A stretch of 64,000 bases of DNA from Siderastrea siderea (taxonomy: Eukaryota > Cnidaria > Anthozoa > Scleractinia > Rhizangiidae). The notes under the pieces were generated by a model. That model ran no database searches. It was not told where the DNA came from and was given only the letters and a program-made list of their open reading frames with translations. Positions 1 through 64,000 of this stretch are shown one piece after another; position 1 is the first letter of the stretch; each line of letters begins with the position of its first letter. Location of the stretch: assembly GCA_964030785.1 (NCBI GenBank), contig OZ034967.1, positions 53,349,533 through 53,413,532 of the forward strand, read 5' to 3'. The position numbers and the translations under genes are program-made.

Positions 1-734
1 GTGCTTGGTGTTTAACTGTTAGGATTACAAGTTTTTATGAAGTACTTCTAAAGCACTCAACAGTCTTGTTCATTAACCAAGAAACTTTTCTGTCAGTACT
101 AGTCGTCCTAGAGGATGTATGTGGCGGGCCTGGGGGAGTGGTTTAGGAGGTTTTCTGTATCGGGTTATACCCCTTAAGAAAAGACATTTGATCGTTACCT
201 TCTCTGCCCAGGGGTATTCTTGGGTTTTGGTCGACTGATAGGAAAACGTATCGGTTAAGTGTTTGAATAACTTAACAAATTGTGGGAAGATTCACGTGAT
301 AGACAAGCCCACATCTGCCATCTCGTAAGGAGGGTTGGGAAGAAAAGTGATATTTTAAGCTGTTTCGCTTTTTTTCACGTTCTGCGTTTCTTTTTCTTTC
401 AGGCTTGCTTATTTTGAACGCGTCAGTGTATTTTTGACACAAGAAAATCTTGTGTCACAGATCCGTCAACATTACACCATGCAGGTAATCTTATGAAATT
501 TTGGTAGTCATACGATACAGCAGAGCTCCTAGTCAACGAAGATGGCATACATTTATAGCGACTCGTGCACTCAACGTGAAGATAATAATTTAAAAAGAAA
601 GTAATGCACAAATCAAAAGCAAAAAGCAAAAACAGACTAGTCAAAACTGTATTCTGTCGACCTTGTCGTTTAAACTGTTTTTCTTTTCTTTCTTTGTTTT
701 TTGTTTGTTTGTTTGTTTGTTTATTTCTTCGCAG
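1..734. other. non-coding, probably VPS13 intron
   Basis: No exon is recognised. The stretch ends in a pyrimidine-rich tract with a (TTTG)n run at about 700-723 and an AG at 733-734, which serves as the acceptor of the first recognised VPS13 exon. It is therefore most likely the 3' part of an intron. ORFs on either strand here have low-complexity sequence and no recognisable domain. Confidence 0.6.
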
Positions 735-3700
735 GGTGTTCGCCAGGTTTACGTCCTTGTTTTGGGTCTTGATGTGCTTGGTAACCCGTATGCTTTGATT
801 CACGGTATCGGTGAAGGAGTAAAAGACTTCTTCTATGAGCCGTACCAGGTAAGGTTTTATTTTCATTATTATTAGTACTATCACTGGTATTTTTAACAGA
901 ACGATTCAAAAACGTTGTCGATGAACCCAAAAAGAAGCCTTTTGCGTTCAAAATGGCAAGCGCAGGCCAGGGTTCAAACTAAAAGGAGAGCTTTTAGCCT
1001 GAATTTGTCGGCTAACACAAATCGAGTTCTATCGCCATAAAATGTAAAGTTGTATATTTTTACGGGTCATTTCTGTTTCCTCCTGAAGTGACTGAGAAAT
1101 CGGTTAACGCTTTCCTTTTCAAAAACGCGATTTAAAAAGGAAACTGTCGACCTGACAAATACCCGCGGGCCACCTTAAGACGTCATTCAATTCGCTTTTG
1201 GTATATGTGTAAGTGTTTCATGGCTCCAGTACTTGTTCCAGCGACGTTGATTTCGCCGATCAAGGCATCTCATTTGTTTCTATTTCTACGGTGAAAAACC
1301 GCCTGCAATTGGGACTAAAGTGCCGGCTGCTATTTTAAACCCTGAATTATTCGACTTCATGTAACAATTTGGAAGAGCTAGTAAGCTGTCGATGTGGTAT
1401 TATTTGAGAAATCCATTACATATCTCAACAACGCACACGATTGGTAACGAAATAGAAGCACAGCACTGTTACAATGGATTTTCCTTGCTACGTTATTAAT
1501 TCTTCACTCAGGGTATCATTGCTGGGCCTGGTGAGTTTGCTGAAGGAGTAGCCCGGGGTGTGAAGAGCTTGCTGGGTCACGTGATAGGTAATTAACCCCG
1601 TGTGTGTCTTAAAATTTCATTTACGATATAGAATGAAACAACACTGATAACATTTTAGGTATCAAAACCGATAGTAAGAAATCTTTCTCCTCTCTCCCTC
1701 CACTTCCAACAGTATAGAAACTACTTCATTGAATAAAACTAGTAAATGACACGTTCGTTTCCTTTTATATTCGCACAAAAACAAGCGTTCCCTCGAGAGC
1801 TGTTTTCCAATGGTTTTTTTTATTAGAAATAGTCCATATGTTTTATGTTGAGTTTTGCACAGTAAAGCTAAAATACTTCTCCAAGAAATTCTGAACCCGT
1901 TTCCCACTAACTTGTCATAATTTATTTCTTCTCGACAGGGGGTACAGCCGGAGCGTTTTCTAAGATCACTGGGTCACTGGGACAGGCAGTAGCTACACTA
2001 ACATTTGATTCCAATTTTCAGATGGTAAGTAACCTTATAAAAACTGACACTAAGTTGTCTTCCAATAAATAACGACTTTCTCCTGTCCTGCCCACCAGGT
2101 GAGCTACCCATTTGTACACGCATATAAGCTTGTTAACAGAATGTTTTACCTTACTTCAGAGGAGACGTCTGCGCATGCACAGAGAACCTCATGGCATTGG
2201 CCAAGGACTGATAATGGGAGGAAAGAGTCTGTTGATGGTGAGTTGTATTGCCCGATTGTTCTTGCCTCCTTTCGCATAATTCAACCTCCCTCCATGTTTT
2301 TAATCAAATAGAAACAGCGCGGATACTGCAAAGGTTCTTCTTCAGCATGGCGTTATCCAGCGTTAGTTATTTTTCCAAACGGCATGCTTGTTTAAAACTG
2401 CAGTCTCAGTGTTGCAGCAAAATAAGAATGATTTTTGGGACTGAAACGAAGTTATTTGTGTACTTGTTTTACAAACTTGAGTTATGTTTGACTTTATTTC
2501 ATTACTTCAGGGCCTGTTCTTTGGGGTGTCTGGAGTAGTGGTCAAACCCGTGGAAGGTACGCCGCAGATTCACTTTTATAACAGGAATGTTATACCCGTT
2601 TGTCCTTGCAGCATAACACGTGGAAACATTTGCCCAGAGCTTAATAACTTTGCTACTAAGTTGACCTGCCAATTCGCAAAATGGTTTCACACTTTCGACG
2701 CATTTTCCAGCTCCTCAGTTGTTAACCCCGTGCCCTATCATGGCATGTCCATAATACTGTTGCTTTTAGTTTCGCTGAATCATGGGTGTGCTTTCGTGCG
2801 CTGAATACAAACTGTATATTGCATCATTTACTGTGACCGTAAGATGGATGGATTCTTTATAAGTGCTCAAAGTGCATACTTAGCCTTCAGCTAGTTTGCA
2901 AGGATTTCATAACATGATAGTGAGAAACTTTGTTGCTGAACTTAACTCCAGTTGATTGTAAGGGTTACACCTGCTCGGCCTAGTTGCGTCTCGCCAATGT
3001 ACAAACAGTGGACGACCAAACTCGCCTGAATAGCACCGGATTATATAATATATAGATTAAGCCAAGCCTAAAAGCGGAGCCGCCAAGGAGTAAACTGGTG
3101 TTCGTTTCTCAAAAATAGTCCTGAAACTTTTCGGTGCAAAGTATATTTCGGGGCTTTTTTTTGGCTCGTTCGCTTTCGAAAAGTGTTTCTCAAAAAGGCC
3201 GAAAGTGTTCCGAATTGTCCTCGAATATTTTGGAGATCTGTTCTGTAAAACCAAGCTCGAAAGGCCATTTTAGAGGCTGAGCACAGCTTGATAATTTGTT
3301 TTTCGGGCACCAAACTGAACACATATTTTACTCACGAGCCGTCTTGCTTGGTTTTTCAATATTTCCATACCTTGTCATTTAACTGTCAAAGCTTGTCAAA
3401 TCTCCTTGGATTATTGGCTGTTTGCTTGAATGAATTTGAAGCGGTGCTCATATACAACAAAATAAAACTTATTCTGAAGTAAATGGGTTATCTTCACCGC
3501 GTTCGGATGTTAACAAATAACATGAACTGCCACTAGTAGTCTGGTCAAATATTTATACTGGCATTTCACCGGTATTTTACTGGGATTACCCGAAAGAAAG
3601 GATTTGGGGAGCTTCCAAGCACCTGTAATAAAATTATCGAAAAACTGTCACGTGGGTTTTAGCGGCTGCGAAGAAATTCGAGCACTTTGAGGAACATACT

Positions 3701-6489
3701 GACATTACTTACCGGATAATATAAATGTAGCTTTAAACCCAAAACTGCTTCGCTTATAGTTACTTAAGTAACTTTTATATTTCGTTCTCTAACTTGAGAC
3801 CATCGAGATTGAAAACAAACAAACACCAAACATGCTTAACTCTTTGGCATAAGTTTTGCGGCTGCGAATTGCTTAAAATTCGGGCGCTTTTAGAAATGCA
3901 CAGAACTGTCGTTGGAAGCTTTTCGGATAAAATAGGTTTAAACCGACAACTGCTTCGCTTATAGTTTCTTAAATAACTCTTATATTTCGTTCTCTAACTA
4001 GAGACCATCAAGATTGTAAACAAAGAAACACCAAACACGCTTTAAATTATGGCATAAGTTTTGCGGATACGAAGTAAGCCTATATAAAGTTAGGTGCTTT
4101 GAGGAACGCACAAAACTGTTCTCGGAAGCTTTTCGGATAAAATAGCTTTTAACCGACAACTGCTTCGCTTAAAAGATTGTTTCTACTGAAAACGTCTAGG
4201 ACAAGAAAATCGACAATTGGACAAAGAGATGGACCCGACAGTCAAAATTGAAAGCAATTATTCGCCGATATCTCACTGAAGTGATGCTTGTGCTGTAGTC
4301 TTGCGACTGTGTTTTCACCTACTGTTATGAATAAACAAACACAAAATAATGGACAGAGAAATCATTTTTGAAAAAGTTTATTCGAAAACCCGTAAGTTTA
4401 TACTTAAATGCAATTCGCGTTACACTTTCAGCATCGTGGGTCCGTCCATGCGAGTGAAATCGGCTGCGCATGGCAAAGTATTCAAGACTACATCTGTCAC
4501 AAATCTGAGCGCGTTTTCTAATAATTTCTTAGAGTCAAAAGTAAATGACACATTTTTAATGACAGAGAGTAAATTTCCATTTCAAAACGTAATTTCTTTG
4601 ACCTTAATACTCAAAATCATGTACCTTAAACCCCTTAGAAACTTCACTTACTCGGTTGTGTTTCAGACCAGGGCAAGCTCTCCGCAAGATACAGTCCTTT
4701 AAAGGCAGCTTTCGTAACTTGAACTTTTCGCCTTCCACCAGTATTCTTTTGAACTTTTTTTTTTCCATTTTTAGATATTACATATTTTTTCTCAAGTTTA
4801 AAACTTCAGTGCTGTCGAACAATCGTTTTGCTAAATAAACTTAAGCTTTTTAAAGAAACCTCTTTTTCAAAAGCGACGATGGTCATGCGATTTCCCGCCA
4901 AGAAAATATGGCATTCTCCACCCCCGTCGGGTTGTCTTGGGACTCCCCTCCCCCTTCTCCAGAGTCTGTACGGACGGGCGGGCGTACGCTGGCGTCACAA
5001 CCAAAATTTCTCGGATCGATAGGTTACTAAATTTGCTTAGCAATGGTGCTCCGCTGGCGGGCTTCGCCCGGTGACGACTGCTGATCCGAATACTGCTTCT
5101 TGGCACCCGTGTAAGATTCCTTTCTCATTTTTGTGCTCCCTAGGTGCTCGTTCTGAGGGCGTGGAAGGATTCTTCAAAGGAATCGGAAAAGGTTTGCTAG
5201 GACTGCTGACTCATCCAGCTGGAGGAGTTATTGACATGGTCAGCTTTACCCTTGACGGTGTGAGAAGGTAAAGTGTACGTTGAGTGCGAGCGAAGTCACG
5301 TGACCCATACTACCTTAACACGAGAAGTTGGGACCATGAATGTTCTGGTTAAGAAAGTACTTTAGAATTAGGTATATGACCACTTTTGAGAGCAATATCT
5401 TTTCCAAAGTAAGATTTTATAGAATTTGAATCAAGAAAAAATTTAAAGAATTCTGTGGCCATTGTGTTCAAGGTTAGCCTTGTTTATTGTAACCAATAAT
5501 CACTTTACTATATGTGGATCTCAGCAAATGTACGTCAACACGGTACTCAGTCGAAACCGCCCTATTTTGTTATCAGTGAATAGCGTGGCTTTGTTTTGCA
5601 GGTCAGCTGAACTCAACGGTGAGGATATCGTATGTCGAACGAGACTTCCACGCTTTACAGCTCCTAATAAGGTAAACATAGGAAGCTATGTTTTCTTTTG
5701 ACTTTTTGTTAATGTCTTTGAAAAAAGAGAAATGGGTAATGATTGACTCGTTAAATACTCGCAAGAATTGCTGACATTTGAGTCTGATTTTTTTAAAGGT
5801 GTGAGTAATCATGCCCCAATTTTTTTTTGTAAGCTAGCTAGTTTTGCACCCTTCATGCATGCTAATTAACTATTTTTTGGTATATACCAAACCAGTGGAT
5901 TTCTTTATTCTGAGAAATGAGGGAAACCTCGCGAGCGAAATCCAGTAAACTGCCGAGAGGTGAATAGCAGTTACTATCCCGAGTTTGAGTAGCCAATCAG
6001 AGCGCGCGAAAAACACTATTCACTGGTTTGGTTTATACCAATGGATTAGAGCAGTTTTGAATTGAGTGTCGAAAGTAATGTTGTTTTTGCTTTGGTTTTG
6101 TTTTACTTCGCTCTCTGATTGGTTAAAAAAACTCGCGCCACTTTCCCAACCAATCAGAAGTAAAACCAAAACCAATCGTGACTTGCTCGCACGCGTTTTC
6201 GCGCACTTAACGCTAATTACTTTTATTTGCTTCAATTTCTGATTTGTTCATTTTGTGTTTTGTTCCTTTTGTGATTGGTTTGAGTAATTACTTTGGTTTT
6301 GGTTTTACGACACTCAAATGAAAACCGCTCTATAGATGCATTTACGCGGACATATTTTTTTCATTCACTCGATTATTTATTTATTTGTTTATTTATTTTA
6401 CAAGTAGTCATCTGATTTTAAACAAGAACGGGAAATCCAGGGTACTGATTTCATCTATTTGTCACAAAACATTCCAATATTGTTTGCGT

Positions 6490-6524
<35 letters not shown>

Positions 6525-9347
6525 TTATTTTTTTTGAAGCCCCTCAGGCCATATTCAGAACATGATGCAAAAGGAAATGGAATCTTAAAGGTGAAAATTC
6601 AATTTTCTATGTGGTCATTTTTGGTATGTACTATTTTGTTCCATAAAAGCGTAAGAGTGGAGTTAACTAGGTAGTATCGAAAAAACAAACTGCGCACGAC
6701 ATCCTTTCATATACAGATTTTTTTTTAATTTGTTGTGATGCTCCGAACTAGCCATAAAGTGTAATTCGCGACATTTAAGGTGATTGTTTGGTTCATTGAT
6801 TGATTAGGTTCTGACTTGAGTGTAATGTAAGCGACGGAGTTGTTTGTCGCTTGAGTATTTGATTGGACAACTAACAAGTGAAGTAAGGTGCAATATGTTT
6901 ACTTTATCAGAGTTTAGATCAACCTGACGATGTGTATGTTGACCACATGAGCATCACGGGTGAAGAGTCTAGTTTTGTTATTCTCCTTACCGACAGGTAA
7001 GTTCTCGATAGTTTTAAAGCTACGCAAGCGATGTTTTAACGAATTTTCGCGTCATGCAGTCACGAACAGACGACGCGACAGCTGGAAAACAAAAACAAAA
7101 ACCGAAAAAACAAACAATCAAACAAACACAACGAAACAAAACAAAACAAAAAAAGTGGCGTGAAATTTAAAGGTTTGCGACAAATTGTGGGCTTGTTACG
7201 TCACTTGTGAAAGAATAGTAACCCGAATGTTTCCTACATGTATGGTCGGGGCTTGAAGGGACGCTCTCCCGCCAAAATATCGCAGAAATTTCGCTTACCT
7301 AATTTCCATGTTGTACAGCTAAACGCCACCAAACCTACAGCTAAATTGGACAAAACGTTCTACAGAGCGAAACAGGCCTGCAGTTTGAGGATAAAGTGCA
7401 GGTTTACGAAGATGGAAAAGTTTCGTGACAGTAGGACCAGAGATCAAAATCTCTGATTGGCATTCGATCTAAGTGAGGGAACTTTGAGGTTTAGCCCTTA
7501 TTGTGTCTCTCTAGTTTTTATGTCTTTGCTTTCACGATTTTTGGCGATTTTTTGTTAAAAAAAACTTAAAGTAAGATCCTGACCATACTTGAGAAAATAC
7601 GATATATTTGCCTGGATGCTGTCCCTTTCAGAGGCACTTCATGGTTCCATATTACTTTTTTCCTGGCGACAGTTAATGTTGGCAAACAATAAAACCGACC
7701 AGTATTATTCCCATTCTTTAATACTCCATTTTCCAATGTTGTCGTTATCCATGTGCTAAAACCTGGCCAAATGGAGAGCCTTTCATTTAAATGTCAGTTT
7801 TCGTCTGCATCTATAATACATGTGAACATAGACTTTTTTTGTGAAAGTTTTTAGACTTTTCATACTGGATTTCGCTTGAAGGGGGGTTGGGGGGGGGGGG
7901 GTATTGAGGGGAGCAGGGAGAAACTGGAGTGACATAAGAAATGACACCAGAAATGTTTCACGGTGGCATGTATTTTTTTGCAGGAGGATATTCCATGTAT
8001 ACCAAAGTAAATTCTGGCTTGGTTGGAAAGTTAAGTGGAGTTGTTTGTACGAAGATATTGCCGGATTTCCCAGTCTTACAGCAAATTCTCTAGTCATAAA
8101 ACAAAAATCCAAAAAGGTAAATGTTGACTTTGTTAACGAAATTATGTGTGTATTATTATTTGAGTCTCAAAACACGAAGGCGTTTTATTTCAACGTGCTG
8201 TTATTGTTTTTTATTAGTCCCCTCAGCCGGGACTTTGTTCTTTGGATCTACAGTGTAATTTGACACCAGTTGTAAGGACTAAGAATGAGCGGGACGAAAC
8301 CGACAACGACTGACCAACCACTTTTTGTAGACTGCTAGCAGTTCCTTCCAGGATAGTTGAGAGGGCGCGCGAAATAGCTGAGAGCGCGAGCTATCAGCAG
8401 TGCGGCCAGATTGGAGCGAGGAGAAAAAAACGAGAAGAGACTGGGGGAGAGACGGGAGACTGGGGGAGGCCGGCCCCCCTCCGCACGTTTGCTCCGGGTT
8501 TCGGCTTTTTCGGACGGCTATTTCGCGCGCCATCTCGACTATCCAGAAAGGGACTGCTAGCAGGCTACACTTTTTAAAGCTTTGTAGACATTGATGGTTA
8601 CAAAGATCTAAAATATCACGTTTTGATTAATCAGAGTCTCTGAAAGGAATCGTCAAGCCTGACCTTTCAAATGAAAACTTCCGAAGTGCTAAAGTTGAAA
8701 TTTAGGACTTTTGAAGTGTTGTTGTTGTTTTTCATTTTGGGTAGTAAAGGTTTAAAACCTTTTAACTTTGGCATGACATTTTTAGCAGGATGTGGGATCA
8801 ACTGTGGAAGTTGCAGGCCAAGTATACGAGATTGTTTCCGCAGACAAGTCAGAACTTGAGGTTAGTTAGGGTTTAATCCCCACGCGTTTTATTCCCGTGT
8901 TTGCTTTTTGTTTAACACCCTCTCATAATCCGCAATAGGATAATGTAGTCTCTGAGCTCCCCCCCCCTGGACTGGGGGTCCATCGCAAGTTCCTTCCCCC
9001 CCCTTTCCCTTTCCCCTTCAGCGTACTTATGTGAGGATCTTTCATTCTACCAACAAACTGACGTTAAATTGGTAAATCAGAAGGAAAATCCCAGTCTGTT
9101 AGGTTACGTAACCACCTGCAAATAGTAATTACTGACCGAGGCCGGTGGTAATAACATTGTTGCACATAGTCAAGTTGAAAAAAAAAAGACTGAAAACAAC
9201 TGAAAAGAACAGTTTTTTATGCAGATGATTGTATTGGTATCCCATCTTTTTCGCTTTTGAAGTGTACCCTGTTTAATCCAGATTTCTCTCCTTTCTTTGC
9301 AGACTCTGAAGTCAAAGATTGACAACTATATACGTCATTACCTCTGA
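735..9347 (+). CDS. VPS13: VPS13-family bridge-like lipid transfer protein, 3' end (12 exons, 5' part outside window)
   Basis: VPS13 proteins are very long rod-shaped proteins that move bulk lipid between membranes at contact sites; this is their C-terminal part. Exons, read by eye from GT-AG junctions: 735-848, 1512-1587, 1939-2024, 2160-2237, 2511-2556, 5144-5267, 5602-5671, 6540-6590, 6911-6996, 7984-8116, 8789-8860, 9303-9347. Their phases fit throughout and give 327 codons including the final TGA. Exons 1-7 carry the glycine-rich amphipathic-helix region (ATG2_C-like) with [27 protein letters not shown] and [11 protein letters not shown]. Exons 8-12 form the PH-like end (RLPRF..., [14 protein letters not shown], final IRHYL). 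The fit to human VPS13A/C is clear from memory of the family, but A versus C is not decided. The large intron 2557-5143 holds tandem repeats, and others hold MITEs. The upstream gene body lies left of position 1. Confidence 0.9.
3650..4175. repeat. tandem repeat, about 208-bp unit, about 2.5-3 diverged copies
   Basis: The sequence CTGCTTCGCTTA recurs at about 3744, 3950 and 4160. Around each copy are matching stretches such as ATATTTCGTTCTCTAACT, GACCATC and GCATAAGTTTTGCGG. The copies have clearly diverged by substitutions and small indels. The array sits in a VPS13 intron and has no coding content. Confidence 0.75.
5879..6039. mobile_element. MITE with GGTATAWACCAAACCAGTG termini
   Basis: A GGTATATACCAAACCAGTG start and the inverse CACTGGTTTGGTTTATACC end match at 18 of 19 positions. 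The interior (ATCCAGTAAACTGC, GAGGTGAATAGCAG, AGTAGCCAATCAGAGCGCGCG) reappears at 58160-58302, so this is a dispersed family. It lies in a VPS13 intron and encodes nothing. Confidence 0.75.
6047..6332. mobile_element. TA-flanked MITE with GAGCRGTTTT termini
   Basis: The left end TAGAGCAGTTTTGAATTGAG and the right end CTCAAATGAAAACCGCTCTA are inverted and imperfect, with TA at both outer edges (TA target duplication). The interior is rich in CCAATCAG-type and TTTGGTTTTG stretches and has no ORF. It lies directly beside another MITE in the same VPS13 intron. Confidence 0.7.
6481..6530. repeat. (TTTA)n microsatellite
   Basis: About nine TTTA units followed by a T run stand immediately upstream of the acceptor of the VPS13 exon at 6540. 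They extend the polypyrimidine-like tract before that splice site. Confidence 0.85.
8326..8569. mobile_element. MITE with TGTAGMCTGCTAGCAG termini
   Basis: The two ends form a long imperfect inverted repeat of about 50 bp. Left is TGTAGACTGCTAGCAG...GGCGCGCGAAATAGC; right is the inverse, ending CTGCTAGCAGGCTACA. The G-rich middle (about 8430-8480) is purine-biased. It lies in a VPS13 intron between exons 7984-8116 and 8789-8860. Confidence 0.75.
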
Positions 9348-11860
9348 AAAAATGCCCAAAAACGTCCGGATATTAGATATAAATGGATGGAAGTATAGGC
9401 GGTCATTGGAAATTTCAGACATTTACGTGCTCGGAAGATCTTGCTTTGTTGCAATCACCCCATCATGCATTGCCACCATTTAGTATGTCATGTATGCCCA
9501 TAAATTATGTCCGGGAGATGGAAAAACCCAAAGTGGCGGATATCAGACCAATTTTACCAAATTTTTGAACGAAATACAGCTCTGGAGGTATGCATGTCCC
9601 GGTGAACCCCCCCCCCCCCCCCCCCAAAAAAAAAGCATAAAAAATCTATCATTGAGGATTGTTTTTGAGTGTGTTAAGCGATGTCGAATTTGCAAACTTG
9701 GACCCATGCTTATGGTGAAGTAGCCTATGTTGGCTCAAAATCTCCTTGAAAAGTTCTCCCAAGCTTGTTAAAAAATTTTTTAGGAATTTGCAGAAAGCTT
9801 TTGAAATATATTATATTAATGTACTAATTATTGTCAGAATTTGCCTGTTTTGAAGAGATAACAACGTGTACAGGTCAAAATACCTTTAAGGAAAAAAAAA
9901 ACAGTTAGAAACCATTGTATAAAAGTCTTCCGAAGAAAATCTTCTGAAATCTGGGCTAATCTTCAGAAGTTTTTGGAAGTCTTAGGTAATTTTAGGACAT
10001 CTCTGTTGTAATTTGCGATGGTGTAATTAAAATTTGAAGCTGCACTCTTTCAGAATTTAGTATTTTCAAACGCATAATTATCAGTCCAAACTTATACATT
10101 ACAAAGTGTCACTGAAAGTGCTGATCTGCTGCCACTTGAATGAGCTTTTCATCGACATTCCACATATTGTTTGCACGTACACCTAACTAAAAAAAACGTC
10201 GGGCAAAACGATACGACCAAACTGTTTTCCCCCTGTTCTTAGGTACCTTGCAATAGGGCATACCTAAATCTACTCCAAAACTTTCTAATTCTCAGAGGAA
10301 GGGAAGATTTTTCAATATAAATTAATGAAGCTAAGTAAAGCTTGCTTATCAGATGCGGTTCCTCTCAGAACAACATGGTGTCGCAGCACCTATATTTTTT
10401 ACTTTTACAACACGTTTTTTTCAATAAGGTGAATTCGTTAAACTTCAGTTCAAACTGCATCAACCAATTAAAAACTGTAATGTAGCTAGCGCAAGTCAAT
10501 AAATTGCAATTTTTATTCATTTATTATTTTTAAATTACCTTAGGCGCAAGGAAAATCAACAGACGGGATTTAATTTTGAGGTTGCAAGCGCGGTTGCGTT
10601 TTTAAGGGGATTTTGACTGTTTTATGTTCAATCATATCGACTGCGCTTTGCTTTCGCCGCTGTAAAGCAGTTCATATCACAGTCAAGTCGTCGTGGAATT
10701 GCAGCAAACGATTTGAAATCGCATTTATAATTGCAGCTAAAATCATATCAAGATTCTCCATTGTAAAGAGCGCTTTTAAGTTTGCACGTTATTGAAAAGA
10801 GCAATTAAATCCATCGCATCTTTTGAAGTGGCAGTAATTCTAGCTTTTGTTTAAGAAAAAGGAATGTTGTTAATTCTATTCAGTCCTTAATGGCAGGTCG
10901 ATTAAGGCAACGCTGCAACTGATTTTTTTTAAAGTAATGGAAACGATGGGTGCTTATGGTGAAGTGCTGATGAATAGACGTCAGTCCAATAAATTCCCTT
11001 TTGAATAAACGAAATGCAACCAAAGATACAGAAAACTAATCGCCAATGTTGTCAATTGGCAATGATTTATTTCGCACTTCTAGTTTTTGTTTAATTATAA
11101 CGTTATTCAGTTCTTAATGGTCGGTCTGTTAATGTAACACCATAGCTGACTTTTTTAATAATTGAAAACGATAAGTGTTTAGAGTGAAGTGCTAATGAAT
11201 ATAGGTCAGTTCAAAGAAATGCTACTTGAATTAAGGGAATGCAACCACATATACATCAAGTAAAGAAGAAACCTTTGATCTGAATTCACGACAGCTTCAC
11301 AGCTTCTTTTCAAGCTCTCTTAAATTTGGTAAGTAGTCCGTGGACTGTATTCTCATCGTACCTGGCGACTTTTGTATTTTTCGTTCAATTTTGTACCACT
11401 TTTTATACTTCTAACAAGCAAACCAAGTTGGTGGGCTGTTTTATTTTATCTCTAGATCTTTTCAGGTTTCTTGTAGGCCGGTCTCGGAAGCCGGCAAAAT
11501 TGGGAATACATTCGTCCACTGTTAAAGCGATTTAAATTTTCAAATGGCCTTTCAGTGTCAAACCTGGAGACTTTTTCAAGGTCTTTCTTAAAGTGTAGTC
11601 ATTCAAATGAAATCTACTGGGCAGTACACGTAGTTTCCTTTGTTTCTGTTTGTTACGCTATGTATGAAGTTCTGATTTATGACCAAAACGAAAGGTAATG
11701 ACGAGTTAACGTTCCTGTGATACTTTTTATTATGATACCAACATGGGTTTAACTTTAAAGAGCGTTGCTGTATTCTGGAAGTGTGAAAACTACTGAGAAA
11801 TACTTCCCTGCTTTCGTGTCCGTTGTTAGGGAAACGATAAAATGTTTGACTTTGGGATTT
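9348..11860. other. gene-poor region after VPS13, with a tandem duplication
   Basis: This begins as the VPS13 3' untranslated region, but the polyadenylation point is not certain. A poly-C run stands at about 9608-9625. At 10836-11265 a diverged direct duplication of about 241 bp is seen: TTCTAG(C/T)TTTTGTTTAA, CAGT(C/T)CTTAATGG and GTGAAGTGCT(G/A)ATGAATA each recur once at that distance. No gene is recognised. Confidence 0.6.
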
Positions 11861-12510
11861 TTAAGGTGATTCCATTCAATTGCATTGCGCATCCTTTCTG
11901 CGCATCATTTCTTGCGTGTTTAGCGCGTGCACGAGCGCACGCACCTTCGGAACTTGATAGGTTTTCTGTGAAAACTGAGCTGTTTAGAGAGGTAAATTGT
12001 CGTTTTCTCCAAAACGAACTCGGTGACCCCACTTTTTTATTATATTTATTTGAGGAAAATACGACTTTACGTGATATATCCAAATTTGAAGAATTTTTCA
12101 TTATTCAATTTTCAAATATTCGGATTATATTACTATTACAATCTGATTTTAGTCGTTTTATTCGAAGCGTGCTAACGCCGATTTGCCTATTATTTCATTA
12201 CTGTCATTTCTACAGCAACTTTAACGTGTTTTACAATAACATTGTTTTGCTATCACAAGAATAAGGCTTATAATTCATAGCTAGTAACATCTTTGTTAAA
12301 GTAATGGGTATCTCTGGCACAAGGATGGGTTTTTGATATTGCTGTCGAAAGCTAGCAAAGTACCTAGATACTTCAGCGCTGTAGCGTGAAATCAGGCACG
12401 GTGACCCCCTCTTCTAATTTCATTTTTTCGATGTACTAGGTGTAATTAATGACAGTGCAAAGTTTCAACAAATTCTCATTACAACTTCTTCTTCGATGGA
12501 ATCACCTTAA
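11861..12510. mobile_element. TTAA-flanked inverted-repeat element (650 bp)
   Basis: TTAAGGTGATTCCAT at the left is mirrored by ATGGAATCACCTTAA at the right, giving a perfect 15-bp inverted repeat including TTAA on both edges. TTAA duplications are typical of piggyBac and Kolobok transposons. No transposase is present, so it is probably non-autonomous. A 140-codon ORF that overlaps it on the plus strand has no recognisable domain. Confidence 0.7.
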
Positions 12511-12741
12511 ATTTTGATTTTGATTGCTCCTAGAATTACAAAGCGCCTTTTCATTATGTTTTCAAATCCTTGAACAACAAATCCTGAGAACTTTAGTACG
12601 TGACTCAATAATAATTCTTGTGATTCACCAAGCAACAAGAAAACCTTCGTCTTAAGTCTTCCTAACCACACAAAAAAAAAGAAAGTAAGAAAGGAAAGAA
12701 ATCGAAAGAACACTTCTTTACCTATGTTAATCTTATGGGAT

Positions 12742-14837
12742 TTAAGGTGGCTCCATATAGTTTTCCAGCGCGCGAGGAATGGGAACTAAATTGGCACAAG
12801 CGCGCGCGTGAGGAGCGCGACAGTCCAAGTCAGATGACATGTGCCAATCAACCTCCCAGGCGAACTTTTCCAAAGTCTGATTGAGGCATCTTTATGGCTT
12901 ACCTTTTCAAAACCTGTCGAGCACATAGCAGTGAAATTATGAAAAGCCTTTAGTTTAATCGCTTTTGTAGCTGACAGTTGCAGTCCTACGATTGTTCTAC
13001 GATTCTAGGACTGGATTGATTGCGATCTTTAGGTTCAAGCAACACAGAGAGGACTGAAAACGTTGCACGAATTATTACGCGCCTTCAAGAATTATGCGTG
13101 AAGAACTTCTTTCCGTTCTGAACTTGAAATATCAGTGCTGTCCAGGTCAGCTATCGAGAATCTCTGGGATGAGAAGCTTACGTTTGTTTGGATCGAGCCT
13201 AAGTGTAAGTAATTTTTTCGAAAAGTGCTTTAGTTTTTGCCTTACTTACAAGTCGTCTATTTTTTGTCGGGTAAGTTGTCTCTACAGCCGTTCTCATACG
13301 GTTTCAGTAAAATACAGCTGACTTGTGAATTTTATTGAGCGATGAATAGATTACACACTTGTAACGAGGTAACAGTTGTCATTGAATTTTGATAGAAGTT
13401 GAAACTCAAAAGGACACTTATATTTCAGTGTCTATTTATCAGTCACCAGAAGCTTTTGATCTAAGTTTCACCTGTGTTGACAATGTGCGACTTCAACTGA
13501 AACTTCGGTGGTCTAAAATAAAACCGAAAATTGAAAAAAGTTCAATTGTACCTAAGCTCAAATACAATTAATTTTTTTATTTTTACGAAAAATTATGCCT
13601 AGAATGACGGCATTCAGTGAACGAATAAAGGATGAGTATCGAGTTGACGGCCGGTTCTAAAACAGTCGGCGTTTCGCAGGCGTTCTGTTGACTTGTTGAA
13701 CCTTGCAGAAAAATAATGTCGTCTTTTTCAAAACGTATAATTTCTTGTGGACATTTTAGTTCCCTTTCTCCAACGTCTGCCTTTAAATATAAATTGAAAG
13801 CTTATTTATATACTATGTGCTATTCCATGCAGTTGTCAAACACGCAAGTAGCCGCTAAGAAACAACGCGGGTCTCGGCAGACAAAATATTGAGCTTACAA
13901 CATAAAAAGAACGAGCTTCCCTGCTTTTCTCGGGTAGCATACCAAAAGATGTTCTAAGAGCAAACATGACCGCTTTAGTTTTTTTCTTGAAGAACGGTTG
14001 TAATCAGTTAATGGTAAAAATGAAACTGAAAGTGGTTTAATGATTCCGCGTTCTGGAAACTTTAAAGGAAATTTTTTGCTGCTGGCAATAAAGTGGCGGC
14101 TTCGTTCGAGTTTTTATATCGCGAATCGGTGTAAATTTGCTTCTTTTTTGTTTGTTTGTTCGTTTCTTTCTTTATTTTGCGAATTTTTTGGTCACATGGA
14201 TCCTTTACAGTAAAGGAAAGCAGTTGTCAAGAAAAATGTTGTTCTTTGGAAAGAAAAGCTTTAGAAAAGCATGCGCAACCCCGTAACTTGAAGAATTTTT
14301 ATTTTGGTAACGTGAAGAAAAAAGGTGGGTTTTGAGGCATTTTCAAACGCTAATTGCGCGTGTTCCACTCGATGAAATTTTTTTAAAATTGGAACATTTG
14401 TAGGATTTTTGTGTTTTTCAGTCATACTAAAGTAAGAGTAATTTTGGTACATGCACTTCTGCATTAATTGTCGAAAACGGAAATTTACTATTCTGACAAA
14501 ACTTATGTACAAAATTTCTCACAGCTTTGCCAGCTGAGACTTCTCAAACGACAACACCTTTACAGCAAAAATAGCCAAAATTCACCGTGTAAAAACCAAG
14601 AAATGACGGGAAGAAACTGGGTAAGCTTAAAAAATGAGCCAAACAACTATATCAGTGGTTGCCATGGAAACGGGCCAGGCCCAGAAATTGTGACTTTTTT
14701 GAAAAGTATAAAGGCTAGGCTAGTTGCTTTTGTAGCTTTTCCCTAGTGAAATGTAAATCAATGTCCTGAAAATCATCAAAAAAGTTATGTATATTTGTCT
14801 GTTGAAACTGATGAGAAACTGTATGGAGCCACCTTAA
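12742..14837. mobile_element. TTAA-flanked inverted-repeat element (2.1 kb), same family type
   Basis: TTAAGGTGGCTCCATATAG at the left is mirrored by CTGTATGGAGCCACCTTAA at the right. The outer 8 bases (TTAAGGTG) are the same as those of the 650-bp element just upstream, and TTAA is again at both edges. No transposase-like ORF of useful length is visible, so this is a non-autonomous or decayed copy. Confidence 0.7.
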
Positions 14838-17690
14838 CACTGCTTTCCGTTATTTTAGTGCTCTGCGTTTTTCAATTGTGTTTTCTCAGAGTACTTAAAA
14901 AATTGCATCTGTTCTTTAGGATCATGTCGAAAACAAAAAAGGATTAAAACATGCAAGCTTGATATGAAATACAATGGAACCGCGTATTTCGTTAAGAGAA
15001 GTACGGAATTTTTTAACTCGATTTTAATGTAGTTATGAAAGGAACCGGTACACTTAAAGCCAAATTTGATTACAAAGAAAAATATATTAAATTGAACACA
15101 AATTCTAGACCCAAAAGTAACTATATGATAGAAATATGTTTTCAAAAACGTAGTGTTGCACCTTGTCGGCACAATTTCCTTTAATGTTCTTCGCCGCTGA
15201 GGAAATTTCAGAGAAATTGAAATTTGTCAAATTACCTCTGACTGGAATATTTTATAAGGATATATCGATTAATTGCATGAGGCTTATTTAATAGGTTTGT
15301 GCAATCCATCGTAAATGATGACATGCGCAAGATGCGCATATACTTGCGTCAAAACGATTTCTTTCTTATTGAAATGAGCAAAAGCGGAATAAAATGTTTG
15401 TAAGCTAAGCATTCAACTGACATTTTGGAAAATTCAGCCAAAGGAGATCAAATTCAGTTGAAAGACTTCAGAATCATTCAGGTAAATAACACGTTGAATG
15501 AGTTAGTAAGGAAAAAATTGCATAAGTACAAAACTTATTGAAACCCGGCAGTCAAGTGGTTTGGTTGTCCGACCTGAATCGTGAGATAACGAAAACTATA
15601 AAGGGAGTGTAAATCATCTGACATTCGGTTGAGTGGTTTTTAAAATTCTACTAGTCATTTTAATAGCTCCCACAGACTTAGAAGTTAAAAACCAAATTAC
15701 CTAATTCAATAATTACCTAATTCAAGCTATAACTATTATAACTATATTATTCTTTGTATTTTATGAAAAAAAAAAAACTTCCCTTACTCCTTAGCGTCTT
15801 TGTCACGAAAGTGTCAAATTGGTCTCATCGCAGGGCAACAGTTAGCAGCAAAATGAGTACATGTTCATGCTGACACTGGTGAATCCGTGTATACTTGGAT
15901 TTTAGGTCTGCGTAACACCATTCAACCCTTTAATAATCACAATTGACTGGTCATATTCTGTAAATGGATTTGAGAATTCTTAAATAAATAGAAAATATTT
16001 GAATGTGGCTTCATGTATTTCCCCTTTGAACAACAAAAATGATACATCCTGATTCTTTTGTTCAATGTTTCAGTTAAGATGAGCGAATTCGTTTCGTACC
16101 ATTTGTTGTAAACGGGAACGGGAACGCATTCGTAATCGTTTCCTTGAGTGAACCTCGTGTTTTTAGGCATCTGTAACCTCCTTAAACAGCAAGTTTTTTG
16201 TCCATAAACAAACTTTTAACTTTGACTTCAATCTAAATTCGTGGCAGTCACAGACACATTTTAAAAGGCACGTTTACACCATTAACGATCATGAATAGCG
16301 CTTCATAGGGGGTAGATAATGGCGGGCTTTGAAATATATGATGATGGTTATCAAAGAGTTCTTTTTCAGTCTCCCTCAACTCATCAATTACGTGGAGCGT
16401 AGAGAACAGGTTTGCAACATTCGACAAGGGGTTTTCCTTCAAGCTAAAGATCTTACGTAACCATAACTGCAACATCAAGAAAAATCCTCCTTTAAGGCTA
16501 CAGTCAACATTCAAAATGCCTTTTGGGAAATCTTCCTTTGCGCATTAATTTTAAAAGGAACCACGGAAAACTTGATATCGCTGAAAAGATAATGAAATTA
16601 AATTTTAAAAATATCGCTATCATTAATCGTTTTTCAAACGCAAAACTGACAGAGTTTGCTAATCATAATTACCAGCTTTTGCGTTACCGACACCCAACTG
16701 AACAGACTGTACTATTTCACTCAGTAGATTTCGGGTAAACAAACTTTTGGAGGCTTCGTAGATATTCCTGGGTTCCTGAGAAAATTTATTTTAAAGTAAG
16801 ATAATAGGAAATGTGTGCTTTGAAAAAATAATATCATTATTCTTATTTCGGGATTGAAAAAATATAATAAGAATAACAGCGTTGTAAGGAGCTCAGTAGT
16901 TCATATTTCATGATTTGTGAGTTATCAGATGAAAACGGTGACTGTTCAATCCGTATCGAGTAAAATTTTATGATGAAGATGCTAATTTCTGGGTAAGAGG
17001 AAACACTGCTTTATCGCAGTCGGAACGTTACTGTAAGCACGATCTAACAATTGCAATTGATTTTTTTATTTACATAACTATCAGATTTTTAATTGGCGTG
17101 CATTTTCTTAAAGTAAATTAAACCTAGCTTTTTGCAGTAATACTGTCTGGACACTTGTTTCGTATAAAGTCGCGAAGTCATGTTTTGCTGAAATAAGTCG
17201 TGTATAAATTTTGGAAATAAAGCTGCTTTCGAATAGGAGAAAAATCTTGTTTTATTTAAACTGAGAGTTGCTGAAGGCACAATCTCTCAACTGTAATTTC
17301 CGTTCTGTTGTTCAGTTCTTGACAAATGAAGACGATTCCGGACAATTAGTCTGGCGCACTGTATTTTTCACATATTGCTTATAAACTCAATTGTTTAAGG
17401 CCGACAAAATTTGCGCTGAAATCCATCAATTTCGTGCAAACAAAAGAAATGATATAAAGAGAGTATATATACTTTTATAAAGGTATAAATTTTTATGAAA
17501 GTATAAAAGTACACTTAAAGGGTCACAAATCTGGAACAGTTGTTATTTATTATTTTCCGGTGTTCCTTGATGCGTTGAGAACGATGAAGAAAAAAGAAAA
17601 ACTCGTGAAATATATGGAGCAATTTCAAATTATTTTGGAATCAGCATCTTGTGCTACTCCAAATTGACTTTTTAAATTTAAACTTGAATA
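14838..17690. other. AT-rich intergenic region, no gene recognised
   Basis: Only short ORFs (below about 105 codons) of biased composition occur. AT-rich runs and simple palindromes such as the one at 17461-17515 are present. I see no exon, RNA gene or intact mobile element. Confidence 0.5.
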
Positions 17691-17808
17691 GGAATATATG
17701 AAATAATCACACATTTGAACTGCGGATAAAGATAGAAATATATGAAGATCATCGCAGTGAAGGTGTTTCAAGTTAAGCAGTTGTAAAGAAGAAACCTGAA
17801 AAAATTCA

Positions 17809-17881
17809 GGCTTGAACGGGAATCGAACCCATGACCTCTGCGATACCGGTGCAGCGCTCTACCCAACTGAGCTATCAAGCC
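17809..17881 (-). tRNA. tRNA-Thr(GGT)-like gene or pseudogene
   Basis: It is 73 nt long and folds as a cloverleaf: acceptor stem GGCTTGA/TCAAGCC is perfect, the D-stem GCTC/GAGC is perfect, and the T-arm contains GGGTTCGATTCCC. The seven-base anticodon loop CCGGTAT gives anticodon GGT (Thr). Two points speak against full function: the base before the anticodon is C instead of the universal T33, and the last anticodon-stem pair is A-C. The B-box GGTTCGATTCC is intact. Confidence 0.6.
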
Positions 17882-18258
17882 AACTGGGAGCTGGTCAATT
17901 GTGAGTTCGTATTTATCCCGTAGATGGAGAAATGAATATGAATATATGAATAATCATACATTTGAACTGCGGATAAAGATAGAAATATATGAAAATCATC
18001 GCAGTGAAGGTGTTTCAACTTAAGCAGTTGAAAAGAAGAAACCAGAAAAAATTCAGGTCATGGGTTAGATTCCCGTTCAAGCCTGAATTTTTTCAGGTTT
18101 CTTCTTTTCGACTGCTTAAGTTGAAACACCTTCACTGCGATGGTCGTCATATATTTCTATCTTTATCCGCAGTTCAAATGTATGATTATTTCATATATTC
18201 ATATTCATTTCTCCATCTACGGGATAAATACGAACTCACAATTGACCAGCTCCCAGTT

Positions 18259-18331
18259 GGCTTGATAGCTCAGTTGGGTAGAGCGCTGCACCGGTATCGC
18301 AGAGGTTATGGGTTCGATTCCCGTTCAAGCC
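18259..18331 (+). tRNA. tRNA-Thr(GGT)-like copy 2
   Basis: Same cloverleaf and anticodon loop as the inverted copy at 17809, differing by one base before the T-stem (GGTTATGGG for GGTCATGGG). It shares the missing T33 and the A-C anticodon-stem pair. It is the first of two direct units. Confidence 0.6.
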
Positions 18332-18505
18332 TAATTTTTTCAGGTTTCTTCTTTTCAACTGCTTAAGTTGAAACACATTCACTGCGATGATCTTCATATA
18401 TTTCTATCTTTATCCGCAGTTCAAATGTGTGATTATTTCATACATCCATATTCATTTCTCCATCTACGGGATAAATACGAACTCACAATTGACCAGCTCC
18501 CAGTT

Positions 18506-18578
18506 GGCTTGATAGCTCAGTTGGGTAGAGCGCTGCACCGGTATCGCAGAGGTTATGGGTTCGATTCCCGTTCAAGCC
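18506..18578 (+). tRNA. tRNA-Thr(GGT)-like copy 3
   Basis: Identical in the 73-nt tRNA part to the copy at 18259, with GGTTATGGG before the T-loop, and followed by the same GAATTTTTTCAGG tail seen beside the first copy. Identity between the two direct copies suggests recent duplication or sequence homogenisation. Confidence 0.6.
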
Positions 18579-18659
18579 TGAATTTTTTCAGGTTTCTTCT
18601 TTTCAACTGCTTAAGTTGAAACACCTTCACAGCGATGATCTTCATATATTTCTAAATTT

Positions 18660-19289
18660 AAACTTATTTGTTTTTCAGGTTTAATTGGTTTTATAGAGCA
18701 GAGATTGAATGCAATAAAACAAAATTTGGATCGACGAAGTTTGGTCCCGCCACTGATTGAAATAGAAAAGAAAATCTGGACTGTGTCATCTACAAGCAAC
18801 TTGACCGATCGAGGAACAAGAAGTCCGCTGACCAGTAACCAAGACCTGTCACAAAATTAACTGATCAGAAGTTGGGCCATAAAAAGCAAAACGACCTATA
18901 AAGAACAGTTAAGGCTACCAAAATATTATTTGCGTTATTAAGACGAGGGAAAGCAAACCAAAGTGCGATTGGCTTAAAAAGATCAGTGGGAGCCAACAAA
19001 GTAACTTGGTGTTTGAAGACGACGCTTACAAAGTATAAGCTTGGCCGTTCTAGTCCCATGAAAACTGGATAAGGTAAACAGCTCCACTGAAGGCGGTCAC
19101 TGAATCAAGAAAGGACTCTGTCAGTTGTAAAGGTTTTCCATAAACTGGCTGGAACTTTGAACTTAAGACTTATCCAGTTTTAAGACGATTTTATACAAGT
19201 GTAAGATACCTTAAGTTAACTAGAGCTTTTTCTCAGATTCAGCTTGCATTACATACATCATACGGTAATTTCATTTTGGAGCCATAGTT
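18660..19289. other. upstream region of the GPCR gene
   Basis: No ORF of interest. It probably contains the promoter and 5' untranslated region of the receptor at 19290, but I see no convincing TATA box, and an upstream untranslated exon cannot be excluded. Confidence 0.4.
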
Positions 19290-20360
19290 ATGTCGGTCAA
19301 TGCAACCCTTCCACTGCCGACAGGCAGCTCCACTCCAGATGCTTCAATCAGCACACTGAAACAAGCCGCTTATTGGTTCATCGCTGTTGTGGCGTTTCTC
19401 GGAAATTCGGTGCTTTGTTTATTCCTTTACAGCCAAAGGGCGACCCTGTTCAAGAAAGCGTACACGGTGATTATTTTTGCTCTTGGGCTTACGGATGTGA
19501 TGACGGCGATATTCCTGTTTCTGTGCCCAGGTTACACATTCGCCATTACCATTCCCGAGCCTACCGGCACGACGGCTCTTTGGTTGTACTGTCAGGTGCT
19601 GTATGGTCGCATGGCTCTTTTCATGATCGGTCTGGCCTCGATGAATCTCTGTGTTCTCCTGACGTTGGAGCGATGGTTCGCCGTGGTGAAACCTACTCAA
19701 TACATGTCCAAAATCAGCACGAAGCGAGCTGTAATGGGCGCCGTAGCCTGCTATCTTTTGGCGATTGTCACCATAATGGGCTCTTCTCCTGCAGTGCGAA
19801 CCCATCCCGAACGTCCCGCAGGTCAAAGGTGCTCGTATGGCAAGGGAGCCAATCTGAAGGTGACCGGTGTAATCGGGTTTCTAATGAAGAGCTTCATTCC
19901 TTTCTCCATTATTGCCGGGTTGTACTTCCACATCATCTACAAGATGAGGACTGGTTCGGATGTTGGCCTTCGACATGGCAGTGCCATACGAAAGAAGATC
20001 ACCAAAGTCGCCGCCATTGCTACCTTGACCCTGATGCTGTGCTGGACTCCCAATCAGATCACCTACCTTCTCTTCATCCTCGGCCACGCCACTCAGGGGA
20101 CCACGTGGATGAACGTAAGTGTGGTGTTGGTGTTTTTCAACAGCTGTGTGAATCCGGTGTTGTATGGCTTGACCATGAAGAAGTATCGTAAAGGCTACTG
20201 GAATGTCGTCACGTCGTGCTGTCCTTGTGTTCGCAGTGGTACTGTTGCTGTTTCTGATGGCCAGGTTGTCACTGGTGTCACTGATACACGCCAGCTTCCT
20301 GATGGTGTCACTACTGTAGAACAAGCTCCAGACACCTCAGTATGTCCCCAGGGACAATAA
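19290..20360 (+). CDS. rhodopsin-family (class A) G-protein-coupled receptor, intronless
   Basis: The 356-residue protein has seven hydrophobic segments. Class A marks are present: GN at 38-39 in TM1, LTD at 67-69 in TM2, Cys101 at the top of TM3 likely paired to Cys181 in the second outer loop, ERW at 127-129 in place of D/ERY, CWTPNQ at 251-256 in TM6 and NPVLY at 288-292 in TM7. Asn4 (NAT) is a possible N-glycosylation site. Cys310-311 and Cys313 after TM7 may be palmitoylated. The ligand is not predictable: the general look is of a peptide- or prostanoid-like receptor, and cnidarian genomes carry many intronless receptors of this kind. The ATG begins just before the extracellular tail. 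An AATAAA overlaps the stop codon (20356-20361) and another follows at 20376. Confidence 0.93.
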   Translation: MSVNATLPLPTGSSTPDASISTLKQAAYWFIAVVAFLGNSVLCLFLYSQRATLFKKAYTVIIFALGLTDVMTAIFLFLCPGYTFAITIPEPTGTTALWLYCQVLYGRMALFMIGLASMNLCVLLTLERWFAVVKPTQYMSKISTKRAVMGAVACYLLAIVTIMGSSPAVRTHPERPAGQRCSYGKGANLKVTGVIGFLMKSFIPFSIIAGLYFHIIYKMRTGSDVGLRHGSAIRKKITKVAAIATLTLMLCWTPNQITYLLFILGHATQGTTWMNVSVVLVFFNSCVNPVLYGLTMKKYRKGYWNVVTSCCPCVRSGTVAVSDGQVVTGVTDTRQLPDGVTTVEQAPDTSVCPQGQ

Positions 20361-20381
20361 AACAGGAGAAAGAAAAATAAA
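20356..20381 (+). promoter_or_regulatory. polyadenylation signals of the GPCR gene
   Basis: Two AATAAA hexamers occur at 20356-20361, overlapping the TAA stop, and 20376-20381. If either is used, the 3' untranslated region is very short. Confidence 0.55.
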
Positions 20382-20399
20382 AGATCCATTAACGGGCGT

Positions 20400-22757
20400 T
20401 TGGATGGCAAGTGGACCTCCAGCGCTGTATCTTACCAACCTTTTGTTCTCCCTCTTATCTCAGATTCTGATATTCGAAAAGTTTGATTTTCCATTCACCA
20501 AATTTCCACACATTTGTTTGTTTTAACTCTCTAAAACGATATCTGAGGTCCCAGAACAACAAATAGTCCTTTTTGTTTAGAAACAATACTAATTATTTTT
20601 AAATTTCAATTCAATTTCGGTTTTGTAAAATGAAAATAATTTACAAATTTCTTTGCAGTTTAGGATAATTTTGTGGCAATACGTACCTATTTTTATGAGC
20701 CAGATACTTTTACTTCCAATAGCACGTAACAATTATTCTCCGTTCGATTCTGATCAACATGCGATTCTTCTGATTAAGCTGCATGGTAATCTGACATCAT
20801 TTGTCATCTCAAGACAGATTAGCCGCTAGTAGTAGTGAGCCGGCTCACTGCAGACGTCACGTTTCCACGTGGCAGGCGATTTTCTTGTCAGCTCGCATGT
20901 TCTTTTTGCCCGACTATCCTTGAGCGGAAAGAGAGACTGCTCGTAGTCTAGCCTTTCCGCCTTCTTCCTCTACACAACTCTGCAAGAGTTTATACTGTGT
21001 TATACGATTAGACTTGTTGGTTGGTAAAATAAAGGCTTGATCGGGCAAAAATGCTCCTTTAACTTTGCCTGTAAAATTTGCTTGTTCTAAATTGGTTTAA
21101 TCCAGCATATTTGGCCAAATTATTGCTTTCTATTTTCAGGTATTCTGTAGCTCCTAGCAATTGACTCATAACTGACTGTTTATAAGAAAATCAGAATATA
21201 GTGAATATTCTATGTAGATATACAGAAACATATCGAGGATTTAGGCTGGGTATAATTATGTGGCTGGTGTTTGTAGCTTCTCTAATTTCAGTGGAGAATT
21301 CTTCTGCAATAGGCATTTCGCAGATTTGGATGCTCGGCAAAAGCGTAGAATTAAACAGGAGCTAGTAATGATCAGCTTTAGCTGGAAATGTATATAGTAC
21401 ATAGCTAAAACATCTGGGGATCTTCCTCGGTAATTTCAATAGTGTGAACAGACAATGATTGTTACATTTAGCTAGTGTGAAAAGGCGGCAAATGTAACTT
21501 GTATTGAACTCTCTGTGTAAAAGAAACTCTCGAACTCAGCTGTTTCTCCTCCAGGTAGTGATCCATCTACCTGAACCTATATGTCATATATTTAAACAAC
21601 AGAGTTCTTCTGTCGAAGGCACTATTGTGTGATGGGTTGCCCCAGGAAATTTGATGTTCACAACAAATATTAGCCCAAGAACGCAGTTCGAGGGCTCATA
21701 TGAAGTTTGAACATCAAATTTCCGAGGGAACCTATCACACATAGGGCCAGAGACAGGAGGACTCTATTGTTATTTTTTTGTACAACGCTTAATGTTGAGC
21801 GAAAATTGCCAAAAACGGGCACTATGCGTTGAAAGGCGCCCTCTGAGGAGAGACACTATCGCGTAACGTGATTGATTTCGACCAATGGAATCACGCCAAA
21901 ATTTAGCGTTGTACTATAAACATACATTCGCTAGCTTAACAACGGAGTTCACTAAAACAACGAACATCATGACCGTTGAAAGCTTCTCCAGCAGATACAA
22001 ATTAACTGTAATAGTCCACTTTCGAACAACTTATAGCCTCTTTTCCAAATCGGCACTCTGATTGGCTCTCTACGATCAGGCCATTATGCCACTTCATACT
22101 CTGCGAATAATTGAAGAAAAAACACTTCTTTTGTCTTAAGCTTTCACGCAATTAATATTTGGCAGTTGTCTATGACACAATAATTATTCCAAACAATCTC
22201 GACATACTAGGCACTACGAGTCTTGTTTACTGTGGACTCGTGTACGCCGAACGACTCATTTTCGTGAAATATTGTGAGATGTCTTTCGTTCACCTGCTGA
22301 TGTTTATTACTTCATATTTCAAAGGCGTTCAAGAGCCAAAAGAACACAATGCTTTCAATATGCAATGCTGAAAACTCTTAAAATTACGACTTCCTTTTAA
22401 CTTCATATACCTACCAACATCTGTAAACTGATAAAAGCTACATCAGTTCTATTTAAAATTATCTCCTTTTCTTTTCTTGTCATGGATTTTAATGAGACCT
22501 TGTTTGATTTCACAAAATCAAATGACTTCCTGGCTTTAATTAATAGCTAAGTAGTCTTCTGGAAACCAAGGACACAAACAAAGAAGAAAAGAATAGCAAA
22601 TAATCCTTGATGCCCCCAAGAGATGAAAATAAAGAGCTATGCACCACGAATTACATTTAAAATGTTAATACTAGGCCTAATCACTTTTTACTGTTTTGCC
22701 GACAACATATCCTGTGTATATTTAAATCTGAAGTCCTATCCCGCAATTAATTAAAGA
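20400..22757. other. intergenic region with a hairpin repeat
   Basis: At 21626-21741 a near-palindromic element is seen: TGTGTGATGGGTTGCCCC and GGAAATTTGATGTTCA at the left are mirrored by TGAACATCAAATTTCC and CCTATCACACA at the right. It looks like a short MITE. The rest holds no gene I can recognise. Confidence 0.55.
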
Positions 22758-23828
22758 TCAAACGTATGTCTTCCTTGAGATTTCTGGCGAAACTGTGTTT
22801 CTTTGTAAAGCATTGTCACTGATATCACCTGTTTTATGAACTTTTGTGGCGTCTATATCTATTTTTTCATTTCTATTTCTTGTTTCCACGCACGCTGTCA
22901 TTTCCGTTCTCTGCTCAAGAGCCGGAGAGCAAATTTTAAGATGTGCTTTGAAAAGGTCTTTGGCGAAAGTTCTGGTACATGCGTCACATCTTCTTGGTCT
23001 TTGCTCGCCAAAGAACTCGAAGATCTCAATGATTCCCATAATGATGGCCAGAGCATTTTTCGCAAGCAGCACCGATACATCTAAGTGGTATCCGTGCCAC
23101 AGTATCAGCCTTAAAACCAAGAAAGGAATGTTGACGAAAAACATGAAACTGCAAATGTAAATGAACTTGAACGAGATCGGTGACACTTCTCCGTTGTCGT
23201 GGAACTTGTTGAATCTCAGTTCAAACAAAGCAAAGGTTGGAAGAAAAATATTCATGCAGGAAAAAGCCAAAATTGCATTTTGCAGCTCGACTGGGATCTT
23301 CTCTTTGTCAAAGAGATACTCCAACATTTCCACGCTGTCGAACAAATCAAGGGTCACTGCTGCAGTCATCTTTTCCAAGTAATATTTTCGTCGTGAATGC
23401 GATTTCGCGTCGTGATGAGCGTATATCAGAAATAAAAACAACATCGGTGTGAGGCACAAATTCATTTTTAACATGTTTGATCCAAATAAAAGTTCTTCAT
23501 CATAAAAGACAATGGCTTCGTGCTTAAATATTGTGGCGACTTGGGGTACCAAGTGTACAGCATAGACAATCCACGCAATGTAAGCAAATTTTATTTCATC
23601 TTTAGCCATAGTCTCGACGCGTCTGCTTTGTGATTTTCTGTGCGACATCCACATCGTAAACACCCAAGCAAATAATACGATAACATCAGTGATGATCCAC
23701 GCAAACCATGTAGAAGAGCTCTTTTCCACGACTAAATAATAGTCCAGAAGCCCTCCTTGTAAAATAAGCAAACTAACTGCTAAAATGCGGGCGAAAACTC
23801 GGCGAAAAATCGCCGTCTTGCTCGCCAT
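22758..23828 (-). CDS. TMEM121-like multi-pass membrane protein with C2HC zinc-finger-like tail (copy A)
   Basis: The start chosen is the ATG at 23828; it gives 356 residues (numbering below counts three more upstream codons in the open frame). Several hydrophobic segments (about 15-35, 45-64, 83-102, 127-141, 188-206, 224-246, 258-272) indicate a multi-pass protein. The blocks VTLDLFDSVEML and LAKNALAIIMGIIEIFEF resemble TMEM121 (VALDLLDLLDM, VGKNVVALATKACTFLEY), a family of unknown function. The cytosolic tail has Cys284-x2-Cys287-x11-His299-x3-Cys303, the spacing of zf-C2HC_2 fingers, which I do not know from vertebrate TMEM121. The gene is intronless and is a close paralogue of the gene at 26678, in head-to-head orientation. 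Confidence 0.85.
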   Translation of the reverse strand: MASKTAIFRRVFARILAVSLLILQGGLLDYYLVVEKSSSTWFAWIITDVIVLFAWVFTMWMSHRKSQSRRVETMAKDEIKFAYIAWIVYAVHLVPQVATIFKHEAIVFYDEELLFGSNMLKMNLCLTPMLFLFLIYAHHDAKSHSRRKYYLEKMTAAVTLDLFDSVEMLEYLFDKEKIPVELQNAILAFSCMNIFLPTFALFELRFNKFHDNGEVSPISFKFIYICSFMFFVNIPFLVLRLILWHGYHLDVSVLLAKNALAIIMGIIEIFEFFGEQRPRRCDACTRTFAKDLFKAHLKICSPALEQRTEMTACVETRNRNEKIDIDATKVHKTGDISDNALQRNTVSPEISRKTYV

Positions 23829-24225
23829 ATCTGCCAAACGCTCACTTGATCAAGTTGTTATCACGAAGTTTTCGAGAGCTTATTTTCCCAGCCAGATTAA
23901 ACTTCATGACGTCCAGTTTAACCAATAAAAAAGAAATGACTGTGAACAGAAGCCATTTGTGTCCTTTGTTTCAATGAATTTGCATGCTTTTGGTGTTTAT
24001 TTTAATTGCTTCCGAGACAATTACTTACTAACTTGAAGCCTAACTCTTTTTTCAAATATATTCATTTACGAAAGTTCTCAGCTGGAAAACTATGTCCTTT
24101 GCTCCACCAAACGTTTTATATGTCTTGAGCTAAAGAAAGATAAAATTTAATATTTCACAATTATTTTTGCACTTAATTACTTTGACAGCAGCATACAAGT
24201 AGCAATTTCTTTAAGGAGATAGACT

Positions 24226-24581
24226 GACATTTTTAATTTTTGAAGCTGACATGTTTCGACGAAACAACCGTCGACGTCAGTTACAGTGGTTTTGAAAAAT
24301 AACTTGCGAGTAGAAAAGTGATAGCGTCGATACGGTTTTACAATAACATGCATTTGTGAGCATCTTTTTCGGACTTTTCTTTACACTCACTCACATCTTA
24401 GATTCTGTTGCCATAAATTTCAACTAAAACTTTAATTACTCTCTAGTTTCCTGATTTATTATACTCTACATTATTCCTAATTAATTATGAATTGTATTTC
24501 ATGTTGTTATAATTCAAAATGTTCAAAACCTTTGCAACTGATCATCAAAACACGTCTAAAAAATTAAAAATTAAAAATGTC
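24226..24581. mobile_element. probable MITE with GACATTTTTAATTTTT termini
   Basis: GACATTTTTAATTTTT at 24226 is mirrored by AAAAATTAAAAATGTC ending at 24581. The interior is non-coding. The AT-rich ends weaken the case, since such palindromes arise more easily by chance. Confidence 0.45.
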
Positions 24582-25311
24582 GTTTTTTCCCTAAAATAAT
24601 CAGTTACATTTTAGTTAGTGCCCCTAAGCTGTCTCTAACAGGGTATAGAGGCCTAGAGGTAAAAATTCATTTTTTTTTTGGTTTTAAAGAGATTTCTTAC
24701 GCGTGATCTGGGCGCTTGGCCTTACTAGAATGAAGCTTTAAGTTGTCTCGCAGTGCTGCAGTTCAGAAAGCTCCTATTCCATTTGCTAGTAACGCACTGG
24801 ACGTGTGAACACTTCGCTATAGTAATGCGCATGCTTTTGTGGGCCTAGCGTTCGAAATCAGCTGCATAATTTTAGCAGGTTACGAATATCTCGGATCAGA
24901 GTTGGAAAACCGACTTAAAACCACTTGTGCACTTATATGCTTTTTCCCGAATTTTGATTGGATGATAGTCCGTGATATCAAACAAGCATGCGAATGAATT
25001 AAAAGTGGTCACCATTTTGTGTGCCTACATATAAATCTTGCTCTTCTTTTAATATTAAAATGAGTAAAAGAAGCATGTTCACCGTTTTCCTTTGTTTTTG
25101 ATGGGTGCTTGTCAGGACACCCTAAGAAACCGGGGTACCTCTGACCAGCTTATGCATTGCATTTTAATTAAAGTGAAGTCTAATTATAAAAAATGAAAAA
25201 TAAATAATAAAAAAGAAAGTATAGTCTAATTATAAGTTGCATCATCCTTGCCGTAACAATATCTTGTAGAAATTCCATTACTTATTTACATTTTCGTTCA
25301 TTAACTCAAAT

Positions 25312-25750
25312 CCCGGGGGGGGGGGGGGGGGTCAACAAAGTCTTATACGGGGAGGCTCCGCCCCGAGGTCCAACCCCTTACCCTTTTATATACCATTTTT
25401 GACAGAAAAGGTACCCCTTTCGTATACCTTCCAATGAAAAGAGGTACCCCTTTCACATACCTACTTAGGAACACTGCATCCCTTTTCTAAATCCTTGGAA
25501 GGAAGTCTTCTTGTCATTTTCATGTAACGTTTAATAAATTAAAATGATAAGTCATAAGGTGCGTCTATTCAAAAAATTTTAATTAAAAGCTCTTTTAAAT
25601 ACCTAAATGGCAGATTTCCCTACCCTTTCATATACTTCAGCTCGTGAAATCCCTACCCTTTAATATACCTGAAGCCTAAAAAAGGTACCCCTTTCGGGCG
25701 GAGCCTTCCCGTATAGGCCATGATAGAGAGTACCCCCTCCCCACCCGAGA
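25312..25750. mobile_element. dispersed repeat with G-run/C-run ends and GGTACCCCTTTC motifs
   Basis: The ends are inverted: CCCGGGG...with a G run, then ATACGGGGAGGCTCCGCCC at the left; GGGCGGAGCCTTCCCGTAT then a C-rich end at the right. The interior repeats short motifs (AAAAGGTACCCCTTTC, CCCTACCCTTT.ATATAC). I recall similar repeats in coral genomes. No ORF. Confidence 0.65.
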
Positions 25751-26677
25751 CTCAAATGCATGAAGTGTTCCAAGGATGAGTTATAAAATTTGCTAATATT
25801 GAGCGCGCGCTCTTAGCTGCGAAGCCAGGGCTATGCGATCAGGGTCCCGACGACCGTAACATTTCTTGTGACAATAATATAACAAACTGAATCCCAGAGA
25901 AAAATACTTTGGGTATTTTACTCAGCATATAAGAATGAAAAAAAGTGCTATAACCTAGTATTGAAACTGTAGTAGACCACCTTTAAAAACGTTTTTTGCT
26001 AATCATAACGCGTACAGCTCCTACCTAGCATATATGTAATAAATGATGCATATTAAAGTTTGCCAGTGAGGAAGCGAAGATCATTTCGATGCTCAAGAAC
26101 ACAATAAAAATTTATTAGTGTGTTTTGATATCATAAGAGTCGGTTTTTGTTTGTTTGTTTTTTGAACACATGTATTTCGCAGTAGTCAAACGTAAGAAAC
26201 TAAAAAAGATCAAAAAAAAATTCTCAATCCTCTCCCCCTGGCCATTTAATTAATTAATTAATTAATTTATTTATTAATTTGTTAATTTGTTTGTTTTTAT
26301 TTTTACGTTGGAGCATTCTCGTCCGGCTAAGGCTGAAAGGATCGGTGGCGTGGAGTTGAGGAGACTGGGGACTACAAGTGTATGTCATATTTGACTGTAC
26401 GAGGGAGAGGGATCATTGTTTACACGACTTTGATTAAACCCTTTCATCGAAAGACACCTGCATGGTGAAGTGATACCACTGAATATCTTTTGCCGCTGAA
26501 TGAAATTAATTTAATTTATAGAAGCGTTAATCTAGTACTGTTTATTAACGCGTTTCAGAGTACGATTAGTGTTGAAAGAGGTTCAATTATTCATGCCCGA
26601 CTGAGCAATCCAACTGTTTTGTTAAAGACCCTGAATAATTAACAAAACGAGTAAGTTGATCAAGTGAGCGCGTGGTC

Positions 26678-27706
26678 ATGGCGAGGAAGACAGCAATTTT
26701 TCGCCGGGTTTGCGCCCGTGTTTTAGCAGTCACCATGCTTGTTTTACAAGGCGTAGTTCTCGATTATTATTTAATCGTCGAGGAGAGCTCGTCGTGGTGG
26801 TTTGCGTGGATCGTCACAGATGCTATCGTGTTATTTGCTTGGGTGTTTACAATGTGGAAGACACACAGAAAATCACAAAGCGCAAACGGCATGACTAAAG
26901 ATGAAATCAGGTTTGCTTACATCGCGTGGATTGTCTATGCTGTACATTTAGTGCCTCAACTGGCAACTTTATTCAAGCTCAAAGCCTCTGTTTTTGATGA
27001 AGAGAAACTTTTCTTTGGACCTAACACGCTAAAAATGAATTTGTGCCTCACGCCGATGTTGTTTTTATTCCTGATTTACGCTCATCACGACGCGAGATCG
27101 CATTCACGACGAAAATATTATTTGGAAAAGATGACTGCAGCAGTGACCCTTGATTTGTTCGACAGCGTGGAAATGTTGGAGTACCTCTTCGACAAGGAGA
27201 AGACCCCAGTCGAGCTACAAAGTGCCATTTTGGCTTTTTCTTGCATGAATATTTTTCTCCCAACCTTTGCTTTGTTTGAACTGAGGTTCAACAAGTTCCA
27301 CGACAACGGAGAAATTTCGCCAATCTCTTTTAAGTTTATTTACATTTGCAGTTTCATGTTTTTTGTCAACGTTCCTTTCTTGGTTTTAAGGCTGATACTG
27401 TGGCACGGATACCACTTAGATGTGTCGGTGTTGCTTGCGAAAAATGCTCTCGCCATAATTATGGGAGTCATTGAGATCTTCGAGTTCTTTGGCGAGCAAA
27501 GACCGAGAAGATGTGCAACCTGTACCAGAACTTTTGCCAAAGAATTTTACAAAGCACATCGTCAGGTCTGCACAGATCAGATTATGAAACCGTTAGCTTG
27601 CGAGGAAACAAGACTCAATGGTAAGGAAAAGCTGATTACCAACTCCCCTGACCCGCCAAACACCGTTTCAGCTGCCTCAGAAACCTCAAAGGAGACTGTT
27701 GTATGA
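26678..27706 (+). CDS. TMEM121-like multi-pass membrane protein with C2HC zinc-finger-like tail (copy B)
   Basis: The ATG at 26678 gives 342 residues (numbering below counts two upstream in-frame codons). It is nearly identical to the minus-strand paralogue over the membrane core, for instance KMNLCLTPMLFLFLIYAHHD, and diverges in the last 40 residues. The TMEM121-like blocks and hydrophobic segments are conserved. The finger-like motif is Cys281-x2-Cys284-x11-His296-x3-Cys300. Conservation of these four residues while the following tail has diverged suggests the motif is under selection. Intronless. Function unknown. Confidence 0.85.
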   Translation: MARKTAIFRRVCARVLAVTMLVLQGVVLDYYLIVEESSSWWFAWIVTDAIVLFAWVFTMWKTHRKSQSANGMTKDEIRFAYIAWIVYAVHLVPQLATLFKLKASVFDEEKLFFGPNTLKMNLCLTPMLFLFLIYAHHDARSHSRRKYYLEKMTAAVTLDLFDSVEMLEYLFDKEKTPVELQSAILAFSCMNIFLPTFALFELRFNKFHDNGEISPISFKFIYICSFMFFVNVPFLVLRLILWHGYHLDVSVLLAKNALAIIMGVIEIFEFFGEQRPRRCATCTRTFAKEFYKAHRQVCTDQIMKPLACEETRLNGKEKLITNSPDPPNTVSAASETSKETVV

Positions 27707-28267
27707 TTTTAAAAGCCAGGAACAAATTGGCAGAAAAGATACCCAGACAAAAATCGAATACTTCAGCTTAGTGTGTATAAAGTGATTAACGCAAGTGACC
27801 TTGATTGAAACCAAAGAATTACAAGTAATATAATGTATCTCTTAAGAGGAGCCAAGTTACCTTCGTTAACAGACGTTTCCAAGATATCGCGGTACTGATG
27901 TATAAAGTCAAGCATGATCTCACACCCGAAGGCGTTTCTGACCTCTTTGTCCTTAAAGGCTCCTTAGTTTGCTTCGGAACAGTGATTTTGAACTGCCACG
28001 TTTTCTTAACGTCAACTGCTTTGGCAAACATTCCATTAGATAGGGGATCCTAGGGCCATTTCTATGGTCAAACTTGGCAATAACCAAAGGGATTCGCCAA
28101 AATAACCACTTTCAGAAATAAAAAAAGAAAAGAAAAGTGGACCTCTCTAACATCTTAACTAATAACAGCAATTGCTGTTACCTATGTCGCTAATAGTTTT
28201 TTTTTATTATATTGTAAAGAACGTATTTTGATTGTATCATAGGCTAACTACTGCCGTATATTGTATT
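27707..28267. other. intergenic, nothing recognised
   Basis: This follows copy B of the TMEM121-like pair. Only ORFs below 75 codons occur, and I recognise no RNA gene or mobile element. Confidence 0.4.
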
Positions 28268-28279
28268 ATAGACTGCGAG

Positions 28280-28386
28280 TAGTCTCTAATTTTGGCGATG
28301 GCGATTGTGGGGCGGGCAAAATACACGCGCGCGCGCGAAAATTCGAGGAGACGCGACGCGAAGGGAGCGCCGAAAATTAGAGACTA
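28280..28386. mobile_element. 107-bp MITE with TAGTCTCTAATTTT termini, copy 1
   Basis: TAGTCTCTAATTTT at the left is mirrored by AAAATTAGAGACTA at the right (perfect 14 bp). The interior is GC-rich with a (CG)n stretch. An inverted copy of identical length lies at 54569-54675. Matches continue a few bases past the left end (GACTGCGAG) in both copies, so the true boundary may be slightly wider. Confidence 0.75.
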
Positions 28387-28596
28387 CAGACTTAGCCCAG
28401 GATTTTGACCTTTCATGGCCGAGTGATTTTGAGGTGTAAATTTCATATCGTCTTTCAAGCCAATTAAGCGCAACCAATGGGGTCCCTTCTCTTGCCTCCT
28501 GTCATGTGTTTGCTCTTGTCATCGATAAACTGCGGAAGATGTTATGGCAAATGAAACGGTTCGCATTGTTTATTTGGGGAGTCGTACATGTTCGAG

Positions 28597-28663
28597 TTGG
28601 ACTTCGAGTTCGAGTTCGAGTTCGAGTTAGACTTCGAGTTAGACTTCGAGTTGGACTTCGAGT
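28597..28663. repeat. (TTCGAG)n-type microsatellite
   Basis: Six-base units TTCGAG alternate with variant 12-base units containing TTAGAC or TTGGAC. A reverse-complement array of the same kind lies at about 53601-53672. Confidence 0.85.
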
Positions 28664-28987
28664 TGAAAAAAAAATTTAAAAGTAACTAAGTAAGGTAGAC
28701 ACTTAGCTCAGGGCACCGTAAGCCACGTGAGTTTGCCATTTTGAATTAGCCACAGAAAGCTAATAAGCCAGGCTAATAAGTCAGTACTGCATTGCAGTTT
28801 TACAACAAGTCAAACTGGAATTCGTTTATTTATTTCCTTGAGGAGTTAGTTCTACAGTTTGTTCAGTTGTTGAAGGTTTTCGGAAGCTACGGACAATTAC
28901 TAATAAAAGTAACACACTTAAGTGGAGTAGGGGGCAACAAGTCTCTACCAAATCAATTAATTAAATTAAATCGGTTGTAATTTCATA

Positions 28988-29245
28988 GTGGGGGGGGGGG
29001 GACAGGGGGGCGGGAGACCGGGAGAAAAGGGGGCGGGAGGTTTACGGGAGGCGGGAGAAGAGGGGGCGGGAAGCAGGATTCCCAAGGTGGCGGGAAGCGG
29101 GAGAAAAAGCGAAAAATTACGCAACATTGCGCAATATTTCGCAATCGAAAAAACGCAAAGGGGCGGGAGCCAAAAAATACAGGGCGGGAACCGGGATTAA
29201 AGGGTACGGGAAGCGGGAGGCTTAAACCCCCTGTCCCCCCTCCAC
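28988..29245. mobile_element. G-rich MITE, copy 1 (258 bp, TTCATA target duplication)
   Basis: It starts GTGGGGGG...GGACAGGGGG and ends with the inverse CCCCCTGTCCCCCCTCCAC. TTCATA flanks it on both sides (28982-28987 and 29246-29251). The interior is a run of GGCGGGAG-like words around an AATTACGCAACATTGCGCAA core. A reverse-oriented copy with its own 6-bp duplication is at 58410-58669. The strand rich in G could form quadruplexes. No coding capacity. Confidence 0.85.
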
Positions 29246-29323
29246 TTCATAGCGAACGGTATATAAAATGGGGTTGGAAGGCCTGCGCGACTCCTACTTC
29301 ACGTCTTTGTTCGCCGTGCCTTA

Positions 29324-29515
29324 TAGTCCATGGGCCAAGGCCCCCAAAATAGGGTATTTCTTACCACTCAGAGGGACAAATGCTATCATTGATTTTTGGA
29401 AACCTCTATTCCTCTAGTTTATTTTAGTATGTGATAGCAATGCTAAAAGAGTAGCTTAAGTGCCTAAATCACGTGATGAAATGACGTCACTGATGTGAAC
29501 AAAAAATGGCTATAT
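29324..29515. repeat. left terminal inverted repeat of the outer transposon
   Basis: Matches the reverse complement of about 52690-52862 in ordered blocks: TAGTCCATGGGCCA, GGCC, TTCTTACCAC, GAGGGACAAA, TATCATT, GATAGCAAT, GAGTAGCTT, AAAATGGC. The blocks are separated by diverged spacers of similar length. Confidence 0.8.
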
Positions 29516-29814
29516 TTCCCGGATTTTGGTCATCTTTCGACTATTTCATAAGTTGCTGTTGGTTTTAAGCTCACTATGCTTTGAAAAGATGGCATACAAG
29601 GTACCTAGATGATAGTTTAAGAGAAGACAAATAAATATAACGCTATTGTAACTCGGTTTCCATGGTAACGCGTCACAAACTGAACTAAGACAATGCAAGA
29701 GATATCAACGGCTAATTGGTCAATATGTTTTCTGAAATAAAATAACTTGCATTTCTCTCTGTAGTTAAGTTTCTGAAGGGATCGCATTTCATAAACATCA
29801 GATCAGGCTGTTTT

Positions 29815-29820
29815 TTTATT
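29815..29820 (-). promoter_or_regulatory. polyadenylation signal of the outer transposon gene
   Basis: TTTATT on the plus strand reads AATAAA on the minus strand, about 16 bp after the stop codon at 29836. This fits the end of the outer transposon's coding unit. Confidence 0.5.
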
Positions 29821-29835
29821 AACTCACTTGATCTC

Positions 29836-30084
29836 TTATTCGTCTTCATCTTCCTGGTCATCATCTGAGAAAGCATCGTCGGCTGCATCCTCCTCTCGTC
29901 GGTTTGTACAGTCCTGCAACCGGCATAAATCCGTGCACTTAAGGCCATTGGTAAGGCAGGTACAGCCTGGTAGCTTGCAGATTCTCGAACACTGACAAGA
30001 TAGCAACTCCAGAACGGCTTGGGGAGCTGGTTCACCACTCATCCAATCAATGGTAAGTTTGCCGTCCTCCAGACACCAGCCAGA
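29836..30084 (-). CDS. C-terminal exon-like fragment of the outer transposon protein: CXC-type cysteine-rich tail
   Basis: These 82 codons plus stop are the end of the outer transposon's protein, cut off from the rest by the Polinton. The reading frame continues from the segment ending at 47757 if the Polinton and one GCCAGA copy are removed. It holds a Cys-rich run beginning CQCSRICKLPGC with the pattern of tesmin/TSO1-like CXC domains, then an acidic tail (DDAFSDDDQEDEDE). CXC domains bind DNA in other proteins, so this could contact transposon ends; that is inference. With the Polinton in place the tail cannot be translated with the main body. Confidence 0.8.
   Translation of the reverse strand, partial: SGWCLEDGKLTIDWMSGEPAPQAVLELLSCQCSRICKLPGCTCLTNGLKCTDLCRLQDCTNRREEDAADDAFSDDDQEDEDE
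30079..30084. repeat. left 6-bp target site duplication of the Polinton (GCCAGA)
   Basis: GCCAGA at 30079-30084 matches GCCAGA at 47757-47762 exactly. A 6-bp duplication is the known signature of Polinton/Maverick integration. Confidence 0.95.
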
Positions 30085-30521
30085 AGTAGTTATATACTTG
30101 GGGGTACGAGCGCATTTTGAAAAATGCGCTCTTACCAATCCCAAGTATTAACTACTTTCCATCAGATGGAAATCTATATGTTGGTAGGAGCCGAGCAGGC
30201 TCGGGAAGTCGTCACTTTAGTGACGAGTGAGGCTCCTTGCGGCCTACTGTGGGTAGAGACGTAGTCTCGTAGGGCACAGTAGGCAACATGGTACCAGAGC
30301 ATTTTTACATATGATGGAAATTATTTTATGGAAATCTATATGTTTTTATTTCATGGGAAATCTATTTGGTATTATTTCATGGAAAAATCTATATGGTATT
30401 ATCTCATGGAAAATCTATTTGGTATTATCTCATGGGAAATCTATTTGGTATTATCTCATGGAAAATATATTTGGCATTATCTCATAGTTGGGAGTACGAG
30501 CGCAGTTTGCCATCGGATGAA
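30085..30521. repeat. left 437-bp terminal inverted repeat of the Polinton
   Basis: Starts AGTAGTTATATACTTGGGGG and matches the reverse complement of 47320-47756 almost base for base. It contains a hairpin GAGCGCATTTT/AAAATGCGCTC at about 30109-30132. A set of palindromes follows at 30187-30285, and five to six tandem units of about 26 bp (TCATGGRAAATCTATTTGGT-like) lie at 30328-30487. ORFs across the tandem units are spurious. Confidence 0.95.
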
Positions 30522-30582
30522 ATGGCACTTTCCCGATGAGTCATCAGATTGTCATGTAATATCAGATGAACTTGTATTTGAA

Positions 30583-30700
30583 GTAAAGTTTGTCAGTAAA
30601 GTTTGTCAGTAAAGTTTGTCAGTAAAGTTTGTCAGTAAAGTTTGTCAGTAAAGTTTGTCAGTAAAGTTTGTCAGTAAAGTTTGTCAGTAAAGTTTGTAGT
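30583..30700. repeat. 13-bp minisatellite, about nine units
   Basis: The unit GTAAAGTTTGTCA is repeated with almost no variation between the left TIR and the 3' end of the polymerase gene. It is unique to the left side of the element. Confidence 0.95.
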
Positions 30701-30758
30701 GAACAGAAAAGCAGAACTTGTATGGAGGCCAACACAGCTGTGGCGTGACGTCACATCT

Positions 30759-33700
30759 TCAGATTGCATAATGTCCGTAAGCGAAACTATTGATTCCATC
30801 GTTTGATATATATCTTTTGTCGTCAAAACAGCTGAGTGACACTTTATTAATTTCATAGCTTCCGAGTTGATGATTCATACTTCTGATTGTTTTCATGGTA
30901 TGATGTATTTGTTTGTTATTAATTAATACATTTTTATGATCTTCATGTTTGATATTGTTCTTTATTATGTTCTTCTTGATTCCTTTGGCTGTTTTTCCTA
31001 CTTTCTGGTTGTCTTTTATGTAACTATACATTTTTGATCGCAAACCTATGAATTCTATGATTGGTATTCCAGCTGCTTCATCTTTGAATTTACCGATTAC
31101 CTTTTTGTTTGTCTTATCGAAATAAAGTGAGTTTTCAGGATAGTCACTGTTGTCGAATAGATCTTTGTTATTCCAAAAGTCTTGGTAAACATCTTCAGCT
31201 TCAATCTCATATGTCAGACTGTCTGTGTCAGTGAAGAGCAGCTTGGCTTTGCTTCCATACTTTTCTTTTATGTAGTTATAATGAAAATCATACATTAATG
31301 TCTTGCTCATATCAAGAATACACATACCTACATATGCTGGCCTGTTTAGAGTTAACGTTTCTTTGATCTTATGTACTGCTACCAGATTTTCATTGAATAT
31401 CTTACTGCTTACATAAGTTGGTTTGGAAGTCATTTTCAATAATTTCTTTTCATCTGTTATGAGTCGAACATCAACACGCTTTCTTATGTTTTCCATCGTT
31501 TTTCCAAATACTGAATTATTCATTAGCTTGAAGAAATCTTTTTCGAATGAATTTTTTGCTTGAGTACGTTTTTGTGTATTGAAGTCAATATATTGTTTGA
31601 GCCATGGAGACTGGTTGAATTTTAACACTCGGTGAACTTTCTTTAATTTCAAGCCAAGATCAAGATACAACTGCAGATTTCTATAGTGTAGAACATATTT
31701 TTTTTTGTCACATAAAGTAGGGATCAGTTTGTGTACTAGTCCTGTTGATATTTTGAACTTTTTCTGTATGTTCTTACAATATTCAGACAACATATTATCA
31801 GTTACTTTCACTTTTTCTGACCCTAGAGGATAGTCATTATGAAGGGTATGTAACTCTTTGGGATATTCTAGATCAACTTCTAGTATCAATCCTTTATTGC
31901 TGTTTTCATTATACTGAGCTAAATTGATTTTATTAATCTGCTTTTCTGTCATCCATTTGAAACAACCAGTTGGTAGATATTGACTCATAGCCCAACCGTA
32001 TAAATTATTAGCATCAAGATACATAATGTATTTTGAGGGTGCATTCTTATCGTATTCTCTCATGTACTTGTTGTTCGCTTTACTATATCGATTCGCAATA
32101 TAAGATATACCACCACGCATGCCTTTTTCAATGAATTGAAACATGTCTATGTCTGTCATTAGTTCCAATTTAATATCAGTCATCTTCAACATTGCATCCC
32201 AACTCAAACCAGGTGATGTGAAGTAGTGACATGGGTCAAGTTTGTAATACTGAAGACAGGTCTTGCGGAAGTTTTCAAACACGTCGGCTAATAGAAGTAT
32301 ATCAGACTTCAGATATAGATTGTGGTATTCGCCCATCGTTTGTAATTGGAATGTATTCCATACTTTTTGAGCATGACAATAATCCTCATCTGTTATATGC
32401 TCATTATTCAATATGCTGTAAAATTCTTCTTTAGTCGGTAATTCTGTTTTATTGAATTTCTCAAAACTGTCCATGTAATCGTACGGATAAATACCTTTTC
32501 GCGTCATAAGATTGAATTTTTCTTTTTGGAATCTTTTGTTTGTATATTTCAAAGCTTCTGCTGGTAAGTTGCTCACTAATTTATCCAAACTTGAACTCAT
32601 GAATTGGAAACTGTCGATGAATGTCAGATGGTTGCCAAGCATGAAAGCCATATACTTTTCCATGTTATTTGGAATAGCATTGATATTCATTTGTTTCTCC
32701 TCTCCATTCTTATTTTTGTATGTATTATTCTTGACAATAGCTCCAATTTCTTGCATAATGAAATGACTGTCATAACCTCTCAAATTATGGAATATAACAG
32801 GAATTTTTATTTCTTTTGGATTTATTCTGAGTTTCAGATTGCATTCTTGGTGAGCTGAGCCTCTGTATTTACCAGTAATATGGCAATGATCTCTGACTCG
32901 AATGTCTTTTTCAGTATATTTTTTATCGCAGATGTGACATTCTTTTGCTTTTTCGAATTCCTGTTCATTCTCTTTTGTCATTCTCAATGGTTTATCGAAA
33001 TGTTTTTTCATTACTTTTTTGCAGTATTTCACTTCTTCTAACATATTTTCCATGAATTTGTAAACAGCCTTTTCACCCCTATATAGTTGTATTTTTTTTG
33101 TATATTTGTCATCATAACAACAAACCAATTTATAAGCATATCCACAATCTGTATGTCTTTGGTATGCTTCGGTGTATGATTTGTTACCCTCTTGTTGGCA
33201 TCCTTGTACCTTTTCAGTTATAGCCTCAAAATCGGCATATATGACAAATGGTACAGGTTGCTGTTTATGGAAGTTGTTGAATTTCAGTATGTTATTGTTT
33301 TTGTCAGGCATTTTTATTGCTTGTTTACCATTCACTTGTATGCAAATATCTTTGTGATTGTTTAATACCCTGTCAGAACTGAAACATTGAAGACAGTACA
33401 TACAAAAGTGTTTCCTCTCTTTGTGTTTTGTTTGATTATACATGAACTTGTTGAAATCCTTTATTAGAACATAATGTTTGTTTTCATCTTTATTTACCAG
33501 AAGTAGTTCCATATGATCTTCATACTTTTCTTTGGAAACATAGATGGGATATGGCTGTTTTTCTTCATATCCGAATACATTTATATTGATACTGTTTTGC
33601 TTCTCAATTTTGTTGTAATGTTTGACATTGACTGGAAATTCAATACCTGAGTAATCTAACTTTTCAACGTATGGTTTATCGACTTTTTTAATCCTTTGAG

Positions 33701-34553
33701 GATATTTTTCTTGCAGATTTATATGTCTGATATGGCACCATCTGAAACATTCATTATCTTCATTTTTCATGTTAATTAGTCCCTTAGCACTATTTCGCAG
33801 TTCAGAAGGCAGTTGGATATATGAGGATCCTTTCATGGGCTTATATTTAACAATGTTTAGGTAATGGCTATCAACAGATTGGATAGTCCATCCTGAACCT
33901 TCTGATATCCATTGAGCTATCTTATTCAGTATCTCTTGTTTAGACATTTTTAATGCTTCATTGATTTCCATTTGGTTGATTATTGTTTGGGGTGTGCTAT
34001 TGAAATATGCTGTCTTTTCAACTATTTCATTACCTGAATTTTTTTCGAATGTGACTTTCAATGTTTCAACGTATTTCAAGCCTTTCATTTCATTCAACAA
34101 AGTTATTACACGTTGTTCTATTGCCTTTCTCGTGTTTTGCATTTGAGCTAAGGGGTCTTTATTGTTTTTGATGTTGATTTCATAAGACTTAGTGTAACCT
34201 TTTAAGGCTTTGTCTGTTTGTTCTATTTTGGTTCTTGGTGTTGGTATTGGTCTCCTTGGTTTGTATGTTCTTGACGCTGGAACTGGTTTATAATTATCCC
34301 TGAATTCTGGAGGTGGAAGAATGATGTTTTCTTCATATTCTTTAGCCATCTGTTTGACACTCTTGCGAGGTGTTGGTACAGGTGGTCTTGGTTTATAAGT
34401 CCTTTGTGTTGGAACTGGTTTGGTATCATCTGCTATGATGATTTCAGGCTTCCTTTTCTTTTGATTCAGAAGCAATTTGATAAGTTTTGATTTGCTAAGT
34501 TTCTTCAAACTAGCTTTGTTCATTTCTATATAATTATATTCTTTTATTTCCAT
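30759..34553 (-). CDS. protein-primed type B DNA polymerase of the Polinton
   Basis: A 1264-residue family B polymerase that replicates linear element DNA from a protein primer. Visible marks: proofreading motifs YADFEAI (Asp441/Glu443), FHNLRGYDSHF (588-598) and the YLKSD...AD motif (Asp751); polymerase motif A YLDANNLYGWAM (845-856), motif B NNSVFGKTMEN (1012-1022) and motif C FTDTDS (1107-1112). Two extra modules lie in front of or inside the exonuclease: a C2HC finger (Cys384, Cys387, His400, Cys404) and an HNH/endonuclease VII-like Cys/His cluster (Cys539, Cys542, His556-His558, His568, Cys571). The N-terminus carries a duplicated proline-rich stretch (about 45-64 and 89-108). Length is normal for Polintons and the frame is intact. 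The ATG directly follows an AT-rich leader. Confidence 0.97.
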   Translation of the reverse strand: MEIKEYNYIEMNKASLKKLSKSKLIKLLLNQKKRKPEIIIADDTKPVPTQRTYKPRPPVPTPRKSVKQMAKEYEENIILPPPEFRDNYKPVPASRTYKPRRPIPTPRTKIEQTDKALKGYTKSYEINIKNNKDPLAQMQNTRKAIEQRVITLLNEMKGLKYVETLKVTFEKNSGNEIVEKTAYFNSTPQTIINQMEINEALKMSKQEILNKIAQWISEGSGWTIQSVDSHYLNIVKYKPMKGSSYIQLPSELRNSAKGLINMKNEDNECFRWCHIRHINLQEKYPQRIKKVDKPYVEKLDYSGIEFPVNVKHYNKIEKQNSININVFGYEEKQPYPIYVSKEKYEDHMELLLVNKDENKHYVLIKDFNKFMYNQTKHKERKHFCMYCLQCFSSDRVLNNHKDICIQVNGKQAIKMPDKNNNILKFNNFHKQQPVPFVIYADFEAITEKVQGCQQEGNKSYTEAYQRHTDCGYAYKLVCCYDDKYTKKIQLYRGEKAVYKFMENMLEEVKYCKKVMKKHFDKPLRMTKENEQEFEKAKECHICDKKYTEKDIRVRDHCHITGKYRGSAHQECNLKLRINPKEIKIPVIFHNLRGYDSHFIMQEIGAIVKNNTYKNKNGEEKQMNINAIPNNMEKYMAFMLGNHLTFIDSFQFMSSSLDKLVSNLPAEALKYTNKRFQKEKFNLMTRKGIYPYDYMDSFEKFNKTELPTKEEFYSILNNEHITDEDYCHAQKVWNTFQLQTMGEYHNLYLKSDILLLADVFENFRKTCLQYYKLDPCHYFTSPGLSWDAMLKMTDIKLELMTDIDMFQFIEKGMRGGISYIANRYSKANNKYMREYDKNAPSKYIMYLDANNLYGWAMSQYLPTGCFKWMTEKQINKINLAQYNENSNKGLILEVDLEYPKELHTLHNDYPLGSEKVKVTDNMLSEYCKNIQKKFKISTGLVHKLIPTLCDKKKYVLHYRNLQLYLDLGLKLKKVHRVLKFNQSPWLKQYIDFNTQKRTQAKNSFEKDFFKLMNNSVFGKTMENIRKRVDVRLITDEKKLLKMTSKPTYVSSKIFNENLVAVHKIKETLTLNRPAYVGMCILDMSKTLMYDFHYNYIKEKYGSKAKLLFTDTDSLTYEIEAEDVYQDFWNNKDLFDNSDYPENSLYFDKTNKKVIGKFKDEAAGIPIIEFIGLRSKMYSYIKDNQKVGKTAKGIKKNIIKNNIKHEDHKNVLINNKQIHHTMKTIRSMNHQLGSYEINKVSLSCFDDKRYISNDGINSFAYGHYAI

Positions 34554-34659
34554 ATACTATATTATTGATATTCTTTTAAATAACTTTCATTGCGCGTTTT
34601 AAATGGTCGAGAATTCAAATGATCCACATATGGATCCTTTGAACTATAGTTGATTTTAT

Positions 34660-34986
34660 TTATTGGTGTTCATGTAAGAACTTTGTATGATTGCTCAATG
34701 TTTCCGATGACTTGAATTTTCTGGAACATTTTTTGCATTTTATTCTCACACCCTGGAAATAAAGTATGATTTCTTTAATGATTTCATCATAATCGTTGCT
34801 GACTAATATTTTATAATTGTTGTTTTCATACCCTTGGAGCATCATCTTCTGTTCTTCTGAAAGCTTACCATTACCAGTTGGTGTTTTAAATTCGATTGCA
34901 AAAGCTGTGTACTTCAAATGCATATTTCCAATGAATAGATCACAAGCTCCCTTTTGATAACCCATGTTGTATGATTTTATTCTCAT
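34660..34986 (-). CDS. VRR-NUC/PD-(D/E)XK nuclease part with C-terminal C2H2-like finger (frame broken from BRO-N part)
   Basis: 108 residues from the first ATG, but the open frame continues upstream without ATG to about 35033. There it meets the last codons of the BRO-N ORF in another frame. GACDLFI followed by FAIEFKTP is the D...ExK core of VRR-NUC nucleases, and a C2H2-like finger (CKKCSRKF...H...H) ends the protein. I infer that the two ORFs were once one BRO-N/VRR-NUC gene, now separated by a one-base frame change near 35022-35035. The role in the element is unknown; a DNA-processing enzyme is plausible. Confidence 0.7.
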   Translation of the reverse strand: MRIKSYNMGYQKGACDLFIGNMHLKYTAFAIEFKTPTGNGKLSEEQKMMLQGYENNNYKILVSNDYDEIIKEIILYFQGVRIKCKKCSRKFKSSETLSNHTKFLHEHQ

Positions 34987-35021
34987 GTTACCATTAATTT
35001 GGTTTTCACCTAATGTTGGGA

Positions 35022-35555
35022 TTAGGATTGCTTTAGGAAGTTGACTACCTTTTTATGTAAATCATATTCTGTGTTGATATTGAATGTCAGCATTTTGTAT
35101 GGCCTGTTGTTGAATTCATACTTACCGGTTTTTCTGATTGATGGTAAAACCTTTTTTGTTACCCAACGTTTGAATTCTTTCGCTTTATCCATTTTGGATC
35201 TCAATATTAGGCTGTATAGTCCGGATTCATTTATATAAATAGTGTTTCCGGTGTTCCATGTTAAAGGTAACGATTCGTTACCCCTGGATTTGAGCCTCTT
35301 AAGTGAACATTTATCTTCAGAATCAACATGTTTGAAAATCGTGTTTCCGGTGTTCCCAGTCAGGGGGGACGAATCGTCCCCCCTGGATTTGAGCCTCTTA
35401 AGTGAACATTTATCTTCAGAATCAACATGTTTGAAAATTGCTTTCTTGGTATCTTCATATCCCAAAATGTCGGCAACAGTTTTACCACGGAACCATATGT
35501 CATCATCCTTTTTGATAATATTCAGTTTTTTTCCTTCATAAGTGAAAATTTCCAT
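35022..35555 (-). CDS. BRO-N domain protein with internal tandem duplication
   Basis: 177 residues. The N-terminus (FTYEGKKLNIIKKDDDIWFRG, then a VADILGY segment) and INESGLYSLILRSK...FKRWVTKKVLPSIRKTG match the BRO N-terminal DNA-binding domain common in insect and large DNA viruses. A segment of about 34 residues (from IFKHVDSEDKC to NTGNTI) occurs twice in a row; the DNA duplication covers about 102 bp at 35235-35440. The C-terminal residues are the beginning of a nuclease domain that continues in a different frame in the next ORF downstream. The ATG follows AATAGATACAT. Confidence 0.85.
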   Translation of the reverse strand: MEIFTYEGKKLNIIKKDDDIWFRGKTVADILGYEDTKKAIFKHVDSEDKCSLKRLKSRGDDSSPLTGNTGNTIFKHVDSEDKCSLKRLKSRGNESLPLTWNTGNTIYINESGLYSLILRSKMDKAKEFKRWVTKKVLPSIRKTGKYEFNNRPYKMLTFNINTEYDLHKKVVNFLKQS

Positions 35556-35699
35556 ATGTATCTATTAATGCTATATATTATTTTCTGTTTAAATCAGATA
35601 GCCAGAAACAATTATATTTTTGGCTACCAAAAGCAAATAAACAGTATATACTGTATCAATCGATATAATATATGTTAGATAATATTTGCTTAAATCATT

Positions 35700-36635
35700 T
35701 TATATATCCTTCAAGTCCTTGAACGGTATCCAACTGTTGAATTCATCACTATACCCCTTCCACTTAACCAAAGCTTGCTTCTTTTTATAATCTCTCCGAA
35801 TGACTTTATCGATTCTGAATACCTCTTGTGTAGCTTTAAGCAATTCGGGTTCATAGAAACTCCCTTGAATGTCTTCATCTCTGAGATCCTTCAGTCTGTA
35901 AGTGACAGGAACAGTGGATTGGATTTCATCAACTGTAAAAACTTCCTCAGACCAATTTGGTGTATAGCCCTTATCAAACACATTTCGTTTATACTTACTT
36001 ATTCTGACCTTATCACCAACTTTAAATTTAGGTTTCTGTTTTGATGTTTCCATATCACCGTATAGATTAAAGTAAACAGTCCCTTCATTCTTCTTTTTAC
36101 TGGCTTCTGTTGGCGTCATCTTTGTGCTTGAATGTCTGGTGTTGTTATACTGTTTCACTAATTTGGGTAGCATGTCAAGATACTGTGTATTACCTTGAAC
36201 AGTAAACTGCTTCCACATTTTGGACTTGATTGTTCTGTTCCATCGTTCGCATACGCTACTTTTCTCCTCATTCTCAGTTGAGTACAAGGTTATTTTATTC
36301 TTATCAAGTAGTTCCTTAACATGTTTGTTGTAATACTCCTTGCCTTTGTCTGTCCAAAGATATTGTGGTTTACGTCCCTCTTTGAATATTTTTTTAAAAG
36401 CATTCATAACGGTTTCACCCTTTTTATCTTTTAATGGGACGATCCAACCGTATTTAGAGAATACATCTAAAACCATAAGAAGATATCTGTAGCCAGCGTT
36501 CCATCGACTGAATTTTTGCATCTCAACGATATCTGAACACCATGTCTCGTCAATATGGTTTACAATTACCCGCCGCCGGGTGAAGTTACGCTTTATCGGT
36601 TTATGAAGCTCATCAGCTAATTTTTCTTGCCAGTT
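35700..36635 (-). CDS. retroviral-type integrase with chromodomain (start codon not evident)
   Basis: This is the DDE integrase that inserts the Polinton. The first ATG is at 36521 and gives 273 residues, but clear integrase sequence (LHKPIKRNF, HIDETW, CSDIVE) continues in frame for about 38 codons further upstream with no ATG. The first catalytic Asp (in CSDIVE, about 36531-36533) lies in that upstream part, so a product from 36521 would lack it. The second Asp is in WTDKGKEY (Asp58 from the ATG) and the Glu in CERWNRTIK (Glu92). A chromodomain (VFRIDKVIRR...ALVKWKGYSDEFNSWIPF) ends the protein. The upstream part overlaps the end of the PLA2-like gene by about 19 bp. The start may be lost or non-standard. 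Confidence 0.9.
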   Translation of the reverse strand, partial: NWQEKLADELHKPIKRNFTRRRVIVNHIDETWCSDIVEMQKFSRWNAGYRYLLMVLDVFSKYGWIVPLKDKKGETVMNAFKKIFKEGRKPQYLWTDKGKEYYNKHVKELLDKNKITLYSTENEEKSSVCERWNRTIKSKMWKQFTVQGNTQYLDMLPKLVKQYNNTRHSSTKMTPTEASKKKNEGTVYFNLYGDMETSKQKPKFKVGDKVRISKYKRNVFDKGYTPNWSEEVFTVDEIQSTVPVTYRLKDLRDEDIQGSFYEPELLKATQEVFRIDKVIRRDYKKKQALVKWKGYSDEFNSWIPFKDLKDI

Positions 36636-37249
36636 TGCTTCACTCGACGGCCTTTCACGTTTTTTGTCTTCCTTTGTTTGACACCAAGACCCAGTTTCTG
36701 CTTTGTATTAATCAAGAACCGAGCAGTTTGTCCCCATTTTGGCATTTCCCCATAAGGTATTTCATCTAATGACTTAACCATTTTCTTGTCACATTCACCC
36801 TTGTTTTTCCCCATGTCATAACAAATATCATGATAAGCTGCTATTTCATCCACTTTATTGAGGGGTTTCACATTCCACTTGGTGACCTTGCCAGTATTTT
36901 TATCGTACTGAAGCTGCTCTTCCAGCGGATTATACGGACCTAAATATTTATACTTTCCAGGAGTCCATCCAGCTTTTGGTTTTGGTATTTTCCCAATTAG
37001 TTTATGTATATCAACACCAGCACCATCCAAATCCTTTCTGTCGGTTTTATACTTTCTATTTGGTCTGATTTTGGTTGATAATTGATCAAGAGCTTGACTT
37101 CCGACATTTTGAAACATTGGATTCAACTTATCCAGAGCATAATCGATAGCCTTTTTCTGCAGTTTTGGGTTTCTCAAGGCTTCTGATCCATAATATCTTC
37201 CCATTTCAACTGCCTTTTTGCCGAGCCAAGGAATACCGTGGTGAATCAA
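36617..37249 (-). CDS. PLA2-like (parvovirus VP1-type) virion protein
   Basis: About 210 residues in the open frame. The calcium-loop-like YKYLGPYNPLE and the catalytic-type HD in DEIAAYHDICYD have the arrangement of the phospholipase A2 domain in parvovirus VP1, where it breaches endosomal membranes during entry. I infer a similar virion role here. The frame has no ATG near its 5' end: the first is at 37204, and conserved-looking sequence continues upstream to about 37310, overlapping the zinc-ribbon ORF in another frame. It is therefore either a frameshifted fusion with that ORF or uses an unusual start. The C-terminus is basic and overlaps the integrase 5' region. Confidence 0.75.
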   Translation of the reverse strand: MIHHGIPWLGKKAVEMGRYYGSEALRNPKLQKKAIDYALDKLNPMFQNVGSQALDQLSTKIRPNRKYKTDRKDLDGAGVDIHKLIGKIPKPKAGWTPGKYKYLGPYNPLEEQLQYDKNTGKVTKWNVKPLNKVDEIAAYHDICYDMGKNKGECDKKMVKSLDEIPYGEMPKWGQTARFLINTKQKLGLGVKQRKTKNVKGRRVKQTGKKN

Positions 37250-37278
37250 TAAATCAGTACCAGTTGATGCTACTGTAT

Positions 37279-37464
37279 CTAGTATGCCCGCCCCTTTCGA
37301 CGGGCTAACCCGTTTCCCGCCTGTTTGACGAATTTCGTCTTAGTGATTCCGCATTCAGAGCATTTGCATTTAAGCATAAGCCTCCCATTCTTAGCCTTTT
37401 CATATCTTTCACTCCCAGGTACACATTCTGTGACCTTCTTTTGTTTCACGCAATAAGATTTCAT
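37279..37464 (-). CDS. small basic zinc-ribbon protein (DUF5679-like)
   Basis: 61 residues. YCVKQKK...TEC and CKCSECGITKTKF give a two-knuckle zinc ribbon like DUF5679 proteins found in several DNA viruses and Polintons. The basic end (GNGLARRKGRAY) may bind DNA. The ATG follows CTAATCATATTATAT, the element's usual start motif. The last codons overlap the upstream open frame of the PLA2-like gene, which suggests the two may originally have been one protein. Confidence 0.75.
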   Translation of the reverse strand: MKSYCVKQKKVTECVPGSERYEKAKNGRLMLKCKCSECGITKTKFVKQAGNGLARRKGRAY

Positions 37465-37475
37465 ATATAATATGA

Positions 37476-37950
37476 TTAGATATTTTTGAAATACCGTGCT
37501 AGAAACCTCTCATTCTTCATTGTATCATATATATCAAATACCTGAAGCAGATCAAAATATGATTTACCCTTATTCATCTCATTCAAAAAGTACAGACAGA
37601 AATATCCACATATTGTCGTCAGTAAATTTTGTATTTGATTGTTCTGATGAAGCAATGTTAAGTTCTTCTTTTTAGCGTGATTGACCATTTCTTGGAAGGG
37701 GGGCAAACCAAAACTATCAAAGTAATTGATGACGTTATCTTTGACATATGTTGACACCCAATGGCTACCGCTCATATAACTCGGTTCAAGATTGTAAATG
37801 AATAGAGCCTGTCTATGATTGTGAGGAACATTTTCATCTCGAGACAGAACATCTTTGATTGGGATATTCAGATATTTACACCATTTTATTAAATCATAAT
37901 TGCTTAATGGGACATTCTTATGGAATTTCGGTTTTACAATAGAATGTTTA
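37476..37950 (-). CDS. adenain-like cysteine protease (start codon not evident)
   Basis: The maturation protease of adenovirus and Polinton virions. From the first ATG (37775) there are 99 residues starting just before the catalytic His (GSHWV). VINYFDSFGLPP supplies the acidic residue, and ICGYFCLYFLNEM holds the catalytic Cys region. The frame stays open upstream for about 58 further codons with protease-like sequence (WCKYLNIPIKDVLSRDENVPH) but no ATG, and reaches the end of the minor virion protein gene. Length from 37950 agrees better with adenain homologues than the 99-residue product. The likely cause is a frame change at the A-run near 38012-38023, or an unrecognised start. Confidence 0.88.
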
Positions 37951-38781
37951 GAAGAGGGACGTTTTTGAATGGTGAGTTCTTGCCCAATAGTAGACCGTTG
38001 CCCTTTTTGGGAGCTTTTTTTTTTTAGTCCCCATACCTAATGTTTGATCAGACCAATTTCCATAAAAAGGTGGAGTTCTATACATTGGGACTAACAAACC
38101 ACCATCTTGATTGTTAACAGTAGTTGGATTTGGTATAGATCTGGGTGGTCTTTGTTTCGGTTGACCCATCTGAGGGGCACCTTTACCAGTCATCTTCTTT
38201 ATTGCCTCAATAGCTAAAGGGACTCCAATTGATGCAAGAAGAGTACCTAAGAAACCACCTGTTTGTACTTTAGTCGGTTTTATATGAACACCAGAGCCTG
38301 TTTGTAGAGCATTTAATGTATCCTTCTTTTGTTTGGTTGTCAAAAGATGTTTATATGCTATCAACTGATCGATTTTATTTTGTGGTATGAGAAACCCACC
38401 AGTTTGAACACCTTTTCCAGATATCTTCTTAACAATCTGAGATGCTCCTTCACTAGCTGCTCCAGCTAAAGCCGACAATCCAAGAGTCTTAGCAATCGTT
38501 GGAACAAAAGTTCTCCCAAGCGCCAGAACTGTAGACAGAAGAGATCCACCTAATTGCTTTCGAATGTTTGTTTTAGAAAGTTTAATGTCCATTCCCTTTT
38601 TCAATTTTCTATTTTTTTCCAATCGCTTAACTATATTCTGAGGTACATACAGAGTATCATTCCCAGATAGAGAGTCCTTCGTGAGCCTTAGAACTATTGT
38701 TTCTCTTTTATGATACGCGTTACTAAGATTCTTTTTTTGGTTTAGTGATAAACTAACTTTAATTTCGTATAGTTGTGTCAT
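37948..38781 (-). CDS. minor virion protein with repeated adenain-type cleavage sites (pVI/pX-like)
   Basis: 277 residues. The N-terminal 95 residues form a small basic domain. The rest is a chain of Gly-rich, membrane-active-looking segments (LGRTFVPTIAKTLGLSALAGAASEG) separated by QLGGS, VQTGGF (twice), LQTGSG and NQDGGL. These resemble adenain cleavage sites (hydrophobic-x-Gly-x before Gly), so the protein is probably cut by the protease encoded next to it. The last about 20 residues after an 11-A run look unrelated to the rest, which suggests a frame change there. The ATG follows CTAACATATATTAT. Confidence 0.75.
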   Translation of the reverse strand: MTQLYEIKVSLSLNQKKNLSNAYHKRETIVLRLTKDSLSGNDTLYVPQNIVKRLEKNRKLKKGMDIKLSKTNIRKQLGGSLLSTVLALGRTFVPTIAKTLGLSALAGAASEGASQIVKKISGKGVQTGGFLIPQNKIDQLIAYKHLLTTKQKKDTLNALQTGSGVHIKPTKVQTGGFLGTLLASIGVPLAIEAIKKMTGKGAPQMGQPKQRPPRSIPNPTTVNNQDGGLLVPMYRTPPFYGNWSDQTLGMGTKKKKLPKRATVYYWARTHHSKTSLF

Positions 38782-38855
38782 ATAATATATGTTAGATAAA
38801 TTCTCTTTTAAAAAACATATTCATTTAAATTTTCATCGATGTAACGCTTATTTAT

Positions 38856-40145
38856 TTAAACTATCATCAATTCGTTCCCAACTGTCTTTACTACAACCTC
38901 ACTCTCGTAAAATACGATGCTATGAGCTCGGACGTTTGCTGCCGGGGCTACATTGAGACGATAATGGAGAATCAACTGTTTAGGATCTCTCGTCACTACC
39001 TCTTTCTGATATGACAAATCGAAATACAATAATCCATACAAACTAGTGAAATTGGAAACATTAAGCTGTGTTCCTGAATTGTAATCGTTCTTACGAAATG
39101 CATATGACATGAGATCATTAAATATCCGTATTTTAGAGTGACTATCATATTCGAGCTCTGGGTAAAATGTATTGTTTCCGTATTCTAAACGGCAGCTTGA
39201 GAGAGAGCTATTAGCGTCAGCGGCATTCAACTTGAAAGTGTCAAACAAATACGGACTCCTCTCTGCTTCATCATTATTTGCTCCGTCTGTCCGCTGGAGA
39301 TATATAAAAACGTGTTTAACGTTGTCGATAGCTGGACTGATTTGAAACATATTCTGAATAGCTCTGGTATTTGCTGACTGATTGTAGAGATCTCGCATAT
39401 ATGTCCAGGTTGTTGGCTTAAGAAACTCCGAAACGAAATTACTATACATGCTGTCTTTTGGGATTAATCTAGGGAGCCAAAGATACAATCTCTTTACTAC
39501 AACACGACCACCGTCTGTGCCATTTGCCATGTGAATCAGTTCACTGTCTTCGTTAAATGTAAGTTCAATTGTAAGCTGCATCGGAGGCAACATTTTTCTT
39601 TCTAGCTCTTGAAAAAAGCTGTATCTGTTTAAGGGAATCATTTCGTTAATACTCTTAGCTCCTCCACCACCGTTGTTTTGTGCTGCTTGGGTTAAAATAC
39701 GACGGGCTTCGAAACCTGTGTTTGTATTTGCTGTTGTATCATCAGTATCAAGATACCAGAACGAATTCTTCCCAACAGATCTACTAAAATCATCACTGTA
39801 TTCAAGGAGATTTTTAACATTCGTTATTCGATGCAAATTATCACTCTCATACACAATTTTGCCTGAAGATTTGATAACCATATGTCTGATTAGACTATGA
39901 GATCCGTTTATCATAGTTATGCGATCTGCTGCAGCATATCCAGTACCATCTGCCTTTTTTTGAAGCTCTTTAGTTACTTCGAAATACTCATTAAAAAAAT
40001 CGAACATAGTCGACCTATCGTTGATTGTGAATCTGTAACCTGTCTTTTTCTGGCTTTGATTGTTAGCAGGTTGCTCAATGACATTATCCAAATGGAAACG
40101 AACGTATTCATATCTTTGTAAATTATCACTTGTTCTGAAACTCAT
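38856..40145 (-). CDS. major capsid protein, double jelly-roll type
   Basis: 429 residues. It is the right length and has the familiar Polinton MCP end (RAHSIVFYESEVVVKTVGNELMIV-type; here 409-429). It also has the N-terminal pattern with NEYFEV, NGSHSLIRHMVIKSSGKIVYE and MLPPMQLTIELTF. The double jelly-roll fold cannot be proven by eye, but the match to Polinton capsid proteins is strong. It would build the icosahedral shell. The start motif is CTAAACTACTCATATAAATG. It lies between the minor virion protein and a small basic protein, the usual place for capsid genes. Confidence 0.92.
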   Translation of the reverse strand: MSFRTSDNLQRYEYVRFHLDNVIEQPANNQSQKKTGYRFTINDRSTMFDFFNEYFEVTKELQKKADGTGYAAADRITMINGSHSLIRHMVIKSSGKIVYESDNLHRITNVKNLLEYSDDFSRSVGKNSFWYLDTDDTTANTNTGFEARRILTQAAQNNGGGGAKSINEMIPLNRYSFFQELERKMLPPMQLTIELTFNEDSELIHMANGTDGGRVVVKRLYLWLPRLIPKDSMYSNFVSEFLKPTTWTYMRDLYNQSANTRAIQNMFQISPAIDNVKHVFIYLQRTDGANNDEAERSPYLFDTFKLNAADANSSLSSCRLEYGNNTFYPELEYDSHSKIRIFNDLMSYAFRKNDYNSGTQLNVSNFTSLYGLLYFDLSYQKEVVTRDPKQLILHYRLNVAPAANVRAHSIVFYESEVVVKTVGNELMIV

Positions 40146-40176
40146 TTATATGAGTAGTTTAGATAAAATTCACTTT

Positions 40177-40539
40177 TTAATAACCAGTACCAGATATAAG
40201 TCTATTCAGAATCATGTTGTAGTCTTCTTGTTTTGGTTTAGTAGGTTTGGTTGGTTTCATGCTTTTATTCATTGATTGTTTAGTTGAACCATGTAATTTT
40301 CTCATAATAAGCTCTCCGCTTTTTTCAGCTGCTTTTTTTCCCAGTTTGTCTCCAGCATGTGAAATACCAGATTCTAGCGCTTTTTTGGCAAATGGTTTTA
40401 AAACCATTTCTGGAACTTTACTTAACACCCTTCCAACTGGTTTGAATATGTTATCAACAATAATCCCAGATCCTTTATGCTTATACACAAAACGACCTAG
40501 TTTCGGGTGATAAATTCGCTTGTATTCATACGACGACAT
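40177..40539 (-). CDS. small basic virion-type protein with an amphipathic middle
   Basis: 120 residues, rich in Lys. YHPKLGRFVYKHKGSG is followed by a long potential amphipathic helix (about 30-85) and a KPTKPTKPKQ spacer. I do not recognise the family for certain; the position between capsid genes and the composition suggest a core or minor capsid component. The ATG follows CTAACTAATAGTTATAT, matching the other structural genes. Confidence 0.75.
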   Translation of the reverse strand: MSSYEYKRIYHPKLGRFVYKHKGSGIIVDNIFKPVGRVLSKVPEMVLKPFAKKALESGISHAGDKLGKKAAEKSGELIMRKLHGSTKQSMNKSMKPTKPTKPKQEDYNMILNRLISGTGY

Positions 40540-40557
40540 ATATAACTATTAGTTAGA

Positions 40558-41319
40558 TTAATCTCTCTTCTCTCTTAAAATCAAACTGAATGAAGTGTCA
40601 CTATGATTAAGATCTATAATTCTTCGTTTGCCATCTGTTATATATATCCGAATTTTATTGATCGTATTTTTATTACATGGGTTGTACTGAACTCGCCGAG
40701 GCTCTTGTGTGAAACTATAACTCGGGGTGAGAGTTGAGGTACTGAAACTATATATAATATCTGACTCTTCACCATCGACAAGACTGTCACTTATCAAATC
40801 ACAATGAACATTCAATATTTCTCTGTCTTGTGAGAGATTAGGAATGTAATCTCCCACATTTACACTACTTGTTAGAATCTTTTTATTGAAACCAATAAGA
40901 TCATTAAAATTACTTTGAGTGAGATCTAATCTGTAATTTGAGGCTAGTGTTATTATTGTCCTGAATACAGTATCGTTAAACTCCAGAGTGATTGGATATT
41001 GAGGGTTTGATGATGCCCCTGTTTTTGTTTTTTCTTTGATTAAATTGTCAAAATCAATGTAATTCCATACTCCAGGGTTGAATATAATTTCCGTCCAATT
41101 AGTACCACTATCTGTTGAATATCTGATTTTCTGATTATCAAGTTCCCTTGTCACATTAAACCAAGTGAATGACATCGAAATGATTCGATCTAGGCCGATT
41201 TCATATTGTCTGTTTGAATCCAGTATTATCGGATTACTGTATTTGATTGTGAAATCCGATGGTTTATTACCACTTATACCTTTGACGATATGACTGGATA
41301 ATACAAGTTGTCTATTCAT
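40558..41319 (-). CDS. minor capsid (penton-like) protein, single jelly-roll type
   Basis: 253 residues with an all-beta look, starting MNRQLVLSS. FNVTRELDNQKIRYS, DFDNLIKEKTK, YRLDLTQSNFNDLIGF and the final IIDLNHSDTSFSLILRE are characteristic of Polinton penton proteins, which close the five-fold vertices. The length is typical. The start context CTAAACTAATCATATAAATG is almost the same as that of the major capsid gene. Confidence 0.88.
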   Translation of the reverse strand: MNRQLVLSSHIVKGISGNKPSDFTIKYSNPIILDSNRQYEIGLDRIISMSFTWFNVTRELDNQKIRYSTDSGTNWTEIIFNPGVWNYIDFDNLIKEKTKTGASSNPQYPITLEFNDTVFRTIITLASNYRLDLTQSNFNDLIGFNKKILTSSVNVGDYIPNLSQDREILNVHCDLISDSLVDGEESDIIYSFSTSTLTPSYSFTQEPRRVQYNPCNKNTINKIRIYITDGKRRIIDLNHSDTSFSLILREKRD

Positions 41320-41327
41320 TTATATGA

Positions 41328-42323
41328 TTAGTTTAGACTAAAATAGTTTTTGTATATTTTGTTGTATTGTGGCTTATTGAGTATTGAATTTCTCAACAAG
41401 ATGTCAAGAAGAGCGACACCTGTATTCCGTAGTTCGATGCTATTATTACCAGCAACCTTTGATCCGATAATCAGCTCAAGCTTTTTCATCATTTCTGTCG
41501 GATTGTTGAAAAACATTACCTGTCCACCTTTTTTTGTTTTTTTCTTCAAACCAGACCCTTGAATATTTTTTATTTTTTGATTGTTGTAATTGATATAATC
41601 ATTTAGAACCTTTCTTGTATCTTGAATAATTTTTCTTCGATATTGAGCCTCAGCTTCAGTCATTAAACCCCTATTTAATTTTTTAGTGATATCACTCCAA
41701 TAGCCAGTTAGTTTAAAACGTTGATCTTTAGCATTTTTCAAGATTTTGTTCAGATAAGATTTCCTCTTTTTGTTATTCATATCTTCTTGTTGAAGTCGTA
41801 ATTCAATATCATCATAATTCGGTATTTGAAGTTCATCCAAAACTTGATTTATTCTATCCTCTTCAAGAATTTCGTAATCAGGTGTTTCTTCTTCTTCGTA
41901 TTCAGGTGGAAGATCTTCTGGTTCATACATGTATTCTGGATCTACATACATTTGTTTTTTACCTGATGCTAAATCCTCAAGGACATCTTCATAAGATGGA
42001 GGTTTTGGAACTATCTGTTTCTCGTTTTCAGGTAAAACAGGTTGATCAAACAAATCGTCCAATCCATAATCAGGCACTTCATCATCAATAGCTATTCCAT
42101 AATCTGGAACAGGTCGCTTTTTCTTTGGTAATCTTCTCAACGGTGCTTTTGGGGCTGTAAGTTCCTTTAACTCAGATGTTATAGGTTTGAAAAGTTTCTC
42201 TGCCTCAATTTCACCCATTTGATCAGATATCGTTTTTTGTTTTATTGTCTCTCTTACTGTGTTAATCTTTTTACCAAGCTCGGATCGTTTCTCAGCCATT
42301 TCTTTCCATTTGAGTAAACTCAT
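41328..42323 (-). CDS. virion-associated protein with PPxY-like motifs
   Basis: 331 residues. The acidic middle (about 70-170) contains PPSYEDV and PPEYEEE, both of the PPxY type that recruits Nedd4-family WW domains, plus PVPDYG and IPNYDD variants. The C-terminal third is basic and helical after IQGSGLKKK and KKGGQV, which look like adenain cleavage sites. Adenovirus protein VI also combines a protease site with PPSY, so a comparable role in particle transport or release is plausible, though sequence homology is not visible. It is the first gene of the minus-strand structural block, divergent from the ATPase gene. Confidence 0.75.
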   Translation of the reverse strand: MSLLKWKEMAEKRSELGKKINTVRETIKQKTISDQMGEIEAEKLFKPITSELKELTAPKAPLRRLPKKKRPVPDYGIAIDDEVPDYGLDDLFDQPVLPENEKQIVPKPPSYEDVLEDLASGKKQMYVDPEYMYEPEDLPPEYEEEETPDYEILEEDRINQVLDELQIPNYDDIELRLQQEDMNNKKRKSYLNKILKNAKDQRFKLTGYWSDITKKLNRGLMTEAEAQYRRKIIQDTRKVLNDYINYNNQKIKNIQGSGLKKKTKKGGQVMFFNNPTEMMKKLELIIGSKVAGNNSIELRNTGVALLDILLRNSILNKPQYNKIYKNYFSLN

Positions 42324-42451
42324 TATATCATTTGTTTACATAAAATTTCGTATTTTGTTCGGAAAAATTAGGGTTATCATATATAAAAACGCTCGCATAG
42401 CGAGTCGCATAGCGTGTCGTCATGCGATAAAATTGTATAACATATTATCAT
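42324..42451. promoter_or_regulatory. divergent promoter region between structural and packaging genes
   Basis: 128 bp separate the ATGs of two divergent genes. An unusual GC-rich patch at 42391-42428 has the palindrome CTCGCATAGCGAG and a repeated CGCATAGCG. The rest is AT-rich, with ATATAA on both sides near the ATGs. Confidence 0.6.
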
Positions 42452-43093
42452 ATGAAGATTCAAAATTACGACATTCAAGATGATGAAAGCAACGATTTTG
42501 TTCAATTAAAGAGTTTCATGCCAAACCGATGTTTTAGGATGCTTATTTGTGCTCCCTCTGGTGGTGGTAAAACTAACCTTCTGCTTGATATGATATACAG
42601 GCTCTTATACTTTGATAAAATATATCTTTACGCTCGCAATCTCCAACAAAGCAAATATAAGCATCTGTTGAAATCTCTTGAACCAATATCAAAAGAGGTC
42701 GGTTATGACGTAATCGAAGCAAGTAACGATGAAATCATCCCTCTGACAGATTTGTCTGATGAAAACCAAAAATTAATCATATTTGATGACTATTTGAATA
42801 CAGGTAAGAAAAATGACGAACGGATACGAGACTACTTCACCAATTCAAGAAATAAAAATTGTTGTTGTATATATTTGAGTCAAAGCTATTACGGAACCGA
42901 TAAAACAATAAGACTGAATAGTTCACATTTTTGTGTTTTTGATTTTCCTTCTATAAACGAGCAATCGATGATTTGCCGAGAACTGAACATAAATAAATCA
43001 GATTATCAGAAAGCTACTAAGGATCCATATAGTTTTTTGTATGTTGATAAGGTCAAAAAAAAGGTAGCCCGAAATTTCGACGAAAAAATCTAA
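42452..43093 (+). CDS. genome-packaging ATPase (FtsK/HerA superfamily, A32-like)
   Basis: 213 residues. Walker A is APSGGGKTNL (34-43) and Walker B is LIIFDD (108-113), followed by the sensor-like segment CCCIYLSQSYY. This size and motif order are those of the Polinton/poxvirus A32 packaging ATPase that drives DNA into the capsid. First gene of the plus-strand block. Its TAA stop codon lies within the start motif of the next gene. Confidence 0.95.
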   Translation: MKIQNYDIQDDESNDFVQLKSFMPNRCFRMLICAPSGGGKTNLLLDMIYRLLYFDKIYLYARNLQQSKYKHLLKSLEPISKEVGYDVIEASNDEIIPLTDLSDENQKLIIFDDYLNTGKKNDERIRDYFTNSRNKNCCCIYLSQSYYGTDKTIRLNSSHFCVFDFPSINEQSMICRELNINKSDYQKATKDPYSFLYVDKVKKKVARNFDEKI

Positions 43094-43104
43094 ACTAATA
43101 TTAT

Positions 43105-45210
43105 ATGAGTTATACAAACGGTATCCTTAATCATGATGATTCTCAAGGACTAGGTAAGATAGGTTCAAGAGGTTTACCTGGTATTGGATTTAAATTAGAT
43201 TCAAATAATGATTATGATATGCAAAACAAAAAACTGGTTAATGTAAAACAGGGAACTAATAATAACGACGTTGTTACTAAACAATATATTGATTCTGAAA
43301 TAGCTAAGATTCTCATTATTGATGCATCTAAATTTGTCGCAATATCTGGTGATACGATGACTGGATCACTCGTTGTCCCAAAAGACAATTATCCAGTTCA
43401 TGGCGATCTCAACAAGGTTATAAGTTATGAATCACAAAGGGAGATATTCTTGTCAAAGAAGGAAGGAGGTCAAATGGAAGCAAATATTGATATAAATAAT
43501 AATACAATTTTCAATGTGAAAGACCCCACACAGGCAGATCCTGCAACAAATAAAAAATATGTCGATAACCAACTTGTGAAAAAATTGGATAAAAATGTTG
43601 ATATTGATATGACAAATAAATCAATTACTAATCTTAAATTACCATCAAATCAAAAAGACGCCACAAATGTAGAATTTGTTAATAAAAGAATTACTGAAAC
43701 ACAAAAAAATTATCTCAAACTTGATGGCACAACAAGTATGTCTGGAGACTTGAATTTAAATAACAATAAAATTGTTAACTTACAAACCGATTACAGAGAC
43801 TCGAAATCCGCAGCTAATGTTGATTTTGTGCAAGAGGAAATAAAAGATTTGAGAAATCTTGTCACTCAAAAAATTCGTGAATCTCATATCAATAACTCAG
43901 GTCAAAAAAGGGACGCCTTCAGATACTTAATGGAAGACGATGATGAATCTTCGAGTGAAAAAAATATCAATGTTTTGGGTATTGTTGATTTTCCCAATTC
44001 TCCACATCAAATTAATAAAAAAGCTTACCAACTTCAACTCTTGTTTGAAAAAAGCTCACCCAACAAGTACCAGTCACGCCTCGGTTTTAACTTATATAAA
44101 CTTCCAGTCGGGTATTACACAATGGTCGTTGAATGGTTTCCGCCAGAAATGAATGAGATAACTGTAACAGCTCAAGGAAAAACGATTTCAATTTCTGATG
44201 AAACAACCAAAACATTCAAGAATTACACCAAAACAGTTATCCATTTACACAGATGGGGTAGCTCACCTCCACAATTCCTTTATCTTGATTTGCATGGTAC
44301 AGTCAGTAATCCATCATTTTTAACAATTGGTAATCTAATTGTTTATGGCGTTAAAGAAACAATTTCAAACGTTGACCCAAGTATCTATGACACCGCTTTT
44401 GTTATTAAAAATGGCAAAATGGCGATGGAAACGGATCTTGATTTAAATAATCATAAAATAATCAATTTAAACGATCCATTAAATGAAGGTGATGCCTGCA
44501 ATAAACGTTCTTTGAATATTGTGGAAACAAAAATAAATAACATAAGTTATTATACCAAGGATCATATATATAGAACTATCTTCGGTAATGATTTTTATGA
44601 TCTAGAAGAAACAAGCACGTATAATCTCGTAAATGGTGTATCTGGTGTTGTTATTAGTGGTCTACGACCTAATTTCATCCTCGGCACAAATCGTCTTATA
44701 AATTTTTATAGTCCAAAATATGGTTTACAATTAAATATAAAGACACATATTCGAACAGTTGATATATTCAATCAAAATACAAGTTTTACATTCTTCATGT
44801 CTTTTTGGCACGATACAACCAAAACATGTGAGATCAGTTGGTCAAACACTCTTGGCTTTCATGTAAAATTCTATCCTCGATATCAGATCACCGATAACAA
44901 ATTAATAATTGATGCTCGCTCCAAAATTTATCAAAAAACATTCACAACCGACTTCCAAAACAAGCAAATTTTTGTATGGATATGCTATAACGGCTCTAAT
45001 AATTTACATAAATTCAGTTTGAGTAATTACTCATCTCATGTCCAAGAAACATTCGCTGCACCTGTTAGCTTTCAAAGCAAGCAACTTGAAATCGACTTTG
45101 ACGGATATGTTAAAAAAGTAGGTTTGATTGATAAATTCATTGATATAGGCAGCCTAGAATTTCATAAAATTTTATTAGAGGAAAAGAGAAATGGTGCTTA
45201 TCTAGAATAA
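43105..45210 (+). CDS. fibre-like protein with tail-fibre-type repeats
   Basis: 701 residues. At least five diverged repeats of about 35-45 residues carry a D-x-NN-K-I-x-N-L ... P ... DA-x-NK-x-V pattern (for example at 37-70, 128-160, 165-200, 214-250 and 442-475). This design is common in trimeric phage and virus fibres. A beta-rich insert of about 140 residues lies between repeats four and five. A distinct globular domain (about 500-701) ends the protein and might bind the host surface. A short GLPGIG stretch is present near the N-terminus. It probably forms a spike; homology to a named family is not certain. Confidence 0.8.
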   Translation: MSYTNGILNHDDSQGLGKIGSRGLPGIGFKLDSNNDYDMQNKKLVNVKQGTNNNDVVTKQYIDSEIAKILIIDASKFVAISGDTMTGSLVVPKDNYPVHGDLNKVISYESQREIFLSKKEGGQMEANIDINNNTIFNVKDPTQADPATNKKYVDNQLVKKLDKNVDIDMTNKSITNLKLPSNQKDATNVEFVNKRITETQKNYLKLDGTTSMSGDLNLNNNKIVNLQTDYRDSKSAANVDFVQEEIKDLRNLVTQKIRESHINNSGQKRDAFRYLMEDDDESSSEKNINVLGIVDFPNSPHQINKKAYQLQLLFEKSSPNKYQSRLGFNLYKLPVGYYTMVVEWFPPEMNEITVTAQGKTISISDETTKTFKNYTKTVIHLHRWGSSPPQFLYLDLHGTVSNPSFLTIGNLIVYGVKETISNVDPSIYDTAFVIKNGKMAMETDLDLNNHKIINLNDPLNEGDACNKRSLNIVETKINNISYYTKDHIYRTIFGNDFYDLEETSTYNLVNGVSGVVISGLRPNFILGTNRLINFYSPKYGLQLNIKTHIRTVDIFNQNTSFTFFMSFWHDTTKTCEISWSNTLGFHVKFYPRYQITDNKLIIDARSKIYQKTFTTDFQNKQIFVWICYNGSNNLHKFSLSNYSSHVQETFAAPVSFQSKQLEIDFDGYVKKVGLIDKFIDIGSLEFHKILLEEKRNGAYLE

Positions 45211-45229
45211 TAATATAAACAAAGAATAT

Positions 45230-46102
45230 ATGTCAAGTTTCACAGACTATGAAAAATATCATTTACATAATTACGTATACAAAAAAGGAACGTTATCAGA
45301 AACTTTATTCTGGGAAAGATATCAACTAGCTGATTGTCTATATAAGATAGACCGAGGTAGTCCATCTGAGGTTACTTTTGATAATTCAACTAGAGCAGTA
45401 CCATATCTTTTCGATCAATCTCTTAAAGAAAATGATGCCAACCAAGCAACACAAACAACTAAACCCATTTTATGCACAAAAGCTGAAAAAAATAATTATC
45501 GATATCATTTAAAATTTGATGGTAGCAAACGAATGTTATCAAACATAAATTTAAATCCTGCTTCTGGGCAAGCTGATATAGTTAATGTTTTCATCGTTTA
45601 TAGATTGAATTCATACACAGGATCTTATGCTGTTCGTAATGGACTTTTCGGACACGATAATGGAGGTTATGACAAATTTGTTGCATTCTCACCAACTGGT
45701 CATTTACTTGTAAGTGGAACAACAAATCAGCATATTGTCATTGGACTAAGTGCTTTCAATGGTAAGAATGCTACAGCACCATACCAATCAAAAGCTAATG
45801 CGAGTGAACTGAATAAATGGATCTGTTTATCAATTCACTGGGATGTACCTGGTGGTAACAACGCTTCTGAAACATGGTGTAACGGTAAAAAATTAGCTAA
45901 TTTCACAGCAAGAACATCACCTGGAAGTACTAACATGACATTTGGAGATTTGAACCCCTCTGGTGTTGCAGGTTTGAAGGGTGATATAGCTTTTTTTTGT
46001 CTTTACAAAGGTAAAAATCTTACTGAATCAAATATCAAACTTCACCATTACGTACTTTGCAAATGGTATGCTGTGGATCATGATCCGAATTCATTCAATT
46101 AA
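45230..46102 (+). CDS. lectin-like (LamG/concanavalin-like) protein, putative spike component
   Basis: 290 residues. After an about 90-residue N-terminal part, a beta-rich region (YHLKFDGSKRML...VFIVYRL...FVAFSP...LNKWICLSIHWD...GDIAFFCLYKGKNLTESNIK) has the rhythm of LamG/ConA-like jelly rolls. The fibre gene just upstream shows similar terminal segments, so the two may act together in attachment. That is inference. The frame is intact and the ATG follows AAAGAATAT. Confidence 0.75.
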   Translation: MSSFTDYEKYHLHNYVYKKGTLSETLFWERYQLADCLYKIDRGSPSEVTFDNSTRAVPYLFDQSLKENDANQATQTTKPILCTKAEKNNYRYHLKFDGSKRMLSNINLNPASGQADIVNVFIVYRLNSYTGSYAVRNGLFGHDNGGYDKFVAFSPTGHLLVSGTTNQHIVIGLSAFNGKNATAPYQSKANASELNKWICLSIHWDVPGGNNASETWCNGKKLANFTARTSPGSTNMTFGDLNPSGVAGLKGDIAFFCLYKGKNLTESNIKLHHYVLCKWYAVDHDPNSFN

Positions 46103-46116
46103 TATAATAATATAAT

Positions 46117-46239
46117 ATGAGAACAACAACTTTAATCAATGAAATTATTGATAGTATCGAGAAATTGGTTCAAAACATCAAAAAATTATACCATAGTATT
46201 AAATTATCATTCATGAAGAAAAAAAATATAACCATATAA
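46117..46239 (+). CDS. small basic amphipathic-helix ORF (40 residues)
   Basis: A 40-codon ORF preceded by the AT-rich start context ATATAATAATATAAT and lying tightly between two plus-strand genes (14 bp after one, 5 bp before the next). The product would be one long amphipathic helix with a Lys-rich end (KLSFMKKKN). I do not recognise it. Position and start motif are the only support. Confidence 0.4.
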   Translation: MRTTTLINEIIDSIEKLVQNIKKLYHSIKLSFMKKKNITI

Positions 46240-46244
46240 TATAT

Positions 46245-46733
46245 ATGGATAGTCGTAAGAATATATTCAATTGGAACCATGTTTCAGAAAAATTAACGGA
46301 AGATCAAATATCTGAGTTGAAAGCATTGTACAAATTCTATCATAAAAAATATTGGCTTGCCAAAATGACTTTTAAATATTTCAAAAAAGCAGAACTTGCA
46401 TGTAATATCGGATCTGTTTTATTGGTAGTAACAGGGACAGTAGTTGGTGGTGTAACGCTAAACCCTATTCCTCTCGGAACAATATCTGGTGCTGGTCTCT
46501 TGCTTAAAACATATTCAGAGGCTAAAAACTACAAAAGGAAGATTGAGATGTCTAAATTCGCATACACTTCGTACGAAAAGGTTTTAATAGATTTGCGGTC
46601 TTTTATGAGAGGACTGGAGTATAATGACAAAGAATTTCTTGATTATGTCAAAGTTCTTGATGATATAATCATTGATATGTGCCCGTTAACTGACAAATTT
46701 GAAAAGAAATATAATAAGGTGTTCATCCAATAA
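46245..46733 (+). CDS. two-transmembrane protein, SLATT-like
   Basis: 162 residues. A helical N-terminus is followed by two hydrophobic segments (about 54-70 and 74-89, Gly-rich with NPIPLG between) and a long helical C-terminal part. This helix-2TM-helix layout resembles SLATT domains, which form membrane effectors in bacterial conflict systems and recur in mobile elements. The resemblance is by architecture only. It could equally be a virion membrane protein. The ATG directly follows ATAATATAT. Confidence 0.7.
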   Translation: MDSRKNIFNWNHVSEKLTEDQISELKALYKFYHKKYWLAKMTFKYFKKAELACNIGSVLLVVTGTVVGGVTLNPIPLGTISGAGLLLKTYSEAKNYKRKIEMSKFAYTSYEKVLIDLRSFMRGLEYNDKEFLDYVKVLDDIIIDMCPLTDKFEKKYNKVFIQ

Positions 46734-46793
46734 TAGATTTTATTTTATCACCGATTAGAGACATAATACTAGCCCAATATTTATTGTAAAAAG

Positions 46794-47282
46794 CTAATGT
46801 TTTTTCGATTTACTGATTGGAATATTTTTGTAAGGTATTCCCATCATCTTGAATATCATTCTCATAATAAAATTAACGCTAATCATTCTTTTCCTTGTAC
46901 CATTTACTTGATCAATAATATTACCTATCTCTGCAAAAACTCGTTCAATTTTACATTTTTGATGGTGTGATATTTCTATATTATATTTTTCTTCGATTTT
47001 CAGTAACAGGTTGTTAATGTGGTACTCTCGATGGTAAACAGATTTTCTTATAAATCTATGTCTATTCTCATAGAAATCAACATATTCTTTTGCATAATTA
47101 TATCCTTGTACAACACCACAACTTCGACAAACTTGCATTCCGTTTTCGTTTATAACATCCTGATTATCACAGCATTCATCATCTTTCGGTTTTTTATTAG
47201 AATCTTCTATTTTTTCGTCACAAAAAGGACAAACAACTTCTGATTCTTTCAGGTAATCGTGAATATCTGAGTTACAATACAT
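46794..47282 (-). CDS. zinc-ribbon transcription-factor-like protein (TFIIB/VLTF3-like)
   Basis: 162 residues. Cys18-x2-Cys21 is one knuckle. Cys37/Cys38 together with Cys52-x2-Cys55 (VCRSCGVVQG) form a TFIIB-like zinc ribbon. The second half (KSVYHREYHINNLLLKI...) recalls the conserved YkR..H...L segment of VLTF3, a late transcription factor of large DNA viruses. A regulator of the element's late genes is plausible given the shared start motif seen before them. It is the only minus-strand gene right of the ATPase and stands next to the right TIR. Confidence 0.72.
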   Translation of the reverse strand: MYCNSDIHDYLKESEVVCPFCDEKIEDSNKKPKDDECCDNQDVINENGMQVCRSCGVVQGYNYAKEYVDFYENRHRFIRKSVYHREYHINNLLLKIEEKYNIEISHHQKCKIERVFAEIGNIIDQVNGTRKRMISVNFIMRMIFKMMGIPYKNIPISKSKKH

Positions 47283-47319
47283 TCTATACTATTATATGAT
47301 ATTATATTTTTAAGTAATA

Positions 47320-47756
47320 TTCATCCGATGGCAAACTGCGCTCGTACTCCCAACTATGAGATAATGCCAAATATATTTTCCATGAGATAATACCAAATAG
47401 ATTTCCCATGAGATAATACCAAATAGATTTTCCATGAGATAATACCATATAGATTTTTCCATGAAATAATACCAAATAGATTTCCCATGAAATAAAAACA
47501 TATAGATTTCCATAAAATAATTTCCATCATATGTAAAAATGCTCTGGTACCATGTTGCCTACTGTGCCCTACGAGACTACGTCTCTACCCACAGTAGGCC
47601 GCAAGGAGCCTCACTCGTCACTAAAGTGACGACTTCCCGAGCCTGCTCGGCTCCTACCAACATATAGATTTCCATCTGATGGAAAGTAGTTAATACTTGG
47701 GATTGGTAAGAGCGCATTTTTCAAAATGCGCTCGTACCCCCAAGTATATAACTACT
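47320..47756. repeat. right 437-bp terminal inverted repeat of the Polinton
   Basis: Reverse complement of 30085-30521, of equal length and with hardly any differences, including the hairpins and the tandem 26-bp units. It ends CAAGTATATAACTACT before the GCCAGA duplication. Confidence 0.95.
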
Positions 47757-47762
47757 GCCAGA
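47757..47762. repeat. right 6-bp target site duplication of the Polinton (GCCAGA)
   Basis: Exact copy of 30079-30084. On the minus strand it encodes the Ser-Gly pair of the interrupted transposon protein. Confidence 0.95.
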
Positions 47763-50700
47763 CCCAACAGGTGAAGGTACTTGAGGGCAGCTCTGCAGAC
47801 TTCTTTTCCAGATCGCTGCTTGGTAGTTTGCCCGAAGTGAGTGCTTTCGCAGACAATCAGCACAGGGTGGAAGTTGGTTCGAGTCAAGTTTGCCTTTCTT
47901 TACACAGAAGAGCCGATAGCGTAGTTCATTCACATCATTGGTTCCTGGATTTGAACTGTAAAGCTTACACGTGAATTCCTGAAGCCTTTCGAACAACTCA
48001 CTGGAGACCTCCCACTGCATACCAAGCTGCTTGAAAAGGTCTTGGAAAGATTTGTGTCGCTTAATGAGTTTTAACGCGGTTATCTTCCCCTTTCCAGCAA
48101 ACGCACTAACGCTGTCACACCCTGTATAAGCATGCAAACCAATAAGACATTTGCATACCTCTGGTCCATGCAGCTGAACCGCCATAGAGATGTCTATGTA
48201 TCTTGTTCGGGTCTGTGTGCCACATTTCATGTATAATGATGCTGGAATAAAGCTCTTAAAAGTTAGGCAGAGCACGAAGACATCTGTATCTTCTGACGAT
48301 ATCAAGATCGTCTTATAACCAGACCTTGCAGCATCGGCAGCGTGCAATAGTATTCTTGTGTCGGCCTCTTCTTGCGTTGATCGGAGATCTTTCCTTGTAA
48401 TGACACTTCCTTGGGAGACTTGGTAGCATTGGTCTTCAGTCGTGACAAAAAGTGTCTTTCCGGAAAGTTTAGCTACATATCTGTCTTTCTGCCACTGCTC
48501 TGCAATAAATGCAATGAAATGCTTCTTGTTCGTGGGGTTTGACAAAAATGTTCGCCATTGCAGCAGTTTATGTTCTGGTCGGATATTACGGAATTCATTT
48601 CCGGTCTGATCAGAACCTCTCTTTTCTCTCTCTGCGTTTTTAATGGAGTTCTCTAAGTACACGTCAAACACAACATCGATCCGGTTACTGTTAGCTCCCT
48701 CATGCAAGGCCATACTTATCAGTGAATCAGTAACTTCTGAAAACGTCTTTTGATCTCCTTTCAGCCTCTGAACTAGTGCCATTCCATCAATGATACATGC
48801 CGATGGTTGTGGAATGATTTCCGCTGCTGGCACATCCTTCTGTAGCTCTTTTGCAAGGGAACTCTTTGAGGTTTTCTTGAGGGAACCATCCGCAGAAGCC
48901 AACGCCCAGGGTAGCGGCCCAAGCGGGTGAGACAGCACCTCCTTCATCTTCAGTTGTCTGGTCTCTGCAATAATAATCATCTGAGCAAATAGTGCTCGGT
49001 CAGCCTTGAGGATAACTTCCTTAGCAGTTCCGCGGCTAACTTTCATTTTCTTGTTTAGATCACTGAACGTCTTAAGCTGTAATTTAGTCATTTTTTCATG
49101 AAACTTCACCTTCGTTGGCTCTGACTCTAGCCTTTGCTCTCTAAATGTTCTGTAGGCCTGTTCTCCAATTTCTTTAGCCTTCAGAAGGTCGTGCTCGATT
49201 TCAGGGGTGGCGACTTTGCCGGTGGATAAACAAACAAGGTCTTGCTGTTCACTCTGGTATGGACTGATCCAGATTTCGAAGGTTGATAGCAAGGATTTAA
49301 CATCTCCTTCGTCCCTTGTGATCCTGCTCTGTTGAAGGTCGTTGTGCGAAGAGCTCGAGCTGTTCAGGTGGAGGATGTCTTTCAACTGCCTCATAAATAT
49401 GCTTCGATACTCAGCTGTTAAGTAATACTTGCTGAAGGCTCAGGGCTTTAGACTAAACCCCTTGGTCCCCCCTGGCGTCTGCGTGTCTTTGTTTACCGTT
49501 TCTTCGCAAGTCTGGTCGACTGGTATTCTGCCGAAGGTGTTAACCTCGCCAATCTGAACTGCGAATCCGCCAGATTTGAAATACTCCAATATATTTGGGT
49601 GGTCGTCCTCCAGGTGAGACATTTCTGAAACGTACGCAGACAGGTATCTCGCGTAATTGAGGTTGTCATAGGCGAAACACCAGGGTATCATTTGTCTAAT
49701 ACAAGACAAATGAAGTTCCCAGTTCCCTTCCCTGGTTGCTCTCAACAGGCCCAAAAGAATTTCTACAATGTCAATGTACGACATCCAGAATGCAGAAAGC
49801 TTGCCATTTTCATGTCGAAGACAGTCCATGTACTCCTCAAAAAGTTGGAAAACCTCTGTGGATGACGGACTGGACAGTTTCTCTTGGAAAACTTCTTCAC
49901 AGACATTGTCATACAGCGTTTGAAGATCACCAAAGAAGTTGTCAACCATAGTCTTCTTATGTGCGCGATTCTCTCCGATCCACGTCTGAAATCCCGACCA
50001 AATTAATCTCATGAGAGCTTCATACATGAGCTTATGGAATCTCACGGCACGATTATATCTATGGCCATCCAAAACCCCAGAAACAGATCCCTCTGCAATC
50101 ACACCTGTCTCTACCCAAATGTCCCTCAACCCGGCATCCTGAAATCTCTTTCCTATGATTCCTAGCAGAGTGCAAATGGTGTGGAACACTCCCATCCTTA
50201 AAATCAAGGTGCTGAACTTCTCCTTATGCTTCCATTTGATTTCTGTGGCTTTTGCATACAACGCCTGGTCAAAAACGACTACTATGCTCTGAAGTTTAAG
50301 ACTGTTCTTTATCTTTAGTGACTGGTTCAGGACTTCGTAGACGGTTGACAAATCAGTGGCAGGCGCGTCGATAGTTGGTAGATATCCTATGCTGTCTTTG
50401 GAGACTTCCACCTCACTGCGTACAGCAATGTTAAACCCGGTCCAACCGCTGACTTTCTGCTTCTCAGCGGCATGAAGCCGCACTAGTATCCAAAGCAAGT
50501 TCTTTTTCCGTGAATTTGCTTCTATTTCGGATGACGTGACTTCTACAAATGTTCTCGGGGGAGGACCACAGCGCTCTCCTGCATTATAGACAGGAAGGTC
50601 GGTGTCATTTAGCACTTCTACACTTCTTTGCTTGGTTTTTGCTACGTTGGGTGCAACTTCATCTGGAGGAAGGTGTGGACCATAATGTCTGGCTTGTATG

Positions 50701-52295
50701 GCAATGCCGTTCACCCTATGAGAAGTACCTTTGCCAGATAGGGTTTCTTCCAATCGGTCAATGTTGTCCCAGGCGAGCGTCGTGCTAATGTAGGGCTGAA
50801 TATTGTCAGGTAAAGGAACAGCATTTTCTGGCGTCGATGCCAGTTTTTGTAGACACAAGGCGGTGTTCAATTCTTCAATCTGTGAGAGGGTTTTCCCGTG
50901 TCCACAGCGATTTATCATTTGAATGAGCTCGACGTTATTGGTGAGTGATTTAACAGCGTAGGGCAATAGTATATGCTTAGGTGGCTTCTGCTGTCCCCCG
51001 CTTACAGTGAAAATCATATCCTGTCCAATAGAGTTCATAAGACGTTGTACTCTTGGTTGACAAGACTCTTGTGAATTCGCTGTGTTTCCAGTTAAAAGAG
51101 TACATAAAAACGCTCTGACTTCATCTGGAAATTTAATCGCACTTTCAGTAAGCTCAGACGGTTGTGGAGGCCATGACATTTTGTGCTCGTTAGAGCGTAT
51201 TGCTTTTCGAATGTCCAGGGCAACTCTTTGAATATTCTCAATTTTTGAAAGTTCACTTGTGCACTGTTGCTCTTGTGATAGCTGTGCTACTTCCTTGGCC
51301 AGCTGAAGTTTTGAGAGATTCTCTGGAATAATGAACAGCCTGTTATTATCTAGCAAATCTTCAAAGTGCAGTAATCCTCCGAATTCTGATTCAAGCTTTC
51401 TACGAAAATGTGTTTTGGTTGACTCCTTAATTTCTTTTGCTCCCAAGTCCTGCATAAACGACAGCAGAGTATTTGTTAAGTCGGTCATTTTCACTAATTT
51501 AGGCTTCTCCAGTATACTAGACCTAACATGGTCAAAAAGCATTTCATACGCCTTAGACTCGAGGCGTGCGTACTCTTCATCTGACGATGCTGCAGTTGTT
51601 TCATTAGAGGTTCCGCTGTGTAAGTGTGGCCGAGTGTAATCCCTGTAACAAGATTTGTGATAGCAGGCCTCAGCCGCGACTAATTCTCGTGATACTATAG
51701 CTAAGATCCTGCTATCATTATTAACTATAGCGATTCTCCTTACAGTTTCATCAGCACGCAGTTCCGAACATTGAATCAATACCTCTCGACTTCTACTTCC
51801 TCTTGGGTATTTGCTATTCTTTCTGCAAAATATGCAAACGCGTTCGTACGTTGTGCTCGTGCTGGGTGCACCTCGGATAGAAAATCTCCTGTCTACGGCA
51901 TCAGAGTCACTGGCATCGTCCTCGGTCTTCTTACACTCTTTAGAAATTTTATCCAAATCCCTTTTCAGAGTAAAAATGCTCCGACATTTTCTATGATACA
52001 AAACGTTGGGAATTTCACCATCCTTCAAAGTCTTAGAAACGTCCAGTAGTGGTTTGTGATCCCGAATTTCGGCAGCTCGCAAAAGTGTTGCCCACGATTC
52101 AGTGTTTTGCGGGGATGTCAGCTCTCTAGAATTATCGTTGCTACAGTGTATAATACACCTTCTTTCTCCACATGGACGTTTCCTTAGGCCCCCAAGATCA
52201 TCGTTTTCTGTTCTTTTTTCCCCTCCTAATCGTTTGAACATAGAATGACCAAAGCGTCTTTCAGTTAATATTTTCGAACTACTCAAGTTGAACAT
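47757..52295 (-). CDS. outer transposon protein, main part: Cys/His modules plus FEN1/XPG-like nuclease region; in-frame TGA at 49440-49442
   Basis: The ATG at 52295 opens a 1513-codon frame broken only by TGA at 49440-49442. The first 951 residues have two Cys/His modules (Cys47, Cys51, His101, Cys104; Cys154-x2-Cys157 with His213-x2-Cys216) and a conserved-looking region near 670-770 (VVVFDQALYAKA, RMGVFHTI, GIIGKRFQDAGL). The part after the stop (numbered from Met at 49394) reads like a FEN1/XPG PIN-type nuclease: Asp203 in IIDGMAL, Asp244 in VVFDVY before SIK..ER, Glu343 and Asp345 in STQEEADTRILL, Asp369 and Asp371 in SSEDTDVFVL, and Asp427 in TGCDSVSAFAGKGK. The protein continues at 30078 beyond the Polinton. 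No reverse transcriptase is present. I know similar proteins as multi-copy uncharacterised cnidarian ORFs but not with a name. It may be the transposition enzyme, or enzymes, of the TIR element. Confidence 0.8.
49440..49442 (-). other. in-frame TGA in the outer transposon ORF
   Basis: The codon after ...GFSLKP is TGA, and the same frame continues with AFSKYYLTAEYRSIF up to the next Met at 49394. Flanking sequence looks equally coding on both sides. This is either a nonsense change in a decaying copy or a readthrough point separating two products. Confidence 0.8.
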
Positions 52296-52689
52296 TCTAG
52301 AAGGTCTGTAAGTTTAGATGTTTTTCGTTGAAATTATCATCAAATGTGCTCTATTTTCCAAATAAAAAACTACTTAAAGCACTTATTGGTATATTTAACC
52401 AGAAAAAATGTTTATATTAAAGATCGGAAGGTTTTTAAACCCAATAAAACCGGAAAGCAAAAGTACGAACTTACCAGACGCATGAGCCGCCATCTTGGAT
52501 TTTCCCATGATTCCTAGCGATTTCCAAAGATAACTATTTGCTGAATTTTATATCTTAGATAAGCCATTTCGAAAACATGAGACCCCAAAAATAACAAGAG
52601 CAATGCCATGTATTTATTATTTAAGGAAAGGGTGCAAAGGAATATCGATAAACGAATTTAAATATATGATTTGTTTTAAGCCTCGTTCT

Positions 52690-52862
52690 CACGTTTGGGC
52701 GCCATTTTGGAAAAAAAAGCATTGAAAATTATACCTTAAAGCTACTCCTGTGCGATTGCTATCATTCAAATATTGAAACACCTTCGCCCAAGCTTTAAAA
52801 TGATACCACTCACAATTTGTCCCTCGAGGTGGTAAGAACTCAGTGGCCTGGCCCATGGACTA
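52690..52862. repeat. right terminal inverted repeat of the outer transposon
   Basis: Reverse complement begins TAGTCCATGGGCCA and follows the left end through TTCTTACCAC, GAGGGACAAA, GATAGCAAT and GAGTAGCTT. The about 400 bp between this repeat and the ATG at 52295 is non-coding and should contain the promoter. Confidence 0.8.
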
Positions 52863-52865
52863 TTA

Positions 52866-54568
52866 TCTCGGTCGTTTGACGTCTTTGACCAATTTTGCTT
52901 CTTGTGTTTTTGTATTGGGTTTAGTTTGGAGGATTTTTACGTAGTGACTGAATTGAATCGTTACAACTTAGGCGTCGCATTTTTAAGACTTTAATCTCGA
53001 GGTCATATCTCATCAATTTTCTGATAACCGGTGGATTCTTGTGGCTCGCACCGTTTGTTATTCTCAGTTAAATATGACCTCTGATCGTTTGTACGACTTA
53101 ATGTGGTTTTTATGCCGCTTGTGGTGGCATATTAGGTTTGTTGAATTTGGCTCGTTTAGGAACTTGATAGGGGTTTTCAGCCTCTCATCTTATATTTGTG
53201 ACAATAAAGGATCTGAAATATTATCTACAACCGGGCCCGGCTTATTTGTTTAATTCCGGTTGCAGGATGTTGTGTTTCGCATCACGGAGTGTCATCTATA
53301 GCCACATAAATGACAAATGTTGCGCTTGGAACCATCTTCAGCATTCCGTGATTTCAAGAGATATTTCGTGAGAAAAAGAATCAAGATTCCAGGTTATAGA
53401 TGTGTCTACATACCTTAAGGGGTCCATTTTGATTCTGCAAGGGAAGAAGTTGGATAATGAGCTCCTTTCGCCTTCTTAGTCAGCAAGTATTTCTCGTGGG
53501 TTTTGGAGTGTTTTTTTGTGAAAATTGCGTGCGCGTGACGATCTACGAAAAAAAATGAAACAAAGATGAAAGAAAGGAAAGTAAGTACAATTCAAAGATC
53601 AACTCGAAGTGCGACTCGAAGTCCAACTCAAAGTCTAACTCGAACTCGAACTCGAACTCGATGTCCAACTCGAGGTTTCAGGATTCCCGTTTATTTGGAT
53701 TCGACCAGTACTCGACCGGATGGGCCGTGATCGAGAGGAAAATTCCAGCCTCTCATCTCGAAGAAGAAATGAACATTGAGTTTGGAATTTCGGTCGTCAG
53801 TAAAGTTTTAGTTCCAAGAAGCGGCCCTGTCATATCAAAAGCCCGTCAAACACTTTTACGGTTTTAGCAGTCGCCGAGGTCATTTTCTTCGTCTCCAAAA
53901 ATCCCATCGAAAAAAATTAATAAATAACGTTGAAGAAGCGGCAAATTTTTTCTACTTTCACCGAAAGTTTGAGGTCGACGCTAACGAAAATGAAACTTCC
54001 AGCGAGCCAGGAAGTTTCTGTATATCAAAAAAACATATACTTGCAGTCGGCTCTTTTTCCGTACGTTGCATCTTATTCTAATCGGGCATAATTGTAAATG
54101 AGCTCCGCCGGCAGAGGTTGTTTTCGGCCACTTTCTAAGCTCACATCGGAAAAATTTGGTGGCTAGAGACGCGAAAAATCTCCTTCAACTTCGGCCGAAA
54201 GTTTTATTTCAACGCGGAGCAAAACGAAGCAGCCAGCGAGCCGAGAGTGAGTTTTGTACTTCATCCGTGCAGACAATACTTTGTTCCGGTCGATCAGTCC
54301 CGTACCGATGTTAAAATTTAGATGAAATCTCAACTCTCAGTAGACGTGTGGATTGTGATTTTAACAGCTCTTGGAATGGCTTGGACAAACAATCACAGAA
54401 AAGCCTGTAATCTGTCTGCCCTCTCAGTAAACTAAAACGGAGTGTTGACAGCGGCTTGTGTACTGTTGCCAGATTGTTGACAAGTATCCAAAAAAGGGCC
54501 AATCAGAGTTTTGCGCTTGGAATGTACGCGCTTAATTCAAACTCCCTGGCTTTGTCTGTAAGCTTCTG
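52866..54568. other. non-coding region with (CGAACT)n microsatellite
   Basis: Contains a reverse-oriented array of AACTCG-type units at about 53601-53672, matching the one at 28597. Otherwise there are only short ORFs without recognised domains. Confidence 0.5.
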
Positions 54569-54675
54569 TAGTCTCTAATTTTCGGCGCTCCCTTCGCGTC
54601 GCGTCTCCTCGAACTTTCGCGAGCGCGTGTGTATTTTGCCCGCCCCACAATCACAATCGCCAAAATTAGAGACTA
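54569..54675. mobile_element. 107-bp MITE with TAGTCTCTAATTTT termini, copy 2
   Basis: Inverted copy of 28280-28386, of the same length, with the same terminal TAGTCTCTAATTTT/AAAATTAGAGACTA and a GC-rich interior. Confidence 0.75.
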
Positions 54676-56883
54676 CTCGCAGTCTAATTGTATTACTGTC
54701 TTCAATTAGTCTATCTAGGCTAAATGCATTGACACTTTATCTTATCTTATCAGACAGTAGTTTCTTTGCTTTGTATCCCCAGGGTTGTGAGTGATGATCT
54801 ATTTTTGTTTTTCTTTCGCGGTTGATTTTTGACAAAGCAAAGTCATGCCAGTTTTTGGTAGTTGCTGTGTATGAATTCTTTCAATGGCAATAAGATGCTT
54901 ATTTAGTCATTAAACAAGCCGGATAGATACTGTCTGGAGTTTTGACAATAAGAGCTTTAACTGGAGGTACGGCTGTGGCTCAAGCTGAAGATACAAAAAA
55001 TTGCGTTTTGATCTTTTGACGATTGCAATCTACACTTAAACCCTTGAGCGGGATAGTTTCTACAAAAACTCTGGTGCTACGTCGGTGGGAGAGTGAAACC
55101 GAGTGAAACACAACAATTTAGACTAAACAACTAAATCGTCGCCACGATCAATTCGCCTCAGGCGGAGTCGTCTTTCGGCTTAAGGAAAGATTGCATGACG
55201 CTTTCGTCGGTCACGTTTACTGTCATGAAGACTCCAATGTGCACGGTGAAACTACCGGGAATTTCGGTCAAATAAGACTCCTCCACGCTCTGTTAAATTC
55301 CACCGATCAACTTGGAGATTGACAATTTAATCTCTGATGATGGCTGAAGGTTAACTTCCAAAACAACGTTTCCTAGTTCAGCCAGGCCCTTAGGCCCTGA
55401 CCACATACTGTTCGAAAATATCCTGCTTATCAGAAAATTATTTCTTCAGGAAAGCTTGTGCCTCACTCATTTTAAGGCAACAAACAACCGCAAGAAGTCA
55501 TTTACCTCACTTTGCAGTGTCTAGTTTCGGCTGCCGGGTACGGATGTTTCGAGACTAAGTACCCGGCAGTCCAATATTTTTCGTTTTCTCATAATTTTTA
55601 CTCTGTAGTAAGGACTGTGATATCGCATTAAAGAGGAACCTGCAATAAAGTAAACACCCGCATACAAGAACAAGTGGATTAAGAACCTCCAGGCTGAAAT
55701 TCGGCATTTTTAGACACCCGTTATATTAGAACCTTACAATAAATATATGAAGACTTATTCAGGCTGACCTTGAAAAAAGTAGGTTCTTTTAAGTATACCA
55801 GCAGCTTATTATCACACGGGCTACTACAGATACACATACAACAGTCAGTTTAGTTAACCGCGTCATCGGCACTGGCTCAGCAGCTGACCGGATTCTATGT
55901 CAGACCTGAGGTTAGATCTGTTATTGCTGCAGCGACAATGAGCACTTCACCGTATCATTTAAAAGATCTGCTTATCCCTGAGAAAATGGCTCACACCCTG
56001 CTCTATATAAGAGTGTAGGGGATGACTAGTACATTGTATCTGGTGTTGTTGTTTGACCTTTTTATATGATTCATTCAGGGTCAGGTGGGTAGTGTCCGAC
56101 CTGCAGTTTACATTTATTCATGCGTCGGGTCGGTGAGGTGAAGTCATAACAAACTTGCAGCAGCTTCACAGGGTTCAAGCCTTGAAGTTTGAATCTTTTC
56201 AAACGTATTTAAGTGTGAAGTTCTTATGAAAACGATGCATAAAATGTCCGTACGAACCGAACTTCGCGCGGACAAAATTTATGGATGCCAGTTTGTCATC
56301 GTAACTTAACGTAAAAAGCTCAAGTTTTCAGATAAAGCGTTAAAGTGATCTGTATTTTTTATTATGTCGGGTCGACTGCGCACGCGTCGTACCTGTGACA
56401 TTGGGAAGCTAACAAATTTGGCGCACATGCTGACATCAGTATCTCACTCCTCGGTTGCAGAAACCTAATTTGAACAAGTAAAAAATGTTCGAAGCAAGTT
56501 CCAATGCCATTACCATTGCCATTATAAAGTTCAGCTAAACAAAAACAATCCTTTATTTCCGTTTCTTTATTACTTTTTAACTTTATTAACAACTCATTCA
56601 TTATTTTATGTTCGTGTGTTGTTTAAAGCCTGGAAAAATCGATTTCTAATCCTAGTTTCCAGCGCCAGAAAAGTTTTACTGTTAGCTTAATTTCAGTGTG
56701 TTAAATCTGAGACAACAGGATTGGAAGCAGCATTAGTTCCTTGTCCATCCTCAGTCTGCTAAGTGGAAGTCTTTCAATCTAATCTGATCCTCCTCCTGTG
56801 AAGAAATAGGGTGGAGTGAACATCGCTTATAAAGGCCACCATCGGGATAGAACTAAGGTGTGACCTTTGTACAATTAACAATT
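54676..56883. other. intergenic region, no gene recognised
   Basis: ORFs are below 80 codons and have no recognisable domains. I see no RNA gene. A small inverted pair CTGCCGGGTAC...GTACCCGGCAG stands at about 55532-55570. Confidence 0.5.
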
Positions 56884-58011
56884 AGGGACTGTGCAGTAAT
56901 TACCTGGAGGGGGGGCCGGGGCTGGGAAATGGGTAAAATAAGGCTCAAAATTAAGTCGCACCCCCCTCTCACTAAGCGAAAATTAACTTTAACCTCCCCT
57001 CACCTACTGATATTATTAAGGTCACCCCCCCCCCTCCCCTGCTTCCTCCCCGCATTGGTTCCCTCATACCTAATTTACGTGTTGGATGTCTTCCTCAGGC
57101 ACAAAACGTACTTCAAATGACTCTTCAACTATGAGTTCTCTCTATCGGAATCACTTGACTCTGATTCTGAAGTTGTGTCGTCTTCACACGAGTCAGGGAT
57201 TAAATTCTTCATCTTCCAGAACATCTCTGGCAGCATGTTTAGTTAACATGTTCTGGGAACAGAACTCTTGCAAAGACCTTTCTTCAGAGGAGGACAATTT
57301 TCCCTCGTTGAACAATTTCTTTATCTGGACACTCGGGAGAACTTTATAAGCTTACGTTATATTTACATAGATCAATTTATTGCTATTGAAGTCAACAGTT
57401 GGGTTTTCCATTCTCCTTAATTATAATACAATGTAGGCTATCCTACATTGGCCTCTTTCTTTTTCGTTGAATAACATCATAGTGTCAGGGCCGTAGCCAG
57501 ACTTTTCCGATAACCGAGGCAATTGCGAAAGCGCCGAAGGCGCGAGCTTTTAGAGGGGTCTGGGGGCATGCTCCCCCAGAAAATTTCGAAATCTAGACGC
57601 CGGCAAGCCTGATTTTTTCAGGCTTTCTTTTCGCAACTGCATAAGTTGCGTTAATAACTGCGAGGATCTTCTTTACATTTATTTCTTCATTCCGCAGTTC
57701 AAATATATGAGTTTCATATATTCATAATTTCAGATAGGAAAATGTTAAATAATCCGCCAGTTCAGAGATCAAAGCACCTCGAGTTGATATTTTTCCAGTT
57801 TAATTCCAGTGCAGTACGCAAGTATGAATATTTGAACTCTAATAGCTCTTCTACCACTTTTCCAGTTTGTGAAAAAGAGTGAAAAAGTAATGCCCCCCTG
57901 TAAGTATTAAATTTTACATCCAACCCCCCTCTCTCTAGTTGTGATTTTCCCCTATGCCCCCCCTCTGGTTTCCCAACCCCCCACCCTCCAGGTAATTATT
58001 GCACAGTCCCT
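56884..58011. mobile_element. 1.13-kb inverted-repeat element with AGGGACTGTGCARTAATTAC termini and a nested tRNA-type repeat
   Basis: The left end AGGGACTGTGCAGTAATTAC and the right end GTAATTATTGCACAGTCCCT are inverted with one mismatch. Both ends are followed inward by C- or G-rich tracts. No transposase is seen. An 87-codon ORF inside has no recognisable domain. At about 57600-57740 it holds a copy of the flank of the tRNA-like units (AAGCCTGATTTTTTCAGG, CTGCATAAGTTGC, CCGCAGTTCAAATAT). Confidence 0.65.
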
Positions 58012-58159
58012 AAATATTCACTGCAGTGGAGGTGAATGGTGGTGGATATTTGCCGAGCTGCGAAGCGGCGAAGTAAATAATTAACACTCTTCACCGACAC
58101 TGAGGTGGACAATTGTTTTAGTACCTACAAACCTGTGGACAGTCAGCGACCAATAGTTC

Positions 58160-58302
58160 CTTTTTTTGAGAAATGAAAGAAAACCTCGCCCGCGAAATCC
58201 AGAAAAATGCCGGGAGGTGAATAGCAGATACCATCTCGAGCTTGAGTAGCCAATCAGAGCGCGCGAAAAACATGTACACTCTCCACTGGTTTAGTATATA
58301 CC
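58160..58302. mobile_element. truncated copy of the GGTATATACC MITE
   Basis: Matches 5900-6039 (AAAACCTCGC, GCGAAATCCAG, GAGGTGAATAGCAG, AGTAGCCAATCAGAGCGCGCG) and retains the right end CCACTGGTTTAGTATATACC. The left terminal repeat is missing. Confidence 0.65.
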
Positions 58303-58409
58303 TGATTGATAAAACGTTGGCGGGTGCAAGGCATAAACCATGAGCGATGCGACACGATGGAATTCTGGGAAGACAGCAATGACAAGCTTGCTACTCAGTT
58401 CCATGTATT

Positions 58410-58669
58410 GTGGGGGGGGGGGGGGGGGGGGGGTTAAACCTCCCGCTTCCCGTACCCTTTAATCCCGGTTCCCGCCCTGTATTTTTTGGCTCCCGCCCCT
58501 TTGCATTTTTTCGATTGCGAAACATTGCGTAATGTTGCGTAATTTTCCCTTTTTCTCCCGCTTCCCGCCACCTTGGGAATCCCACTTCCCGCCCCCTCTT
58601 CTCCCACCTCCCGTACACCTCCCGCCCCCTTTTCTCCCGGTCTCCCGCCCCCCTGTCCCCCACCCCCAC
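58410..58669. mobile_element. G-rich MITE, copy 2 (260 bp, TGTATT target duplication)
   Basis: In its G-rich orientation it is the reverse complement of the 28988 copy; it starts GTGGGG and ends CCCCAC. TGTATT flanks it at 58404-58409 and 58670-58675. A longer G run and a few substitutions distinguish it from the first copy. Confidence 0.85.
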
Positions 58670-58675
58670 TGTATT

Positions 58676-59408
58676 GTCAGATACTGATATTGAAGATATT
58701 TTCATTCCTAAGAAGCTTTTGAAGTAGATTTAGCTATACTGTGTTAATGTTATCTCCACGGTGCCTGAAAATAGAAGTAAGTTTTCCCGCTCCCCAGAAA
58801 ACCATTGGGTTGTATCGTTCATAGTATATGCTTTCCACACGACAACTTTTTTTCAATTAGGTGTATACTGAAAAGATATAGGGCTGCAATATGATAATAC
58901 ACTTCCGGCCAGTAGGAAGCCGAGGAGATCAGAGTTACGATGGTTCGGATGAATCTCCCTCCCCTTCCTCCAACCTCCCCTCTCCCCAAAACCCCACACA
59001 CATACGAACTGAACTCATCCCTCACCCTACGCCGGACACATTTTTTCAAACAAAAAGAAAAAGCGTTAAAAAATTAAAATCACAAACGGTACGCATTTGC
59101 ACTCACACTAGTCAAATTCTCTGTTTGCGATTGTATGTCATGTTGCAAACAGTAGGAATAGGGGTGAGGGGGTGAGGGAGACTGATCTCATAACGTTACC
59201 TTGTGTAAACGGCGTTAAGACTTCTTTTTAATTCTTTTTAGAACCTTGGGAGTTAGGATTGGTGGTGAGTAATTCTGGAGCTTTTACCTATACTGAAGTA
59301 GTGTTTCAAGAAACTCGGGATTAATTAAATGTGATTCTTTAATTGATAAGAAATGTAATATTCTTGTACCTTCAATTGTTGTCACGTCGTCGAAAACTGT
59401 TGAAAGAG
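58676..59408. other. non-coding region downstream of the TSP1-ShK gene
   Basis: Contains a C-rich tract (about 58955-58990) and presumably the 3' untranslated region of the minus-strand gene ending at 59409. A minus-strand AATAAA is not obvious close to the stop. Confidence 0.4.
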
Positions 59409-61497
59409 TTAAGGACATCTTCCACAGGATTTTTTGCAGGTTTTGAGCACCACCGGATATTTTGGAGAGCATAGTCCTATGTCTTTGTATTGCTTACAGT
59501 CTGGATGTTTGTCCTCACAGGGTTCTGGTGCTGATATAACGTGAAGGAAAAAGGTAAAATCCAGGTACGGGTTTATGTTACTAACCGTTATTGTTGTTTT
59601 CTCTGAGTGGCGAAAACTATCTACCTCATCTGTACATATTAACTTAGTTCTTGGTTTAGTTATTTCTTTTCTATGGTAATTGGACATTTTAAGAGTCTAT
59701 TAAGCTTATTTTCTATTTCTTTTCTTGTAACTGTTACACCCGACTCAATTACCTAAATAGCTGTGCTTTATTCCGGTGGGACTTAGCTGGCGTAGCTTAG
59801 CTTCTCCCGCTCACTCTACTTTGCGCGAAATGTCACACCTGCCACCGAATGGCATACCGTTCTCCGAACATTTCGCGCCAACTCGAGTGAACAGAAGGAG
59901 AAGGCCTGGGTACTAAGTTGAAGGATTATTAGACTTCCCAATCAACAGCAATAATCTCTTAATGTCCCTAAAACCAACAGCGAGGCTGGGTACGTGGGAC
60001 TATACAATTTTGTAAGGTTAGTTACTTTTTCCGGAATTCCTGGTTTTCATCATTATGATAAACATGATAAAATGAGTTTGCCTGCATGAGGAACATTCAA
60101 AGACAAAAGGTAAAAACAGACATCCACAACAATTTCTGGATCTATAGTAATTTTCAAAACAAAGTTATGGAGAAATAATTTTTAGAAAAGACACAGTATG
60201 CGTCAGCTATGCATGGTGGTGGCCCTCTTTGGGGCACCCATATGGCGGCTATCAAAGTCAGTACAAGAAATGAAGCTTTTAAAAGCACTTTTCTTGTGTC
60301 TCGAATGATTCACCGTGAAAAACGTTTTGTAGATCTTTATTTAAAAGTTGAAGTGTATCGGAAAAACTCGTTCGCTGCTGTCACTTGTTGGTTTTCCGAT
60401 CAGTACACTTCAACTCGTGAATAAAAATTGTACCCATGCATTTTCCATGGAGGAGTCTTTTTTATTTTACGACTACTGTCTTAGCGACAATTTGATTTCA
60501 CGACTTTTCCGAAAATTCAGAGCTTACCACTCACGATTTTAGTCAGCGAGTACCTAGCAAAATTTGCAGTTTTACAGACGTGGTTAAATTAGCGTCTTAA
60601 TTGAAATAAACACTCTTACCAGGACAAGACTGAGTGTTACAGCTGACAGCTTCTTGTTTATCACCTAAACAAGTTTTCCCACATTTGCTCGGTGGAGGAT
60701 TGTTGCATGCTCGTGTTCTCGTTTTCTGTCCTCCCCCACAGCTTGCACTGCACTGACTCCAGTCAGACCAAGCAGAGAAATTTCCATCCACTGCAATAGT
60801 GCAAAAGGCAAAGACGTAATTCAACAGAACCAAATAAATTGCCCTTGTAAACCATGAGCTCATACAACATCGTTAGATGGACTTAAATCGACAATTAAGG
60901 GGGAAAACACAATTAAAAGAAAAAATGAACAAAAATTTTCTAAGCATCACTTTCACTTTCAGCTGAGACGTAATCAACTGAAAAACAAGTTGAGCACTCT
61001 CATATTTATTACTTTGCTATCGTGTTGTTTTGGTTGTTATGAGATTTTGAAACATGTTTATTTGACAAGACGCCGGGTGTCATCAACGTACCAGAACTGA
61101 AAGATAGCTAAGTTTGCATTTCATTCACCGGAAAGACGACGTGAAATTTGTAGAAAGCGTTTTCCTTTTTATACTCGCCTTCGTTTCCCGGCTCCCAGCC
61201 CCGTGTAATTTGATGCACGCTACAACAAAAGGGTACCACCTCTATTGTTTTAATTTACCTGGATGAGTAATTCTGTAGACATAGTTTGTATATGCAACTC
61301 CGACACACGCTTCGTCTGAATTGCCGTTGCATTCTTTAAATTCCGTGTTCTTGGCAGCCATGAAACACTTGTTAGACGGTCCATCCCTGAAATAGGTTTG
61401 AGTGGCATTCTCTCCGCTCCAACATTCTCCGTAAAACTGAAGACCGAAAACTATGAAACCTTTCTGCGAAGCTGCTCTGGCGCACAGTAAAACTTTG
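59409..61497 (-). CDS. secreted-type protein, 3' part: Cys-rich domain, TSP1 repeat, ShK domain (three exons)
   Basis: Exons on the minus strand are 61259-61497, 60620-60790 and 59409-59530. GT-AG junctions agree, and phases 2/1, 1/1 and 1/stop keep one frame to TAA (177 codons here). The first exon encodes a Cys-containing domain with FGLQFYGECWSG, which I have seen in cnidarian extracellular proteins but cannot name. The second is a complete thrombospondin type 1 repeat (WSDWSQCSASCGGGQKTRTR, then C..C..C). The third is an ShK-type six-Cys domain at the very C-terminus (CEDKHPDC...CKKSCGRC). The phase-1 symmetrical TSP1 exon is typical of shuffled extracellular modules. ShK domains also occur in toxins, but this multidomain setting points to a matrix or secreted protein. 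The signal peptide exons are upstream and were not found. Confidence 0.8.
59800..59906. repeat. imperfect inverted repeat of about 107 bp
   Basis: CTTCTCCCGCTCACTC and GCGCGAAATGT at the left are mirrored by ACATTTCGCGC and GAGTGAACAGAAGGAGAAG at the right. It lies in the 59531-60619 intron and is probably a small MITE. Confidence 0.5.
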
Positions 61498-61540
61498 CTG
61501 AAATAAAATAACAGTAGTGAGACGTTAATACAAATAAGCA

Positions 61541-61690
61541 TTTTTCGGTCCGGCCAAACGGAGTCGCAAGTTATCGCAAGTTGAAAACTTACCGGAACTT
61601 GCGACTCGGTTTGGCCATGACTTGCGTGTACTTTTCGTGTACTTTTCGTGTACTTTTCGTGTACTTTCGTGTACTTTTCGCGTCCGAGGA
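61541..61690. repeat. palindromic dispersed repeat copy 1 with an 11-bp tandem array
   Basis: TTTTTCGGTCCGGCCAAACG...CGCAAGTT is partly mirrored by AACTTGCGACTCGGTTTGGCC and is repeated in the same orientation at 62758-62850. A GTGTACTTTTC array of about five units follows in this copy only. Confidence 0.7.
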
Positions 61691-64000
61691 GAGCTTAGAT
61701 GTTCAAAACAACGATAAAAAGCCTCCCAGAAAAACACAACTTAACGTGGATCGAAATGAGATTTGCCCTATTGGTCAAAATAAAACGAGCCAATGAGAAG
61801 CAGGACATTCGATCCTTCCCGTAAGTACGTAAGCGGCAAACAACACGTGTTTCAACAGAATGATTCTAAATCATTCCACGAGACTTCCGAGACTTTACCA
61901 TAGGAGCAACTGATGAGGTTCACTGAAGAACCGAAACTCAAGTCTTGCTTGAGAAATAACACAGCTTATTCACGTGAAGCATCCTTAAGTCTTTCCAACC
62001 AGCATTTTAACTGCTGCAGGTTTAACAAATGGAGGTTTAGAAAATCGTTTACGATTTACAAACAGACCGTGACAGGAAGATGAAACAATAACCTCTTTCA
62101 GAATTGCTAAGCGCAATTAAACTGCTGGAGATGTATCTGTCGGATGCTAGTGATGCCACAAGACGATGGAGGTGAAATGTTTTAACTCCAAGTAATTCTA
62201 TTTCTAGAACCACAGCCATGAAAGTGGAGTTAAAACGACAGCGCAAGAAGCCGTAGCTTCCACTTGATCAAAGGAGACTGCAATAGTCTCAGAATAACTT
62301 GGATCCTTTAGACACTCTATACCTCATCCGTGATAAAGAAAGTTACATGTCTTGCACATAACCGCAAGCAGACATTTAATCACGGACTTAGAAACTTGGG
62401 ATCCTTTCAAAAAACATCACTCTTTAAAGCGGCTTTAAGGAATCTTGCAATCAATCTGAGCCCAAAAAGCTAACTAATTGCCAAAGAGCTAGCACACACA
62501 ATGGCACAGAGACTTAAAACGGCTCTAAGAACGTAACATAAAACCCTCCAAACAGTTTATATCACAGCTTGAGTACTCTCTTGATCAATAGGTCAACTAT
62601 ACCGGCACAATTGTTTCGCCTTTAGATCACCTTGATCAGAGGGACAAAGCTGTTGCAAATGTACTAAGAAAGCCCTATTTTGAAGGCTAGAATAACTTAA
62701 GCGACTAGCGGGAGTCGTGTTTGGCCTGTCTTTTTACTTACTCTCAATACATATAATCATTTTTCGGTCCGGCCAAACGGATTCGCAAGTTATCGCAAGT
62801 TGAAAACTTGCCGTAACTTGTGACTCGGTTTGGCCATGACTTGCGTGTACCTGGGATGGCTTGTGACGACTAGCGGTCAAATTTGATAAAACTCAAATTT
62901 GCACGCAAGTGAACGCAAATGTTCAACCGTTTGGCCACCCATCACAAGTCTGCTCAAGTTGTAGTCTCAGTATTGCTTTCCTGAGTACCGTCGCGCGCGC
63001 AATAAGCGCCCTGAAGTGGTTTTTTTTGCAACTTGCGTCGACTTTGCGACTTCGTTTCGCCACCCATGCAAAACGGTCTGACTCAAGTTGTGGTTCCTTT
63101 CTCGCCAGGGATTGACGTTCCTTTGACAGGTGTACGGGAAGTCATGGGTTCGATTCATTGGGGACTCAGATTTTTTCAGATTCTTTGTCCCACGCTTTGA
63201 CATACACTTTCCACATTTTTGGGGTCTTGGAGTCCACGAGCCCTGCATTTTTTGATTTACCTGGTGCCCTGAAGCCTTAATTAATTAAACCGCTTTGAGA
63301 CCATGAATATCATAGCATAGACAAACGCAGCAAAACAAGATAACATATCTCCACGAGTGCTCGCAGAGAAAACAGTAAACTGCAACAAAATTGTGAATAA
63401 TCGGTTTCAAAGCCATTCCCTCTTTCTTCCATGCCCTGGTTCAATCTCCTACCACACGGCTTGATTAGCACCCCAGGAAGCTTTCAAAATCTGATGATAA
63501 TATTATGGTGTATACGTAGAGTGCTAAGTTAAGATGACGTCTAGGGTGTAGAACCATGTTTTAATGAAGTCGTCCTGTAAAGAAAGGGAGGAGCAACTCA
63601 GTGTCGGAAACTGCGTTATTATATTCGTTTATTTTGTCATGATTTTAAGTGATTTTCAAGTACAAGGGTAATTAGGTGCGAACTCAATTAGCAGGAGATT
63701 TTAGAGGGATTGTATCTTTTAAGCGAGCCAAGAAAACAATTATGACAGCAACCGGACATTCCGTCCAAGGCGTTCTACGCAGAGATAAGAGAACAATACA
63801 GTGTTATGAAATATAGAGAAATCCTAGACGATAGTTTTTTCAGAGTAAATCAAAAGGTTGTAACCGACGCGTTTCAATAAAGCGAGAGAAATCACAGGCA
63901 GCCCAAGCTCACGCCTCGAGAAAGCGAGGAATTTATAAATTATTTATGGTTCTCGAGTCGGGACGTGACCTTCGAGAGAGACCGGTATTGGGTTACAAGC
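61691..64000. other. repeat-bearing region, no gene recognised
   Basis: Holds the second copy of the CGGTCCGGCCAAACGG palindromic repeat (62758-62850). A B-box-like GGTTCGATTC at about 63148, followed by TTTTTTCAGATTCTTTGT, may be a SINE remnant. Upstream exons of the TSP1-ShK gene may lie here, but I could not identify any. Confidence 0.4.

Follow-up and report, generated by a model that had tools for sequence, protein, structure and literature searches.

Within the 64-kb stretch of DNA analyzed here (the window), positions 29324-52862 hold what is very probably an Academ-like (AcademX-type) DNA transposon, delimited by its ends, its flanks and length arithmetic, with its gene on the minus strand and a Polinton nested inside it. 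The terminal sequence TAGTCCATGGGCCA occurs at 29324-29337 (+) and 52849-52862 (-), in each case with 0 mismatches, and these two are its only sites in the window at ≤3 mismatches. Two sites are an ordinary count (2.58 expected in shuffles), and the unusual part is their exactness and terminal placement. On both sides the 14 exact base pairs are continued by ordered matching blocks over ~220 bp, giving a left terminal inverted repeat at 29324-29545 (+) and a right one at 52641-52862 (-). Local alignment of the two 260-bp ends, which matched over ~220 bp, scored 88. No more than 62 was reached in any of 500 shuffles, and 2000 real 260-mer pairs drawn from both window flanks scored at most 64; a chance pair of repeats is rejected because the inverted repeats score above all of these. 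The trinucleotide TTA directly abuts the left end (29321-29323) and the right end (52863-52865) as a putative target-site duplication, a 3-bp match in a single copy that is weak evidence taken alone. Subtraction of the Polinton and one copy of its duplicate from the 23,539 bp leaves 5,861 bp by arithmetic. The preliminary description of this DNA, which had proposed a mobile element with terminal inverted repeats, TTA flanks and an ancestral length of 5.86 kb, is confirmed in these points.

No empty site was found within the 64-kb window. Only two flank segments recur there, namely 28987-29243 (at 58416-58670) and the simple repeat 28591-28666 (at 53599-53673). The former is a dispersed 257-bp repeat, with copies in opposite orientations that are 93% identical, one of them 80 bp to the left of the transposon, and the latter is a GAGTTCGAGTT-type simple repeat, which flanks the transposon on both sides, likewise in opposite orientation. 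The neighborhood also contains two single-ORF genes of the TMEM121 family, at 22758-23849 (-) and 26660-27706 (+), apparently an inverted duplication, as well as a rhodopsin-family receptor ORF and three tRNA-Thr(GGT) genes within 0.8 kb (17808-17881 (-), 18259-18332 (+) and 18506-18579 (+)). The TMEM121-family and receptor ORFs indicate that the DNA comes from an animal.

The nested Polinton

The Polinton/Maverick (30085-47756, 17.67 kb), which is not part of the transposon, has 437-bp terminal repeats that are 100% identical, and lies between two copies of a 6-bp target duplication, GCCAGA (30079-30084 and 47757-47762). The identity of its terminal repeats suggests that it inserted recently into the transposon gene. 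Pfam assigns its ORFs to an integrase (rve and chromo domains), a Pox_A32-type packaging ATPase, a phospholipase A2-like protein, a Bro-N protein and others, and the ORFs that we take to be polymerase and capsid are named by gene order rather than by family match. The ORF at 46794-47282 (-) gave sub-threshold matches to the VLTF3 poxvirus late transcription factor (22.0 bits, cut-off 25) and to a TFIIB zinc ribbon (16.8 bits, cut-off 29), and the one at 35022-35555 (-) has its Bro-N domain in two stretches and includes, at 35228-35425, a tandem duplication of 99 nt with 85% identity. A near-perfect 13-bp tandem array (AGTAAAGTTTGTC) occupies 30582-30698, and the terminal repeats contain an array of ~26 bp.

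The interrupted gene and its intact relative

In this copy the single long ORF of the preliminary description is in fact broken into three parts, all on the minus strand. The transposase half is a 951-aa ORF (49440-52295) that ends in an in-frame stop, and it is followed by a 557-aa ORF (47721-49394), of which the last 12 codons are Polinton DNA, so that the nuclease half, as delimited by the ORF and by conservation, comprises the 546 aa ahead of it (47757-49394). The remaining 82 codons form one open frame past the Polinton (29836-30084) and encode an acidic end as well as an eight-cysteine (CXC) tail (29908-29997). The in-frame stop and the Polinton that inserted later prevent this copy from making the whole protein. 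However, the database protein P0121 (cluster of 138 sequences) is uninterrupted over 1593 aa and shows 100% identity to the 951-aa query (rounded; a few residues differ), and since it carries transposase, nuclease and tail in a single frame, copies without the stop and the Polinton breaks exist.

The transposase half

The N-terminus carries two conserved Cys/His modules, C47-H50-H101-C104 and C154-C157-H213-C216 (51648-52157 (-)), which probably bind zinc, followed by a winged-helix-like segment (aa 235-327; 51315-51593 (-)). Downstream lies a predicted RNase H-fold DDE transposase core with the residues D510, D676 and E931 (49482-50783 (-)), in which a helical insertion separates the second D from the E. 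The DDE/D domain expected of Academ is represented here by the predicted RNase H topology and the conservation of D510/D676/E931, with a modest structural match: among the rows listed, the best one for this half was the hAT transposase Hermes, a weak fit with an rmsd of >8 angstroms, and plain Foldseek with the 951-aa model as query returned nothing at E ≤ 0.001 and no transposase among the 50 rows listed. By Pfam, the transposase core of the relatives P0237 and P0249 scores above the cut-off of DUF6589 (PF20231), whereas no match to it was reported for the window ORFs, P0121, P0169 or P0181, and our literature search for DUF6589 found no paper.

The nuclease half and the cysteine tail

The C-terminal half is predicted to be an XPG-fold nuclease, with an XPG/FEN1/Exo1-type 5' nuclease domain modeled over aa 176-542 of the 557-aa ORF (47769-48869 (-)). 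Its residues D203, D240, D244, E342, E343, D345, D369, D371 and D427 show 96-100% conservation across an alignment of 53 sequences, and the series follows the order of the catalytic residues of FEN1-type enzymes; the predicted fold and these acidic residues together are those of the XPG/Rad2 (FEN1) 5' nuclease superfamily. A profile search of solved structures gave no sequence-level match to the solved FEN1/Exo1/XPG/XRN members, and phmmer with the 557-aa ORF returned nothing meaningful. The preliminary description had recognized the FEN1-like nuclease region and the ordered FEN1/XPG-like acidic residues, which are borne out by fold and conservation, and had left the DDE domain of the N-terminal half unnamed; the structure-based check of both halves that it had suggested predicts the XPG/FEN1/Exo1 fold in the C-terminal and RNase H/DDE in the N-terminal one. 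Its Cys/His modules and cysteine tail are likewise upheld by conservation.

Of the 44 full-length members of the window lineage, 43-44 have all eight tail cysteines (43/44 by pattern, 43-44/44 by column counts), whereas the tail was found in 0/42 of a second lineage, where a single stray cysteine aligns. Some relatives are labeled 'Tesmin/TSO1-like CXC' in UniRef, although the TCR/CXC (Tesmin/TSO1) profile PF03638 stays below its cut-off of 23.5 bits in P0121 (11.4 bits) and P0169 (12.0 bits), and nothing was found on Tesmin/TSO1 together with a transposon in our literature search. Pfam gave sub-threshold matches only for the two window ORFs and NCBIfam none for the three proteins searched; neither collection yielded a curated family naming the window protein.

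Homologues and joint inheritance

Homologues were found for the nuclease half in at least 447 of 7993 scored candidates (E ≤ 0.001; best 120 listed) and for the transposase half in at least 97 of 7995 (E ≤ 0.001). Among the matches listed, those that are named come from lancelets, corals, anemones, a sea spider, crustaceans, a beetle, a snail and fishes, and labels, where present, are mainly 'uncharacterized', 'hypothetical' or 'unnamed', most listed rows being nameless. A second search with residues 1-400 (transposase part) of the distant relative P0217 gave at least 276 matches in 5809 candidates (best 120 listed). The P0217 group forms the second, tail-less lineage of the transposase-nuclease protein, and some of its members match DUF6589. 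One of them, P0231, is recorded in the genome of a bacterial symbiont, probably through host contamination. In viral_contigs 13 stretches fit a pattern and 0 were confirmed.

Full-length proteins (all ≥1450 aa, with shorter ones left out before counting) numbered 86, comprising 44 from the transposase-half search and 42 of the 120 listed P0217 matches. A regular-expression count finds all three nuclease motifs in 38/44 proteins of the window lineage and 6/42 of the second, which understates the latter, and the column-wise count was used instead; by this count E1310, D1312, D1336, D1338 and D1394 are kept in 86/86 proteins. Trees of the transposase and nuclease parts both separate the two lineages with a support of 1.0, and correlate with r of 0.96 overall and of 0.87 and 0.90 within the lineages. 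Of the supported transposase splits, 35/44 recur in the nuclease tree, as do 33/40 nuclease splits in the transposase tree, and conflict is seen in 3/1760 pairs of supported splits. In both lineages, throughout the 86 full-length proteins, transposase and nuclease have been inherited jointly.

Superfamily placement and alternative readings

The Academ superfamily and its AcademX branch are reportedly those of Kapitonov and Jurka in 2010 and of Kojima in 2020, the latter of whom is said to have described the AcademX nuclease as XPG type, in one protein with the transposase. To our knowledge, AcademX is the only kind of transposon with terminal inverted repeats and a 3-4-bp duplication in which one protein contains both a DDE transposase and an XPG-type nuclease. 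Published accounts give a nuclease and 3 or 4 bp duplications for AcademX (PMC10045372), list Academ as one of 17 DDE/D superfamilies, its curated elements in bivalves averaging 5565 bp (PMC10294476), and include it in Repbase lists (PMC9587614, PMC4455052, PMC5753468); our literature search for Academ paired with XPG or XPG nuclease found no relevant paper. At the locus, terminal inverted repeats surround the coding unit, TTA lies on both sides of the single copy, and the XPG-type nuclease, by predicted fold, shares one protein with the transposase (the 1593-aa ORF of P0121). We are confident that 29324-52862 represents one copy of an autonomous Academ DNA transposon from the AcademX branch, a placement made by features rather than by sequence. 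The earlier view that it fits no superfamily is not sustained, as transposase, nuclease and 3-4-bp duplications describe the AcademX branch, whose nuclease is reportedly of the XPG type.

An undescribed superfamily, resembling Academ only in its XPG-fold nuclease, would accord with a protein that no curated family names and with tail cysteines confined to one lineage (43-44/44 against 0/42), and the likeness to Academ is one of described features. However, the element agrees with published descriptions of Academ/AcademX in the length of its duplication, its size and its transposase-plus-nuclease architecture, and the two lineages look like one superfamily because the second has the same architecture, which makes this reading improbable. 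Less probable still is a host gene, a domesticated nuclease between chance inverted repeats: the protein is widespread in animals and its named entries are mainly 'uncharacterized', 'hypothetical' or 'unnamed', but the inverted repeats exceed all controls with TTA directly at their ends, the DDE triad is conserved, and several diverged entries occur in one species (for example eight from Actinostola among the listed rows, some maybe pieces of one gene). For 30/44 full-length relatives the longest contig measures 5.0-6.5 kb, which speaks weakly against a host gene, as it fits collapsed repeats and also transcripts. We reject the host gene on the diverged copies and the DDE triad. Kolobok and KDZ/Zisupton elements have accessory nucleases or cysteine-rich domains, and Zisupton duplications are 8 bp long. 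An element of this kind with an accessory nuclease or cysteine-rich domain would account for the CXC-like tail, and Kolobok lineages carry varied accessory proteins, yet the probability is negligible and both are rejected because nuclease type and duplication length differ, the nucleases named for Kolobok being PD-D/ExK, His-Me finger and DEDDh (PMC9587614) against a predicted XPG fold here, and the Zisupton duplication being at odds with 3 bp.

A possible transposition mechanism

Building on the ends, duplication, domain folds, conserved residues and joint inheritance, which are observed or directly predicted, we infer the enzymatic steps, the sequence in which they occur and the part played by the nuclease as follows. 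An uninterrupted copy would yield one protein of ~1590 aa, whose N-terminal Cys/His modules, perhaps with the winged helix, probably bind the terminal repeats. The DDE/RNase H core (D510, D676, E931) would then nick the ends and join them to the target, and a 3-bp staggered target cut is proposed to account for the TTA duplication. A DDE enzyme handles the 3' ends, and the element's 5' strand needs to be freed by other means; strand transfer of the nicked ends would leave the old flanking DNA as 5' flaps, which are the classic FEN1 substrate. The XPG-fold nuclease may act next, on the strand left by the DDE enzyme, and its preferred role, held tentatively, is therefore to trim off the old flanking DNA as a 5' flap, or to cleave the second strand, at the element's 5' ends. 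An accessory role, for example in gap repair, is possible. That the cysteine-tailed lineage is an unrecognized branch beside AcademX, in which an obligate nuclease carries out flap or second-strand cleavage as a eukaryotic analogue of Tn7 two-nuclease transposition, we consider unlikely. The placement suggests that many animal proteins labeled 'uncharacterized' or 'Tesmin/TSO1-like CXC' are encoded by Academ-type transposons, and D510/D676/E931 with the acidic set of the nuclease provide residue-level predictions on the role of a flap-type nuclease in such a transposon.

Comparison with known systems

With the FEN1/Exo1/XPG/XRN nucleases the window protein shares the predicted fold and the order of its conserved acidic residues, whereas identity is 9-19% (rows listed) and its nuclease is fused to a transposase. 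DUF6589 fits the transposase core of P0237 and P0249, and is itself a family of unknown function. The transposase resembles that of hAT (Hermes) in having an RNase H core whose second D and E are set apart by a large helical insertion. However, hAT duplications are 8 bp, against the 3-bp TTA here, and we know of no hAT element with an XPG nuclease. AcademH belongs to the same superfamily by name, and it is described with a helicase (PMC10045372, PMC10799480) and 9-10-bp duplications (PMC10045372), in contrast to the nuclease and the 3 bp of the window element; at E ≤ 1 no helicase family was listed for either window ORF or for P0121. Between AcademX and the window element no difference is established, the two being compared by description, and they are alike as DNA transposons of animals with terminal inverted repeats, a DDE-type transposase plus nuclease, a 3-bp duplication and a length of about 5.6-5.9 kb. 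The combination of a transposase with a flap-nuclease-like domain is already known and not new, and the window element is a further Academ-type example of it.
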